The position numbers were made by a program, and so were the translations under genes. From positions 1 through 50,808 of the forward strand of contig JACKBR010000034.1 in assembly GCA_020634495.1 (NCBI GenBank): a DNA stretch of 50,808 nucleotides. Reading direction: 5' to 3'. The notes beneath the pieces were generated by a model that saw only the letters and a program-made list of their open reading frames with translations, made no database searches and was not told the origin of the DNA. Every line of letters begins with the position of its first letter. The stretch's first letter is position 1. Shown here one piece after another: positions 1 to 50,808 of the stretch. This DNA is from Ardenticatenaceae bacterium. GTDB lineage: Bacteria; Chloroflexota; Anaerolineae; Promineifilales; Promineifilaceae.

Positions 1-486
1 CCCGGCCATCACCGGGGCAAAAATGCCGGAGCCAGATTCGGCCAGGGAGATCATGCCGTTGGCCCGCGCATACTGTTTTTTGGGCAGCATGGTGCTGATG
101 GCGGCGGAGTAGGCGGGCCACTGGAATGTTTGGAAGGTGCCGGAAATGGCAGCGGTGATGTACAAATGCCACACTTCTAGCAGCCCGGTGGCATACAAAA
201 TGAGCACGATGATGGTGACAATGCCAGAGGCCAGATCGCTGACCATCATCATTAATTTGCGGTCGTGGCGGTCCACAATGGCCCCGGCCATGGGGCTAAC
301 GATGAGCAGCGGCACCAAAAAGAAAAAGCCAATGAGCGCCAGGTCGGTGGCGCGCCCGGTTTGCTCGAAGGCCCAAATGGTGAGGGCAAAGTTGGTCATG
401 CTGGTGCCCAACAGGGAAACGAGCTGGCCAATCCAGACGATGGTGAAGCCGGACATTCCGGCGGGGCGTTTTGTTTCTTCGGTCAT
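1..486 (-). CDS. MFS transporter, N-terminal part (gene truncated by window edge)
   Basis: The first about 162 residues of a major facilitator superfamily exporter are present; the 3' end lies outside the window. The start ATG at 486 is preceded by an AGGAAA ribosome-binding stretch. Visible features are the first transmembrane helices (WIGQLVSLLGTSMTNFAL near residue 18), the loop 2-3 signature DRHDRK, and further helices. It closely resembles the N-terminal half of the full MFS gene at 2287-3591 (IGQLVSLLG versus AGQALSLVG, VDRHDRK versus VDRWSRR), so the two are paralogs of the MefA/MFS_3-like efflux group. The substrate cannot be read from sequence. Upstream lies a hairpin-type intergenic repeat (503-600), so the promoter is not obvious. 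Confidence 0.9.
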   Translation of the reverse strand, partial: MTEETKRPAGMSGFTIVWIGQLVSLLGTSMTNFALTIWAFEQTGRATDLALIGFFFLVPLLIVSPMAGAIVDRHDRKLMMMVSDLASGIVTIIVLILYATGLLEVWHLYITAAISGTFQTFQWPAYSAAISTMLPKKQYARANGMISLAESGSGIFAPVMAG

Positions 487-502
487 AAAGATTTCCTGAA
501 GT

Positions 503-600
503 ACCCGTCATTCTGAGCGAAGCGAAGAATCCCTCTAGACTTTGCAAGCGATAAGCTTTTGATCGCGTCAGGGATTTTCCCTTTGGTCAAAATGACCTTT
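503..600. repeat. Intergenic hairpin repeat, GTCATTCTGAGCGAAGCGAAG family
   Basis: The left end reads GTCATTCTGAGCGAAGCGAA and continues to GAATCCC. The right end reads GGGATTTTCCC and then a degenerate complement finishing in AAATGAC. An inner stem GCGAT (548-552) / ATCGC (562-566) lies between them. The same family appears near 20403-20511. Such terminally inverted repeats are common between genes of environmental bacteria; no coding capacity is seen. Confidence 0.7.
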
Positions 601-640
601 GTAGATTGACGTTTGTTCCCAACAATTTTGGTTGAATAGG

Positions 641-2290
641 CTATGCTTTTTGGGCAGAAATGTTCTGGCCGGAAATAATTCCACGGATTTTATCGCCATC
701 TCTCATGATTTGGAACTGGCGAGGCTGGGTATAGGTCAAATGATAAGTTACCAGCGTGTCGGCGGTGATGGGTTGGGCAACGGCCGTAAAAATATTATCG
801 TTTACCAGTTCCGTTAGAATGACGCCCACGTTTTGCCCATCGCGCCAGATGGAAACAAAGCAAATGTTTTCTTCTGGGCCGGTGAATTTGCTCAGGGCTT
901 CATAAGCGTCGGGCAGGTAGAGGGACGGCCGTATTCCCAAAACCGTCATTTCCGTGGGCTGCACCTCATCCACTACCTCTTGCCAGGTGCGCAAAACGCC
1001 GGGCGTGCGGGCTTCACGGCGAGCCAACGAGGCCAGCAGCGGTTCGGTATCGCCAGCCAGGGCAGCGGCCATGATGGTTTGGGTTTGGCGGAAGGTTTGG
1101 TTGTAAACGGCCGTTTCGGCCTTGCTCAAGCCCAACAGCCAATTAATTCCGGCCTGACCTCCCGGCATCAGGTGCAGCGCGTCATTCTCTACCGAAACGT
1201 GAACGATGCTGCCATCTGGCAAAACAAGATCGCCCACAAATTCTTCCAGCGAGAAAGGTGGCGGTGTTGGCACAGCTGGCGGCAGCGGAATTTCTTCACC
1301 AAAAATAACCGCTTCGATCTGATCTTGAACAGCGTTAATTAATACCTCGCCGTTGTAATCCTGGTTGCAAAAGAGGACGAGCACCACGTTGGCATCGATG
1401 TAGCGGCGGAAGAGGGCGCTGCTGCCGAAGCTGCTGGCCCCATTGTGCTGAAGGCAACGGCCGTACTCCGTTTCCACCACGCGCCAGCCATAAGCATAAT
1501 CGTGAAAATCCGGCGTGTACAGCTTCTGCTTGGCTGCGTCGGACAAAATTTCATCCCCCAGCAGCGCCTGGTGCCAGCAAAACATATCTAAGGTTGTGGA
1601 CAAAATGCCGCCGTTGCCCAGCAAATTCCAGGACGGATACGGTTTGTCTAGCGTGGTGCCAAAGTCGGAACGGCCGTTGTACCAATGCGCCACGTTCATT
1701 TTTGACCAGTCGGGCAGGCGATAGCCGGTGTGCTGCAATCCAGCAGGAGCCAGCAGCTGTTCGTGTAGAAATTGTTCATACGGCCGTTGTCCCGCTTGCT
1801 CAACGATGGCCGCCAGCAAAGAGTAGCCTGCATTCGAGTAGGCATACTCAGTACCGGGTTCAAAGCGCAGCGGCGCAGCGAGGATTTTTAGCACCGTTTC
1901 TTCTTTATCAGCCATGACAAAATCTTCGCCGCTGTAGTTGATGATGCCCGCCGTGTGGGTGAGTAACTGGTGCAGCGTGATGTTGGCTTTGTCGGCGGGC
2001 ACACCGGGGAAAAATTTCGGCAGCGGGTCGCTGGTGTGCAGCTTGCCTTGCATCTCTAACTTCATGATGGCAGCGGCGGTGAACTGTTTGCTGATGGACC
2101 CTGTGCTGAAGACGGTTTGAGCGGTGTTGGGCAACCCTTTGGCCCGATTGGCCAGCCCGTACCCTTTGTTGAGCACGATCTGGCCATCTTTGGCCAGCAA
2201 CATGGCTCCAGAGAAGCCAAAGGGCGTCATGCGGCTTAGATAATCATCAAGCCTGAGACCAAGTTCACCACTTATTATTTCTGTGCTCAT
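641..2290 (-). CDS. Serine hydrolase, class C beta-lactamase/PBP-like fold
   Basis: A 549-residue protein of the beta-lactamase class C / penicillin-binding-protein-like serine hydrolase family. The nucleophile motif SxxK is S65-I-S-K68, the second motif is Y151-S-N153, and the third-motif region reads QHNGASSFG near residue 280. The catalytic domain covers about residues 10-340; the remaining about 200 residues form a C-terminal extension typical of family members of unknown substrate. No signal peptide is visible, so it is probably cytoplasmic. Its ATG overlaps the stop of the upstream MFS gene (ATGA, 2287-2290), implying translational coupling with the exporter. Likely activities are esterase, peptidase or amidase; resistance to a beta-lactam is possible but not supported by anything specific. 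Confidence 0.92.
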   Translation of the reverse strand: MSTEIISGELGLRLDDYLSRMTPFGFSGAMLLAKDGQIVLNKGYGLANRAKGLPNTAQTVFSTGSISKQFTAAAIMKLEMQGKLHTSDPLPKFFPGVPADKANITLHQLLTHTAGIINYSGEDFVMADKEETVLKILAAPLRFEPGTEYAYSNAGYSLLAAIVEQAGQRPYEQFLHEQLLAPAGLQHTGYRLPDWSKMNVAHWYNGRSDFGTTLDKPYPSWNLLGNGGILSTTLDMFCWHQALLGDEILSDAAKQKLYTPDFHDYAYGWRVVETEYGRCLQHNGASSFGSSALFRRYIDANVVLVLFCNQDYNGEVLINAVQDQIEAVIFGEEIPLPPAVPTPPPFSLEEFVGDLVLPDGSIVHVSVENDALHLMPGGQAGINWLLGLSKAETAVYNQTFRQTQTIMAAALAGDTEPLLASLARREARTPGVLRTWQEVVDEVQPTEMTVLGIRPSLYLPDAYEALSKFTGPEENICFVSIWRDGQNVGVILTELVNDNIFTAVAQPITADTLVTYHLTYTQPRQFQIMRDGDKIRGIISGQNISAQKA

Positions 2291-3591
2291 GCGCTGATTG
2301 CCTCTGGGTCAGTTTGCAATTCTTCTGTCACTGTCTTTGCTGCTTCCTGTGGTGCTGCTGGGGAACGGCCGTCTTCCACAGTGAGCAATGCTGGGATGAA
2401 AAATCCGCTAATTCCTACCGCCAATGTGCCCAGCCCGCCCACAATAAACCAGGGCCGAATACCAACCAGATCAACCAGTGGGCCAGCCAAAATGAGCGCT
2501 ATCGGGGTCATGGCTGTAGAAAGACTGCCTAAAAGGGTTAAGACCCGCCCCTGCATTTCAGGAGCAATGGCCGCCTGGAAAATTGCGCGGACGGGGCCGT
2601 TGGTGATGGCAATCATGCCGCCTGTTAGAAAAGCCCCCGCCACGGCCAACCAAAACAGATTGGCTGGAGCAAGGCCAATCAAGGCAAAGCCCAATCCCAG
2701 CCCAATTAAGCCAGTCAGCGTGGTAATGACCCGTTTTTTGAAGCCGCCCCAGGCGCTCAACACAATTCCACCAACGATAATGCCGATGCCAAAGGTTGAT
2801 TCGATGATGCTCAATTCCCAGGCGCTGCCTGAGAAGTGCTGGGTCACGAGCAGGGGCAGCATAACGATGGCTGGCGTCAATATGAAATTTACCATCATGG
2901 CCAGACCCATCAGGATAAGAATGCCGGGCCAGGCCCACACATAAGAAAGCCCCTGGCGCATTTCTGTCCAGAACGAAGATTTTTTGCCAGCAGATGCTTC
3001 ATCTTGGGGAACCTCTGGCTGAGGCACCCGAATGAAGAGCAGGGGGACAATGGCAAATAGCGCGGTGACAATGTCAATGGCCAACACGCCTTGCATGGGC
3101 AGCAAGGCTAAAAACAATGCGCCTAGCGGTGCGCCAATGATGTTTAGACTCCCCTCTAAAACCTGATTGATCCCCTGAATACGGGTGAGCTGCTCTTTGG
3201 GCACCATGAGCGAAGTGGAGGCTTGCATGGCGGGGAAGTGGAAGGCGCTACCCAGCGAGCGGATAAAGAGTAGAGCCATGACGTGCCAAATTTGGATTGC
3301 TTCGATCCAGAAGAGGTAAGCGAGGACAACGGTGGCTGCGGCAATCATGGAATCGGCCAAAAACATTGTCCAACGACGGCTCCAGCGGTCTACCAAAACG
3401 CCAACAAACGGGCCAAGAAATATTTGGGGAATAAAGCCGACCAATGAGGCGGTGGCTAAAATGGTGGCGGAACCGGTTTCTTGGGTGAGCCACCAAATGA
3501 GGGCAAACTGCACGACGGCGCTGCCGACGAGAGAAAGCGCTTGCCCGGCCCATAAAATGAAAAACGGCCGTAATGGTTTTGAATTATTCAT
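2287..3591 (-). CDS. MFS transporter, MefA/MFS_3-like efflux family
   Basis: About 434 residues with some twelve hydrophobic segments and the MFS loop signature VDRWSRR between helices 2 and 3. The N-terminus (ILWAGQALSLVGS, QFALIWWLT) matches the macrolide-efflux-like MFS_3 group of drug and metabolite exporters. An upstream TTG-initiated extension to 3627 is possible, but ATG at 3591 is preferred because GAAAGG lies 11 bases before it and the protein then begins at the usual MNNSKPLRPFF. It is first in a two-gene operon with the serine hydrolase. A strong promoter with an overlapping dyad (3658-3689) precedes it, so expression is probably repressor- or activator-controlled. The substrate is unknown. 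Confidence 0.93.
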   Translation of the reverse strand: MNNSKPLRPFFILWAGQALSLVGSAVVQFALIWWLTQETGSATILATASLVGFIPQIFLGPFVGVLVDRWSRRWTMFLADSMIAAATVVLAYLFWIEAIQIWHVMALLFIRSLGSAFHFPAMQASTSLMVPKEQLTRIQGINQVLEGSLNIIGAPLGALFLALLPMQGVLAIDIVTALFAIVPLLFIRVPQPEVPQDEASAGKKSSFWTEMRQGLSYVWAWPGILILMGLAMMVNFILTPAIVMLPLLVTQHFSGSAWELSIIESTFGIGIIVGGIVLSAWGGFKKRVITTLTGLIGLGLGFALIGLAPANLFWLAVAGAFLTGGMIAITNGPVRAIFQAAIAPEMQGRVLTLLGSLSTAMTPIALILAGPLVDLVGIRPWFIVGGLGTLAVGISGFFIPALLTVEDGRSPAAPQEAAKTVTEELQTDPEAISA

Positions 3592-3657
3592 GCTTTTTTG
3601 CCTTTCAAATGCGAGAAATTGATACAAAGATTAAAAATCTTTAGCTGAATGACAAGA

Positions 3658-3689
3658 ATAATAATATTTGACCTTAATATTGTCAAGGT
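3658..3689 (-). promoter_or_regulatory. Sigma-70-type promoter with overlapping dyad for the MFS-hydrolase operon
   Basis: On the minus strand TTGACA (3686-3681) is followed after exactly 17 bases by TATTAT (3663-3658), leaving about 60 bases of leader before the ATG at 3591. Two interlocking dyads overlap the -35 and spacer: TTGAC-N9-GTCAA (3668-3686) and ACCTT-N9-AAGGT (3671-3689). A 19-base dyad in the spacer is reminiscent of MerR-type or TetR-type operators of efflux genes, but no regulator gene lies next to it. Confidence 0.65.
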
Positions 3690-3889
3690 GAATATTGAAA
3701 ATAATTATGCTTGGACAAAAATTATTGATTTTTGGTGTAATTTTACAAATTGGAATACGAAGTAGAAGTTAAGCAGCAGCGGATAGCGGAAAAGGCAATT
3801 AGGGCAGTGAATCTGTTTCTGGCAGGCAGCTCTGAAAGTTTGGGAGGCTTGGGATTAAGCAGTTGCCATGGCCAAAGAAGGGAAGGGGG

Positions 3890-6658
3890 TTAAGATTTTG
3901 CGCCTAAACGACGGGCTGGTAAGGGCTGGGTCTGCTGCAATATTCGCATCAAATCCTCAACCCTAACAGGTTTACTGACATAATCATCCATGCCGTTTGT
4001 CAGGTAAGTTTCGCGATCTCCAACCAGCGCATTTGCTGTCATGGCCACAATGTGGGGCTGCTGCTCAGGCGGCCATTCTTGCCGAACTCGCTGGGTGGCC
4101 TGGAGACCATCCAGTTCTGGCATTTGAATGTCCATCAGGATCAGGTCGTAGGCTTGGCGGGTAAGCGCCTCGATAACCTCCAATCCGTTAGCCGCGACAT
4201 CTGCTGAATAACCCAGCCGTTCTAGCATTCGCAGCGCCACTTTTTGGTTAATCAGGTTATCCTCAGCCAGTAAAATTCGGAGCGGATGCTCAATGCCTAG
4301 ATTACTCTTAAATTGTGATGTTGATGGGGAGGGCGCAGCTGTACGGCCGTTTTGACCATGTTCAGTAGAGAAAAAGCTATTTAAGCGCTGATACAACTGC
4401 TCAAGATGATAAGGTACATTTAAGCAATGGCTCTCAGGGAATAAATCGAAAACGGCCGTTTGTTTGCCGAGAGGCGTCAGGAAAAGCAAAGGTGGTTTAG
4501 ACATATCCTCAAGCGGCCGTTTCAATCCAGGATTATTGTTTTTCTTCAAAAAATTGAAATCCAATAAAATCACATCAAAGTCTGACATATTGAGCAGGCA
4601 ATCTTCAAGAGCGTTCTCAGCCTGAACACTTACAACATGAATCCCCCAACGGGCGAGCTGATGGGTCAAGACAAGACAGCTTGTTAAATTTTGGTGGCCA
4701 ACAAAAGCTTTTTTACCTGTAAACCGGTGAGAAAGAAGGGTTTCTCCACCCGTATTCGGCGTTTTGGTTGCTTCGCCAAATTCTGCCTGAATTGTAAAAT
4801 TAAAAATACTGCCCTCGTTAAGCACACTTTCTACCCAGATGTCGCCTCCCATCAAAATTACCAGGCGCTTGCTGATTGCCAGACCTAAACCAGTGCCGCC
4901 AAACTGGCGCGTGGTTGAAGAATCAACCTGGCGGAAAGGTTCAAACAAACGCCCCATGCGGTCTTCTGGTATGCCAATGCCCGTATCACGGATCATAAAG
5001 TGAAGTTTAAAACTATCAGGTTCCTTGCTAGCCCCAACCCAAAGATTAATTTCCCCTTTGGCAGTAAACTTCACCGCGTTGCCTAACAAGTTAACCAAAA
5101 TTTGGCGCAAGCGGGTAACATCACTTTGGATAATTGTTGGAACATCAGGCTCGATATAAGCGTTAAGGTACAGATTTTTCGCAGCAGCCTGGGCCGCAAG
5201 CAGATCGACCGCTTCTTCTACACAGTCCCGCAAAACGAAATCTTGTTTTTCAAGATCTAAATTGCCAGAGTCTATTTTTGAGAAATCAAGGATGTCATTA
5301 ACAATATAGAGAAGACCGTCGCCGCTATTCCGCGCTGTTTTAACGTAATCTTCCTGCTCAGGCGAGAGTGGCGTGTCTAGCAGTAGACTGGTCATACCGA
5401 TGACAGCGTTAAGCGGGGTCCGTATTTCGTGGCTCATGCTGGCCAGAAATTGGGACTTTGCTTTGACGGCTTCTTCTGCTGCGGTCTTGGCCGCTTTTAG
5501 TTCAACTTCAAATTGTTTCCTTTCTGCAATTTCTGCTATCAGTGAAGCATTCTTGGCCGCCAGAAGTTGGTCTCGTTCTTGTAAGAGGCTGGCCATATGG
5601 TTGAATGCTTTGGCCACTTCGCCAACCTCGCCATTTTTCACCAGTTCGATTCTGTGATTCAAATCACCTTGTCCGATGCGGTTTGCCCCTTGTTGCAAGC
5701 TCTCGATAGGCTCAAGGATCAAGCGATTAAGTGACCGGCTGATAATAGAACTCACTACAGTGGCAATAGCTATCATGCCACCTACCAGGAGCAGCCAGGC
5801 AATACGACTCATCCTCGTAACTTCACTTTGGGTTATTTCTGTAATAACAATCCAGGGTGTTCCCGGAATCGCTTCTGAAGACCCAATGACAGAAGCGCCT
5901 TCAATATTTGTGTAATTTCCAGACCATTCAAAGCCAGGCGCTGCTAACAGAGCTTCCATTTCTGGCCTGTCTCTTAGTGAAATATGGGCCAGAGGCACAT
6001 CTGGGTTTTTATGGCCAATGATGTCTCCATCACGGTTGATTACATAAGCGGTCCCTGTCTCTCCAAAATGAATATCTGCCACGACATTCCAAAGAATGTT
6101 CATGTCCAGGTGGGCAGCAACCACGCCGCCATCCGCTGCCGGCACTGCCATGATGAGATAAGGTTCATTTGCTGAAGTGATTTGTAAATCACTTAGATAT
6201 AAATGGCCCTTTGTTGCCTGAAGAAACCAGCTCGATTGCGGTATTGTAAACATGTTGGAGAGTAGTGGGGCGTCTTCAGAGGCAAAGGCGAGCACATTTC
6301 CATCCTTGTCTAGACGAACAATTTCGTGGAGGGCAGGCGTTTGTTCAATTTGTGTTTGTAATGCTTCTAGGTACGTTTCACTGTTGCTATATTTTAGAGA
6401 ATCTATCAGGATTAATTGATTCTCGATTTCGTTCAAAAATGTTCCAATGGTTTCGGCCGCACGTATGGCTGCTTCCTGCTGTCTCCCTTGCCAGGCATTC
6501 TTCTCTGCCCGATAGGCGAATAAGATTACGATGGCGCTGGTCATGATTATCATGGCCAACATGGCCCAGCCAAGCAAGGCTAGCAGGCCATATCTTAGAC
6601 TTGTTGGCGACTTAATGAGGAGAGGTAGCTTCCAACTTCGGGACTGTTTGGCGATCAT
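3890..6658 (-). CDS. Hybrid sensor histidine kinase (dCache-HAMP-HisKA-HATPase-REC-REC)
   Basis: 922 residues. Order: transmembrane helix about 22-50, extracytoplasmic Cache-type sensor about 65-285, second helix about 286-308, HAMP about 312-365, coiled coil to about 400, HisKA with phospho-acceptor H410 in SMSHEIRTPLNAV, HATPase with N527, DTGIGIP (558-564) and GGTGLGLA (587-594). Next comes a degenerate receiver-like segment about 645-765 that keeps D700 but lacks the usual Lys-Pro pair (NVPY near 748). The C-terminal receiver about 793-915 is complete (ED 799, D843, K896). The architecture suits a BarA/TorS-like phosphorelay start, but no Hpt or output regulator is adjacent. It starts 5 bases after the PotD-like lipoprotein gene, so the two are co-expressed; the lipoprotein probably presents ligand to the Cache domain. 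Confidence 0.95.
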   Translation of the reverse strand: MIAKQSRSWKLPLLIKSPTSLRYGLLALLGWAMLAMIIMTSAIVILFAYRAEKNAWQGRQQEAAIRAAETIGTFLNEIENQLILIDSLKYSNSETYLEALQTQIEQTPALHEIVRLDKDGNVLAFASEDAPLLSNMFTIPQSSWFLQATKGHLYLSDLQITSANEPYLIMAVPAADGGVVAAHLDMNILWNVVADIHFGETGTAYVINRDGDIIGHKNPDVPLAHISLRDRPEMEALLAAPGFEWSGNYTNIEGASVIGSSEAIPGTPWIVITEITQSEVTRMSRIAWLLLVGGMIAIATVVSSIISRSLNRLILEPIESLQQGANRIGQGDLNHRIELVKNGEVGEVAKAFNHMASLLQERDQLLAAKNASLIAEIAERKQFEVELKAAKTAAEEAVKAKSQFLASMSHEIRTPLNAVIGMTSLLLDTPLSPEQEDYVKTARNSGDGLLYIVNDILDFSKIDSGNLDLEKQDFVLRDCVEEAVDLLAAQAAAKNLYLNAYIEPDVPTIIQSDVTRLRQILVNLLGNAVKFTAKGEINLWVGASKEPDSFKLHFMIRDTGIGIPEDRMGRLFEPFRQVDSSTTRQFGGTGLGLAISKRLVILMGGDIWVESVLNEGSIFNFTIQAEFGEATKTPNTGGETLLSHRFTGKKAFVGHQNLTSCLVLTHQLARWGIHVVSVQAENALEDCLLNMSDFDVILLDFNFLKKNNNPGLKRPLEDMSKPPLLFLTPLGKQTAVFDLFPESHCLNVPYHLEQLYQRLNSFFSTEHGQNGRTAAPSPSTSQFKSNLGIEHPLRILLAEDNLINQKVALRMLERLGYSADVAANGLEVIEALTRQAYDLILMDIQMPELDGLQATQRVRQEWPPEQQPHIVAMTANALVGDRETYLTNGMDDYVSKPVRVEDLMRILQQTQPLPARRLGAKS

Positions 6659-6663
6659 GGAAT

Positions 6664-7740
6664 CTAATTATCGGAAGCCAGGAAGCGTGCCCACACATCG
6701 GCATACAGCCGCTCGCCTTCGGGACTTAGGGGCAAGAGTAGTTCGGCATGTTGTATTTCTTCGTTGGTGGGATAGATGACCGGGTCAGACAGAATTTCTG
6801 GATTGATGTGTGCTTGGGCAGCATCATTTGGCATTGGGTAATAGTTATGGTTAATGATTTTGCCTGTAACTTCAGGTCTTAGCAGGAAATTCAGGAAAAT
6901 TTCGGCCGTATATTTATTTGGGCTATTGGCTGGAATAACAAAATTATCTCCCCAAAGAATGGCCCCCTCTTCTGGAAAAATAAAATCCACATTGTCGGTT
7001 CCTTCCTGAACTAGCCATAAATCCTCTGACCACCCCAAGGAGAAAACAGCTTCTCCGTTTATTAGTAACGATGCAGGTGAATGCTCATCTTTTAGCCAAA
7101 TGGTATTCGTTTTATGCGCAATGAGGAGGGCTAGCGCTTCTTCTAACTCGGCGGGGTCTTCTGTGTTAGCGGAATACCCTAAACTTTTTAGCGCTGCGCC
7201 AAGCGTATAACGGGGTAATGATTCCCAATTGGCAACTTTTCCTGTGTAATTTGGATCCCACATGTCTGACCATCTGGAAATTGGTTTATTGGTTAGATCG
7301 GTTCGCACAACCAGCCCCGTTGCTCCCCAACTATAAGGAATTGTGAAATGGTTATTGGGGTCGTGGGCTAAATTTCGAAAATTGGCCGATATATTTTTGA
7401 AGTTAGGAACGTTTTGGTAATTAATTTCAGCTAATAGATCTTTTGACGTTAGGGAGTGGATATGTTGATTTTCCATAACCACGACGTCGTAGACCTGACC
7501 AGCGCGTATATTTTCTACAGCTTCTTCGGTGGAATCGAAGGTCAAATAGGTTATCTTGACACCATATTCTTCGGTGAAATCATCGAAAACAGTTTGAATT
7601 GAATCATCACTCCAGTCGTAAAAGATTAATTCTTCGGCTAAAGCGGGAGGGGATGTTGATACAGTTGAATTGCGATTGGTGCAGGCAACCAAAGCAAGCA
7701 AAAGATAAAACAATATAAAAATTGTACGTTTGTGAGTCAT
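6664..7740 (-). CDS. PotD-like (spermidine/putrescine-type) substrate-binding lipoprotein
   Basis: About 358 residues. An N-terminal hydrophobic signal ends in the lipobox LVAC, so the mature protein is a membrane-anchored lipoprotein. The body matches the PotD/PotF periplasmic-binding family: LIFYDWSDD near the start, an IPYSWGATGL hinge region, WSDMWDPNYTGKV, and EGAILWGDNFVIPANSPN. ATG at 7740 is chosen over GTG at 7746 because AGGA then sits about 7 bases upstream. No ABC permease or ATPase gene is nearby; the next gene, 5 bases on, is a Cache-domain hybrid kinase. This resembles PotD-like sensor subunits such as NspS with MbaA in Vibrio. The ligand is probably a polyamine or similar cationic amine, by inference only. 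Confidence 0.93.
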   Translation of the reverse strand: MTHKRTIFILFYLLLALVACTNRNSTVSTSPPALAEELIFYDWSDDSIQTVFDDFTEEYGVKITYLTFDSTEEAVENIRAGQVYDVVVMENQHIHSLTSKDLLAEINYQNVPNFKNISANFRNLAHDPNNHFTIPYSWGATGLVVRTDLTNKPISRWSDMWDPNYTGKVANWESLPRYTLGAALKSLGYSANTEDPAELEEALALLIAHKTNTIWLKDEHSPASLLINGEAVFSLGWSEDLWLVQEGTDNVDFIFPEEGAILWGDNFVIPANSPNKYTAEIFLNFLLRPEVTGKIINHNYYPMPNDAAQAHINPEILSDPVIYPTNEEIQHAELLLPLSPEGERLYADVWARFLASDN

Positions 7741-7802
7741 CTTCACTTCCTGAATTTACCTCTAAAACTGCCTGCGTGAAGTTTATCCAGATTGCATTGA
7801 GA

Positions 7803-7821
7803 ATAGTATGAGACCTAGGTC
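7803..7821 (-). promoter_or_regulatory. Perfect palindrome GACCTAGGTC upstream of the binding-protein/kinase operon
   Basis: The 10-base perfect palindrome GACCTAGGTC (7812-7821) lies 72 bases before the ATG of the PotD-like gene. On the minus strand it is followed by TACTAT (7808-7803), a possible -10 box, so a bound regulator could cover the promoter spacer. No good -35 is visible. The assignment as an operator is a guess. Confidence 0.3.
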
Positions 7822-7862
7822 ATAGCGTATCAGGAAGTGGATAAAAGGAGGAGCTAACAAAA

Positions 7863-7898
7863 GAAGAGGCAACTGCCCCAAAAGGCAGTTGCCTCTTC
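7863..7898 (-). terminator. Rho-independent terminator after the E2 gene
   Basis: Perfect 15-base-pair stem (7863-7877 with 7884-7898) and a 6-base loop. On the minus strand the stem is followed by TTCTTTTG. It lies 72 bases beyond the E2 stop, so it ends the dehydrogenase transcript and isolates the next operon. Confidence 0.85.
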
Positions 7899-7970
7899 CA
7901 AGTTTAGCGTAGGTTTGTAATTATTTGCCAAAGATCAGCAATCAATATTTCTTATTTTGCAGGCACCAGC

Positions 7971-9242
7971 CTACTGCCACCGCTCAATGACGTTTTTGAT
8001 GCTGCTGACAAAATCATCGGCCGTTTTGCCATCCAGAATGCGGTGGTCGAAGGTGAAGCTGACGTAGGCCAACGGCCGTATCGCTATCGCATCATGTATC
8101 ACCTTTACCCGCTTCTCAATTTTGCCCACGCCCAGGATACCGCACTGCGGCTGGTTGATGATGGGCGTGGCAAACAGGCTGCCAGACGTGCCGTGATTGG
8201 TGATGGAAAAGGTGCCACCCTGCACCTCGGCTGGCTGGAGCTGCTTGCGGCGAGCGCGTTCGGTAAGGTCATTGATGGTGCGGGCTAATCCTAACAAATT
8301 CAGGCCATCTGCCCCTTTGATGACGGGCACAATCAGCCCGTCGTCGATGGCCGCCGCCATGCCAACGTTAATTTGTCGTTTAAGCTCAACGCCTGCATTT
8401 GTCCAGGTGCTGTTGACCATGGGATGCTGCTTGAGCGCTTCTACGGTGGCGGCCACGATGTAGGCGGTAAAGGTGAGATTGACACCATCGCGGGCGAATT
8501 GGGCTTTGTGGGCAGCGCGGTGCTGGGCAACGGCCGTAAAATCAAACTCAAACACGGTGGTCACATGCGGACTGGTGTGTTTGCTGCGCACCATGTGCTC
8601 GGCAATGGCCCGGCGCATGGTGGTGAGCGGGACGATTTCGCCAGGTTGCCCTGAAGGGGTGACACGGTGACTGGGTGACAAGGTGACGGGCTCTGGTGTT
8701 GCTTGCGGCGGTGTCGGTTTTGGTTCGGGTTGGGGTGCGGGCTGTGTTTGGCGCTGTTCGACGTAGGCCAGGATGTCTTTTTTGGTGATACGGCCGTCGC
8801 GCCCCGTGCCACTCACTAAATTCAAATCAACATCGTGTTCGGCGGCAATGCGCCCCACCACCGGGCTGATGCGCCCCGTGTAGCGCTGCGGTTGGCTGCC
8901 GTTTGTGGGCGTTGGCGCAGCGACAATGGCAGGCTCAGCGGCTGGCTGGGGCACAGGCGCAGGCTTTTGGACAGGTGCGCCACCATTTTTCTGCACCGGT
9001 TCACCCGGTTGGCCAATGTAGGCCAACACGGTGCCCACGTCTACCGTTTCCCCTTCTGGAATTAAAATTTCCAGCAGCGTACCGGCTTCTTCCGCTGTGG
9101 CTTCAGTGGTTACCTTGTCGGTTTCAATTTCTAACAGCGGTTCGTATTGATCAACGGCCTCGCCAACTTGCTTTAGCCAACGAGACACTGTTCCTTCAAC
9201 TACACCTTCACCCATCTCGGGCATGATGACTTTGATTGCCAT
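7971..9242 (-). CDS. Dihydrolipoamide acyltransferase, E2 of a 2-oxoacid dehydrogenase complex
   Basis: 423 residues. E2 transfers the acyl group from lipoamide to CoA in the 2-oxoglutarate, branched-chain or pyruvate dehydrogenase complex. One lipoyl domain (about 2-77, lipoylated K43 in ETDKVTTE) is followed by a Pro/Ala/Gln linker, a peripheral-subunit-binding domain (RISPVVGRIAAEH...GTGRDGRITKKDI, about 122-160), a second Pro/Thr-rich linker and the catalytic domain (about 200-423) with H400 and D404 in DHRILDG. GAGG lies 6 bases before the ATG. It lies downstream of the fused E1 gene on the same strand, separated by 153 bases that hold a repeat hairpin. No E3 (lipoamide dehydrogenase) gene is in the window. 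The substrate is uncertain; either sucB-like or bkdB-like fits. Confidence 0.95.
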   Translation of the reverse strand: MAIKVIMPEMGEGVVEGTVSRWLKQVGEAVDQYEPLLEIETDKVTTEATAEEAGTLLEILIPEGETVDVGTVLAYIGQPGEPVQKNGGAPVQKPAPVPQPAAEPAIVAAPTPTNGSQPQRYTGRISPVVGRIAAEHDVDLNLVSGTGRDGRITKKDILAYVEQRQTQPAPQPEPKPTPPQATPEPVTLSPSHRVTPSGQPGEIVPLTTMRRAIAEHMVRSKHTSPHVTTVFEFDFTAVAQHRAAHKAQFARDGVNLTFTAYIVAATVEALKQHPMVNSTWTNAGVELKRQINVGMAAAIDDGLIVPVIKGADGLNLLGLARTINDLTERARRKQLQPAEVQGGTFSITNHGTSGSLFATPIINQPQCGILGVGKIEKRVKVIHDAIAIRPLAYVSFTFDHRILDGKTADDFVSSIKNVIERWQ

Positions 9243-9308
9243 TTTTTCCTCGACTGCGCTCCCTAATTTGCTTGATGTAGTAACAAATTTAAGGGAATTA
9301 AATCAACA

Positions 9309-9355
9309 GATTTCGCAGATTAACAAGATTTTTTATCTGCGTAATCTGCGAAATC
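9309..9355. repeat. Hairpin repeat between E1 and E2
   Basis: A perfect 14-base inverted repeat, GATTTCGCAGATTA (9309-9322) and TAATCTGCGAAATC (9342-9355), with a 19-base loop containing a T-rich run and another ATCTGCG word. A related CAGATT word follows to 9385. It resembles the generic CGCAGA-type intergenic repeats seen elsewhere here. It lies inside what should be one operon and could attenuate E2 expression or protect the transcript. Confidence 0.7.
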
Positions 9356-9395
9356 TTTGATAATAATCAGATATTCACAGATTGCATCACGAAAC

Positions 9396-11840
9396 TTAAC
9401 GATAAAAGATTGGGTACCGGGCTGGTTCAGCCTCGTTCATGATGTCGTAGACGGCCGTAAAAATGTCTTCCGCGTTGGGTTTAGAGAAGTAGTTACCGTC
9501 TGAGCCATAGGCGGGACGATGCTCTGTGGCTGGAAGGGTACGCGGTTCGCTGTCTAGCCAGTAAAAGCCGCCTTGCTTTTCGATCACTTCCTGCATCATG
9601 TAGGCGGTTGCCCCACCGGGCACATCTTCATCCACAAACAGGATGCGGCTGGTTTTCTTGAGCGATTCGAGGATACGGCCGTTCAGATCAAACGGCAGCA
9701 GCGAACGCACATCAATCAACTCGACCTCAATGCCTGCCTTTGCCAGTAAATTTGCGGCGCGTTCCGCCACGCCCACCATCGCCCCGTAGGTCACCACGGT
9801 AATATCATCCCCTTCGCGAACCACTTCTGGCACGCCAAGTGGAATGGTAAACTCAGTCAGATTATCCGGCACGCGCTCCTTAAGCCGGTAACCGCTGAGC
9901 ACCTCTACCACCAGGGCTGGCTCATCAGTTTTTAGCAGCGTGTTGTAAAAACCAGCGGCCTGCACCATGTTGCGCGGCACCAGAATGTGCATCCCCCGCA
10001 GCAAATGAACAACCGCCGCCATCGGCGAACCGCCATGCCAGACGCCTTCCAGCCGGTGTCCCCGCGTGCGCACAATGACTGGGGCTTTTTGGCCGCCGCG
10101 AGTGCGCCACTGCACGGTCGCCAAATCGTCAGACATAATTTGCAGGGCGTAGGGCAGGTAATCGAGGTACTGTATTTCGGCAAACGGCCGTAACCCCCGC
10201 ATGGCCAGGCCAATTGCCTGCCCCAAAATGGTTGCTTCCCGAATGCCGGTATCAGAAACCCGCAGCTTGCCATATTTAGCCTGCATACCCGCCATGGATT
10301 GGTTGACGCCGCCAAGCTGACCCACATCCTCGCCAAAAGCAATCACGCGGGAATCTCGCCCCAGAATGGCGTCGAAAGCGCGATTAAGCACCTCGTATCC
10401 TTTGAGCGTGATGGATTCGGCCGTGTAAACCGGTTTGATCTCAGGCACCTTGGTATACGTCTCTTTTGATTGGCTGTATAAATGAGAGCCGTACCGCTCC
10501 TTGCTAATGGCCAACTGATTGGTACGCCATTGGGCCAACTTCTGGGTGGCTGGCGATGGTTCATCTCGCACCAGCAGCAGCACATCACGAATGGCTTCCA
10601 TATTGTCCCGGCGCAAAGGCGACTTCTTTTCCATCAATTTGCGCCGCAGCCGGGCCAGCTCCTCTTTTCTGGTGGAAGTTTGCTCAATTTCCTCGACAAT
10701 GTTGGCCACTTCCTGCCGCTCTTTGTAAATGGGCAGCGAGAAAGTTTTCCACAGTTTGGTGCGGATATTTTCTACCGATTTTTTGGCATTTCGCTCTATT
10801 TGGTCGAGTTCCCCAGGTTTAGCAAGGCGCTGTTCAATAATCCATTCCCGCATCTTGCGAATGCAGTCGAATTCTTCTTCAAAGGTCATGCGCTCTTCAG
10901 ATTTGTACCGCTCGTGGCTGCCGGATGTGGAATGACCCTGTGGCTGGGTCATCTCGATAACGTGAATGATGGCCGGAACATGATCCCGGCGGGCGATTTG
11001 GGTAGCTTTCTGGTAAGTCTCAACCAAAGCCATGTAATCCCAACCTTTAACCGTGTAAATATCGAAGCCAGATTTGCTGTTTGGCTCTCTTTGGAACCCC
11101 TTGAGCAGCTCAGACAAATTGGATTTGGTGATTTGATATTCGTTGGGCACGGAGATGCCGTAGCCATCGTCCCAAATGGAAAGGACGACGGGGGCACCCA
11201 GGACGCCAATGGCGTTAATCGATTCCCAAAACATCCCCTCAGCACAGCTGGCGTTGCCAATGGTGCCAAAAGCTATTTCATTGCCATTGTGAGAAAACTG
11301 GGTAAGTGATTTGAGTTCCTCTAGCTCGCGATAAAGGCGAGAGGCGTAGCCCAGCCCCACTAGGCGGGGCATTTGGCTGCCGGTGGGGGAAATATCGGCG
11401 GAGGTGTTAACCTGCTCTGTGAGATTGCGCCAGGAGCCGTCTGGGTTGAGGCTGCGGGTGGCAAAATGGGCATTCATTTGCCGCCCGGCCGAATGTGGCT
11501 CTAGGGAGACATCGGCAATGGCATACAGTTGGGCGAAGAATTGTTTGATGGTGGCGGCCCCGATGGCAAACATGAGGGTTTGGTCGCGATAATAGCCGGA
11601 GCGGAAGTCGCCTTTGCGGTATGCTTTGGCCAGGGCCAATTGGGCAACCTCTTTGCCGTCGCCAAAGATGCCAAATTTGGCTTTGCCGTTGAGCACTTCG
11701 CGTCGCCCAATGAGGCTGGCATGGCGGCTTTCGTTGGCCAGGGTGTAATCTCTTAGGATTTCGGCGGTGCTGAGGTACAGCTGCCCAGGTTCACCGCCGT
11801 CGGTTAACTCTGAATCAATCTCCTGTTTTGTTTCTAACAT
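9396..11840 (-). CDS. Fused alpha-beta E1 of a 2-oxoacid dehydrogenase (thiamine-diphosphate dependent)
   Basis: About 814 residues combining both E1 subunits in one chain. The alpha-like half carries the thiamine-diphosphate/Mg region GNASCAEGMFWE followed by DDGYGISVP. A charged helical linker (EEIEQTSTRKEELARLRRK) leads to the beta-like half with FGEDVGQLGGVNQ, GIREATILGQAIGLA, EIQYLDYLPYA and RTRGHRLEGVWHGG. ATG at 11840 (MLETKQEID) is preferred to an extension to 11912, because AAGGAG lies 13 bases upstream and the extension has no family match. Fused E1 of this kind is known in Bacteroidetes and some other phyla and serves 2-oxoglutarate- or branched-chain-type complexes. E2 follows 153 bases downstream. 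The 5' leader contains a perfect 24-base palindrome (11875-11898). Confidence 0.93.
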   Translation of the reverse strand: MLETKQEIDSELTDGGEPGQLYLSTAEILRDYTLANESRHASLIGRREVLNGKAKFGIFGDGKEVAQLALAKAYRKGDFRSGYYRDQTLMFAIGAATIKQFFAQLYAIADVSLEPHSAGRQMNAHFATRSLNPDGSWRNLTEQVNTSADISPTGSQMPRLVGLGYASRLYRELEELKSLTQFSHNGNEIAFGTIGNASCAEGMFWESINAIGVLGAPVVLSIWDDGYGISVPNEYQITKSNLSELLKGFQREPNSKSGFDIYTVKGWDYMALVETYQKATQIARRDHVPAIIHVIEMTQPQGHSTSGSHERYKSEERMTFEEEFDCIRKMREWIIEQRLAKPGELDQIERNAKKSVENIRTKLWKTFSLPIYKERQEVANIVEEIEQTSTRKEELARLRRKLMEKKSPLRRDNMEAIRDVLLLVRDEPSPATQKLAQWRTNQLAISKERYGSHLYSQSKETYTKVPEIKPVYTAESITLKGYEVLNRAFDAILGRDSRVIAFGEDVGQLGGVNQSMAGMQAKYGKLRVSDTGIREATILGQAIGLAMRGLRPFAEIQYLDYLPYALQIMSDDLATVQWRTRGGQKAPVIVRTRGHRLEGVWHGGSPMAAVVHLLRGMHILVPRNMVQAAGFYNTLLKTDEPALVVEVLSGYRLKERVPDNLTEFTIPLGVPEVVREGDDITVVTYGAMVGVAERAANLLAKAGIEVELIDVRSLLPFDLNGRILESLKKTSRILFVDEDVPGGATAYMMQEVIEKQGGFYWLDSEPRTLPATEHRPAYGSDGNYFSKPNAEDIFTAVYDIMNEAEPARYPIFYR

Positions 11841-11874
11841 GGATATTTGGTTACTCCTTGTGCTAATTGCTGTG

Positions 11875-11898
11875 GGCGGGAAACGGCCGTTTCCCGCC
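11875..11898. repeat. Perfect 24-base palindrome centred on ACGGCCGT
   Basis: The left half reads GGCGGGAAACGG and the right half is its exact complement. It lies in the leader of the E1 gene, 35 bases before its ATG and just upstream of the ribosome-binding site, so it would form a 12-bp stem without a proper loop in RNA or a cruciform in DNA. It is a longer version of the window-wide octamer. Confidence 0.85.
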
Positions 11899-11980
11899 GC
11901 TGCATCGGTCAAAATAGTGGGTGAAAATATGATAAATGAGTTGAGTTTCGTTGAATGTTAAGATTCGGGGTTGTTAAAAT

Positions 11981-12010
11981 ATTATACCTTTTGGGCTTGT
12001 AGTTGAGCAA
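11981..12010 (-). promoter_or_regulatory. Possible promoter of the E1-E2 operon
   Basis: On the minus strand TATAAT (11986-11981) is a perfect -10. TTGCTC (12010-12005) lies 18 bases upstream as a weak -35. This gives a leader of about 130 bases before ATG 11840. Confidence 0.45.
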
Positions 12011-12057
12011 ATCACAGATTTCTGGCTTGCTATTCCTTAAGGTCTACTGCGAGTTGC

Positions 12058-12693
12058 TCAATTATCCATTAATGGCTCGACTGTAAAATTATCAAATTGT
12101 ACTTGAACCCCACCAACTCCCAGGGTGCGTACCATCAGGCCAATGTCGCCTTTGCTAAAGGCATCATCAGTAACGCGCCCCACTTCTTGATCGTTCACGA
12201 AGAAAATGAGGTTTTGCCCTTCTGCCTGAACAGATAGCTTGTTGCTGGCATTCCCCTGGTTAATCACGGGGGATTCAAACCACCAATCATTGACAATGGG
12301 CTCTGCTTCGGCAGCCCCGCCGTCCCGGTAGCGGCCAATCCAAATAAAACCATCGCCGGAGATTTGGAAAGAGTAAAAGTCGTCGTTTGCATCATCGACG
12401 CGGAACAACAGGCCGTAGGCATTGTTATCTGGCCCAGACACCTGGGTTGCCTGCACAGAGAAGCGCCCGTCGCTAAATTCTTCGCCCGCAGTGGTCCAGC
12501 TCGTTAGCTCATCGGCATTAACGGTGAAGTCGAAGACGCCATCGCGCACCTCGCCGACCACATCGCCACTGCTTTCTACGCGCCAATTGCCGGGGCTGTC
12601 AAAGGTTTCGGTGTAGGTTTGGGTGGCACCACAGGCGGTGAGTACGGCCGTTAGCCACAATACAATCACTATTTTTACACTATTTTTTTGCAT
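12058..12693 (-). CDS. Lipoprotein with a concanavalin-like (LamG/DUF1080-type) domain
   Basis: About 211 residues. The start is taken at 12693 (MQKNSVKIV) because GGAGA lies 11 bases upstream; the longer frame to 12792 has no signal. A hydrophobic stretch ending in the lipobox LTAC marks a lipoprotein. The mature part, beginning TETFDSPGNWRVESSGD, has the alternating beta pattern of family-16-like or DUF1080 jelly-roll domains (GLLFRVDDANDDFYSFQISGDGFIWIGRY, FFVNDQEVGRV, GGVQVQFDNFTV). It is probably a surface carbohydrate-binding or structural module, since no catalytic residues are recognisable. It is a single gene with no clear partner. Confidence 0.85.
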   Translation of the reverse strand: MQKNSVKIVIVLWLTAVLTACGATQTYTETFDSPGNWRVESSGDVVGEVRDGVFDFTVNADELTSWTTAGEEFSDGRFSVQATQVSGPDNNAYGLLFRVDDANDDFYSFQISGDGFIWIGRYRDGGAAEAEPIVNDWWFESPVINQGNASNKLSVQAEGQNLIFFVNDQEVGRVTDDAFSKGDIGLMVRTLGVGGVQVQFDNFTVEPLMDN

Positions 12694-12927
12694 GGTTGCT
12701 TGAAATCTCCAAAAAGTTTCAACTTCGACGTTGATGATACTCTGGCTGAACTTTTTTGGCGAGTTGGGAAGGGAAACGGCCGTTCTCAACAAAATTCATT
12801 TTCAAAAAAGATTGTGCAGTAGAGTACAAAAAGAAATTTGAATAAAAATGAGTGCGACTTTGGGTATTGCTTTCACAAACTAAAGAGAAATCTCCTTATG
12901 GTTTTCTAAGACCCTTTTGTGGTTTGC

Positions 12928-12956
12928 TTGACACCAATGACTAAAAAAATTAAAAT
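12928..12956 (+). promoter_or_regulatory. Sigma-70-type promoter of the XRE/membrane-protein operon
   Basis: Perfect TTGACA (12928-12933), a 17-base spacer, then TAAAAT (12951-12956). The start of transcription should fall around 12963, inside the dyad at 12960-12983. Confidence 0.75.
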
Positions 12957-12959
12957 CCC

Positions 12960-12983
12960 AAATGTAAAGTACACATTACATTT
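12960..12983 (+). promoter_or_regulatory. Operator-like inverted repeat AAATGTAA-N8-TTACATTT
   Basis: Perfect 8-base arms with an 8-base spacer, covering the predicted transcription start and ending just before the TAGGAG ribosome-binding site of the XRE gene. The position is ideal for autorepression by the encoded helix-turn-helix protein. Binding by that protein is inferred. Confidence 0.6.
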
Positions 12984-12994
12984 TAGGAGCCTAA

Positions 12995-13216
12995 ATGCCA
13001 CCAACTAAGAAGGGTGAAACAGTCGCTAACAGATTGCGGCAGCAGCGAAAAAAAGGTGGCTTCACCCAAGAAGATTTAGGGAAAGCCGCCAATTTAACCC
13101 GGCAGTCAATCATAGCTATTGAAAAAGGCCGGTTTATTCCTTCCGTGCAAACTGCATTGCTTTTGGCTCGAGCATTAGGCAGTTCAGTTGATGAACTGTT
13201 TTGGTTAGCCGATTAA
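12995..13216 (+). CDS. Small XRE-family helix-turn-helix regulator
   Basis: 73 residues, essentially one HTH_3 domain: VANRLRQQRKKGGFTQEDLGKAANLTRQSIIAIEKGRFIPSV, with recognition helix around TRQSIIAIEKG, and a C-terminal helix ending SSVDELFWL. The length matches the compact YozG/SinR-like regulators that usually sit before a small membrane protein. TAGGAG lies about 6 bases before the ATG. A strong promoter and an 8-8-8 inverted repeat precede it, suggesting autoregulation. The membrane-protein gene follows after 21 bases. Confidence 0.93.
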   Translation: MPPTKKGETVANRLRQQRKKGGFTQEDLGKAANLTRQSIIAIEKGRFIPSVQTALLLARALGSSVDELFWLAD

Positions 13217-13237
13217 CAAAACTGGAGAATGATATAA

Positions 13238-13621
13238 ATGAAACGAGAATTGATCCCTTATTACGTCAGCCGGGCAATGTTGGCCGTGCTTTTCGGATTT
13301 TATGTGGCATTTAGTAATGCTGTTTGGCTAGGACTTCTTTTAGGAATTGTCACATTTGTCGGGTTTCTCTGGTATGCGCACGGTGGCTGGTACTTAATTG
13401 AGCCAGCTACCCCGCTGTATCCATTAAGGCGAGACAAAAGAGGGGAAGCCATTCGTGACAGAGCCATTCTCGTGGCTGTTACGGCCGCAATCTTGTTTTA
13501 TGTGATTTTTTCCAGGATTGCAAAGGCTTTTGTACTGACAGTTTCTATCGGTTCCTGGGCATTTGTTTTGGGGGCAGTTACCTATTTGGCCGTGAGCTAC
13601 TGGCTTTATTGGAAGCGCTAG
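13238..13621 (+). CDS. Small four-helix membrane protein paired with the XRE regulator
   Basis: 127 residues with hydrophobic helices at about 12-28, 30-50, 68-90 and 100-122, and a basic loop (YPLRRDKRGEAIRDRA) between the second and third. The layout and its place directly behind a mini-XRE gene recall DUF2178-type membrane proteins, which are commonly encoded with such regulators; the function is not established. AATGATATAA with only a weak GGAGAA site precedes the ATG, so translation is probably coupled to the upstream gene. Confidence 0.85.
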   Translation: MKRELIPYYVSRAMLAVLFGFYVAFSNAVWLGLLLGIVTFVGFLWYAHGGWYLIEPATPLYPLRRDKRGEAIRDRAILVAVTAAILFYVIFSRIAKAFVLTVSIGSWAFVLGAVTYLAVSYWLYWKR

Positions 13622-13639
13622 GCAGTTTAGGTGAGAAAA

Positions 13640-13679
13640 CTGTGGCAGTCGCAGGCAAAATGTAAGGCGACCGCCACAG
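13640..13679 (-). terminator. Terminator of the Fe-S oxidoreductase gene
   Basis: Stem 13640-13652 with 13667-13679 (13 pairs, one G-U in the minus-strand RNA), 14-base loop, followed on the minus strand by TTTTCT. It lies 14 bases past the oxidoreductase stop. On the plus strand it has no T-run, though the hairpin could also protect the 3' end of the XRE operon. Confidence 0.75.
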
Positions 13680-13692
13680 GTCAGTGCGAAAA

Positions 13693-15711
13693 TTATTGCA
13701 TTGCTTCCAAAACCACCTGGGCCACGTCTTTCACCTGCATCGGTTCGCCCTTTTCGCGGTTGGCGTCGCTCATCATGGTGGCGCAGAAGGGGCAGCCGAC
13801 AGCCAGGGTGGTCGCCCCGGTGCCTTGGGCTTCGGCGAAGCGATTGGCGTTGACCGCTTCAGAACCATGCTCTTCTTCTTTCCAATATTGGGCACCGCCC
13901 GCGCCGCAGCAGAATGAATCTTTGCCGCTGCGTTCCATCTCTAGCAAAGTGGCTCCCGCTTGGGCCAGCGCCTCACGCGGCTCGGCGATGACGCCGTTGT
14001 GCCGCCCCAGGTAGCAGGGATCGTGGTAGGTGACGCTTTCTAATTTACGGCCGTTTAGCCGCAATTTTCCTCGCCCAACCAGATCCGAAATGAGCTGAGT
14101 GTGGTGGAACACATCATAATGGCCACCCAGCTCGCCGTATTCCTTGCCAATGGTGGTGAAGCAGTGGGGGCAGCTCGTCACGATTCGCTTCTTGTCGGCT
14201 CCAGCGGCGTTGAGCGTTTCGATGTTGCCCAGGGCCATTTCGTAATAAAGATATTCATTGCCAGCGCGGCGAGCCGAGTCACCCGTGCAGGTTTCGGCAT
14301 CCCCCAGCACGGCAAAGCTGACGCCCGCATGGTGCATAATCGTGGCCACAGCGCGCACCACCTCTTGCGCATCCGGGTTAAACGCCCCGGCACAGCCCAC
14401 CCAGAGCAAATATTCAAAGTCAGGATTTTCTTCCACGGTGGGCACTTCAAAATCGAGCGGTTCAGCCCAGGCCATGCGGTCATCGGTAGATTGCCACGGA
14501 TTGCCCATGCGCTCCATGCCCACAAACGCGCCTTTTAGCTCGTTGGGGAAGGCAGAAGCCATCAGCACCTGGTCGCGCCGCATATCCATGATGTCCAGCA
14601 TGGGGGTGTTGCCCACCGGGCAAACTTCAATGCAATGGCCACAGGCCGTGCAGGCCCACAGGGCACTCTCGCTGATGGCAAAATCGAGCAGGGGCATGGT
14701 GGCTTCGCCGCCGTTAGCAAAATCAGTCATATTTTCGCGGATGTGATACCGCTTGTTGATTTCGATTGCGGCTGGGGAAAGCTCCTTGCCGGTATTGTAA
14801 GCGGGGCACACTTCCTGGCAGCGATTACACATGATGCAGGCAAACGCATCCACGATTTGGGTTTGTTCCAGATCAAACAGGGTGGCAGCGCCAAACTGTT
14901 CGATGGACTCGTCTTCAAAATCGAGGGTAAACATTTGACCCAAATAAGTGCGGTCGGGGCGGGTCATGAAGTTGACCGGCCCCATGAAGAGGTGGGCATG
15001 TTTGGTGTAGGGGAAGTAGGGTAAAAACAAAACCAGCGACCCAATGGCTATCCACCAGCTAAAGTGCCAGCCAAAGCTCAGCGCCAGTTCGGAACTGTTC
15101 GTTAGAAATGTTTGGGCAATGAAGTTAGAAACCGGTTGGAAGGGGTCAGCGCCGTGCTGGGCAATGAGGAATGCAACGGCCATCACCCGGAAGCCGCTGT
15201 GAAATAGGATAAACAGGGCGACAACAAAAGAATCTTTGCTGATGCCACCCTCACGGGCTTTTGGTTGCAGGGTAACGTTCTCCCGCGTTGTGAGTGCCTT
15301 ATCTTTCCAGGTAAAACGGCGCAATATAAAGTAAAGGACAGCGACGAAAACAAGCGCTCCCCAAATATCGGCCGTAAGGCGGAAGATGTTCCCCACGATA
15401 TTGTCGGGCAGGAATTCGAAGCCGGTAATGAGTCCTTCAGCGACTTCAACAGCGTTCACCAGTTGATAAAAAATGAACCCCCAGGCAACGACGATATGGA
15501 GGATTGAGGAGAGTTTGCGGTGGCGGATGATGCGCCCTTGCGAGAAGAGGGCCACAAGGCCAGTGATGGCGCGTCGCGGCAGTTCGTCTAGCCGGAGCTT
15601 GCCTTGCCCGCGCATTATGATTTTGACCATCTGGCCGAAGGTGTTGATTGTGGCCACGCCACAAACAAGAACTAAAAATGCAAACAATACCTTTTCAATG
15701 GGTGATAACAT
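13693..15711 (-). CDS. Membrane Fe-S oxidoreductase, probable ETF:(methyl)menaquinone oxidoreductase (EMO type)
   Basis: 672 residues. The N-terminal third is a cytochrome-b/NarI-like membrane domain with several helices and candidate haem histidines (HRKLSSILHIV, LFHSGFRV, FGWHFSWW). A bacterial-ferredoxin part follows with two 4Fe-4S motifs, CIMCNRCQEVCP and CTACGHCIEVCP. Two CCG (heterodisulfide-reductase-like) domains finish the protein; the second ends in FCCGAGGAQYW. This order defines the family thought to pass electrons from acyl-CoA dehydrogenases through ETF to the quinone pool. No etfAB gene lies in the window. A heterodisulfide-reductase-like function with another donor cannot be excluded. 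Confidence 0.92.
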   Translation of the reverse strand: MLSPIEKVLFAFLVLVCGVATINTFGQMVKIIMRGQGKLRLDELPRRAITGLVALFSQGRIIRHRKLSSILHIVVAWGFIFYQLVNAVEVAEGLITGFEFLPDNIVGNIFRLTADIWGALVFVAVLYFILRRFTWKDKALTTRENVTLQPKAREGGISKDSFVVALFILFHSGFRVMAVAFLIAQHGADPFQPVSNFIAQTFLTNSSELALSFGWHFSWWIAIGSLVLFLPYFPYTKHAHLFMGPVNFMTRPDRTYLGQMFTLDFEDESIEQFGAATLFDLEQTQIVDAFACIMCNRCQEVCPAYNTGKELSPAAIEINKRYHIRENMTDFANGGEATMPLLDFAISESALWACTACGHCIEVCPVGNTPMLDIMDMRRDQVLMASAFPNELKGAFVGMERMGNPWQSTDDRMAWAEPLDFEVPTVEENPDFEYLLWVGCAGAFNPDAQEVVRAVATIMHHAGVSFAVLGDAETCTGDSARRAGNEYLYYEMALGNIETLNAAGADKKRIVTSCPHCFTTIGKEYGELGGHYDVFHHTQLISDLVGRGKLRLNGRKLESVTYHDPCYLGRHNGVIAEPREALAQAGATLLEMERSGKDSFCCGAGGAQYWKEEEHGSEAVNANRFAEAQGTGATTLAVGCPFCATMMSDANREKGEPMQVKDVAQVVLEAMQ

Positions 15712-15916
15712 GCGTGTCCCTCTTGTTTATTTTGTTGGAAAGTCGCCTGCTCAGCAGCATCATGTGCCTGGGGCGAAAGTCTATCATACGGCCGTTTCCC
15801 CGGCAAAAGCAGTGACATTTTACATGAAATTCTGACGCAGTGCATCATGAAAAGTGAAGTTGGCCGGGTTTAAGATTTTTGAAGGCGCTCAAAAAGGGTG
15901 ATATATTGATAAAATC

Positions 15917-15954
15917 AAGACGATGTACCGTCTTTTAGTTCTGGCTTGTGCCAG
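15917..15954 (+). promoter_or_regulatory. Two small hairpins in front of the CPBP operon
   Basis: AAGACG-N6-CGTCTT (15917-15934) and CTGGC-N4-GCCAG (15941-15954) lie directly before the GGGAAAGAG ribosome-binding stretch. The first could be an operator or part of a leader; no function can be assigned. Confidence 0.3.
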
Positions 15955-15968
15955 AGTAAGGGAAAGAG

Positions 15969-16829
15969 ATGGAAAATGGAGAAGCGGTTCAGACGGTTAG
16001 TATTTTTGTAGGCATTGCTTTTGGTTTGAGCATCATCTTGTCAATTGCAACTGGCGCAACTGGGGGGGCTAAAAGCAAAATGACTCGTTTTGCGTTGATT
16101 GCATTTTTCTTTCCTGCGATTGCTGTTTTGATAATGACGTTTGGCTTCGATGCGCCAATTGATGATGCTGGCTGGGGTAGATTCCCTTTCACGTGGCTGC
16201 TGGTTGCCCTTTTTATATTCCCGCTGGCGATTCATTTGGTTGCCTTACCCGTTCAGGCGGCCATCAATAACAATTCGCTTCCCTGGCAGAAATGGTTGAC
16301 GCCCGATGAGGCTGGTTTTTACCAGACCCCCAAAGGGAACACCCTGACGCGGCCAGGGCTGGTAAGCAGCATCTTGCAAAATGCGCTTATTGGGGTTGTT
16401 CTGGTCTCATTTTTTGCCTTTTTTGAGGAGATTGGCTGGCGTGCCTGGATGCTGCCCCGGCTGATGGATTCTTTTGATTTACGAACGGCCGTTTTCATCA
16501 GTGCACTTATTTGGTCGTTGTGGCATGTTCCGTTTGTTTTTGGCGGCATCCAACAAATTGAAGGTGTGCCCACCCGCGTGATGTTAATTTTGTATCCGCT
16601 TGGCCTGGTTGGCGCAGGCATTGTGCTTGGCTGGCTTTGGCTAAACAGCCGCAGTATCTGGATCGTCACGTTGGCGCATGGGGCGCTCAATAATTGGGGA
16701 CAATTTGCCTTTAAATATATGGAAGATTCCCCGCCAAAAGAAACAGGCTTTCATAGCAATGTTGTGCTGTTAACGGCCGTTAACCTGACGCTTGTTGCTC
16801 TGGGTCTAATTATTCTTTTTAGGATTTAA
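15969..16829 (+). CDS. CPBP-family intramembrane metalloprotease (CAAX protease/bacteriocin-processing-like)
   Basis: 286 residues with about eight hydrophobic helices. The family motifs are present: E153-E154-IGWR (EExxxR), WHVPF and HGALNNWGQF, which supply the glutamate and histidines of the putative active site in the membrane. Such proteins include Rce1-like prenyl proteases and bacteriocin self-immunity proteins; the substrate here is unknown. GGGAAAGAG lies immediately before the ATG. Only 11 bases separate it from the glycoside hydrolase gene, so it leads a three-gene operon with the hydrolase and the GT39-like protein. Confidence 0.93.
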   Translation: MENGEAVQTVSIFVGIAFGLSIILSIATGATGGAKSKMTRFALIAFFFPAIAVLIMTFGFDAPIDDAGWGRFPFTWLLVALFIFPLAIHLVALPVQAAINNNSLPWQKWLTPDEAGFYQTPKGNTLTRPGLVSSILQNALIGVVLVSFFAFFEEIGWRAWMLPRLMDSFDLRTAVFISALIWSLWHVPFVFGGIQQIEGVPTRVMLILYPLGLVGAGIVLGWLWLNSRSIWIVTLAHGALNNWGQFAFKYMEDSPPKETGFHSNVVLLTAVNLTLVALGLIILFRI

Positions 16830-16840
16830 GTGTAAATTCC

Positions 16841-18187
16841 ATGTGGAAAAAGTTGTTAGTAGCAGTGAGTGGCTTGTTATTAATTGTGGCCCTGTGGCCA
16901 CCAGTTGGCTCTTTGTATGAATTAACGGGGGAAGATGCTTTGCTGGCCCAATTGCGGGGCGTGGTGCATTGGCTGAATACGGCCGTACGTCCCCAACCTC
17001 GCCTGGCCCCAGAAACCGTTCCCCACGACACAAACGTCAGCCCGTACGGGGTCAATACCTTTTTGAATGAAGAGGCGGAAATTGAAAAGCGGGCCGCCAG
17101 TTTGCAGTTGGCCAGCCTCGCTGGCTTTCGGTTTATCCGGCAGGAGTTTGTTTGGGAAGATATTGAGATTCACGGCAAGGGTGATTTTGAAGATCGCCGC
17201 AACGATCCGGCACGGTCAGCCTGGGACAAATATGACAATATTGTGGATTTGGCAGAGTCTTACGATATTGAAATTATTGCTCGCCTGAGTAATCCGCCAA
17301 ACTGGAGCCGCGCCCTGCCCGTAGAGCAAACCGGCACGTTTGCCCCGCCGGACAACTACGAAGATTTTGCTGATTTTGCAGAAGCGGTGGCTGAGCGGTA
17401 CAACGGCCGTATCCGCTACTACCAAATCTGGAATGAACCCAACGGCAACGCTGAATGGGGTCTGAACCAACCCGTCAACCCAGAGCAGTACACGGAGCTG
17501 CTGTGTGCCGCCTATGGCCGCATCAAGGCAGTGAATCCGGGCGCGGTGGTGCTGGCCGGGGCGCTCACCCCCACCGTGGCCATCAACGACGGCAACCTGA
17601 ACGACCTGATTTTTTTGGAGCGGATGTATGCTGCCGGAGCTGGTGACTGCTTCGACGTGATGTCGGCGCAGGGGTACGGGCTGTGGTCTGGGGCGCTTGA
17701 TCATCGCTTGAAGCCCAACGTGATTAATTACCCGCACAATTTGTATTTGCGCGATGTGATGGTGCGCCACGGCGACGCTGACAAGCCAATTTGGATTTCG
17801 GAGCTGGGCTGGAACGTGGTGCCGGAGGGGATGGATGCCCGCTTTGGCCGGGTCACGCCGGAGCAGCAGGCCCGCTTTGCCGTGGAGGCTTACGAGCGGG
17901 CGCAGGCGGAATGGCCCTGGGTGGGCGTGGTCAACTACTGGTTCCTCAAGCGCAAGGATGACACAGAGCTGGATCAATCGTTTTACTATTTTCGGCTGCT
18001 GGACGCAGATTTTACGCCCCAGCCGGTGTACGAGGCGCTGGCCGAAACGTTGCCTCAGGCGGCAGAGCCTGAGTTGCAGGCTGGTTGGGTGTATGGCTGG
18101 ATGGGGATACGGCCGTATCTCTTCATCCCCTCCCTTGCTATCCTATTCTTTGCCCTCCTCCGCTGGTTAACCCCTCATGAAGATTGA
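16841..18187 (+). CDS. Membrane-anchored glycoside hydrolase (clan GH-A, GH39/GH5-like)
   Basis: 448 residues. A hydrophobic N-terminus (LLVAVSGLLLIVALWPP) and a C-terminal helix (YLFIPSLAILFFALLRWL) suggest an enzyme held outside the membrane at both ends. The body is a TIM-barrel of clan GH-A: acid/base E199 in YYQIWNEPNG and nucleophile E321 in IWISELGWN. It resembles PslG-type hydrolases that trim polysaccharide during secretion. Its last 11 bases overlap the start of the GT39-like gene, so the two are translationally coupled. The C-terminal GIRPY is encoded by a 14-base palindrome of the octamer family (18106-18119). The polysaccharide is unknown. Confidence 0.9.
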   Translation: MWKKLLVAVSGLLLIVALWPPVGSLYELTGEDALLAQLRGVVHWLNTAVRPQPRLAPETVPHDTNVSPYGVNTFLNEEAEIEKRAASLQLASLAGFRFIRQEFVWEDIEIHGKGDFEDRRNDPARSAWDKYDNIVDLAESYDIEIIARLSNPPNWSRALPVEQTGTFAPPDNYEDFADFAEAVAERYNGRIRYYQIWNEPNGNAEWGLNQPVNPEQYTELLCAAYGRIKAVNPGAVVLAGALTPTVAINDGNLNDLIFLERMYAAGAGDCFDVMSAQGYGLWSGALDHRLKPNVINYPHNLYLRDVMVRHGDADKPIWISELGWNVVPEGMDARFGRVTPEQQARFAVEAYERAQAEWPWVGVVNYWFLKRKDDTELDQSFYYFRLLDADFTPQPVYEALAETLPQAAEPELQAGWVYGWMGIRPYLFIPSLAILFFALLRWLTPHED

Positions 18188-20252
18188 AAATTTCACCGCA
18201 GAACACGCGGAGATCGCAGAGAAAAACCAAAAAACCTCCGCGTCCTCCGCGCTCTCTGCGGTAAAAAAACATCACCGCTGGTTGTTGGTTTTGATTTTGC
18301 TGCTGGCTTTTGGGCTGCGCGTTCATAATCTTGAAGTGCAGTCGTTTTGGAACGACGAGGGCAACAGCGCCCGGCTGAGCGAGCGGTCTGTGGCCCTCAT
18401 CATCGAAGGCACGGCCAGCGACATTCATCCGCCGCTTTACTACTTGCTGCTGAACCAGTGGCGCAAGCTGGTGGGCGACAGCGAGTTTGGCCTGCGCTCG
18501 CTGTCTTTATTTGCGGGATTGTTGATGGTGCCGTTGGCATTTGTTTTAGGAAGGTTTGTTGAGAGGGGACAAGCGGAACACAGAGTTTCGCAGAGGAGGC
18601 ACAGAGGGGCGCAGAGCGGTGGTTTGCTGCTGGGATTAGTGGCGGCGGGGTTGCTGGCCATCAATCCGGGGATGGTTTATTACAGTCAGGAAACGCGGAT
18701 GTATGCGCTGTTGGGCTTGTTGGCGGCGCTGGCGACGGTTTTGTTGCTGCGATGGTTGTCAGTAAGCAGTAAGCAGTATTCAGTATTCAGTAAGCAGTAT
18801 TCAGTAATTGGTAAAAACAGTTTTGTTTGGGGTGGGGCGTATGTGTTGTGTGCGGCGGCTGGTTTGTACACCCACTACTTTTTCCCCGCTGTCCTGCTGG
18901 CCCACAACCTGTTTATTCTCGCCAAAACCATCCAGGATTACCGGATCAACTTAAAAATTCACAATTCACAATTCACAATTCGCAATTTCTTACCATTAAC
19001 CATTAAACAATGGCCCTTCCTCATGCTGGCCACCCTTCTTCTCTACGCCCCCTGGCTGCCCATTTTTCTAGACCAGTTTGGCAGCGATCCAATCAGCCGG
19101 CCTGGGATTTGGGAATTTGTTACGGCCGTTTCCCACTTTCTCACTTTTGGCGCAACCATCGAACCAGAGACGAGCCTTTTGTGGATGGTGGCGGGGCTGC
19201 TGGGGCTGGGGTTGGTGTACGGCCGTACCAAACTCATCTTGCCAATTTTTGGCGTGCTTATTCCCCTGGGCATGATGTTTGCCACGGGCACAACTGGGCC
19301 AGAATATTACAAATTTTTGGTGGTTGCCGTGCCTTTTTGGTTGATTTGGCTGGCTGCTGCCTTTACGGAAACCAACCAGCGTGGCTTGCGGCTGCTGGCC
19401 GTTATCATGCTGCTGGTGCTGCCGTGGGGGATGCGCCAATCGCTGCAAAATATGTTCAGCGATCCGGCTTACGCTCGCGCCGATTATCGAGCGATGGCCA
19501 ACCGCATTTTAGGGGAAGATCATCCAAATGCGGGCGTCATTTTGAACGCCGCCAATCAGTGGGAAGCGTTCACCTACTACTATCCTGATGCGGGCAACGT
19601 CTATCCCCTGCCGGAAGGTCGCAGCCGCCCCAATCCCGATGAGATTGACGCCACCCTGAGCCAGATTGCCGCCCGGCACGATCGAATTTACGCTATTTTT
19701 TGGGGAGAAGCGCAGCGCGATCCAGAGCGATTGATTGAGCGCTGGCTGGATGCCCACGCTTTCAAAGCCACCGACGAATGGTACGGCGACGTGCGTTTTG
19801 TCACTTACGCGATCCCATCTGCCCCGGCAGCTGAAATGGCAACGGCCGTATCCCTCCAATTTGGCAATGACATCACGCTCAACGGCTACACGCTGGGGGA
19901 AACCAACCTGAAACCGGGCGATATTGTGGAGGTGGCGCTGTTTTGGGAGACGGCCGTTCCTCTGCAAACTCGCTACAAACTGTTCCTACACCTGCTGAAT
20001 GAAAATGGTAACCTGGTGAGCCAGCGAGACAGCGAGCCGGGCGGCGGCCTGGCCCTCACCACCACCTGGCAGCCCGGCGAGATGGTCTTGGACAATCATG
20101 GTTTGCTCCTGCCCAGCAATTTGCCGCCGGGCAGCTATCGCCTGGTGCTTGGCCTCTACGAGTTGTCCAACCCCGCCAACCGCTTGCCCATCACCACCCC
20201 AAACGGCGAGACCGATGCGTATTTGCTGACCACCATCCTCGTTGACAAGTAA
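18177..20252 (+). CDS. GT39/ArnT-like integral membrane glycosyltransferase carrying four in-frame repeat insertions
   Basis: 691 residues. After a first helix (LLVLILLLAFGLRV) comes the GT39 signature with catalytic-type acidic residues (WNDEGNSARLSE) and SDIHPPLYYLLLNQW, then some ten helices and a soluble beta-rich C-terminal domain (about 550-691). It probably transfers a sugar from a lipid-linked donor. Four segments are translated non-coding-type repeats: residues about 6-29 (NFTAEHAEIAEKNQ...), about 132-148 (AEHRVSQRRHRGAQS), about 195-211 (SSKQYSVFSKQYSV) and about 260-277 (KIHNSQFTIRN). All fall between helices and, on simple topology, on the cytoplasmic side. The frame stays open. 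It shares an operon with the hydrolase and CPBP protease. Confidence 0.9.
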   Translation: MKIENFTAEHAEIAEKNQKTSASSALSAVKKHHRWLLVLILLLAFGLRVHNLEVQSFWNDEGNSARLSERSVALIIEGTASDIHPPLYYLLLNQWRKLVGDSEFGLRSLSLFAGLLMVPLAFVLGRFVERGQAEHRVSQRRHRGAQSGGLLLGLVAAGLLAINPGMVYYSQETRMYALLGLLAALATVLLLRWLSVSSKQYSVFSKQYSVIGKNSFVWGGAYVLCAAAGLYTHYFFPAVLLAHNLFILAKTIQDYRINLKIHNSQFTIRNFLPLTIKQWPFLMLATLLLYAPWLPIFLDQFGSDPISRPGIWEFVTAVSHFLTFGATIEPETSLLWMVAGLLGLGLVYGRTKLILPIFGVLIPLGMMFATGTTGPEYYKFLVVAVPFWLIWLAAAFTETNQRGLRLLAVIMLLVLPWGMRQSLQNMFSDPAYARADYRAMANRILGEDHPNAGVILNAANQWEAFTYYYPDAGNVYPLPEGRSRPNPDEIDATLSQIAARHDRIYAIFWGEAQRDPERLIERWLDAHAFKATDEWYGDVRFVTYAIPSAPAAEMATAVSLQFGNDITLNGYTLGETNLKPGDIVEVALFWETAVPLQTRYKLFLHLLNENGNLVSQRDSEPGGGLALTTTWQPGEMVLDNHGLLLPSNLPPGSYRLVLGLYELSNPANRLPITTPNGETDAYLLTTILVDK
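18195..18262. repeat. Hairpin repeat (ACCGCAGA family) inside the GT39-like gene, residues about 7-29
   Basis: Two imperfectly complementary 27-base arms, 18195-18221 (starting ACCGCAGAACACGCGGAG) and 18236-18262 (ending CTCTCTGCGGT). The arms themselves consist of about 9-base units of the type (A)ACGCGGAG/(A)TCGCAGAG. This is a familiar class of intergenic repeat in environmental genomes. Here it is translated in frame just after the start codon. Confidence 0.85.
18572..18619. repeat. CACAGAG-type tandem repeat inside the GT39-like gene
   Basis: Degenerate units of about 10 bases (AACACAGAG, TTTCGCAGAG, GAGGCACAGAG, GGGCGCAGAG) read through as EHRVSQRRHRGAQ. It belongs to the same broad class as the element at 18195-18262 and lies in the loop after the second predicted helix. 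Confidence 0.75.
18760..18808. repeat. Seven tandem heptamers CAGTNNN inside the GT39-like gene
   Basis: Consecutive 7-base units CAGTAAG, CAGTAAG, CAGTATT, CAGTATT, CAGTAAG, CAGTATT, CAGTAAT. Because 7 is not a multiple of 3, the translation shows a 7-residue period (SKQYSVF, SKQYSVI). The same CAGTNNN heptamer builds the array at 44284-44417. Confidence 0.85.
18956..19006. repeat. Tandem heptamers AATTCAC and CCATTAA inside the GT39-like gene
   Basis: AATTCAC three times and AATTCGC once (18956-18983), then after a short spacer CCATTAA twice (18993-19006). They are translated as KIHNSQFTIRNFLPLTIK in a loop between helices. Confidence 0.8.
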
Positions 20253-20576
20253 GTTTTCACTCTTCTCCGAGGAGGGAGCATTCTCAAGCTTGTGCCGAGC
20301 GCAGCCGAAGACTGCGATCAGCAACTGAGGATACCTATGCTTTACAACGGCCGTTATTTTCGGCTCAAAGTGAATTGGCTCTTGGGGAACGGACAGCCTC
20401 CCATTGTCATGCTGAACAAAGTGAAGCATCCCTACGGAGCAACAATTGTAAAAATTTTGTCTCTAGGGTGTGTGGCTGAAAGGGATTCTTCGCTGCGCTC
20501 AGAAAGACAGTTGTGTTGAGGAGAAGATATGTTGGGTGGGTTACGGCCGTTGCCGAGGCAAGAGCAGAGTACAAGG
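20253..20576. repeat. Intergenic region made of TGTCATGCTGA-type and related repeats
   Basis: No credible gene. Around 20403-20511 lies an element with left end TTGTCATGCTGAACAAAGTG and right end GGGATTCTTCGCTGCGCTCA leading to GAAAGACA, so the ends are inverted relative to each other. It is the second copy of the family at 503-600. Before it, 20290-20320 (TGTGCCGAGCGCAGCCGAAG) looks like a fragment of another common repeat. Two ACGGCCGT octamers (near 20347 and 20543) flank the element. It separates the convergent GT39-like and GNAT genes. Confidence 0.65.
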
Positions 20577-21497
20577 TTAAATAATTGTTTTGCTGAAAAT
20601 ATGATAGGTTTGTACCGTTTTCATGCCCGCTTTTTCATAGAGGCGCGGCGCATTGGTGAGGCTGCCTGAATCAACATTAAGCTTAATTTTTGTGATGCCT
20701 CTGGCAAAAAAGGCAGCAAACGACTCTTGCAGCAGCGCCAGACCGATTCCCCGCCCGCGCCAGGCACGGCGCACCCCTAAGTGATCAATCAGCCCATAAT
20801 TGCTTTCTGGCAGATAAAAATTGAGCGAGACGCCAACAACTTCTTCATGGTGGCAGGCCAACAGCCACAAGGTTGGATCAAAACGGTCGGTGTGCAGACT
20901 CATTCGTTTGGCCCATTCTGGAAACGACATTGGATTAGAATAGCCTTTGTCTAGCGAGGCTTCTTCATCTGTGGCGTAGGTGGCTTGTTCATCCTGGTTG
21001 GGTTGAAACGGCCGTACCCCAACTCCCTCTGGCCACTTTGGCACGGGCGGCTTCTCATCCAGCTCAATTTCCATCATCAAGAAGGTAAGCCCCTGATCAT
21101 AACTGGCCGCTGTAAAAATGTGTTGGTTTTGCAAATTTTTACCGCTTACCTGGGCTACCAGTTGCGAACCAGCCGCTAATTCGGCTGCCAAAGCTGCCAG
21201 AAGCTGCTGACCGATGTCAAATGAAGACGGGCCAGGTGCGAGGTAGAGTTGGGTGGAGAATTTTTGGGGGCGGTACGGCCGTATCTCTGCATACCCCAAA
21301 AGCTGCTCATCGGCAGAAAAGGCAATGTGGCTGTGTTTGCTCAGTGAAAAATCAAGCGCCTGCCACCGTTGGCGCAAATCCTCAATAGAAAGCAGCGCAC
21401 TGCCAAAATCGGCCGTATTTTGCTGGAACATTAAATTGCAAACAATATCCAGGTCAAATAAAGTTGCTGGACGTAGCTTGATTTGCTTGTTTTTCAT
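20577..21497 (-). CDS. Double-domain GNAT acetyltransferase
   Basis: About 306 residues from ATG 21497; a TTG-initiated extension to 21539 has no family support. Two GNAT folds in tandem: a degenerate N-terminal one (KLRPATLFDLDIVCNLM) and a C-terminal one with the acetyl-CoA loop RRAWRGRGIGLALLQ and the late signature NAPRLYEKAGMKTVQTY. Tandem GNAT proteins include mycothiol synthase (MshD) and many amine or antibiotic acetyltransferases; the substrate here is unknown. It is the last gene of the minus-strand series starting at 27274, 63 bases after the CrtA-like gene. Confidence 0.9.
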   Translation of the reverse strand: MKNKQIKLRPATLFDLDIVCNLMFQQNTADFGSALLSIEDLRQRWQALDFSLSKHSHIAFSADEQLLGYAEIRPYRPQKFSTQLYLAPGPSSFDIGQQLLAALAAELAAGSQLVAQVSGKNLQNQHIFTAASYDQGLTFLMMEIELDEKPPVPKWPEGVGVRPFQPNQDEQATYATDEEASLDKGYSNPMSFPEWAKRMSLHTDRFDPTLWLLACHHEEVVGVSLNFYLPESNYGLIDHLGVRRAWRGRGIGLALLQESFAAFFARGITKIKLNVDSGSLTNAPRLYEKAGMKTVQTYHIFSKTII

Positions 21498-21560
21498 AGC
21501 CAAAGTCGAAAGCCTTTCCAAGGCCGAAAATCCGGTCAACCTGTTTGTTAGGCAACTACC

Positions 21561-22259
21561 TCATTTCGGAACAAAATTGCTCCGTCCTAACCACTTTCCA
21601 TGTTCAGAAAGAGCACGAAAACGAAGCGTTATAAACTCGTGGTGAAAGTCTTTGCGGTCTCGCTCTTCCATCGCGTCGGCGTGGCGGGTCGCTCCAGGAA
21701 ATGAACCCTCTCCATGAACCATATCAGTCATTAGCTGCTGGGATTGCCATATCGAAAAAGTGCTAAAAGTTCGAGGGGGACGGAATGCAGCCAAAGCCAA
21801 GGTTGAACCCGGGTGGTCGCGAACTAGTTCTTCCACAGGCTTACCCCAGCGAATAAAACGAAAGAGCTCTGGAAGTTTCAAACGCGCGAGTGTCACAGCA
21901 ACTACTGGCTTGGTAGGCAGCGTGTCCTCCAAGTTTGCAGGAAGATCATCAATTTCAGAATAATACCCCCAGCGGCGGAGAAACTTAAGGCGCACATGCC
22001 AGCCATTCGATAAGGCGTGACCCAACTCGTTATTTATGAGGAAGGCATCCAAATCTGATTCCTCTTCCCAATATGCCAAAACCCCGAGGTTATGTAGTTG
22101 CATTCTAGCCGAGGATAGAATCGGTGCCCCAAGGGTCATTGCGGCGAAGATTTCTGCATGGCGCAAGCCAGCTATTTGATTCTTTTTCGGGGGGCATAAA
22201 AAAGCATTCAGCGTGGAGCTGGGCTTTGTTTTAACAAGATGATAGCTAAAGATTTTCAT
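21561..22259 (-). CDS. CrtA-like (spheroidene monooxygenase-like) protein
   Basis: 232 residues. The pattern TLGAPILSSARMQLHNLGVLAYW, then TFSIWQSQQLMTDMVHG, then EERDRKDFHHEFITLRFRALSEHGKW matches the CrtA-like family, in which spheroidene monooxygenase is the only well-characterised branch. No carotenoid or photosynthesis gene is near, so a different oxygenation or an unknown function is likely. It begins 17 bases after the YndJ-like gene. No good Shine-Dalgarno is seen, which suggests translational coupling. The gene contains no ACGGCCGT octamer, but a gap of that size is expected by chance. Confidence 0.75.
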   Translation of the reverse strand: MKIFSYHLVKTKPSSTLNAFLCPPKKNQIAGLRHAEIFAAMTLGAPILSSARMQLHNLGVLAYWEEESDLDAFLINNELGHALSNGWHVRLKFLRRWGYYSEIDDLPANLEDTLPTKPVVAVTLARLKLPELFRFIRWGKPVEELVRDHPGSTLALAAFRPPRTFSTFSIWQSQQLMTDMVHGEGSFPGATRHADAMEERDRKDFHHEFITLRFRALSEHGKWLGRSNFVPK

Positions 22260-22276
22260 GTCATGAAGCCTAATTC

Positions 22277-22978
22277 TTAGGGTGCAACTTTCACTTCCAG
22301 ATTATTAATATGTTGCGATGGCGGATGTCCCCAGCCAAAAGCAGCAAACGCAAGTCCAACGTGGCCAATGGCATTGACTATGCCATGGTATTGGATCATT
22401 CTTGCAAGATCAAAAATCGGCGTGCCCAACGCCCAAGCAAGTGCCGGTATAAGTGTTATTATTGGCACAGCTAGCGCCAAAATGAGCAGAAGCCTAGGAG
22501 AGCGTGCAATCCGATTGGGTCGTCCCAAAATGACGGTCCACAGCTGTGTGATGAAAATAAGCTGATAGCTGATCGCTCCCAACTCATCACAGTACGGGTA
22601 TCCAGAAATACCCGCAGCCGTCACCAAATAAGCGACTGGATGTGCGATGAGAAGAATTCGAAGAATTCTTAATGCATGTTGATTAGATACAACACGACAG
22701 GAGAGAGCTGTAATGGTTAGAGCCCCATAGCCAGCAAACGCAAAATGGGCCGCAGTTAACCAAGTCCACGGGGCACTGAATCCGAGGAGGGTGGATTCAG
22801 TGAGAAATGCCCCAAGCCAAATAAGACTTCCAACTACGAAAACCCATGCTATTGCAAGAGCGATTTCCTCTAATAGGAGTTTTGGCAGCGCAAAGGCCCG
22901 TTTCAACAGGATAGACCCTATAATGATTGCCAAGAGAAACGGTACTGCAAGAATCGCGACAACGGCGGTGTAGGTCAT
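22277..22978 (-). CDS. YndJ-like integral membrane protein
   Basis: 233 residues with about seven hydrophobic helices. The C-terminal signature MIQYHGIVNAIGHVGLAFAAFGWG and the mid-protein HFAFAGYGALTITAL resemble the Bacillus YndJ family (function unknown). The conserved histidines in membrane segments could bind a metal or haem, by inference. It is followed after 17 bases by the CrtA-like gene and preceded by 61 bases from the PLP enzyme gene, all on the same strand. Confidence 0.75.
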   Translation of the reverse strand: MTYTAVVAILAVPFLLAIIIGSILLKRAFALPKLLLEEIALAIAWVFVVGSLIWLGAFLTESTLLGFSAPWTWLTAAHFAFAGYGALTITALSCRVVSNQHALRILRILLIAHPVAYLVTAAGISGYPYCDELGAISYQLIFITQLWTVILGRPNRIARSPRLLLILALAVPIITLIPALAWALGTPIFDLARMIQYHGIVNAIGHVGLAFAAFGWGHPPSQHINNLEVKVAP

Positions 22979-23039
22979 GAAGAATCACTTTCGAGAATTT
23001 CTTTAGTGCCTAACAATGAGCCAACAACTGTTGCAAAAA

Positions 23040-24017
23040 CTAAAGCAGCTTGTCTACAAACGCTGGCAGGGCGGCTGCGCCACCGGTGTGCCAGAAGAGC
23101 ACGCTTTGTCCCCGCGTAAACGCGCCCCAACGGATGAGATCAATCAGACCGCCCATGGCCCGCCCGGTGTACACTGGATCGAGCAAAATGCCCTCCAATT
23201 GGGCCACCATCTGGATCGCTTCCCGCTCTGTTTCGCCCACCATGGCATACCCTTCGCCCAGGTAGTCGTCGTTAACTTCTACCTTGTGAGCCACGGAAAC
23301 GGTGCCCAGGCCCAGATGGGTTGCCGTCGCCGTCGCCAGCGCCGACACCTGCATCTTCAGATCGTCGGCCGGATGGTCGACGCTGATGCCCAACACCTGC
23401 CCACGAAAGCCGTACACCTCGGCTCCCAGAACGATGCCTGCCTGGGTGCCGCCGCTGCTGCTGGCAAACACAATGAAGTCAATGTTGAGGCTGGCCGCGT
23501 TTAGCTGATCCATCAGTTCCTGCATGGCCAGCACGTAGCTGGTAGCGCCCATCACGTTGGAGCCGCCCAGCGGAATGAGGTATGGTTTGTGGCCCATCAC
23601 CCGATGTTCGTTGGCCACTTCGGCCATGACCTCATGGCGAGGTCTGTCGTCTGTCCAGTAAAGATGTGCGCCCAGGAGTTTGTCCAGCAGCAAATTACCC
23701 TGGAACTCGGTTTGTTCTTTGCCTGCCAAAACGAGGCTGCAACCCAGCCCAAAGTGAGCGGCGGCAGCGGCCGTTTGGCGGCAATGGTTACTTTGGGGCG
23801 CACCGGTGGTAATGAGATGGTTACACTCTTGTGCCAGTGCATCGGCCACCAAAAACTCCAGCTTGCGCGTTTTGTTGCCGCCTGTGGCCAGGCCGGTTTG
23901 GTCATCCCGCTTCATGTAAATGTCGGGGCCGCCCAAATGTTTGCTGAGGCGTTCCAGCTTTTCCAGGGGCGTGGGTAAATGAGCAAGCAGTTTTCGGTCA
24001 GGATATTTCACATTCAT
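23040..24017 (-). CDS. ACC deaminase / D-cysteine desulfhydrase family PLP enzyme
   Basis: About 325 residues of fold-type II PLP enzymes. PLP lysine K49 sits in TGGNKTRKLE, and a Ser/Asn motif SNHCRQTAAAAA follows. Later motifs include IPLGGSNVMGATSY, ASSSGGTQAGI and DPVYTGRAMGGLIDLI. These fit the family that includes 1-aminocyclopropane-1-carboxylate deaminase and D-cysteine desulfhydrase; the bacterial majority are D-cysteine desulfhydrases or of unknown D-amino-acid specificity. ATG 24017 is chosen because the longer frame (to 24209) overlaps the upstream gene and carries no homology. It follows the MalT/BTAD regulator gene after 29 bases. Confidence 0.92.
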   Translation of the reverse strand: MNVKYPDRKLLAHLPTPLEKLERLSKHLGGPDIYMKRDDQTGLATGGNKTRKLEFLVADALAQECNHLITTGAPQSNHCRQTAAAAAHFGLGCSLVLAGKEQTEFQGNLLLDKLLGAHLYWTDDRPRHEVMAEVANEHRVMGHKPYLIPLGGSNVMGATSYVLAMQELMDQLNAASLNIDFIVFASSSGGTQAGIVLGAEVYGFRGQVLGISVDHPADDLKMQVSALATATATHLGLGTVSVAHKVEVNDDYLGEGYAMVGETEREAIQMVAQLEGILLDPVYTGRAMGGLIDLIRWGAFTRGQSVLFWHTGGAAALPAFVDKLL

Positions 24018-24046
24018 AAGGTTGATTATAGCGACTGAGGGACAAG

Positions 24047-27000
24047 TTATCGAATGGTTTGATAAAGTTGCAGTGTGGCTGGGGCTGGCGTGACGCCCAG
24101 CCCTGCTTTTAGGGCCGTTTCGCAGCGCTGGTACGTGCGCAAAGCCTGCACCCGGTTGCCCAGCTGAATGTAGGCCTGGATGAGCAGGCGGTAGGCGTTT
24201 TCCCAACAATCATCTTGCTGCAAGATGGTTTGGCATAAATCGATGACGGTTTCCCAGTTTTGCTGCCGGGCAAGCCATTGAGCCAGCCGGTCTGCCGCTT
24301 GCAAGAAGCGCGCCCGCAGCCGTTCGCGTTCTTCATGGGACCAGGTTTCGTAGGGGTAGGCTTGCAGGTAGTCGCCTTCGTAGAGGGATACGGCCGTTTC
24401 ATAAACCATCGCCGCCCGTGCCTCATCCTTTTGGTAATGCTGATCCCCTTGCTCGATTAATTGCTCAAATTCAGTGGCATCGAGCCAAAGATCGGCCTCT
24501 TCGCGCAGCCCATAGCGGCTGCCATCGCGCACCACAAAGGCGCTGGGCGCATTGCGCTTGCGGTTTGGCTCCAACACCGAGCACATGGCGCTGAAGGCGA
24601 TCTTAAAGTCCCGCACCGCGCCATCGGGGTCTAGCTCTGGCCAGAGCATTTCGGCAATCTGGTCGCGGTGCAGCAGCGTGCCGCGAAAGGTGAGCAAAAG
24701 CTGTAAAAGCTGGCGGGCTTTTTTGCGCCGCCAGGCCCGGCTGGGCAGCTCCTCGCTGCCTTGCCAGATGCGGAATGGTCCCAGGGTTTGAATGCGCAGC
24801 TGAAAACCGGGGTGCAGCTCCAACTGCGACAAGCCAAGCTGCATCAAAATGCCGTCGGCGATGGTGGTGTGTTGGCAGTGGTCGCGGGCAAAGAGCAGCA
24901 GCGGCACCAGGGCGCGATGGTCGGGCGGCCCCAGCAAGGTTTGCCGCTGGAAGAGGAATTCATACTGATTCTGGTTTATGAGGGGCAGCAGCTCATCCAT
25001 ATCGCGCTTGAGGCGGGTATTGTCTTCCGTTTTGTGCCAGAGCAGGCAGCGCCACAGGCGCACGGCCGTTTCGCCAAGCATATCGCTGCAATCGTGGTAG
25101 CCAACGGCCGCCTGCGCCAGCCACTCGTTGGCATCTTGCATGTGGCCCAGCAGGGTGTAGGTGGCTCCCATCGCCAGGCGGATGTTCATTTCTACCCATT
25201 CATCCCCGTGCATTCGGGCCAGGGCAATGCCTTCCTGAGCGTAGTTCAGCGCCGTTTTGTGGTCGCCCACAAAGCCATGCGCCTGGCACAGCCCCCAAAA
25301 TGCCTCAATTTTCAGGCGCGGCACTTCTAATCGCTCGCTTAGGGCAATGCCTTGTTGAAAACTGCGACGAGCTTGCTCGTAGCCATGTTCGTTTTTGTAT
25401 AGCAGCCAGGCGTGCCCCTGGCGAAAATGGCCAACGGCCGTAATAAATAATGAATTCAGCTCTTGTCCACGTTTGGTTCCGGCAACGGCCGTTTGCAGGG
25501 CTGGTTCTGCTTCCCCCTGGTAGGCCAAAACCAAGGAGAGCAGCAGCAAGGTTTCACGATGGGCACGCGGGCGCAGCACGGGTGATTGTTCTTCTAACTT
25601 GGCCTGCGTTTCTAACATGACCCGCGCTTCTGCCAGCCGCCCGGTGCGCAGCAGCAGCCGCACGGGCAGTTCGGCCTGGTCTGGCCCCTGCGCCCGCAGC
25701 TTTCTGGCCTGATTTTGATAATTTTCTGCATCGCGGGTGCGCCCCTGGTTGAGCATATTTTCGGCCAACAGCTCAAGCAGGCGAGCCTGGCTGTCGCGGT
25801 CTTCCTGGCCATCGGCCAGCCGCAGCGCTTCCTGGAGCAGTTCTTCACCTTTGGTGGCGTTTACCGTGTCCAGGTACACCCGCGCCTGGCCGCGCAGGGC
25901 CTGGCCAATGCTGCGCCGGTCGCCCTGGCTGCGGCTGCGCTGTTCGGCCTGTTGGTACCAGCCCAGCGCTTCCTCAAAGCGGGAGTGCAGCCGGGCGATA
26001 TCGCCCAGGTAGGTGAGCAAAGACGGGTAGTGGGCCAGGATTTCTGGGGGCAGGTTGGCAATCCAGCTGGCCAACGTGTCCAGGCGGCCCAGTCGCACCA
26101 TGCGCCGCCCCATTGTGGCTAATGAAACGGCCGCTTTATCAAAAGCTTTGGCCGCCATTAAATGGTAGATCGCCTCTTCTTCATCCCCTTGCTGCTGGTA
26201 GATGGTGGCTGCATCCTGGTGCAGCCTGGCAGTCTGGTCGGGCGATAGCTGGCTGTAGAGCAGTTCGCGGAATAGATGGTGGTAGCGCACGTACCCATTG
26301 CCTAAATTGACAACAAACAATCCTTTTTCTAGCAGGTAGCGCAGCATTTGCTGGCTGTCCTGGCGGCGGCGCAGCTGGTTGCAAAGGGGGGTGGTCATTT
26401 CGCGGAGTACGGCCGTTTCACCCAAAAATGCCTGAATATCCGGCGGCTGCTGGGCCAACACTTCCTGCGCCAAAAATTGGAATAAATCGCTGGCGCTGCC
26501 AGACAGTTGGGACAATGCCTGGGCCAACGATGCGCCGCCGTCTCGCTGTAGCTGCTGCCAGATGAGATGCAGGGCAATGGGCCAGCCCTCAATGCGATTG
26601 ATCACCATCGAGGCTTGCTCAAACGAGAGGGCGTGACCGTACGTATCGCGAAAAAGGGTGTCAATTTCTGCCGGGGTAAAAGCCAGCTCTTTTTGGTTAA
26701 TTTCTAGCAATTGCCCTTTCACTCGCCAGGTAACCAACGACGGCAGCGCCAGCGGGTAGCGGCTGGCCAAAATGATGTGCAAATTGTCTGGGGCCAGGCC
26801 AATGAGGCGATCTAAAATGCGGATTGGTTCGCTGCTGTCGTTAATCAGGTGAACATCGTCCAGCACCAGGAAGGTGGAGTTGGTGAGTTCACTTGCCAGC
26901 TCGTTGATGAGGCTGTCGATAACGGCCGTCCAGCTTGGCTGCTGCCCCCACGCTTCTAAAGCGGCCAACGGGGCATCGGACAAATTAGGAAAGGCGATGC

Positions 27001-27274
27001 CGAAGCCGTGCAACAGGTGCAGCAAAAAGGATTGCGCATCGCTGTCTTCTGCTTCCAGACGATACCAAACGAAGTGCAGTGATTCTTTTTCTTTGCTGGC
27101 GGCCAGGGCTGCCAATGCCGTGCTTTTGCCGTAGCCGGTACCCGCTTGCACAATGGTCAGACGGTGGTTTTGTGCCTCTAGCAGGCGCTGGTTGATGCGC
27201 GGCCGGGGCATGGTGTGCTGTGGCGGCCGGGAGGGAACCAGCTTTGTGCGCACGATGATATTTTGCCGATACAC
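24047..27274 (-). CDS. MalT-like ATPase regulator with C-terminal winged-helix and BTAD domains
   Basis: 1075 residues. N-terminal STAND ATPase with Walker A AGTGYGKST (44-52) and Walker B FLVLDDVHL (about 135-143), the RIEGWPIALHL arm typical of MalT/LuxR-type regulators, then about 400 residues of TPR-like helices. A C-terminal OmpR-type winged helix (LRIQTLGPFRIW... RRKKARQLLQLLL, from about 815) is followed by a bacterial transcriptional activation domain (EGDYLQAYPYETWSHEERERLRAR, to the end). The start is GTG at 27274, supported by AAGGA about 7 bases upstream. An ATG at 27281 is in another frame. This hybrid is typical of Chloroflexota. It probably activates the genes downstream, the PLP enzyme among them. 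Confidence 0.94.
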   Translation of the reverse strand: MYRQNIIVRTKLVPSRPPQHTMPRPRINQRLLEAQNHRLTIVQAGTGYGKSTALAALAASKEKESLHFVWYRLEAEDSDAQSFLLHLLHGFGIAFPNLSDAPLAALEAWGQQPSWTAVIDSLINELASELTNSTFLVLDDVHLINDSSEPIRILDRLIGLAPDNLHIILASRYPLALPSLVTWRVKGQLLEINQKELAFTPAEIDTLFRDTYGHALSFEQASMVINRIEGWPIALHLIWQQLQRDGGASLAQALSQLSGSASDLFQFLAQEVLAQQPPDIQAFLGETAVLREMTTPLCNQLRRRQDSQQMLRYLLEKGLFVVNLGNGYVRYHHLFRELLYSQLSPDQTARLHQDAATIYQQQGDEEEAIYHLMAAKAFDKAAVSLATMGRRMVRLGRLDTLASWIANLPPEILAHYPSLLTYLGDIARLHSRFEEALGWYQQAEQRSRSQGDRRSIGQALRGQARVYLDTVNATKGEELLQEALRLADGQEDRDSQARLLELLAENMLNQGRTRDAENYQNQARKLRAQGPDQAELPVRLLLRTGRLAEARVMLETQAKLEEQSPVLRPRAHRETLLLLSLVLAYQGEAEPALQTAVAGTKRGQELNSLFITAVGHFRQGHAWLLYKNEHGYEQARRSFQQGIALSERLEVPRLKIEAFWGLCQAHGFVGDHKTALNYAQEGIALARMHGDEWVEMNIRLAMGATYTLLGHMQDANEWLAQAAVGYHDCSDMLGETAVRLWRCLLWHKTEDNTRLKRDMDELLPLINQNQYEFLFQRQTLLGPPDHRALVPLLLFARDHCQHTTIADGILMQLGLSQLELHPGFQLRIQTLGPFRIWQGSEELPSRAWRRKKARQLLQLLLTFRGTLLHRDQIAEMLWPELDPDGAVRDFKIAFSAMCSVLEPNRKRNAPSAFVVRDGSRYGLREEADLWLDATEFEQLIEQGDQHYQKDEARAAMVYETAVSLYEGDYLQAYPYETWSHEERERLRARFLQAADRLAQWLARQQNWETVIDLCQTILQQDDCWENAYRLLIQAYIQLGNRVQALRTYQRCETALKAGLGVTPAPATLQLYQTIR

Positions 27275-27369
27275 AGTTCATCCTTCAACGCTCGAAATTT
27301 GTCGTTGATTGCATTGTAGCGAGGGGGCAACTGTGGGGCAAACTTGTTGGGTGTTTTGCGGGGATTTTG

Positions 27370-27403
27370 GGTGGGAAGGGAAACGGCCGTTCCCCTTCCC
27401 ACC
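27370..27403. repeat. 34-base near-perfect palindrome centred on ACGGCCGT after the first peroxidase-like gene
   Basis: GGTGGGAAGGG on the left and CCCTTCCCACC on the right flank the octamer symmetrically; only one symmetric base pair is mismatched. It lies 20 bases past the stop of the gene at 27423. No T-run follows on the minus strand, so if it terminates transcription it is not a standard terminator. Confidence 0.8.
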
Positions 27404-27422
27404 ATTAATTTGAACTACTTAT

Positions 27423-30400
27423 TTATGGCTCTATCGACAAGCCGTCGATATTTGCGCCGCTTAGCCCGTTGGCGGAGCCATTCCAAAAGACGCTGTAGGT
27501 GCAGCTTGTGGAGTCTCCCAGCGTGATGGGGGTGCAAATGAAGATGGTTGCTTCATCGCCGCTGGCTCCTGTGACGGTAAAGCTGCCGCTGGCGCTCAGG
27601 TAAAGATCGCCGTTAGCGGCAATCCACAGGGCATCAAGGTCTTCTGTTCCATCCGTTAATTCCACATCGGAGCCGTCGAAGTAGGTGGCCCAGGTGCCGC
27701 TGGTGGGGTCGCCTAGTACGGGGCTGTCTAGGGCAATGAAGTCTTTGCCGTCACCGCTGACGCCCACAAAGAAACCGCCAAGGGTGCTGACAACGGGACG
27801 GCCGTCTGCGGCTATGCCAATCGCGTCAATATCTTCACCACCGGCCGTCAGACCTACGTCCGTGCCATCCAAATATTTTTCAAAGGTTCCGGCAGTGGTG
27901 TCGCCCAGGCTGGTGGGAATAAAGCGGACGACCTCGGAGTCATCAACTGTGCCCAATGTGGTGATGGTTTGGGCACGTTCCAGGCTTAGCAAGAAGCTGC
28001 CATCGGCCAGCCGCTGCAAAGCGTCTATGTCATTGCTGGTCATGCCAATGTCGGAGCCATCAATGATTAAGGCCCAACTGTTTGTGTTGGTGTCGAAAGC
28101 CAGCACGTCTTCATCGGCGTAGGTGATGCCCCCAACGGCTCCATTGCCCGACAGGCTGAGGTAGATGATTTCGCCACTGCCCGGCTCTGGGGTGTTGGTG
28201 GGGGTGGGTGTATTGGTCGGCAGCGGCGTGTTGGTGGCCGTAGCCGTGGGTGTTGGGCTGGGGCCAACGGTTGGTGTATTGGTCGGCAAAGGCGTACTGG
28301 TCGGTAAAGGTGTGTTGGTGGGCAGCGGCGTGTTGGTAGCTGTTGCCGTGGCTGTGGGTGTTGCCGTTGGGCCAAGGTTGACGTTAATCACCAGCTGTGG
28401 TGGATTGCTGCCCTCGCGGCTGCTGAAGGTGAGCCGGTTGCCGTCGGTGCTGGAGATTGCCAGGCTGAACTGCCCATTGCCGGTGATGAAGCTGGTGACA
28501 TCAATTTCTACCCAACTGCCTGCGCTAAATCCAGCGCTGCTGTTGAGTACGCTGCCAATGGCGGGGGCGGTGCTGTAGGTAACGGCCGTTTCTCCCCAAC
28601 TATTATCCGCTACCTGCGAAATATCAACGCCAACGGTGGTTTCCGTTTGGGCAAAAACCCGCAGCGTGGCATCGGTGATGGAACCAGAAAGCCCCTGCAC
28701 ATTAAAACGCAGCAAAGAAAGCATTTCTGGCGTGGCGTCGGTGCTTAGCTGCTGGGATAGTCCCAAATTTGTTGTGGGACGATTGCTCAGCAATGCGGCG
28801 TCTGCTTCTGTGGTGAAAACGAAGTTGGTGACAGGAGCAGGCGTGTTTGTGGGTACCGGTGTGTTTGTTGGCGGCGGTGTCACCGAGGCGGTGGCGGTTG
28901 CCGTGGCGGTGGCCGTGTTGGTCGGTGTGGGGCTGGGGCCAACCGTGGGTGTGTTTGTCGGCAGTGGCGTGTTGGTGGCCGTTGCTGTGGGGGGAACAGG
29001 CGTGTTTGTGGGGGCTGGCGTGTTCTCTGGCGTGGGAGTTGGCGACAGGTTGGTGGTGATGTCGGCGGCAAAGGTGCCCCGGCTAAGAGCGGCTGTGCTG
29101 AGGCCGCTAATTTGCAGCGTTTGCCCATTGGTGGTGACGTTGGCGGCGGCATCCCAGCAGTTGGGGCTGCCCGTGCCGGTGCAGTCGGCTGTGTTGATAA
29201 CCTGGCGCAGGGCTTGCTGGTTCAATACGTCTGCATTGCAGGCTGCGCTGTCATCCACAGGAACGGCCAGGGTCCAGGTGGCGGTGTCAGAAACGGGGCC
29301 ACGGGGGAAGATTTCGTAGTAATCGGAACAAAGCACGCCGTTGGTGAAGGGTTCGGCAAAGGGAGCATTGTCTGGCGAACGGCCGTAACTCACTAAAACG
29401 GCCGTGCCGCTGTTGTCGCTGCTTCTCAGCTCGGCGTCACCCAGGGTGGCCCGGTTCAACCGGCTAGACACATCCGTCCAGGCAACCACGTTGGCTCCCA
29501 GGCGTGCATCCCAGGCTGTTTGCGGTACACCAGAACCAGCAGGCGGCGTTGCGCCAATAGACACGCCCCAGAAGTTGTTGTTCAGGTTGGCGGTGCCGGT
29601 AACAGACTGGCTGTAGGCGATGCTGTAATCGGCCAAATTGTTGGCGTACGCCTCGATGGTGCCGTCTGTTTGTTGGATGGCCGTCGTGTTGAGTGAGAAG
29701 CTGTTGCCGCGAAGGTGCAGATCGCTGAGACCGGCCAGGTCAACGGCGCGATTAAAGCCGGTGATGGTATTGTTTTTAAGCAGGATACGGCCGTTACCCG
29801 TTGCGCGAACGGCCGTTGTGCTGCCACAGTTGGCCGAGCAGGTCAGGTTTAGCCCTAAAATTGTCATGTTGCCAACCGCCTGTGCTGAAATGAGGCGGCT
29901 GTTGGGGCCGCCAACCCAGTTCAGGGTGGCGTTGCTGCCGTAAAGCACCACGCTGTTGATGCCATTTCGCCCGGCGACCAGGGGTGAACTAATGTCAAAA
30001 TTGCCAATCAGCGTGAGTGAACTGCCGTCGGGGACGGTGTTCAAAGCAGTTTGCACATCTGCAAAGTCACAGCCAGAAGCGCAAACGGTGACTGGCTCAA
30101 CCAGGGCTTCCAGGAAGTCTAGAACCCGTTCCGCATTGTCTGACCCAGCCACCACGGAAGGGCGACCCACTAAGTCAAAGGCTGGTGAATCCTGAAATTC
30201 AGTGCCAGCATAAAAGGTGATTGCCCGGCGCAAATCCACGCGGGTGTGGTTGTGAAAGAATGGGGCGCTGAGGTTGGTGCCAAACAGGCTGGGCGTGCTG
30301 TAGCTGCGGGTGCTGACGCCATTTTCATCAGGTTGTTCAGGCGGCATACCATCCAGGGCATTGACGGGAATTGCATCTGTTCCTGTGTTGAAAGTGCCAT

Positions 30401-31985
30401 TTTCACCTTCGGCAAAGCCGCGAATGGTGCCGTCGGTGGTGGCCAAAACGGGGCCGGAATGGCAGCGGGAGCATTTGGCCTCAGGGCCAAAGAAGATGTC
30501 GCGCCCCAGAAGTTGATCGTCGGAAACGGCGAAGCGATCCAGATCGTAGTTGCCATCTGCCGGAATGCGAATGTTGAGCTGGAATGTTTCCAGGGCAGCC
30601 AATTCATCTGGCGTGGCCAGGCGGAAATCGATGCCGGGACGGCGCAGTAAGTTTCGGGGGCCGTGCTGCTCGATGGCTCCTTGGGAGAACGTGCCCAAAT
30701 CAGGAATTTGCGAGCTAAAGCCGTAAGGGGCCGATTCGGCGACATTGATCAAATGGGGTGAGGCGCGGAACACTTCAATCTGGTCAAAACCATCGATATT
30801 TTCCAGGATGAGGGAACGGCCGTCTGGGAAGCTAACCGTGTTGGCCGATGGCCCGTGCATTAAATTGAAGTTTTCCAAACCGTTGGCGCTGCCGTTTACC
30901 GGATTTGGGCCATTCAAGTTGCCTGCGGTAAAGGAAACAAAGGTGGCGCTGTTGCCGTTTTGGTCGGTGATGGTGCCAGACAGGTCTGAGCCGCCGTAGA
31001 CGAGGAAAGTGCTGCCGGTGCCAGCCAGCACCGTGGCGGAGCCAGTGCTGCCGGTGATCGTGCCGCGCAGGTCGCTGGGTTGGGCAAAGCCTGTGGGGGC
31101 ATTGGAGGTGACCACCAGGGTGTTGATATTAAATTCGGCCACAAACAGCATATCGTCGGCGGGTTTGTTTAGCACCTGCTCTGGGGAGAGGCCAAAGTCG
31201 CCGTTATCCGGCACATGGCAAGAGGCACAGGTACGGCCGTTGCCCATAAACGTTTCTTGCGTAAACAAAATTTCGCCCTGATCGGTTAATGAAGCAACCG
31301 AGGGTAAGATGCTAAAAGAGGTGCCTGCACTGTTTAGGGGATTGGGCGCGCCCATTGCAAAATCGGCATTTGCCTGGTTGCCACTGCCAAAGCCAGAACC
31401 AGACACGCGCCGCAAGCTGGCTGTGTTCAAAATAGGAAGTTCCGCGCTGTTGGGGCCATCGCTGGCACCGGCAGCACTGCCCGTGTAGCCCGCGCCGCCG
31501 TAGGCCAGGGCAATATCAATGGCTTGCGCGTTTGGGTTGTCCGGGTTGTTGCGGAAAGCAACTTTACCGGCAATGGGCACAATTTCGGCAGGCATGATGA
31601 AGTCTGGCGTGGGCGCACCGGGCAGGGCGGCAAATTCAGCGGTGGCAACCAGGATGGTGCTGCTGCCAGATGGCGGATCGCTGGGGAAGACGTAGCGTCC
31701 CGTTTCGGTGCCCAGCGCATTGTGAAACACCAGCATGGTTCGGCCAGGGGAACCAGACGGGTCTTCTGGCTGGGGACCCCATTCTAGCTGGTTGCCGTCG
31801 GCCGCTTCTAGCACGACATACTGGACTTTAGAGTCACCATTCATTCCAGCCATGATTTCATTGAGTCGTACGAGCTGGTTGTCGGCGGTGGCCTGGCGGG
31901 GTAAAGAAATGAACAGGCCGAAGATAAGGAGGAAAACGGCCGTAAACAGCAAGCGTCGTTGAGTGGTATTATGACTATTTGACAT
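27423..31985 (-). CDS. Giant secreted di-haem cytochrome-c-peroxidase-like multidomain protein, copy 1
   Basis: About 1520 residues. Order, numbered from the in-frame ATG at 31997: signal peptide to about 38; lamin-tail-like domain about 40-225; MauG/cytochrome-c-peroxidase module with haem sites C257-ASCH and C509-SRCH, and [17 protein letters not shown]; right-handed beta-helix about 640-850; a Cys-containing module; Thr-Pro linker about 985-1080; DNRLRE/CBM96-like beta domain about 1090-1210 ([15 protein letters not shown]); second Thr-Pro linker; C-terminal propeller-like domain ending [11 protein letters not shown] 31985 is preferred because AGGATGAG precedes it. The two haems are 252 residues apart, wider than in classical peroxidases, because of an inserted Gly/Ser/Thr-rich segment. 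It is probably an extracellular oxidoreductase. It lies downstream of its paralog. Confidence 0.9.
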
Positions 31986-32134
31986 GCGGTGACTCATCCT
32001 ATTTTATTTATTTGGTTAATGGCTGATGTTAGCCAAAAACGACTCCAGCAGAATTTTATTGCTTAAACGGGCTTTGTGGTATTGTGGTACTATATGAACG
32101 GACTCTTACAGTAAAAATTACATAAACGGAAAAA

Positions 32135-32159
32135 CGGGAGCGCAATTTCTGCGCTCCCG
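32135..32159 (-). terminator. Terminator of the second peroxidase-like gene
   Basis: Ten-pair stem CGGGAGCGCA (32135-32144) / TGCGCTCCCG (32150-32159) with a 5-base loop, followed on the minus strand by TTTTTCC. An outer pair AAACGGA / TCCGTTT (near 32124 and 32169) can extend it. It lies 66 bases beyond the stop at 32225. The plus strand also has CTTTT after the stem, so it may work both ways. Confidence 0.85.
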
Positions 32160-32224
32160 CTTTTGGCTCATCCGTTTTGCAGAAAAGTAAGCAAATTGCC
32201 CACTTCATCTGCCACAAAATCTAC

Positions 32225-35200
32225 CTATGGTTCAATTGCAACGCCGTCAATTTGAGCGCCAAAGCCATTTGCGCTGCCATCCCAGAAGAAGGAGTAGGTG
32301 CAGCTTGTGTTATCGCCCAGGGAAATTGGCGTACAAATAAAGAGGTCTGAACCATCGCCAGACGCGCCGGTGACGGTGAAGGCACCATTGGTTGCCAGGT
32401 AGATGTCGCCGTTGCTGTCTACCCAGACGCCACTGATGTTTTCTGTGTTGTCTGTGAGTTCCACATCGCTGCCGTCGAAGTAGAGCAGTAGGCTTCCGTT
32501 ATCCAGCACGAGTAAGTCGCTGCGGCTGCCGTTGATGCTGCCGGTGTTGTAGTTGCCCAGGGTGCTGATGAGGAGACGGCCGTCTGGGGCAAAACCAATC
32601 GCGTTCACATCCTCACCCGCAGCATCCAAGCCCACCGTTGAACCATCAAAGTACAGCTCAAAGCTGCCCGCCGTTGTGTCCCCCAAGGAGGTGGGGATAA
32701 AGCGGACGATGTCGGAATCATCAACGGCCGTTAGAGAACCAATGTCCTGCGCACGGCCCAGGCTCAGAAGCAGGCTGCCGTCTGATAAAGCGTAAAAAGC
32801 ATCAACATCATTGGTGGCAATACCCAAATCGGACAAATCAACCAGCAAGCTCCAGGTAGCGGTGTTGGTATTGTAAGCCAACACATCTTCGTCGGCATAA
32901 GTAACCCCGCCAACGGTGCCATTTGAGGTGGCGCTAAGATAGATTGTCTGGCCTGCGCCTGGTTGGGGCGTTGGTGTATTGGTCGGCAGCGGTGTAGGCG
33001 AGGCTGTTTCCGTTGGCGTGGGGCTGGGGCCAATGGTTGCAGTCGCTGTGGCCGTCGGCGTGTTTGTGGCGGTTGGCGGGATTGGCGTGTCGGTTGGCGT
33101 AGGTGTCGGGCCAAGGTTTACGTTGATGACCAACTCTGGCGGATTGGCTCCTTCGCGGCTGCTGAAGATGAGCCGGTTGCCATCGGTGCTGAATACGGCG
33201 ACGCTGTACTGCCCGTTGCCCGTGATGTAGCTGGAGATGTCAATTTCTGCCCAGGTTCCTGCGCTGACGCTGCCGATGCTGTTGATCTGGCTGCCGATGG
33301 CGGGGGCTGTGTTGTAGGTAACGGCCGTTTCATCCCAACTGTTATCCGCCACCTCAGAAACGATGATGCCGATGGTCGAAGTTGACTGGGACGACAGGCG
33401 CAGCGTGGCATTTGCCACCGAGCCGGTGAGCCCCTGCACATTAAAGCGCAGCAGCGAAAGAATCTCTGGCGTGGCGTCTGTGCTGAGCTGGCTCGATAAG
33501 CCTAGATTGTTTGCTGGCCGGTTGCTCAAGATGGCCGCATCGGCTTCAGGATTAAAAACGAAGTTGGATGCGGGCGGCGGCGTGTTGGTCGGCACCGGGG
33601 TATTGGTCGGCGCAGGCGTGTCCGTGGGCACTGGCGTATCGGTTGGCACCGGTGTGTCGGTAGGTGTGGCGCTGGGGCCAACCGTTGGTGTGTTAGTTGG
33701 TACGGGCGTGTCGGTGGGAACGGCCGTTGGCGTGTTGGTGGCCGTTGCTGGTGGCGTGGGGCTTGGCCCAGGTGTTGGCGTGGGCTGCAAGCTGTTGCTG
33801 ACGTCGGCGGCAAAGGTGCCCCGCGTGAGCGCCGTGGCGCTTAGCCCGCTGATTTGCAAAGTCTGCCCGTTGGTGCTGACATTGGCGGCATTGTCCCAAC
33901 AGGCTGGATTGCCTGTCCCGGTGCAGTCTGCCAGATTGTTAACCTGGCGCAGCGCCTGCTGGGCCAGCACGTCGCTGTTACAGGCGGCGTTGTTGTCCAC
34001 TGGAATGTTGAGCGTAAAGGTTGCTCCGCCCGTCACGGTGCCTCGGGCAAAAAGTTCGTAGTAATCGGAGCAAAGCCCGCCGCCCGTGAGTGGTTCGTTG
34101 AAGGGGGCGTTGGCTGGGGAACGGCCGTAACTTACCAAAACGGCCGTACCGCTGTTGTCGCTGCTTTCCAGTTCGGCGTCGCCCAGCTTGGCCCGACCGA
34201 TCCGGCTGGAGATGTCTGTCCAGTCAACCACCGCAGCACCCAGGCGTGCGTCCCAGGCAGATTGGGGCAAACCGGCCGGAGCGCTGCCCAAAGCGGTGCC
34301 CCAGTAGTTGTTGTTCAGGTTGGCGGTGCCGCCTGCGCCGCTGAAGGCGGTATTGAAACCCGTTACGTTGTTGGCGTAGGCCTCCAGCGTGCCCGCGGAT
34401 TGGGCAAACGCGGTTGTGTTGTTGCTCAGGGTGTTGCCCTTTGCGGTCGCTGCCCCGGCTCCGGTGACGTTCACTGCCTGGCTAAAGCCGGTGATACTGT
34501 TGTTTTTGATGAGCACACGGCCGTTACCTGTGGTACGAACGGCCGTAACCGAGCCGCAGTTTGAGGAACAGGTCAGATTCGCGTTCAGGATAGTAAGATT
34601 GCCGTTTGCCGCATCAATCATGGTGTCATTGCCGCCGCCGACCCAGTTAATCACGGCCTCATCGCCGCCGTAAAGCACAACAGATTGTGTGGGCTGTAGC
34701 GTAGCCGCAATGTTGTGTACGCCGCTGATAGTTAAGGAACTGCCATCTGGCACACTGGCTAGCGCCGTTTGCAGGTTGGTGAAGTCGCAGCCAGACGGGC
34801 AAACTGTGGGTGGCTCGATGAGCGATTCTAGAAACGCAACAACGGGCACATCGTTCCCAGAAGTAGCCCCGATGGGCACAAAGCCGGTGATGTCAAAAGC
34901 GGGGGAGTCTACAAATTCTGGTACGCGATAGAACTGAACGGCAAACAGCAGCGTTGCCCGGCCATGATTGTGGAAAAACGGCGTGGTCAATGAGGTGCCA
35001 AACAGGCCTGGCGTGCTGTAGGTGCGGGTGCTTGGCCCTGGTGCAGAGCTGGGAGGCTCGTTTGGCACGCCGTCGGGATCGTTAAAGGTGACTTCATCGG
35101 TGCCGGTGTTGAACTTGGCATTGACACCCTCGGCAATGCCGGGGATGGTGCCATCTGTGGTGGCCAAAACGGGGCCGGAGTGGCATCTGGAGCATTGGAT

Positions 35201-36715
35201 GGTGCTGCTAAAGAACAGATCGCGGCCCTGAATTTGCTGGTCAGAAATGGTGAAGCGATCCAGATCATAATTACCGTCCGCTGGGATGCGGATGGTGTTT
35301 TGGAATTCTTCCAGGGCATTCAGCTCATCCTGGGTGGGCGGACGAAAATCGACCCAGGGCACACGGTTTAAGCTGCGGGTGCCATGCTGCACCACCGCCC
35401 CTTGTGAAAATTCGGCCAGCGTGGGAATTTCTGAGCTGAAGCCATACGGCGCTGTTTCAGCAACGTTGAACAGGGGCGGTGAGGCCCGGAATACTTCGGG
35501 CTGGTTAAGGCCGTCGATGTTTTCCAGGATGAGGGCGCGCCCCAAGGGGAAGCCAGCGGTGTTTGTGGAGGGGCCGTGCATCATGGTGAAATTTTCCAGA
35601 CCATTGGCGCTGCCGCTGACCGGGTTTGGCCCGGCCAGGTTTCCGGCTGACCAGGAAACAAAGGTGGCGCTGTTGCCAAAGCTGTCGGTGATGGTGCCGG
35701 AAAGGTCGTCGCCCGCGTACACCAGATAGGTGCTGCCGCTGCCAGCCAGCACGGTGGCACTGCCGGTGCTGCCGGTGATTTGGCCGCGCAGGTCGCTGGG
35801 TTGGGCAAAACCGGAAGGCGTGGCGCTGTTTACAACCAGCGTGTTGATGTTGTATTCGGCCACAAAAAGCGGATCCATGGGATTGGCCTGGAAGAGAGTG
35901 TCTACCTGCTCTGGGGAGAGGCCAAAGTCCCCATTTTCAGGACGATGGCAGGAAGCGCAGGAACGGCCGTTCCCCATAAAGGTCTCTTCCTTGAACAAAA
36001 CTTCACCCTGATCGGCAATGGAGGCAACGGCGGGCGGCGCGGCAAAAGCTGCCCCGGCGCTGTTAACCGGGTTTGGCGGCCCAGGATTAAAATCGGCATT
36101 GGTTTGTGAGCCATTGCCAAAACCGCCACCGCTGACGCGCTGCAAGCTTACCGTGTTGAGAATGGGTAGTTCAGACGAGTTAGGCCCGTCGGTGGCTCCG
36201 GCTGTGCTGCCGCTGTAGCTGGCTCCGCCGTATGCCAGGGCCACGTTGATGGGGCTGGCGTTGGGATTATCTGGGTTGTTTTGGAAGGCAACCTTACCGG
36301 CTACCGGGACAACTTCGGCTGGCATGATGTAGTCAGGCGTGGGGGCACCGGGTAAGGCGGCAAATTCTGCTGTGGCCACAAGCACCGAGGTGGCCGTTGC
36401 TGGGGGATTGTTGGGGAAGACAAACCGGCCTGTTTGTGTGCCAAGGGCATTATAAAAAACAAGCATGGTACGGCCAGGCGATCCCGCAGGATCGCCTGGC
36501 TGTGGACCCCAATCCAGCTGGTTGTTATTAGCGACTTCTAAAACAACAAACTGCACTTTGGAATCGCCGTTCAGCCCAGCCATAACCTCATTAATGCGCA
36601 CCAACGCATTATCGGCTGAGGCTTGCTGGGGAACGGCTGAAAACAAAGCAAGGACAACGAGAGAAACGGCCGTAAAAGCCCACAGTATTTGTGACGATCT
36701 GAAACGATGAATCAT
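32225..36715 (-). CDS. Giant secreted di-haem cytochrome-c-peroxidase-like multidomain protein, copy 2
   Basis: About 1496 residues, paralogous over its whole length to the gene at 27423-31985 and in the same domain order: signal peptide, lamin-tail-like domain (LVRINEVMAGLNGDSKVQF), peroxidase module with CASCHRPENGDFG and [13 protein letters not shown], beta-helix, Thr-Pro linkers (PTDTPVPTDTP), DNRLRE-type domain (WDETAVTYNTAPAIG) and C-terminal domain ending IDGVAIEP. ATG 36715 is chosen because AGGAGG lies 5 bases upstream; the frame open to 36736 would need TTG. Its own terminator at 32135-32159 shows that it is transcribed separately from copy 1. It probably arose by tandem duplication. 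Haem attachment implies export before maturation. Confidence 0.91.
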   Translation of the reverse strand: MIHRFRSSQILWAFTAVSLVVLALFSAVPQQASADNALVRINEVMAGLNGDSKVQFVVLEVANNNQLDWGPQPGDPAGSPGRTMLVFYNALGTQTGRFVFPNNPPATATSVLVATAEFAALPGAPTPDYIMPAEVVPVAGKVAFQNNPDNPNASPINVALAYGGASYSGSTAGATDGPNSSELPILNTVSLQRVSGGGFGNGSQTNADFNPGPPNPVNSAGAAFAAPPAVASIADQGEVLFKEETFMGNGRSCASCHRPENGDFGLSPEQVDTLFQANPMDPLFVAEYNINTLVVNSATPSGFAQPSDLRGQITGSTGSATVLAGSGSTYLVYAGDDLSGTITDSFGNSATFVSWSAGNLAGPNPVSGSANGLENFTMMHGPSTNTAGFPLGRALILENIDGLNQPEVFRASPPLFNVAETAPYGFSSEIPTLAEFSQGAVVQHGTRSLNRVPWVDFRPPTQDELNALEEFQNTIRIPADGNYDLDRFTISDQQIQGRDLFFSSTIQCSRCHSGPVLATTDGTIPGIAEGVNAKFNTGTDEVTFNDPDGVPNEPPSSAPGPSTRTYSTPGLFGTSLTTPFFHNHGRATLLFAVQFYRVPEFVDSPAFDITGFVPIGATSGNDVPVVAFLESLIEPPTVCPSGCDFTNLQTALASVPDGSSLTISGVHNIAATLQPTQSVVLYGGDEAVINWVGGGNDTMIDAANGNLTILNANLTCSSNCGSVTAVRTTGNGRVLIKNNSITGFSQAVNVTGAGAATAKGNTLSNNTTAFAQSAGTLEAYANNVTGFNTAFSGAGGTANLNNNYWGTALGSAPAGLPQSAWDARLGAAVVDWTDISSRIGRAKLGDAELESSDNSGTAVLVSYGRSPANAPFNEPLTGGGLCSDYYELFARGTVTGGATFTLNIPVDNNAACNSDVLAQQALRQVNNLADCTGTGNPACWDNAANVSTNGQTLQISGLSATALTRGTFAADVSNSLQPTPTPGPSPTPPATATNTPTAVPTDTPVPTNTPTVGPSATPTDTPVPTDTPVPTDTPAPTNTPVPTNTPPPASNFVFNPEADAAILSNRPANNLGLSSQLSTDATPEILSLLRFNVQGLTGSVANATLRLSSQSTSTIGIIVSEVADNSWDETAVTYNTAPAIGSQINSIGSVSAGTWAEIDISSYITGNGQYSVAVFSTDGNRLIFSSREGANPPELVINVNLGPTPTPTDTPIPPTATNTPTATATATIGPSPTPTETASPTPLPTNTPTPQPGAGQTIYLSATSNGTVGGVTYADEDVLAYNTNTATWSLLVDLSDLGIATNDVDAFYALSDGSLLLSLGRAQDIGSLTAVDDSDIVRFIPTSLGDTTAGSFELYFDGSTVGLDAAGEDVNAIGFAPDGRLLISTLGNYNTGSINGSRSDLLVLDNGSLLLYFDGSDVELTDNTENISGVWVDSNGDIYLATNGAFTVTGASGDGSDLFICTPISLGDNTSCTYSFFWDGSANGFGAQIDGVAIEP

Positions 36716-37018
36716 AATCCCCTCCTGGGTTTCCAATACAAACAGGTTATGTCCCGGTAGGCTTTGTTACCTATCAGGCATAACGTTGTTGCCGCTAAAT
36801 TGTCATTGCATCAAAACAGGTAGACGAGATTTGCAAGGACTACGTGAGTTGAAACAATTTGCTATGTTTTAACAAAAAAAGCTAAGGTTTGATCGGTGTT
36901 GGGTGTGATGTATCGGTATTTACTATTTCTGAGAACGACTGTGATATAGGACTCTGATCCTACCTGTTTGAGCATAAAAGCTATCTCTTACAATAAACGT
37001 TACAGATTTTTAGGCATA
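36716..37018. other. 365-base gap before the second peroxidase-like gene: AT-rich leader with a hairpin
   Basis: No gene. On the minus strand, 36784-36746 can fold as GTTATG / CATAAC around an inner stem (TAGG / CCTA, or GGTA / TACC) with ACAAAGCC in the loop, 20 bases before the AGGAGG site. The remainder (36790-37018) is AT-rich, includes an A7 run near 36884, and probably holds the promoter, though no clear hexamer pair stands out. The leader hairpin slightly recalls a piece of a c-di-GMP riboswitch, but the rest of that motif is missing. Confidence 0.4.
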
Positions 37019-37054
37019 AAAAAGCCCACGCCTGAATTCAAGCGTGGGCTTTTT
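37019..37054 (-). terminator. Bidirectional terminator downstream of the ankyrin gene
   Basis: AAAAAGCCCACGC (37019-37031) and GCGTGGGCTTTTT (37042-37054) enclose a 10-base loop. T-runs follow the stem on both strands. It lies 27 bases beyond the ankyrin stop. Confidence 0.85.
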
Positions 37055-37080
37055 GAAAACTCCGGTTGTGGCGTTTTTTG

Positions 37081-37632
37081 CTAAGAAAGCAAGGCGATTA
37101 ATTCATTGTTTTCCTGCTGTTTGGCAATGTCTAGGGCTGTTTTGTTTTGGAAGTTGGTTGTGGTTTTGTCTGCGCCGCGGGCTAGCAGCCATTTTGCCAT
37201 CTCAGTACGGCCGTAACCTGCCGCGGCCAACAAAGGCTGGTCTGGACTCTGGGTGTTGCCCCGTGCCGTAAGCATCTGTACCAGCGCCACATTGCCGCTG
37301 AGGGCTGCATGGTAAAGCAAGGAAATGCCGTGAACCCCGTTGCCGTTGACCAATTCAGGCGACTCGTCTAAATAGGCTGCTACCTCCTCAGTTAGGCCAA
37401 ACATGGCGGCGGTGTAAATATTCATTGGCGCGCCTTGTGCCAGCAGGAATTCGGCAATGGGGCGGTTGCCAACGTGAGAGGCGGCTTCCAGGGCGGTTTC
37501 GTCAAACTCGACGTACTTTTCGTTGAGCAGACGAGGGTCTTCGGCCAATAGTTGCTTAACAATTTCTAAATTGCCGTGCGCGGGTAACACAAAGTTTCGG
37601 ATCTGTTCTTGGGTTAGCGGTTCTAAATTCAT
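37081..37632 (-). CDS. Ankyrin-repeat protein
   Basis: 183 residues with about four to five ankyrin repeats and no signal peptide. Recognisable units are LPAHGNLEIVKQLLAEDPRL, ETALEAASHVGNRPIAEFLL, LLYHAALSGNVALVQMLTAR, LLAAAGYGRTEMAKWLLARGA and KTALDIAKQQENNELIALL. Ankyrin repeats mediate protein contacts; no enzymatic domain is attached, and the partner is unknown. It forms a single transcription unit with its own terminator. Confidence 0.9.
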   Translation of the reverse strand: MNLEPLTQEQIRNFVLPAHGNLEIVKQLLAEDPRLLNEKYVEFDETALEAASHVGNRPIAEFLLAQGAPMNIYTAAMFGLTEEVAAYLDESPELVNGNGVHGISLLYHAALSGNVALVQMLTARGNTQSPDQPLLAAAGYGRTEMAKWLLARGADKTTTNFQNKTALDIAKQQENNELIALLS

Positions 37633-38095
37633 AATTTACGTTTACCTTTATTTTCTTAGTGGAGAACAAAAGGTCCATTAAAAACAATCATCTTATTTGA
37701 GCTTTTGTTCTCCTGCGAGTAAATCACAGGCTGTGCTCAGGTTATTAAGCAACTTTTCGTGATTAACTTAATACCTATCCGAATATTAGCCACAGAGTTC
37801 ACAGAGATTTTTGAGTTCAGGCTCAAAGCCGCTTGACTCTCTTTTTCCTCTGTGGCTTTCTCGGATAGATTCTTAAATCGTCCAGGCCATGAAGCAGTTC
37901 TTTTACGAGTCTGCCTATTTGTGGATTATCTCATGAGGAAACGGCCGTTACCATAGATCAATCGTCAAGGAGAATGCCCTGTCCATTGGTACAGGAAAAC
38001 CAGGTTGTAGATTTAGAACAAGCGGTCTATGATTGGTAGCGTTGTTATAAATGATTGCATGGTGAAGTAAAAGATTCAAACGAGGGCAAATTAAC
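37633..38095. other. 463-base intergenic region with one large hairpin repeat
   Basis: Apart from the repeat at 37776-37867 and one ACGGCCGT octamer near 37941, nothing coding or RNA-like was recognised. The start of the VOC gene (38096) is preceded by GAGGGCAAATTAAC, a usable ribosome-binding site. Confidence 0.5.
37776..37867. repeat. Hairpin repeat of the CCACAGAG family
   Basis: Outer arms TATCCGA (37776-37782) / TCGGATA (37861-37867) and inner arms AGCCACAGAG (37788-37797) / CTCTGTGGCT (37848-37857). A second unit, TTCACAGAGATTT, sits inside the left side. It is a common type of non-coding dispersed repeat. Confidence 0.75.
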
Positions 38096-38512
38096 ATGAC
38101 TAAAAAAGAAAAGCCTTTCAAAATTGTAGATTTGAACTTTGTCTCGCTGTACTTCCTGAATTTGGCTGCGGCCGTGACATTTTACACCAAGATTTTTGGC
38201 CCGCCAGACCAAATTTATGAAGAAGGGCCTCATTATGGTTGGGAATTGGGGGCAACCTGGCTTACCCTGTTTGAAAGCAAAATTGGCACAGTTAAGGAAA
38301 GCGATCCGCGTAATGCTGAATTTGCCATTCAGGTGACCGAACCGGGTGAGGTTGACCGGATGTATGCTGCTTTTCTGGCGGCTGGGGCGAAGCCCTGTAT
38401 GAAACCGGAAGATACGGAAATGTATGTGCCAATGCGCTTTGCCTGCGTGGACGATCCGTTTGACGTGCGGATTGATATGTATTGCCTCATAGACCGCCCC
38501 GCGAGCGAATGA
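38096..38512 (+). CDS. VOC-family (glyoxalase/bleomycin-resistance fold) protein
   Basis: 138 residues with the paired beta-alpha-beta-beta-beta pattern of the vicinal-oxygen-chelate fold: FVSLYFLNLAAAVTFYTKIFGPPDQIYEEG, GWELGATWLTLFESK, EFAIQVTEPGEVDRMYAAFLAAGAKPCMKPEDTEM, FACVDDPFDVRIDMY. Single-domain members usually dimerise and bind a metal or a small ligand. The enzyme type cannot be told. Its 3' end overlaps that of the convergent SDR gene by 26 bases. Confidence 0.88.
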   Translation: MTKKEKPFKIVDLNFVSLYFLNLAAAVTFYTKIFGPPDQIYEEGPHYGWELGATWLTLFESKIGTVKESDPRNAEFAIQVTEPGEVDRMYAAFLAAGAKPCMKPEDTEMYVPMRFACVDDPFDVRIDMYCLIDRPASE

Positions 38513-39281
38513 GCTGTCCGGTAATCCAACCGGCTTCTGGCGAAGCTAAAAAGCGCACCAGCCGGGCGGCGTCTTCTGGCCTGCCGATGCGCCCCATGGG
38601 AGCCTGGGCAACAAAGGTCTGGCGTAACTCGTCGGGTATCCAGCCCGTGTCGGTGATGCCAGGGTCGATGGCGTTGACGGTGATGCCCCGGCCGGCCAGC
38701 GCCGCACTGAGGCTCAGGCTGAAGGCCTCCACGGCCCCTTTGCTGGCGGCGTAGGCCAGTTCACCAGGCATGGGGCCAAAGCTTTGCCCAGAGCTGATGT
38801 TGATGATACGGCCGTTCCTCACCCGCCCTTCCTCGCCAAACTGCTGCACAAATTTTTGGCACAGCAGCGCCATCCCCCGCACGTTCACCGCGTAATGATC
38901 GTCCAGCGCCTGGGCGTTTACGGTGTCGATGGCGTCATTGGTGGAAAAGGCGGCATTGTTCACCAGGATGTTGGCCGGGCCAAACCGCTCTTGCACAACA
39001 GCAAAAAGCTCCGCTGGCGCGGTTGGCTGGCTTAAATCTAACTCCAATCCGGCTGCTTCTGCGCCCATTGTTTGTAATTCGGCCAGGATTTCTGCTGCTT
39101 CATTTTCCTGGCTGCCCCAGGGCATGGTGGCGTCGTACGGCCGAAAATAAGTGGTAAAGAGATTGCAGCCCACTTCGGCCAGGGCGCGAGCAATGGCTGC
39201 GCCAATGCCAATTTTGCGGCTCACCCCGGTGATAACGGCCGTTTGCCCACGCAGCATCTCTGGTTGCCAATTCATCATCAT
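38487..39281 (-). CDS. Short-chain dehydrogenase/reductase (FabG-like)
   Basis: About 264 residues. An N-terminal Rossmann motif (TAVITGVSRKIGIGAAIARAL), NNAAF (NNAG-like), and the catalytic Ser-Tyr-Lys set (INISSG, YAASK) are present, with PGITDTGWI and the C-terminal ITGQ typical of the classical SDR family. Three ATG codons in a row (39281, 39278, 39275) follow a GAGG site; 39281 is given. The longer frame to 39371 has no homology. NAD(P)-dependent reduction of a keto group is likely, with unknown substrate. It is divergent from the EamA exporter gene. Confidence 0.9.
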   Translation of the reverse strand: MMMNWQPEMLRGQTAVITGVSRKIGIGAAIARALAEVGCNLFTTYFRPYDATMPWGSQENEAAEILAELQTMGAEAAGLELDLSQPTAPAELFAVVQERFGPANILVNNAAFSTNDAIDTVNAQALDDHYAVNVRGMALLCQKFVQQFGEEGRVRNGRIINISSGQSFGPMPGELAYAASKGAVEAFSLSLSAALAGRGITVNAIDPGITDTGWIPDELRQTFVAQAPMGRIGRPEDAARLVRFLASPEAGWITGQLIRSRGGL

Positions 39282-39359
39282 GTTGCCTCTTTGTTGGGTG
39301 GACAGATAGGATTTCGCCGGTTGACGGCCGTTCTGCCACCCGCTACACTGTTCTGCGCA

Positions 39360-40265
39360 ATGGTACAGCAAAATCCCACCACGACATCCCCCTCATTTAG
39401 GCAAAATGCCCCGTTAATCATGGCCATCCTGCTCTTGTTTGATAGCTTCCATTTTGTGTTTGCCCGGCTGCTGCGCGTTTATTTGCCGCCCGTGCAGGCA
39501 GCGTTGTTGGTGTTGGGATTTGCCACGCTGGAAACGGCCGTTTTCCTTACCTGGCGTCGTCGTGTGCAGCTCAAAATCCTGCGGCAGCATCTTTGGTTTT
39601 TTGCCGCCATCGGCCTGCTGGTGGCCGGGGCCACCTCCCTGAGCTTTGCCTCGGTGCGCTATGTGGACGCGGGCACAGCCTCGATGCTGGCCCAAACCGC
39701 CACCTTGTTTGCCCTGGCCTTTAGCTTGCTTTGGCTGCGCGAAAAGCTGTACCGCCTGGAGCTGCTGGGGGCGGGTGTGGCTCTGCTTGGCATTTTTGTC
39801 ATTAGCTTTCAGCCGGGCGACGTGCTGCGTTTGGGATCGCTGCTGGTGTTGGCGTCGTCTTTTTTGTATGCGCTGCATACGGCCGTTGTGAAGCGGTACG
39901 GCCAGGAGATTGATTTTGGCAACTTCTTTTTGTTCCGCGTTGGCAGCACCACGTTTTTTCTGCTCCTTTTTTTAATGGGGCAGGGCAGTTGGCAGCAGCC
40001 GAGCGGCATTGCCTGGCTTCTGCTGCTGCTGGTGGCCACGGTTGATGTGGTGTGCAGCCGGGTTTTGTATTATCTAGCGCTCCGTCGCCTGCAAATGAGC
40101 CATCACGCTATTTTGCTAACGGTAAGCCCGGTGATTGCTGTGCTGTGGTCGCTGCTGCTTTTTGGTGAAGCGCCAACGTGGCAAGGATTTATTGGGGGAA
40201 CGGCCGTTTTGCTGGGTGTCGCTCTGGTGACCTGGCAGCAGCGCCGTTTGGCGGTGGCTGAATAA
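39360..40265 (+). CDS. EamA-type drug/metabolite transporter (DMT superfamily)
   Basis: About 301 residues with ten predicted helices arranged as two EamA repeats of five. Typical positions are FASVRYVDAGTASMLAQTATLFALAFSLLWLREKL in the first half and YYLALRRLQMSHHAILLTVSPVIAVLWSLLLFGE in the second. Such proteins export amino acids, nucleobases or other metabolites. ATG 39360 is preferred because the frame upstream (from 39243) runs over the divergent SDR start and looks non-coding. No strong Shine-Dalgarno is seen. Confidence 0.88.
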   Translation: MVQQNPTTTSPSFRQNAPLIMAILLLFDSFHFVFARLLRVYLPPVQAALLVLGFATLETAVFLTWRRRVQLKILRQHLWFFAAIGLLVAGATSLSFASVRYVDAGTASMLAQTATLFALAFSLLWLREKLYRLELLGAGVALLGIFVISFQPGDVLRLGSLLVLASSFLYALHTAVVKRYGQEIDFGNFFLFRVGSTTFFLLLFLMGQGSWQQPSGIAWLLLLLVATVDVVCSRVLYYLALRRLQMSHHAILLTVSPVIAVLWSLLLFGEAPTWQGFIGGTAVLLGVALVTWQQRRLAVAE

Positions 40266-40296
40266 TCGTATCGAGATAGATTTTTGCGGAGAAAAC

Positions 40297-43005
40297 ATGA
40301 ATCCAATTGAAAACCAAAAACGCGGAAAATGGGGCTTGCTGCTCCTCATCGGCATTCTTTGTTTAGCCACCTTGCTTGTCAGGCTGACATCGGCTGGGGA
40401 CAGACAAAACGTGCTGGCCGCGCCCCTTGGCGCACAGTCGGCCGATGGCCTGTGGCAAGATGTGGACGAAACTTTGCTGCGCACGACGGGTGAGCGGGTG
40501 ATTGTGCCCACGGCATACCGCACGGTGTCGCTGGATTGGCAGGCGCTCAACAGCTTGCTGGCTGACGTGCCAAATGGCGCAGCAGAAGCGGCCACCAGCG
40601 ATCTGATTCTGACCCTGCCGCTGCCCGATGGCACAGACGGCCGTTTCCAAATTTACAAAACGGCCGTGCTGCACCCCGACCTCGCTGCCAAATTCCCAGA
40701 GCTGCAAACCTATGCTGGCACCAGCCTGGATGATCCCACCGCCTACGCCCGGCTAGACACCACACCCCAAGGATTCCACGCCATGATTTTGTCAGGCGAC
40801 CAAACGGTTTTTATCGATCCGTACAGCCGAGGGAATACGAGCCTGTACATCAGCTATTTCAAAAGCGATTTTGTCACCACAAAAACACCCATCCTGGAGC
40901 CAAACATCACAGCGCTTTCTGAGGTTGAACAAGCAGAAACCGTGTTGGCTCCGGCCATTTCTGGCTCGCAGCGGCGCACTTACCGCCTGGCGGTGGCGGC
41001 CACCGTGGAATACACAGCCTACCACAGTGCCGATCCAGGCAACCCAACCGTGGCGGAAGGACTGGGGGCGGTGATGGCCACCATCAACCGCGTCACGGGC
41101 ATTTACGAGCGGGATGTGGCCGTCGCTTTTCAGCTTATCGCCAACAATGACCTCATCATCTACACGGCCGAACCCGACGGCTATACAAATGGCGACAGCG
41201 GGGCAATGGTTACAGAAAACCAGACAAACCTGGATGCCGTTATTGGCGATGCCAATTATGATATTGGCCATGCCTTTGGAACCGGCTTGAATGAGGGCTT
41301 TGCCCCAGGCAACACCTGTGTGCCGGGCACCAAGGCGCAGGGGATGACCGGCACCGAAGACCCGGTTGGGGATCCGTTTGATGTAGATTTTGTTTCTCAC
41401 GAAATGGGCCATCAAATGGGGGCGAACCACACCTTTAACAGCTCCATTTGTGCTTCTGCTCGATTGTTCGCAACCGCCTTTGAGCCGGGCAGCGGCACCA
41501 CGATCATGGCCTATGCCGGTCTTTGTCCCACGCAAAACATCCAGCTAAACAGCGACGATTATTTTCATGGCGTGAGCATTGAAGAAATGGTCGATTACAC
41601 AACTGTTGGATCGGGCAGCAGCTGTGGCACGGTGGAAAGCACGGGCAATACGCCGCCGGTGGTTGAGGCGGGGGACAGCTACAGCATTCCGCTCAATACG
41701 CCATTTACTCTGACCGGCTCTGCCATTGACCCGCCAGATGCGGCGACACTGACGTATACCTGGGAGGAGTTTGACAATGGGCCAGCGGGCCACCCGAATG
41801 CGCCCTCTGGCGATGCCCCAATTTTCCGCACGTTTTCCCCGGTTGCGTCGCCATCGCGCACGTTTCCGCAGATCTCGGACATTGTGAACGGCACGCAAAC
41901 AATCGGGGAAATTTTGCCCAGCTACGGCCGTACCATGAATTTCCGTCTCACCGTGCGGGACAACCAAACGCCAACAGGTGGGGTGGGGTATGATGAAACG
42001 ACGGTAACGGCCGTTGATACCGGAGACCAATATGGAGTGCTGCTGCCAGACGGGGGTGAAACCTGGACGGGCAATACCAATCAATCTGTTACCTGGAACG
42101 TGGCGGGCACCGATCAAGCGCCCATTAGCTGTGCCAACGTCACGATTGAGCTTTCCACCGATGGCGGCTTTACCTATGGCACCGAATTGCTGGCCAGCAC
42201 GCCCAACGACGGCAGCGCTACCATTTCCGTGCCCAACTTCAGCAGTAGCAGCGCTCGTGTGCGCGTGAGCTGCACCGGCAATATCTTTTTTGATATTTCT
42301 GACGCAAACTTCACCATTCAGCTGGGTTCCGGCGGCGCACCGGCATTGACGGTGGTTAAAAGCGTGCAGCCCACGGGCAGCGTTGCGCCTGGGGCCACGC
42401 TGACCTATGCCATTGGCGTGACCAACACGGGCACCGCGCCCGCCACTGACACAACCGTGACGGATACCTTCGCCGCCGCGCTGGTAAATCCGGTGTGCGA
42501 GGGCGTGCCGGGCAACCTAAACCAAACGGGCGTGTCGCTGAATCCATCGGCCGGGGAGACGTACTCTTGCACGGCTCAAGTTGATTCGTCGTTGGGGCTG
42601 GCTGTGGCGTTTACGGCCGTTCCCAGCCAAATCATGAGCGGCGAGGCGGTGACCTACACCATCACCGTCACCAACAGCCACAGCAGCCTGAGCTTGAGCA
42701 ATGTGCAGGTGAGCGCCCCCGGCGTGAGCAACTGCACCCCAGCCCTCAGCACGCCGCAAACGTTGGCGGCCGGGGCAAGCCAAACCTACACCTGCCCCAA
42801 CAATGTGATCAATTCGCCAGCCAACCTCACGGCCACGGCTACGGGCGAATTGACTATCAGCAACGTGGCCACAGCCGACGATCCGGGCGCGAGCCTGGCC
42901 ACCAGCAACACGGTGCAAAGCCAGGTGCTGGTCACCGGCAGCGATAGCGTCATGGTGATGTTGTCGGATTATTTTTACCAGGATTTGCCTTTCATCACGC
43001 GGTAA
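40297..43005 (+). CDS. Secreted metzincin (reprolysin-like) protease with Ig-like and DUF11-type C-terminal domains
   Basis: 902 residues. A signal anchor (WGLLLLIGILCLATLLVRL) is followed by a propeptide-like region and a zinc protease domain. The metal site is H368-E-x-x-H372-x-x-G-x-x-H378 (HEMGHQMGANH), and the Met-turn reads TTIMAYAG, both diagnostic of metzincins. PKD/Ig-like modules (about 455-690) precede a DUF11-type domain (LTVVKSVQPTGSVAPGATLTYAIGV) and a second one. The chain ends in DLPFITR, reminiscent of short hydrophobic C-terminal tails on secreted Chloroflexota proteins, possibly for sorting. GGAG precedes the ATG. It probably acts outside the cell. Confidence 0.92.
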   Translation: MNPIENQKRGKWGLLLLIGILCLATLLVRLTSAGDRQNVLAAPLGAQSADGLWQDVDETLLRTTGERVIVPTAYRTVSLDWQALNSLLADVPNGAAEAATSDLILTLPLPDGTDGRFQIYKTAVLHPDLAAKFPELQTYAGTSLDDPTAYARLDTTPQGFHAMILSGDQTVFIDPYSRGNTSLYISYFKSDFVTTKTPILEPNITALSEVEQAETVLAPAISGSQRRTYRLAVAATVEYTAYHSADPGNPTVAEGLGAVMATINRVTGIYERDVAVAFQLIANNDLIIYTAEPDGYTNGDSGAMVTENQTNLDAVIGDANYDIGHAFGTGLNEGFAPGNTCVPGTKAQGMTGTEDPVGDPFDVDFVSHEMGHQMGANHTFNSSICASARLFATAFEPGSGTTIMAYAGLCPTQNIQLNSDDYFHGVSIEEMVDYTTVGSGSSCGTVESTGNTPPVVEAGDSYSIPLNTPFTLTGSAIDPPDAATLTYTWEEFDNGPAGHPNAPSGDAPIFRTFSPVASPSRTFPQISDIVNGTQTIGEILPSYGRTMNFRLTVRDNQTPTGGVGYDETTVTAVDTGDQYGVLLPDGGETWTGNTNQSVTWNVAGTDQAPISCANVTIELSTDGGFTYGTELLASTPNDGSATISVPNFSSSSARVRVSCTGNIFFDISDANFTIQLGSGGAPALTVVKSVQPTGSVAPGATLTYAIGVTNTGTAPATDTTVTDTFAAALVNPVCEGVPGNLNQTGVSLNPSAGETYSCTAQVDSSLGLAVAFTAVPSQIMSGEAVTYTITVTNSHSSLSLSNVQVSAPGVSNCTPALSTPQTLAAGASQTYTCPNNVINSPANLTATATGELTISNVATADDPGASLATSNTVQSQVLVTGSDSVMVMLSDYFYQDLPFITR

Positions 43006-43012
43006 ACAACGT

Positions 43013-43066
43013 GGAGATTGGGGATTAGAAACTAGAAATGGGATCAATCTCCAGTCTCCAATCTCC
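43013..43066. repeat. Heptamer hairpin repeat GGAGATT/AATCTCC after the protease gene
   Basis: The left side runs GGAGATT, GGGGATT, AGAAACT, AGAAATG in steps of 7. The right side runs AATCTCC, AGTCTCC, AATCTCC. GGAGATTGG (43013-43021) pairs perfectly with CCAATCTCC (43058-43066). Lying between the convergent protease and BtrH-like genes, it could serve as a 3' structure for both. Confidence 0.75.
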
Positions 43067-43069
43067 TTC

Positions 43070-44269
43070 TTAACCAATTGCCTCAGCCAGCGCCGCCAAT
43101 GCTCCTTGCTCGGCGGCGTAGATTTGTTCCAGATGGGTTTGCATGTTGGCAAAGAGGGTGTGCATTTCCTGGTCGCTGATGGGGAAACGGCCGTTTAATT
43201 CCACCTCCATATCTTGCAACTGCTGGCTCAATTGGCGCAGCTCGGCATCGGCCCCCGTGCCCTGTGCCAAAAAGAGGGCGTACTTTTGCGCCAGCAGCGC
43301 TTTTGTCTCTTTTAGCGGGGCAATGCTGTCTGGCAGCACCGCCTCGGCAAAGCTGCTCCACAAGGCAGCCACCTGCCGGTACTGCGTAGCCGCTTCTCCC
43401 AGCCCAGGCATATTCAGGATAGCTTCGGCTTCGGCCAGAAAATCGGCGTAAAAACCGCGCAGCCCGCCGCCCGCCGTGCCAAAATGCTTGACGCCTTCGT
43501 GTAACGAGCGGAGTGTGCTGTACAGCCCCACTTTTTCCTTAAAGACGACGGGCCACCCTTTTTTGTTTTTACTGTCGGTCATCATTTTGGCCCACTTTTT
43601 GTAAACCGGCAGGGCAAAGGTTTGCGATGTTTGGCTGAGATAATCGACGCAATCTTCTAAGCCAGCCATGATGGCTGCTGGCAAATCAAACGCGCTGCCG
43701 CTGCCTTGCAGCAGGAGCAGCCGGTTTTTGTACGAGCCAATTCTGCCCCGTGCTAGTTCCAAAGTTTCGCCAGCGACGCTAAGCGGCTTTTGGGCGCGAT
43801 CATCTAGCAAGTAACGGCCGTTTTCCTGGCCAAACACGGTGACAAAGTGACCAAAGCAGCCGCTGTACATGGGGCGCAAATAGAAGTAGGGCAATTTTTC
43901 TTGATCGACCCAGGCAATGGGAAAACGGCCGTCTGCCAGCGCTTTATCCAGGTGTTTTACGGCCGTTTTTGCACCGCCTGTTTCTAAAAATTGGGCCTGC
44001 ACCCCCACGCGATCACAGAAATTTTGCATGAATTCGGTGGTGTAATTCCATTTATTTTGGAAGCCCATCACCAAAATGGCAGACTCATATTTTTTGAACT
44101 CCCACAGGATGTAGCCGCAGCCCAGCCCGCCCGCAATGCCCAGCACCATCGCCTCGCTGAGGGGACGGCCGTTGTGCGGCGACACAAATCCCTGATTGGC
44201 CAGCACATTGGTCATTGTGGCCGTTTCCGGGTGAATGCCGCCGATTTGGGTGTAATTTTGTTGATTCAT
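43070..44269 (-). CDS. BtrH N-terminal-domain protein (DUF4872-like)
   Basis: About 399 residues from ATG 44269, which has AAGGAG 7 bases upstream. The N-terminal half resembles the BtrH_N / NlpC-P60-like cysteine-protease relatives (LSEAMVLGIAGGLGCGYILWEF, GHFVTVFGQENGRYLLDDRAQKPLSV), with Cys in GLGCGY and a later His in FGHFVTV as possible active-site residues. The C-terminal half is helical. BtrH is an acyltransferase-type enzyme in butirosin synthesis, but here there is no antibiotic cluster, so the role is unknown. The 301 bases upstream are a heptamer repeat array, so its promoter must lie within or beyond the array. Confidence 0.85.
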   Translation of the reverse strand: MNQQNYTQIGGIHPETATMTNVLANQGFVSPHNGRPLSEAMVLGIAGGLGCGYILWEFKKYESAILVMGFQNKWNYTTEFMQNFCDRVGVQAQFLETGGAKTAVKHLDKALADGRFPIAWVDQEKLPYFYLRPMYSGCFGHFVTVFGQENGRYLLDDRAQKPLSVAGETLELARGRIGSYKNRLLLLQGSGSAFDLPAAIMAGLEDCVDYLSQTSQTFALPVYKKWAKMMTDSKNKKGWPVVFKEKVGLYSTLRSLHEGVKHFGTAGGGLRGFYADFLAEAEAILNMPGLGEAATQYRQVAALWSSFAEAVLPDSIAPLKETKALLAQKYALFLAQGTGADAELRQLSQQLQDMEVELNGRFPISDQEMHTLFANMQTHLEQIYAAEQGALAALAEAIG

Positions 44270-44283
44270 GCTGTTCTCCTTTT

Positions 44284-44583
44284 CCACTGATCAGTAGGTC
44301 AGTAATCAGTCGGTCAGTGGTCAGTAGGTCAGTGGTCAGTAGTCAGTGGTCAGTGGTCAGTGGTCAGTAGTCAGTGGTCAGTAGTCAGTGGTCAGTGGTC
44401 AGTGGTCAATGATCAGTCAATTGCTTATCGATTCACTGATTTTCTCTTTACTGATTACTGTTTTACTGATTACTGTTTTACTGATTACTGTTTTACTGAT
44501 TACTGTTTTACTGGTTACTGATTACTGGTTACTGATTACTGGTTACTGATTACTGGTTACTGATTACTGGTTACTGATTACTA
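44284..44583. repeat. 300-base short-tandem-repeat array with complementary halves
   Basis: The left half (44284-44417) is built of 7-base units CAGTGGT, CAGTAGT and CAGTAGG. The right half (about 44433-44583) is built of 15-base units (TTTTACTGATTACTG, about four) and then 14-base units (GGTTACTGATTACT, about five). CAGTGGTCAGT of the left can pair with ACTGATTACTG of the right if G-U pairs are allowed, so an RNA could form a hairpin of over 100 pairs. There are no spacers as in CRISPR. It fills the whole gap between the BtrH-like gene and the AraC-type gene. Confidence 0.9.
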
Positions 44584-45476
44584 ACCCGAACCGGTACAAA
44601 AACGTCCGTCTCGTTAAGGGCGTAGGCCGGATTGATGCGTGTGGTGCGGTAAATTTCAATCACTGGCAGGCCGATTAGTTCAATATTTTTGATTTGCCCC
44701 AGCTGGTGAAAAAATATCTGGTACACCTGGTCAAATCCGGCATCGAGCGGGCCGATGTAGGTCATGGTGGCAAAATGGCCGCCGGGCAACTGCTGAAAGC
44801 CGACGCTGCCTTGTGGCTGAAAGGGTTCGGGCACGCTCAGGCAAACATCGAAGCGCACTTTTTTGGTGGGGGTGATGTTGGGGTCGTCGTGGCCAACGCC
44901 CAGCAGCAGATTGTTGCCGTCGTATAAGCCATGCCCATCGGCCCATTTGATGAGCGTGTCGTACTGCCCGGTATCCACATTTTCGTATGCGCCCAAATGG
45001 CGAATGAAGGCCACCGGGATGGGCTTTAACTTTTGGATAGTGACGCGGGAGCAGCTTGTTTGGGTGGCCAGGGCGTTTAGCAGGGTGGTGTTGGCGGGGT
45101 GTTGTTGGTGCAGGGTACGGCCGTATGACACACGGTACTGCTTTGGCGTGACCCCAAACCACCGTTTGAAAGCCCGGGTAAAGGTCTCTGGTGCCTGGAA
45201 GCCCACATTCAGAGCAATCTCCAAAATGGTGGCCTCCCGAATCTTCAGGTCAAATGCAGCTCGCTCCAGCCGCAGCCGCTGGGTGTACTGCTTGGGCGTC
45301 TCGCCAATGGCGCGTTGGAACAGCCGGTGAAAATGGTACGGCGACAGCGCCGCCATCTCAGCAATTTGCTCCAAGGAAAGATCGCCATCCAAATGGGATT
45401 GAATGTGGGCCAGGATGGGCAGCAGAGCGGCCGTTTGGTTTCTAGAATCAACTGTGGTTGAGCGAGTCATGGGCAT
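44571..45476 (-). CDS. AraC-family regulator with C-terminal GyrI-like ligand-binding domain
   Basis: 301 residues. N-terminal AraC/XylS DNA-binding domain with two helix-turn-helices (LSLEQIAEMAALSPYHFHRLFQRAIGETPKQY and ILEIALNVGFQAPETFTRAFKRWFGVTPKQY), then a GyrI-like effector domain from about 145 (VTIQKLKPIPVAFIRHLGAYENV ... ETDVFVPV). This is the SbmC/Rob-like layout that senses small molecules and controls efflux or stress genes. ATG 45476 or 45470 is possible, and no Shine-Dalgarno is visible. The last residues (SNQ) and the TAA stop lie within the neighbouring repeat array, so the array has replaced the original gene end. Confidence 0.93.
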   Translation of the reverse strand: MPMTRSTTVDSRNQTAALLPILAHIQSHLDGDLSLEQIAEMAALSPYHFHRLFQRAIGETPKQYTQRLRLERAAFDLKIREATILEIALNVGFQAPETFTRAFKRWFGVTPKQYRVSYGRTLHQQHPANTTLLNALATQTSCSRVTIQKLKPIPVAFIRHLGAYENVDTGQYDTLIKWADGHGLYDGNNLLLGVGHDDPNITPTKKVRFDVCLSVPEPFQPQGSVGFQQLPGGHFATMTYIGPLDAGFDQVYQIFFHQLGQIKNIELIGLPVIEIYRTTRINPAYALNETDVFVPVRVSNQ

Positions 45477-45482
45477 ATTATA
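45477..45482 (-). promoter_or_regulatory. Possible -10 box of a leaderless AraC-type transcript
   Basis: On the minus strand TATAAT (45482-45477) ends 6 bases before ATG 45470, so transcription would start at or next to that codon. The -35 region is poor and contains an ACGGCCGT octamer. This would favour 45470 as the start. Confidence 0.3.
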
Positions 45483-45644
45483 CGATCAGAAAACGGCCGT
45501 TTCTTGATCTTTCTTGCGGTTTAGTGAATCAGTGGTTTATGGCCATCTTCGTCAGCATTTCGTCAGTTTGGCGTTGAGTTGAGACCCTCCTCTTGCATTA
45601 TGCTCCTGGCGAATCTTGAAGTTGCTCCCATGTGAGGTGAAAAA

Positions 45645-46283
45645 ATGAAGAAGTTTTGTTTAACAATGATCGTTTTGGGCAGCCTGCTGCCTGGTCTGGT
45701 TGCTTGTGTTCCGGCATCGGAAAATGTGATTGAGGAAACGGCCGTTCCTGACACCCAGGAAGCGGCCGTTCAACCCACTGAAGCCGCGCCAACCGCTGCC
45801 GCCGAATCAATTGAATCCGCCGCGTGTGCATCAGAAACTGGCCACATCTTCCAGAGCGAAGAAGGCGGCTACTGCTTTGTTTATCCAGAGGATTACTGCT
45901 GGCTGCCGGGTCAGGATGCGCTGGTCAACACTTTTGTCAGCGTGGATTCTGATAATGCCGAAACAAACCGCTGTCCCGATGAGCCGCTCATTTTACATGG
46001 CGACGTGGTTTGGATTTCTATCAACGTGGCTCAGGCCAACGGACAGTCATTGGATGAGGCCGTTGCCAGCGTCACAGCCGGGCTGGAGGATTTTGGGCTG
46101 GAGATGGAATCGGTGGTGCTGGCTGGGGAAACGGCCGTACAAATTAACAACATGCCTGGCCAGGACATCAGCCGTGAACTGCTCACCCTCCACAACGGCC
46201 AGCTCTACCGATTTACGTTTGTGCCCGCTGGGGCAGATGCGCTGTACCAGCAGGTAACGTCAACTTTTCAATTTTTACCATAG
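45645..46283 (+). CDS. Hypothetical lipoprotein
   Basis: 212 residues. A signal sequence (KKFCLTMIVLGSLLPGLVAC) ends in a lipobox with the lipidated Cys at 21. A low-complexity Ala/Glu/Thr/Pro linker (about 25-60) leads to a small globular domain with several Cys (CASETGHIFQSEEGGYCFVYPEDYCW, NRCPDEP) that may form disulfides outside the cell, and a C-terminal part typical of PsbP/DUF1795-like beta-sheet domains (ISRELLTLHNGQLYRFTFVPAG). GAGGTG precedes the ATG. Function is unknown. Confidence 0.88.
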   Translation: MKKFCLTMIVLGSLLPGLVACVPASENVIEETAVPDTQEAAVQPTEAAPTAAAESIESAACASETGHIFQSEEGGYCFVYPEDYCWLPGQDALVNTFVSVDSDNAETNRCPDEPLILHGDVVWISINVAQANGQSLDEAVASVTAGLEDFGLEMESVVLAGETAVQINNMPGQDISRELLTLHNGQLYRFTFVPAGADALYQQVTSTFQFLP

Positions 46284-46299
46284 CCCCTGGATGATTTTC

Positions 46300-47061
46300 T
46301 CAGGTACGCAGGTAAGATGCGCCGTTCACGTCGATGATGGCCCCGGTGAGAAATTGGGTGCCTTCGGCGGCAAGAAAGAGCACCGGGTAAGCCACTTCGT
46401 CCGGGGTGGCTACCCGGTTCAGCGGGCTTTGGCCACGAATGCTTTGCCCAACTTCCCCCACGAGAAACTCTTCCGCCATGTCGGTTTCCACAAAGCCAGG
46501 GGCTACCACGCCCACAAAAATGTTGTGCGGGGCCAGGTATTTGGCCAGCGATTGGCTCATGGCGTTTAGCCCGGCTTTGCTGGCTCCGTAGGCGGGGGCG
46601 GTTGGCTCGCCCCGAAATGCGCCGCGTGACGAGACGTTGACGATACGGCCGTATCCCTGCGCAATCATCTGCTGCCCCACCAGATAAGTCAGATTGGCCA
46701 CACCAATTAAGTTAACCGCCAGCGTTTGCTGCCAGGCGGCCTGCCACGCGGCAAATGACACCTCTGCCAGGGGATGATCTTCATAAATGCCTGCATTGTT
46801 AACCAAAATGTCGATACGGCCGTACCGGCCCACAACCTCATTGACCAATGCTTGCAAGGAGGCCGGATCAGCCATTTCTGCCTGGGCAATGTGGTGATTG
46901 CTGCCTTCGAGAGATACGGCCGTTTCCTCTGCGGCGGCCCGGTTGCGATTGTAATGCACCACCACCTGCGCCCCATGCCGGGCAAACTGCTGGCAAATCG
47001 CCCGGCCAATGCCCCGCGATCCGCCCGTGACTAAAACAACTTTGTTTGTAAAATCCATCAT
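46300..47061 (-). CDS. 3-oxoacyl-reductase-like short-chain dehydrogenase (FabG-like)
   Basis: 253 residues, a full-length classical SDR. Cofactor motif VLVTGGSRGIGRAI, with HYNRNR after beta-2 suggesting NADPH preference, NNAGIYE, catalytic Ser in VNVSSRG, YGASK, and PGFVETDM. The C-terminal LTGAIIDVNGASYLRT is also typical of FabG-like enzymes. AAGGAG lies 4 bases before the first of two adjacent ATG codons. It is convergent with the lipoprotein gene (16-base gap). Without neighbouring fatty-acid genes the substrate stays open. Confidence 0.92.
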   Translation of the reverse strand: MMDFTNKVVLVTGGSRGIGRAICQQFARHGAQVVVHYNRNRAAAEETAVSLEGSNHHIAQAEMADPASLQALVNEVVGRYGRIDILVNNAGIYEDHPLAEVSFAAWQAAWQQTLAVNLIGVANLTYLVGQQMIAQGYGRIVNVSSRGAFRGEPTAPAYGASKAGLNAMSQSLAKYLAPHNIFVGVVAPGFVETDMAEEFLVGEVGQSIRGQSPLNRVATPDEVAYPVLFLAAEGTQFLTGAIIDVNGASYLRT

Positions 47062-47364
47062 TGCTCTCCTTCGAAAATAATTTAACCGCGGAGAACGCGG
47101 AGAACGCAGAGAAAAATTTGGTAAATCTGCGCAATATGCTGATTTTCATTCATGGTAGTCAACGACAGTCGGTGTCGTCTCCTCTGAAAATAGCCTCACG
47201 CAAAGCCGCAAAGATCGTTTAGCGTCCTTGGCGACTTAGCGTGAAATTTTCATTCATGGTGTTGAGCTTGCGCTCATGTCGTCCCCTTCAAAAATAAACC
47301 TCCCGCAGGTTTCATCTGCAAGCACTATCAAGGGACAAACCTGCGGGAGGTGGTTTGGTTGAAT
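47062..47364. repeat. Intergenic pile-up of at least four repeat elements
   Basis: No gene. In order: CGCGGAGAACGCAGAG-type units (47084-47111), half of the hairpin type seen at 18195. Two related segments beginning TTTTCATTCATGGT (47143 and 47247). A hairpin with 18-base imperfect arms TCACGCAAAGCCGCAAAG / CTTGGCGACTTAGCGTGA (47196-47213, 47227-47244) lies between them. Last is a perfect 14-base inverted repeat CCTCCCGCAGGTTT / AAACCTGCGGGAGG (47299-47312, 47337-47350). Each belongs to a different repeat class. Confidence 0.8.
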
Positions 47365-47396
47365 AAAAAAGACCTGCCAGATTACATTCTGGCAGG
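47365..47396 (-). terminator. Terminator of the Agl23-like/NHL gene
   Basis: CCTGCCAG (47373-47380) and CTGGCAGG (47389-47396) pair around an 8-base loop. On the minus strand TC and then TTTTTT follow. It lies 28 bases past the stop at 47424. Confidence 0.85.
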
Positions 47397-47423
47397 CCCG
47401 AACTATTTTAGGGTAACGGCCGT

Positions 47424-50400
47424 TTAATTTTCATCAGTAGGCGTGGGCGGTTGGGTGGGAGGGATGGCCTCGGTTGGCTCAACGGCCGTATCCTCACTCT
47501 CGCTTGTATCCTCAACAGGTTCCGCTTCTTCAGATGGTTCCTCAACCGGTTCCTCAATCGATTCTTCCTCAACGGGCTGCTCAACCGGCTCTTCGATAGG
47601 CGCTTCAATTGGCACCACCGGGGCAAAAATTGGCGCATATTTAAGCACGCGGTTGTTGCCCGCATCAGCAATGTAAATATTGTCTTGCCCGTCGATGAAA
47701 ATGCCGTTGATCAGATTCAGGCTGTTGGCATCGGTGCCAAACTGGCCAAACTTGCCCAAATAGCTGCCATCTGGCCCAAAAATGAGCACCCGCGCCGCTT
47801 CTGGATCGGTCACATAAACCCGATTGCCGCTGTCCACCGCCAGGTACGGCTTGTTGTTGATGGAGGTGTTGGCTGGCCAGCCGGTGTCCAGCAGCCATTC
47901 GTTGATGGGGATGAGGTCTGAGGTGAACTGCTGGATACGGCCGTTCCACGTATCCGCCACATAGACAAAGCCATCGGGGCCAACGGCGATGCCCACCGGC
48001 TCATAAAACTGGCCCAAACCCGCGCCAAACTGGTCGTTGCCCGCACCCAGCTGGCCGATGAAATTGCCAGCAGCATCCATAATTTGCACGCGATGGTGCC
48101 CGGTGTCGGTGACCAGCGCCCGCCCATCGGCGGTAAGCGCCACTTCACGCGGGCCAAAGAACAGGCCCAGCCCTTGCCCCTGCGGATCGTCTAACGTGTT
48201 GCCGGGACGGCCGTAACTGCCCACAAACTGCCCATCCAGGGTAAACTTTTGCAGGCGATGGTTCCAGGTGTCGGCCACGTACACAAATTCTTCGTCAATG
48301 GCCAATCCCCATGGCCCTTGCCCTTCGATATTAAACTGGCCATCGCCCGTGCCTGGGCTGCCAAAGCTGTTGATGAGCTGCCCGGCTGGATCAAACACCT
48401 GCACACGCTGGTTGCCGGAGTCCAGAACATAGATACGGCCGTCTGCACTCACAGCCACATTACGCGGGGCAAAAAACTGATCGTTTGCCGTGCCCGCCAC
48501 TCCGCTCAGGTTGAGCACCAGCGAAGGGGCAACAGCGATCTCGCCATCTTCATACGGCGTTTCCAAACCGGGTGCGCCTACTGCTTCCAGACCAAAATCC
48601 CACAGGTCAGCCAGCACATCTTTGCGCACGTACAGACGCAAATCATCGCGCAGCGGCCACTGCCCGTCGGTCAATGTGCCGCCAAAAGTTTGGCTGTATT
48701 TGCTAAAGTCGCGGTAAAAGAAGATGTCCCACAGCGCCTCGCGTACGTTGGGGTTCAGCAGGCCGCGCCTTTCCACCCCCTCCAGGCGATTGGGATCGCC
48801 CAAAATGGCAGCCCAGCCAATGTTGCGATAATCCTCCATGGGCCACCACAGGTAGGTGTAGGTGCGGTAGGTGTAATTGCTGCCCAACAGCCGGTCCACT
48901 TCATCCCAATTGCTGCGGCCGACCAGCACAATGGGCGAGTCGTTGAGCGTGGCGCTGGGCGTTTCGCCAAAGTAAACGCGGTTGGGGTATTCACGCATGT
49001 ACCAGGTGAAGGGCCAGGAAACGCCGCTGCCGCCAAAGGCCACTTTAATGCTTTTATCGCCGTGCAGCCGCATGGAGAGGGTTTCAATTTCATCCAACAC
49101 CATGCTTTTAGCGGCTGGTGCGCCGTGGGCGTACACCATAAATTCGCGGGCATAATCGGCGTTGGGGAAGCTGGAGAGGTAAGTAAAACGAATGGTGAGG
49201 ACGGCCAAAATGGCAAATGTTGTCAGTACGGCAAGCGGGCGGCGCAAACGGCCGTCTAGCTTTTCACGCGCTTGCTGCCAGAACCAAAAAACCAGCGACG
49301 CCAGGACGATGCCGCCCAACACGCGCCCCATTTGGTTCAAATTATTTAGCTGCTGGCTGCCCAACTGTACCTTGCCCAGCAGCACAGGGCCTAAAGCGAC
49401 CAGCACAGAAACAATCAAGCCCAGAGTTAGTCCAACGTAGGTAAGCGCCTGCCGCGAAAACAGATCGCGCCAATGCACCTCTTTAAACCGTTCATTGATG
49501 TACCAACCGCTGAGCAGCCCCATCGGAATGACAAAATGGGTGCTTAGCCAGGGCATCTTTTCCCCAGCCACGCTGTAGGCGACCCAGGTAAGCGCCAGCC
49601 ACCAGCTGACAAAGGCCACAAACTCGCACATGATGTCCCGCGCCAGCAAGCTCATCAAGCTTTTTTCCAGGCCATGCGTCCGCAAAATTTGGTCGCGCCG
49701 AATAAAGAACCAGCCCAAAATGGCAATTCCTAGCACCAGCAGCGCTGTCAAAATGCCAGGCAAGCGAGTTGTGGGCAGCCCTTCGGCCACGTTGCCTAAA
49801 TTAAACACCCAGTTGCTAAAGCTGTAGCCAAACAACGCCAGCAAAACGGCCGTTACCCAATACCCGGTCACCTGGTTAATGCGCTGCTTGATCAGCCAGA
49901 ACCGGATGGCCAGCAGGGCAAAGATCAGGGGTAAAAATTCATAAAAAGGCACTACGAAAAAATAGTAAAACGATGGTTGGTTGCCTCGCGCCACGCCCTG
50001 TTGTTCCAGCCAGTAGCCCAGGGAGCCAATGGTGCCGCTGGTCCAGCCAGAAAAATTGGTGAACACAGAGGTGTACAAAATAAGGAAAATTGTGTGGAAA
50101 ATAACGGCAGAAATAATCCAGCGCCGCTGATCCCACCACAGCCCAATGAAGATGGCGATGATGAGGGTGATGGTGAGGAAAACGGCCGTTAAAAAGATAG
50201 GCGAATCAATAAAGGCGCTCCAGCAAGTGCCGTTGAATAGGCGGGCAAAAAAGAGTTGGAAAGCCGACATGGCGTCTTGCCCCTCCAAAATGCAGGTGTT
50301 AACCGTGTAGTCGCGTGGATTGCCACCTGCCAGCACCACCAACAGCGGCGAAGCCATAGGCAAAATGAGGGTGGTAAACAGGACGATGAGATCAAATTCG

Positions 50401-50808
50401 CTGTAGTTCTTCAAAAACGGCCGAAACCGGAATGCCAGCCAAAACAGCCCGCCGCCCAGCGTAAAAATTCCCGCAATTTGCACCCAGCCTAGCTGATTTT
50501 GAATGGCGTTGCTTTGCTCTGCTTCTGGCGTGACCAGCGCGTCCTGTTCCGGATCCGCCGCAAACACACCGCTGTCTTCTGGGACAACGGCCGTTTCCGG
50601 TTGAGCTGCCAACTGCTGCCCCAATAAACCACCACCGACCAACAATAATCCTAAAAGAATCAGCAGCACAGGCGTGGTCAGTTTGCCTAAATTGTTGCGC
50701 AGCCAGGGAGCCAGCCAAATTTGCGGCAGCAGGCGCAAAATTAAAAAGCTGCCAAAGATGGCCACATAAATAAAAGACACTTCTTTGGTGGAAAACATTA
50801 AGGCGGTT
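47424..50808 (-). CDS. Agl23/TIGR03663-like membrane protein fused to an NHL beta-propeller (5' end outside window)
   Basis: At least 1127 residues; the frame stays open to the window edge and the visible start (FSTKEVSFIYV) matches an internal segment of the family, so the N-terminus, including the catalytic-type DE loop, is missing. About 12 helices are visible, with the family signature VAGEKMPWLSTHFVIPMGLLSGWY near residue 410. A soluble region follows, then six NHL repeats (for example APRNVAVSADGRIYVLDSGNQRVQVFD and ADTWNHRLQKF) forming a propeller from about 770 to 1050, and an acidic Glu/Pro-rich tail. It probably takes part in lipid-linked sugar transfer or flipping, with the propeller outside as a binding platform. 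Confidence 0.9.
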   Translation of the reverse strand, partial: TALMFSTKEVSFIYVAIFGSFLILRLLPQIWLAPWLRNNLGKLTTPVLLILLGLLLVGGGLLGQQLAAQPETAVVPEDSGVFAADPEQDALVTPEAEQSNAIQNQLGWVQIAGIFTLGGGLFWLAFRFRPFLKNYSEFDLIVLFTTLILPMASPLLVVLAGGNPRDYTVNTCILEGQDAMSAFQLFFARLFNGTCWSAFIDSPIFLTAVFLTITLIIAIFIGLWWDQRRWIISAVIFHTIFLILYTSVFTNFSGWTSGTIGSLGYWLEQQGVARGNQPSFYYFFVVPFYEFLPLIFALLAIRFWLIKQRINQVTGYWVTAVLLALFGYSFSNWVFNLGNVAEGLPTTRLPGILTALLVLGIAILGWFFIRRDQILRTHGLEKSLMSLLARDIMCEFVAFVSWWLALTWVAYSVAGEKMPWLSTHFVIPMGLLSGWYINERFKEVHWRDLFSRQALTYVGLTLGLIVSVLVALGPVLLGKVQLGSQQLNNLNQMGRVLGGIVLASLVFWFWQQAREKLDGRLRRPLAVLTTFAILAVLTIRFTYLSSFPNADYAREFMVYAHGAPAAKSMVLDEIETLSMRLHGDKSIKVAFGGSGVSWPFTWYMREYPNRVYFGETPSATLNDSPIVLVGRSNWDEVDRLLGSNYTYRTYTYLWWPMEDYRNIGWAAILGDPNRLEGVERRGLLNPNVREALWDIFFYRDFSKYSQTFGGTLTDGQWPLRDDLRLYVRKDVLADLWDFGLEAVGAPGLETPYEDGEIAVAPSLVLNLSGVAGTANDQFFAPRNVAVSADGRIYVLDSGNQRVQVFDPAGQLINSFGSPGTGDGQFNIEGQGPWGLAIDEEFVYVADTWNHRLQKFTLDGQFVGSYGRPGNTLDDPQGQGLGLFFGPREVALTADGRALVTDTGHHRVQIMDAAGNFIGQLGAGNDQFGAGLGQFYEPVGIAVGPDGFVYVADTWNGRIQQFTSDLIPINEWLLDTGWPANTSINNKPYLAVDSGNRVYVTDPEAARVLIFGPDGSYLGKFGQFGTDANSLNLINGIFIDGQDNIYIADAGNNRVLKYAPIFAPVVPIEAPIEEPVEQPVEEESIEEPVEEPSEEAEPVEDTSESEDTAVEPTEAIPPTQPPTPTDEN

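What the first reader, a model, noticed from the sequence alone, without database searches (positions are those of the whole stretch)
1..50808. HIP1-like hyperabundant palindrome ACGGCCGT
About 94 copies by eye against about one expected. Roughly 80% of all CGGCCG hexamers here carry the flanking A and T, where about 6% would be expected, which is an internal control against plain base composition. Copies occur on coding sequence of both strands, in all reading phases and between genes. The only well-known parallel is HIP1 (GCGATCGC) in cyanobacteria. I know of no description of this octamer in Chloroflexota. It may be a methylation target, a repair or replication mark, a chromosome-organising site, or a product of biased mutation.
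Basis: partly seen in the sequence, partly recalled or inferred. Interest (0 to 1): 0.9.

Follow-up and report, generated by a model that had tools for sequence, protein, structure and literature searches.

The report
Hyperabundant DNA palindrome in Chloroflexota bacteria
A group of environmental bacteria, and some viruses of bacteria, carry the same eight-letter DNA palindrome very many times at conserved places, while some related lineages use a slightly different palindrome, which suggests a genome-wide recognition mark whose reader is still unknown.

Summary
It is genome-wide: the nearest relatives G001-G003 carry 11,512-12,866 copies, and by my rule 28 of 56 genomes of one Anaerolineae order share it. 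Others there use TCGGCCGA (2), GCGGCCGC (1) or TGCCGGCA (1); a few have CGGCCG enriched without one dominant octamer. Codon usage does not explain it (88 observed, 8.5 expected). Sites are held: 29 of 34 are conserved against G001, background octamers 22%; fourfold-degenerate positions inside sites are identical at 59 of 61, outside at 53%. The outer base pair switches in place between lineages. Five phage contigs carry it at 1.6-3.5 per kb, found by a scan biased to dense ones. Half of the 28 genomes lack a detected C5 methyltransferase; four lack an N6/N4 type too. It works like cyanobacterial HIP1, with another sequence, in another phylum, without an obligatory methyltransferase found. Best reading: a recognition site of an unidentified host DNA factor, maintained site by site. 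Repair drive remains a live rival.

The parts
1..50808 (.). Whole window: 94 ACGGCCGT sites, 1.85 per kb, gap lengths close to exponential (CV 1.03)
780..787 (.). site
   Evidence: exact match
925..932 (.). site
1107..1114 (.). site
1457..1464 (.). site
1670..1677 (.). site
1780..1787 (.). site
2365..2372 (.). site
3564..3571 (.). site
4343..4350 (.). site
4452..4459 (.). site
8072..8079 (.). site in E2 gene
8530..8537 (.). site in E2 gene
8790..8797 (.). site in E2 gene
9451..9458 (.). site in E1 gene
9675..9682 (.). site in E1 gene
10184..10191 (.). site in E1 gene
11883..11890 (.). site in E1 gene
12644..12651 (.). site
12776..12783 (.). site
14047..14054 (.). site
15788..15795 (.). site outside the called CDS
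16485..16492 (.). site
16773..16780 (.). site
16979..16986 (.). site
17403..17410 (.). site
18109..18116 (.). site
19122..19129 (.). site
19219..19226 (.). site
19842..19849 (.). site
19950..19957 (.). site
20347..20354 (.). site outside the called CDS
20543..20550 (.). site outside the called CDS
21008..21015 (.). site
21275..21282 (.). site
24390..24397 (.). site
25062..25069 (.). site
25434..25441 (.). site
25485..25492 (.). site
26409..26416 (.). site
26922..26929 (.). site
27383..27390 (.). site outside the called CDS
27798..27805 (.). site
28582..28589 (.). site
29379..29386 (.). site
29398..29405 (.). site
29787..29794 (.). site
29809..29816 (.). site
30816..30823 (.). site
31233..31240 (.). 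site
31936..31943 (.). site
32576..32583 (.). site
32724..32731 (.). site
33321..33328 (.). site
33720..33727 (.). site
34121..34128 (.). site
34140..34147 (.). site
34517..34524 (.). site
34539..34546 (.). site
35963..35970 (.). site
36666..36673 (.). site
37207..37214 (.). site
37941..37948 (.). site outside the called CDS
38808..38815 (.). site
39235..39242 (.). site
39324..39331 (.). site
39534..39541 (.). site
39879..39886 (.). site
40200..40207 (.). site
40637..40644 (.). site
40660..40667 (.). site
41924..41931 (.). site
42007..42014 (.). site
42613..42620 (.). site
43187..43194 (.). site
43814..43821 (.). site
43925..43932 (.). site
43959..43966 (.). site
44165..44172 (.). site
45117..45124 (.). 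site
45493..45500 (.). site outside the called CDS
45738..45745 (.). site
46131..46138 (.). site
46645..46652 (.). site
46816..46823 (.). site
46916..46923 (.). site
47416..47423 (.). site outside the called CDS
47482..47489 (.). site
47937..47944 (.). site
48207..48214 (.). site
48435..48442 (.). site
49248..49255 (.). site
49846..49853 (.). site
50182..50189 (.). site
50587..50594 (.). site
3709..7968 (.). site-poor stretch (histidine kinase and PotD-like genes) with no aligned counterpart at this place in G001 or G002; 2 sites, 7.9 expected; probably a later insertion

Best explanation
ACGGCCGT is a highly iterated palindrome: a genome-wide recognition site for a sequence-specific, probably dimeric host factor, most likely part of DNA maintenance or self-recognition. 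SHOWN: hyperabundance across genomes; strong conservation of individual sites, including synonymous positions; the core CGGCCG is kept together with the outer pair; the outer pair differs between lineages and switches in place; the same site is dense in some phages and conserved in the one phage pair tested.
For: Conservation: window sites identical in 29/34, 27/33 and 18/23 aligned places against G001, G002, G003 (background GC-6 octamers 22-30%), while CGGCCG lacking the full outer pair keeps its core in only 4/11, 3/11, 5/10. Fourfold-degenerate bases inside sites identical 59/61, 57/60, 39/40, outside 53-58%. Some E1/E2 gene positions carry the core in up to 20 of 26 rows, with A...T replaced by T...A or G...C in genomes using those versions. 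Core near-misses are not enriched (0.48-0.91 of Markov-3 in the two A sets) and no one substitution type is singled out in both; outer-base near-misses are enriched 2.2-2.3x, mainly through G and T, not C. Proteins bend to the motif: TAV is the commonest tripeptide of 27 window proteins (42; permutations 2-9), 41/42 written ACGGCCGT; pooled 473/488. Phages: 85 sites/33.5 kb, 226/100 kb, 227/65.5 kb, 89/57 kb, 106/46 kb in 5 of the 8 records given, with terminase and/or portal genes; in a pair of related phage contigs 11/16 sites conserved, background 28%. An A-type island lies inside a T-type contig of G005.
Against: No reader protein was identified. Spacing is near random and pooled density alike in coding and non-coding DNA, as a blind process would also give. 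A strong site-specific repair or conversion process acting on any resident DNA would mimic most of this. The phages were found by scanning for clusters of three sites, so their densities are biased upward; a host is indicated for only one of five. Loci of 3.4 and 3.1 kb around terminase relatives in A-type genome G165 hold no ACGGCCGT, so phage-like DNA can lack it. No convincing T-type phage turned up.
Confidence: 0.5

Rival explanations
1. Biased repair or mutation ratchet: a host process (such as Elhai's proposed GmeC-directed mismatch repair) converts near-sites to the palindrome and protects existing ones, in any DNA replicated in the cell, without a function for the site itself.
For: Pooled density alike in coding and non-coding DNA and near-random spacing; phages carry it too; outer-base near-misses enriched in A and T sets and phages, as Elhai reports for HIP1 (PMC4390886; abstract, sections 7, 9, 17 and part 1 of 2 of section 18 read); the core contains GGCC, a possible GmeC.
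Against: 14 of 28 A-type genomes have no C5 MTase match, 5 no N6/N4 MTase match, 4 neither (MAGs, so incompleteness may explain some). Vsr in 8 of 56 genomes. No particular near-miss type is depleted in both A sets as a fixed chemistry would give. An A-type island keeps 16 foreign sites with only 3 local-type ones.
Confidence: 0.27
2. Chi-like protective or recombination site that stops an end-degrading nuclease; being palindromic it acts from both sides, and phages gain by carrying it.
For: Phage carriage and conservation in one phage pair; a short-term benefit for any replicon.
Against: The only PF12705 (RecB/AddB nuclease) match in each of G001, G002, G003 lies in a 282-331-aa frame, not a RecB/AddAB-sized protein, though A-type G181 and G179 have frames over 1,100 aa. 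Known Chi sites are not palindromic (GCTGGTGG and AGCGG quoted in PMC5101192, passage seen).
Confidence: 0.1
3. DNA uptake sequence: taken-up self DNA is preferred through the motif and recombination spreads it.
For: Lineage versions with a fixed core and variable outer bases resemble DUS dialects, which are present in thousands of copies (PMC3630211, abstract and outline read).
Against: Some phages carry it at host-like or higher density, which uptake does not require. Competence genes and a receptor were not tested.
Confidence: 0.06
4. Target of a restriction-modification or orphan cytosine methyltransferase.
For: N6/N4 MTase genes are commoner in A-type genomes (23/28) than in none/mixed ones (13/24), Fisher p 0.04, not corrected for phylogeny.
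Against: Absence in several strongly A-type genomes; C5 MTase presence not associated (14/28 vs 8/24, p 0.27). Other palindromic octamers are depleted, median 0.35-0.56 of expectation in the A- and T-type sets, the direction that restriction usually gives (recalled).
Confidence: 0.07

Closest known systems
HIP1 (GCGATCGC) of cyanobacteria and alternate HIPs such as TCGATCGA, GGGATCCC (Elhai 2015, PMC4390886)
   Same: Hyperabundant octameric palindrome, about 500-2,500 per Mb there and 440-2,100 here; hexamer core with a preferred outer pair; lineage alternates (TCGATCGA differs only in the outer pair); near-misses mostly at the outer base; in two named cyanophages nearly all CGATCG lie in HIP1 (Nostoc phage N1 19/20, Planktothrix PaV-LD 16/17, in the 30 kb of each that was read).
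   Different: Different core (CGGCCG), different phylum, no obligatory MTase found here, hexamer-only genomes in the same order, direct evidence of site-by-site conservation and of phage carriage. Nodularia phage 2AV2 has 20 of 40 CGATCG in HIP1 and Microcystis phage MaMV-DC none in the 41 kb read.
DNA uptake sequence dialects of Neisseriaceae (PMC3630211, abstract and outline read)
   Same: Thousands of copies, conserved core, lineage-specific variants.
   Different: DUS is not palindromic (recalled) and works in uptake; here some phages carry the motif and no uptake test was possible.
Very short patch repair (Vsr)
   Same: Repair can enrich a palindromic motif (recalled).
   Different: Vsr in only 8 of 56 genomes.
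Chi sites
   Same: Over-represented octamer (E. coli).
   Different: Palindromic here and denser (recalled for E. coli); RecB/AddAB-sized PF12705 protein not found in G001-G003.

Membership tests
HIP1 of cyanobacteria | Sequence GCGATCGC | tested here: not met
   The motif is ACGGCCGT; GCGATCGC occurs 0 times in the window CDS
HIP1 of cyanobacteria | Found in cyanobacteria | tested here: not met
   Closest loci L001-L003 are Anaerolineae/Anaerolineaceae MAGs
HIP class (highly iterated palindrome) | Palindromic octamer far above Markov expectation, about 1 per kb or more, genome-wide | tested here: met
   28 A-type genomes range 0.44-2.10 per kb
HIP class (highly iterated palindrome) | Lineage alternates, near-misses biased to the outer base | tested here: met
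   the near-miss bias is absent in G006 (16/40)
HIP class (highly iterated palindrome) | Coextensive with a cognate DNA methyltransferase | tested here: inconclusive
   No C5 or N6/N4 MTase match in 4 of 28 A-type genomes; MAG completeness not told; target specificity of the MTases found not tested
DNA uptake sequence | Promotes uptake of DNA by transformation | not testable with these tools
   needs transformation assays
Chi site | Recognised by RecBCD/AddAB/AdnAB | tested here: inconclusive
   No RecB/AddAB-sized PF12705 frame in G001-G003; long frames in some others
Vsr-driven motif | Vsr endonuclease present | tested here: not met
   8 of 56 genomes
Methylated restriction-modification target | Modified base at the site | not testable with these tools
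   needs long-read kinetics or nanopore signal

The most novel reading that the evidence does not exclude
Highly iterated palindromes are a replicon passport: a self-mark that a host machine reads on all DNA in the cell, so that chromosome and phages must both carry it at high density.
Probability: 0.25. Interest if true: 0.95.

Novelty: new variant of a known kind. Interest (0 to 1): 0.86.

Why it matters
HIP1 was described in 1995 (Robinson et al., as cited in PMC4390886) and Elhai in 2015 still called its relation to methyltransferases a mystery (section 17). A second, independent system in another phylum, with several versions inside one order, genomes without it, phages that carry it and measurable site-by-site conservation, lets the methylation, repair, uptake and self-recognition ideas be compared directly. 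The motif also shapes proteins (TAV as the commonest tripeptide) and might assign phages and transferred islands to host lineages.

Tried and rejected
Codon preference: rejected, 8.5 expected versus 88. Base composition or Markov artefact: rejected. Repeat-element origin: flanks show only a weak symmetric GGrW/WyCC preference; among the direct repeats, family D13 (5 copies of 35 nt, 66-100% alike, 4 of them holding the site) is the one that looks built around the site. Regular spacing: not seen in 4 host stretches; G156 is clumped (CV 1.21, above 99% of random draws) and G001 has one 7.1 kb gap; of 5 phage records G203 was more even than chance at 5 kb windows (P 0.016), G202 less even. Cytosine MTase as the common cause: not supported. 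Vsr: not supported. RecB/AddAB-type Chi: weakened. T-type phages: 7 stretches, their loci under 1 per kb or with 6 or fewer sites. GCGGCCGC and TGCCGGCA phages were not scanned. HIP1-rich viral contigs: 40 of 97 loci above 1.5 per kb with at least 8 sites; hosts of the four contigs looked at could not be told.

Paper searches for prior reports (open-licence PMC only): 11 papers; 196 hold the octamer letters, 30 listed, none on Chloroflexota by title; 15,676, 20 listed, terms too broad; 11; 12; 2. No listed title or abstract start mentions this octamer in Chloroflexota; most of these papers were not opened. A 2018 HIP1 selection paper that I recall is not held.

Full report
OBSERVATION. The window holds exactly 94 ACGGCCGT. 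Expected: 1.03 by base composition, 0.8-3.3 by Markov orders 1-3; the next commonest palindromic octamer has 6 copies. 94 of 123 CGGCCG hexamers carry the outer A...T. The flanks add a weak, symmetric preference: A or T at -1 (54 A, 29 T of 94), G at -3 and -4 (50 and 58 of 94), mirrored on the other side. Given the proteins and the codon usage, 8.5 copies are expected in the called genes, 6.2/2.2/0.09 by frame; 88 are seen, 45/35/8. 87 sites fall in genes; site 39324 lies where two called genes overlap and is counted in both.

WHOSE GENOME. No whole genome is held for the window. The pyruvate dehydrogenase E1 gene (9396-11912) has its closest relatives in Anaerolineae MAGs: L001 91%, L002 and L003 86% protein identity. 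Their genomes (G001-G003) lie in one order of which 56 genomes are held. The tool does not name the order. G073, with contigs of 3.99 and 1.00 Mb, may be Ca. Promineofilum breve, reported with two chromosomes and a plasmid (PMC6753630, passages seen); if so the order is Promineifilales. This is inference.

GENOME-WIDE AND LINEAGE-BOUND. Copies per genome: G001 11,512 in 7.3 Mb, G002 11,907 in 8.1, G003 12,866 in 7.7, G004 11,524 in 5.8; the reversed octamer gives 64-403 in these. In a sample of 150 genomes of the class only G001 and G138, both of this order, exceed 1,000. In the order, 28 of 56 are A-type by my rule (over 0.4 per kb and five times the next of four tested octamers), 0.44-2.10 per kb. 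G161 and G005 instead have TCGGCCGA (9,414 and 7,668), G006 has GCGGCCGC (12,040), G175 has TGCCGGCA (3,665). The other 24 are none or mixed; among these, samples of G162 and G192-G194 show CGGCCG 15-19 times over base composition without one octamer as dominant as in the typed genomes (in whole G192 ACGGCCGT is still three times the next). The preferred -1 base also differs: A in the window and G001-G003, C in G155-G160, T in the T-type set, C in G006. On a tree of E1+E2 proteins (33 rows, one with under 500 residues left out) the states need 5 changes; 0 of 200 label shuffles were as low; G161 has a long branch.

SITES ARE HELD. Only 14.9-19.0 kb of the window aligns to G001-G003 at over 150 bits per block, and 2.1 kb to G180. 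There, at about 80% DNA identity, window sites are identical in 29/34 (G001), 27/33 (G002), 18/23 (G003) and 4/5 (G180) places, and in the other direction 29/31, 27/30, 18/22 and 4/5, gapped places counted as misses; other octamers with 6 G/C in 22-31%. CGGCCG without the full outer pair keeps its core in 4/11, 3/11, 5/10 and 1/1 (G001, G002, G003, G180). Fourfold-degenerate third positions with unchanged first two bases: 59/61, 57/60, 39/40 inside sites; 1271/2409, 1406/2496, 1186/2029 outside; positions near sites are intermediate, 64-69% (G001-G003). The G001 contrast has Fisher p 6e-14. Across the order, at about 70% identity, E2 column 445 carries the core in 20 of 26 rows and E1 column 2230 in 17 of 33, not all rows covering every column. 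At E2 column 1163 ACGGCCGT (win, G001, G002, G180, G188, G004, G181, G171, G170; A...C in G003) becomes TCGGCCGA in G005 and G161, but also in A-type G163 and non-HIP G182; E1 column 2154 shows A...T, T...A, G...C and G...A. Some shared columns (for instance E1 1953, G...G in 16 rows) are not the octamer and reflect conserved amino acids, so column sharing alone is not proof; the synonymous contrast is the stronger test.

PROTEINS BEND. TAV is the commonest tripeptide of 27 window proteins, 42 against 2-9 for its permutations, and 41 of 42 are written ACGGCCGT. Pooled: 473/488 (window, G001-G003), 453/475 (G155-G160), 244/261 (five phages); in T-type genomes 2/23, while SA[DE] is TCGGCCGA in 196/218; in G006 AAA is GCGGCCGC in 115/141. 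TAV written otherwise is rarer in the A sets (15 in 187,675 aa and 22 in 131,810 aa) than in T-type genomes (21 in 73,486 aa).

NEAR-MISSES. With sites masked, Markov-3 expects 17.4 sites where 1,099 occur (window, G001-G003 samples). Single substitutions in the core occur at 0.48-0.91 of expectation in the two A sets; outer-base ones at 2.2-2.3, in the first set through G and T (181/66, 140/34) and not C (25/50). The T set gives 0.40-1.30 and 1.9; in G006 outer near-misses are depleted (16/40), so that pattern is not universal. Random GC-rich octamers range 0.3-1.9 in the A sets, so the core values are at most mildly low.

ISLANDS. In G005 (T-type) contig C4 a 10.4 kb stretch holds 16 ACGGCCGT and 3 TCGGCCGA between T-type flanks on the same contig: most simply DNA from an A-type donor. 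Window 3709-7968, without counterpart at that place in G001 or G002, has 2 sites where 7.9 are expected (p 0.015). Incoming DNA is thus not converted quickly.

PHAGES. Four scans of viral contigs for three clustered ACGGCCGT hit 40 different contigs; 17 of these have a locus with at least 10 sites at 1 per kb or more (counted). Eight records were counted whole: five have 85/33.5 kb, 226/100 kb, 227/65.5 kb, 89/57 kb, 106/46 kb, three only 12-16 in 36-65 kb. PHROGs finds terminase and/or portal proteins in the five (30 of their proteins were given, 18 had a match at 1e-5; G202's terminase and portal are weak, 5e-11 and 3e-9). Because the scans ask for clusters, the densities are biased upward. 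The terminase of G201 has a 92% identical relative on a 22.5 kb contig binned in G180, a member of the window's clade; that contig has 31 sites in the 14.5 kb read, and 11/16 of its aligned sites are conserved in the phage (background 28%). That contig may itself be phage DNA binned with the host. The other three terminase matches (52-54% identity, two in A-type G165, one in G185) lie in loci of 3.4, 3.1 and 2.3 kb without any site: a result against a strict rule. G201's flank preferences (A 0.58, T 0.22 at -1; G 0.54 at -3) equal those of the window's clade (A 0.58, T 0.22; G 0.51); G203's (T 0.37, A 0.26 at -1) match none of the sets that I profiled. As a parallel, HIP1 is enriched in three of four named cyanophage stretches (20 in 50 kb, 19 in 30 kb, 16 in 30 kb, expected 0.1-0.3; none in 41 kb of MaMV-DC), and 40 of 97 viral loci from a HIP1 scan exceed 1.5 per kb.

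GENES TESTED. PF00145 (C5 MTase) in 25 of 56 genomes, PF01555 in 40 of 56. Of the 28 A-type genomes 14 lack the first, 5 the second, 4 both (G001, G159, G166, G187). Their completeness is not told, and those with a known title are MAGs, so 4 misses alone do not exclude a universal PF01555 enzyme, but half lacking C5 MTases is hard to explain so. Whether the PF01555 hits include one shared orthologue was not tested. Vsr 8 of 56. PF12705 46 of 56, but in G001-G003 only in 282-331-aa frames.

MECHANISM. Shown: over-representation, conservation, versions, phage carriage. Inferred: a dimeric reader that needs CGGCCG and prefers a lineage-specific outer pair. Selection on each site in every replicon explains synonymous and protein-level conservation, persistence over genera and phage carriage. 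A repair drive explains the even density over genes and gaps, and phage carriage, but needs an unknown machine that restores any of several substitutions. I put 0.5 on the first and 0.27 on the second. The uptake idea is weakened by the phages; Chi by the missing nuclease in G001-G003; methylation by the missing MTases.

KNOWN OR NEW. It works like HIP1 and belongs to the HIP class by abundance, palindromy, alternates and (in A and T sets) near-miss pattern; it is not HIP1 by sequence or taxon, and the MTase link is unmet or open. In Elhai 2015 the words phage and Chloroflex do not occur in the main text. I found no report of this octamer in Chloroflexota in the listings, a limited library of which I opened few papers.

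Noticed in passing
window 9292-9374: AT-rich intergenic hairpin repeat of about 65 bp (9280-9395 minus strand folds as RNA with z -4.4); similar copies at 83-92% identity lie at several places in G003, G157-G160 and G180.
   Followed up: partly
G175 (L188, L261-L263): This genome of the same order has TGCCGGCA (3,665 copies, 4.0 Mb) and almost no ACGGCCGT (14): a different core.
   Followed up: partly
G162, G192-G194 samples (L246-L259): CGGCCG itself is 15-19 times enriched without one dominant octamer: possibly an ancestral or relaxed state.
   Followed up: partly
G005 C4:29531-39897 (L190): 10 kb island with the foreign palindrome version inside a T-type contig; the motif versions could date and source transfers.
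   Followed up: partly
window 27423-31997 and 32225-36736: Two paralogous giant proteins of about 1,500 aa (the first with CBM96) in tandem, 70-80% alike in DNA over several blocks.
   Followed up: no
window 44314-44583: Short tandem repeats of GTCAGTG- and TGATTACTGTTTTAC-like units between genes.
   Followed up: no
G156, G157, G158, G170, G178, G179: 14-19 PF01555 methyltransferase matches in single genomes, many compared with the rest.
   Followed up: no
L452-L455: In the 30 kb read of Nostoc phage N1 and Planktothrix PaV-LD nearly every CGATCG lies within HIP1 (19/20, 16/17), whereas Microcystis phage MaMV-DC has no CGATCG in 41 kb (7.4 expected): perhaps two opposite strategies.
   Followed up: partly
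window 641-3627: A PF00144 beta-lactamase-family serine hydrolase and a Mef-like MFS transporter; both score far below the curated resistance cut-offs.
   Followed up: no
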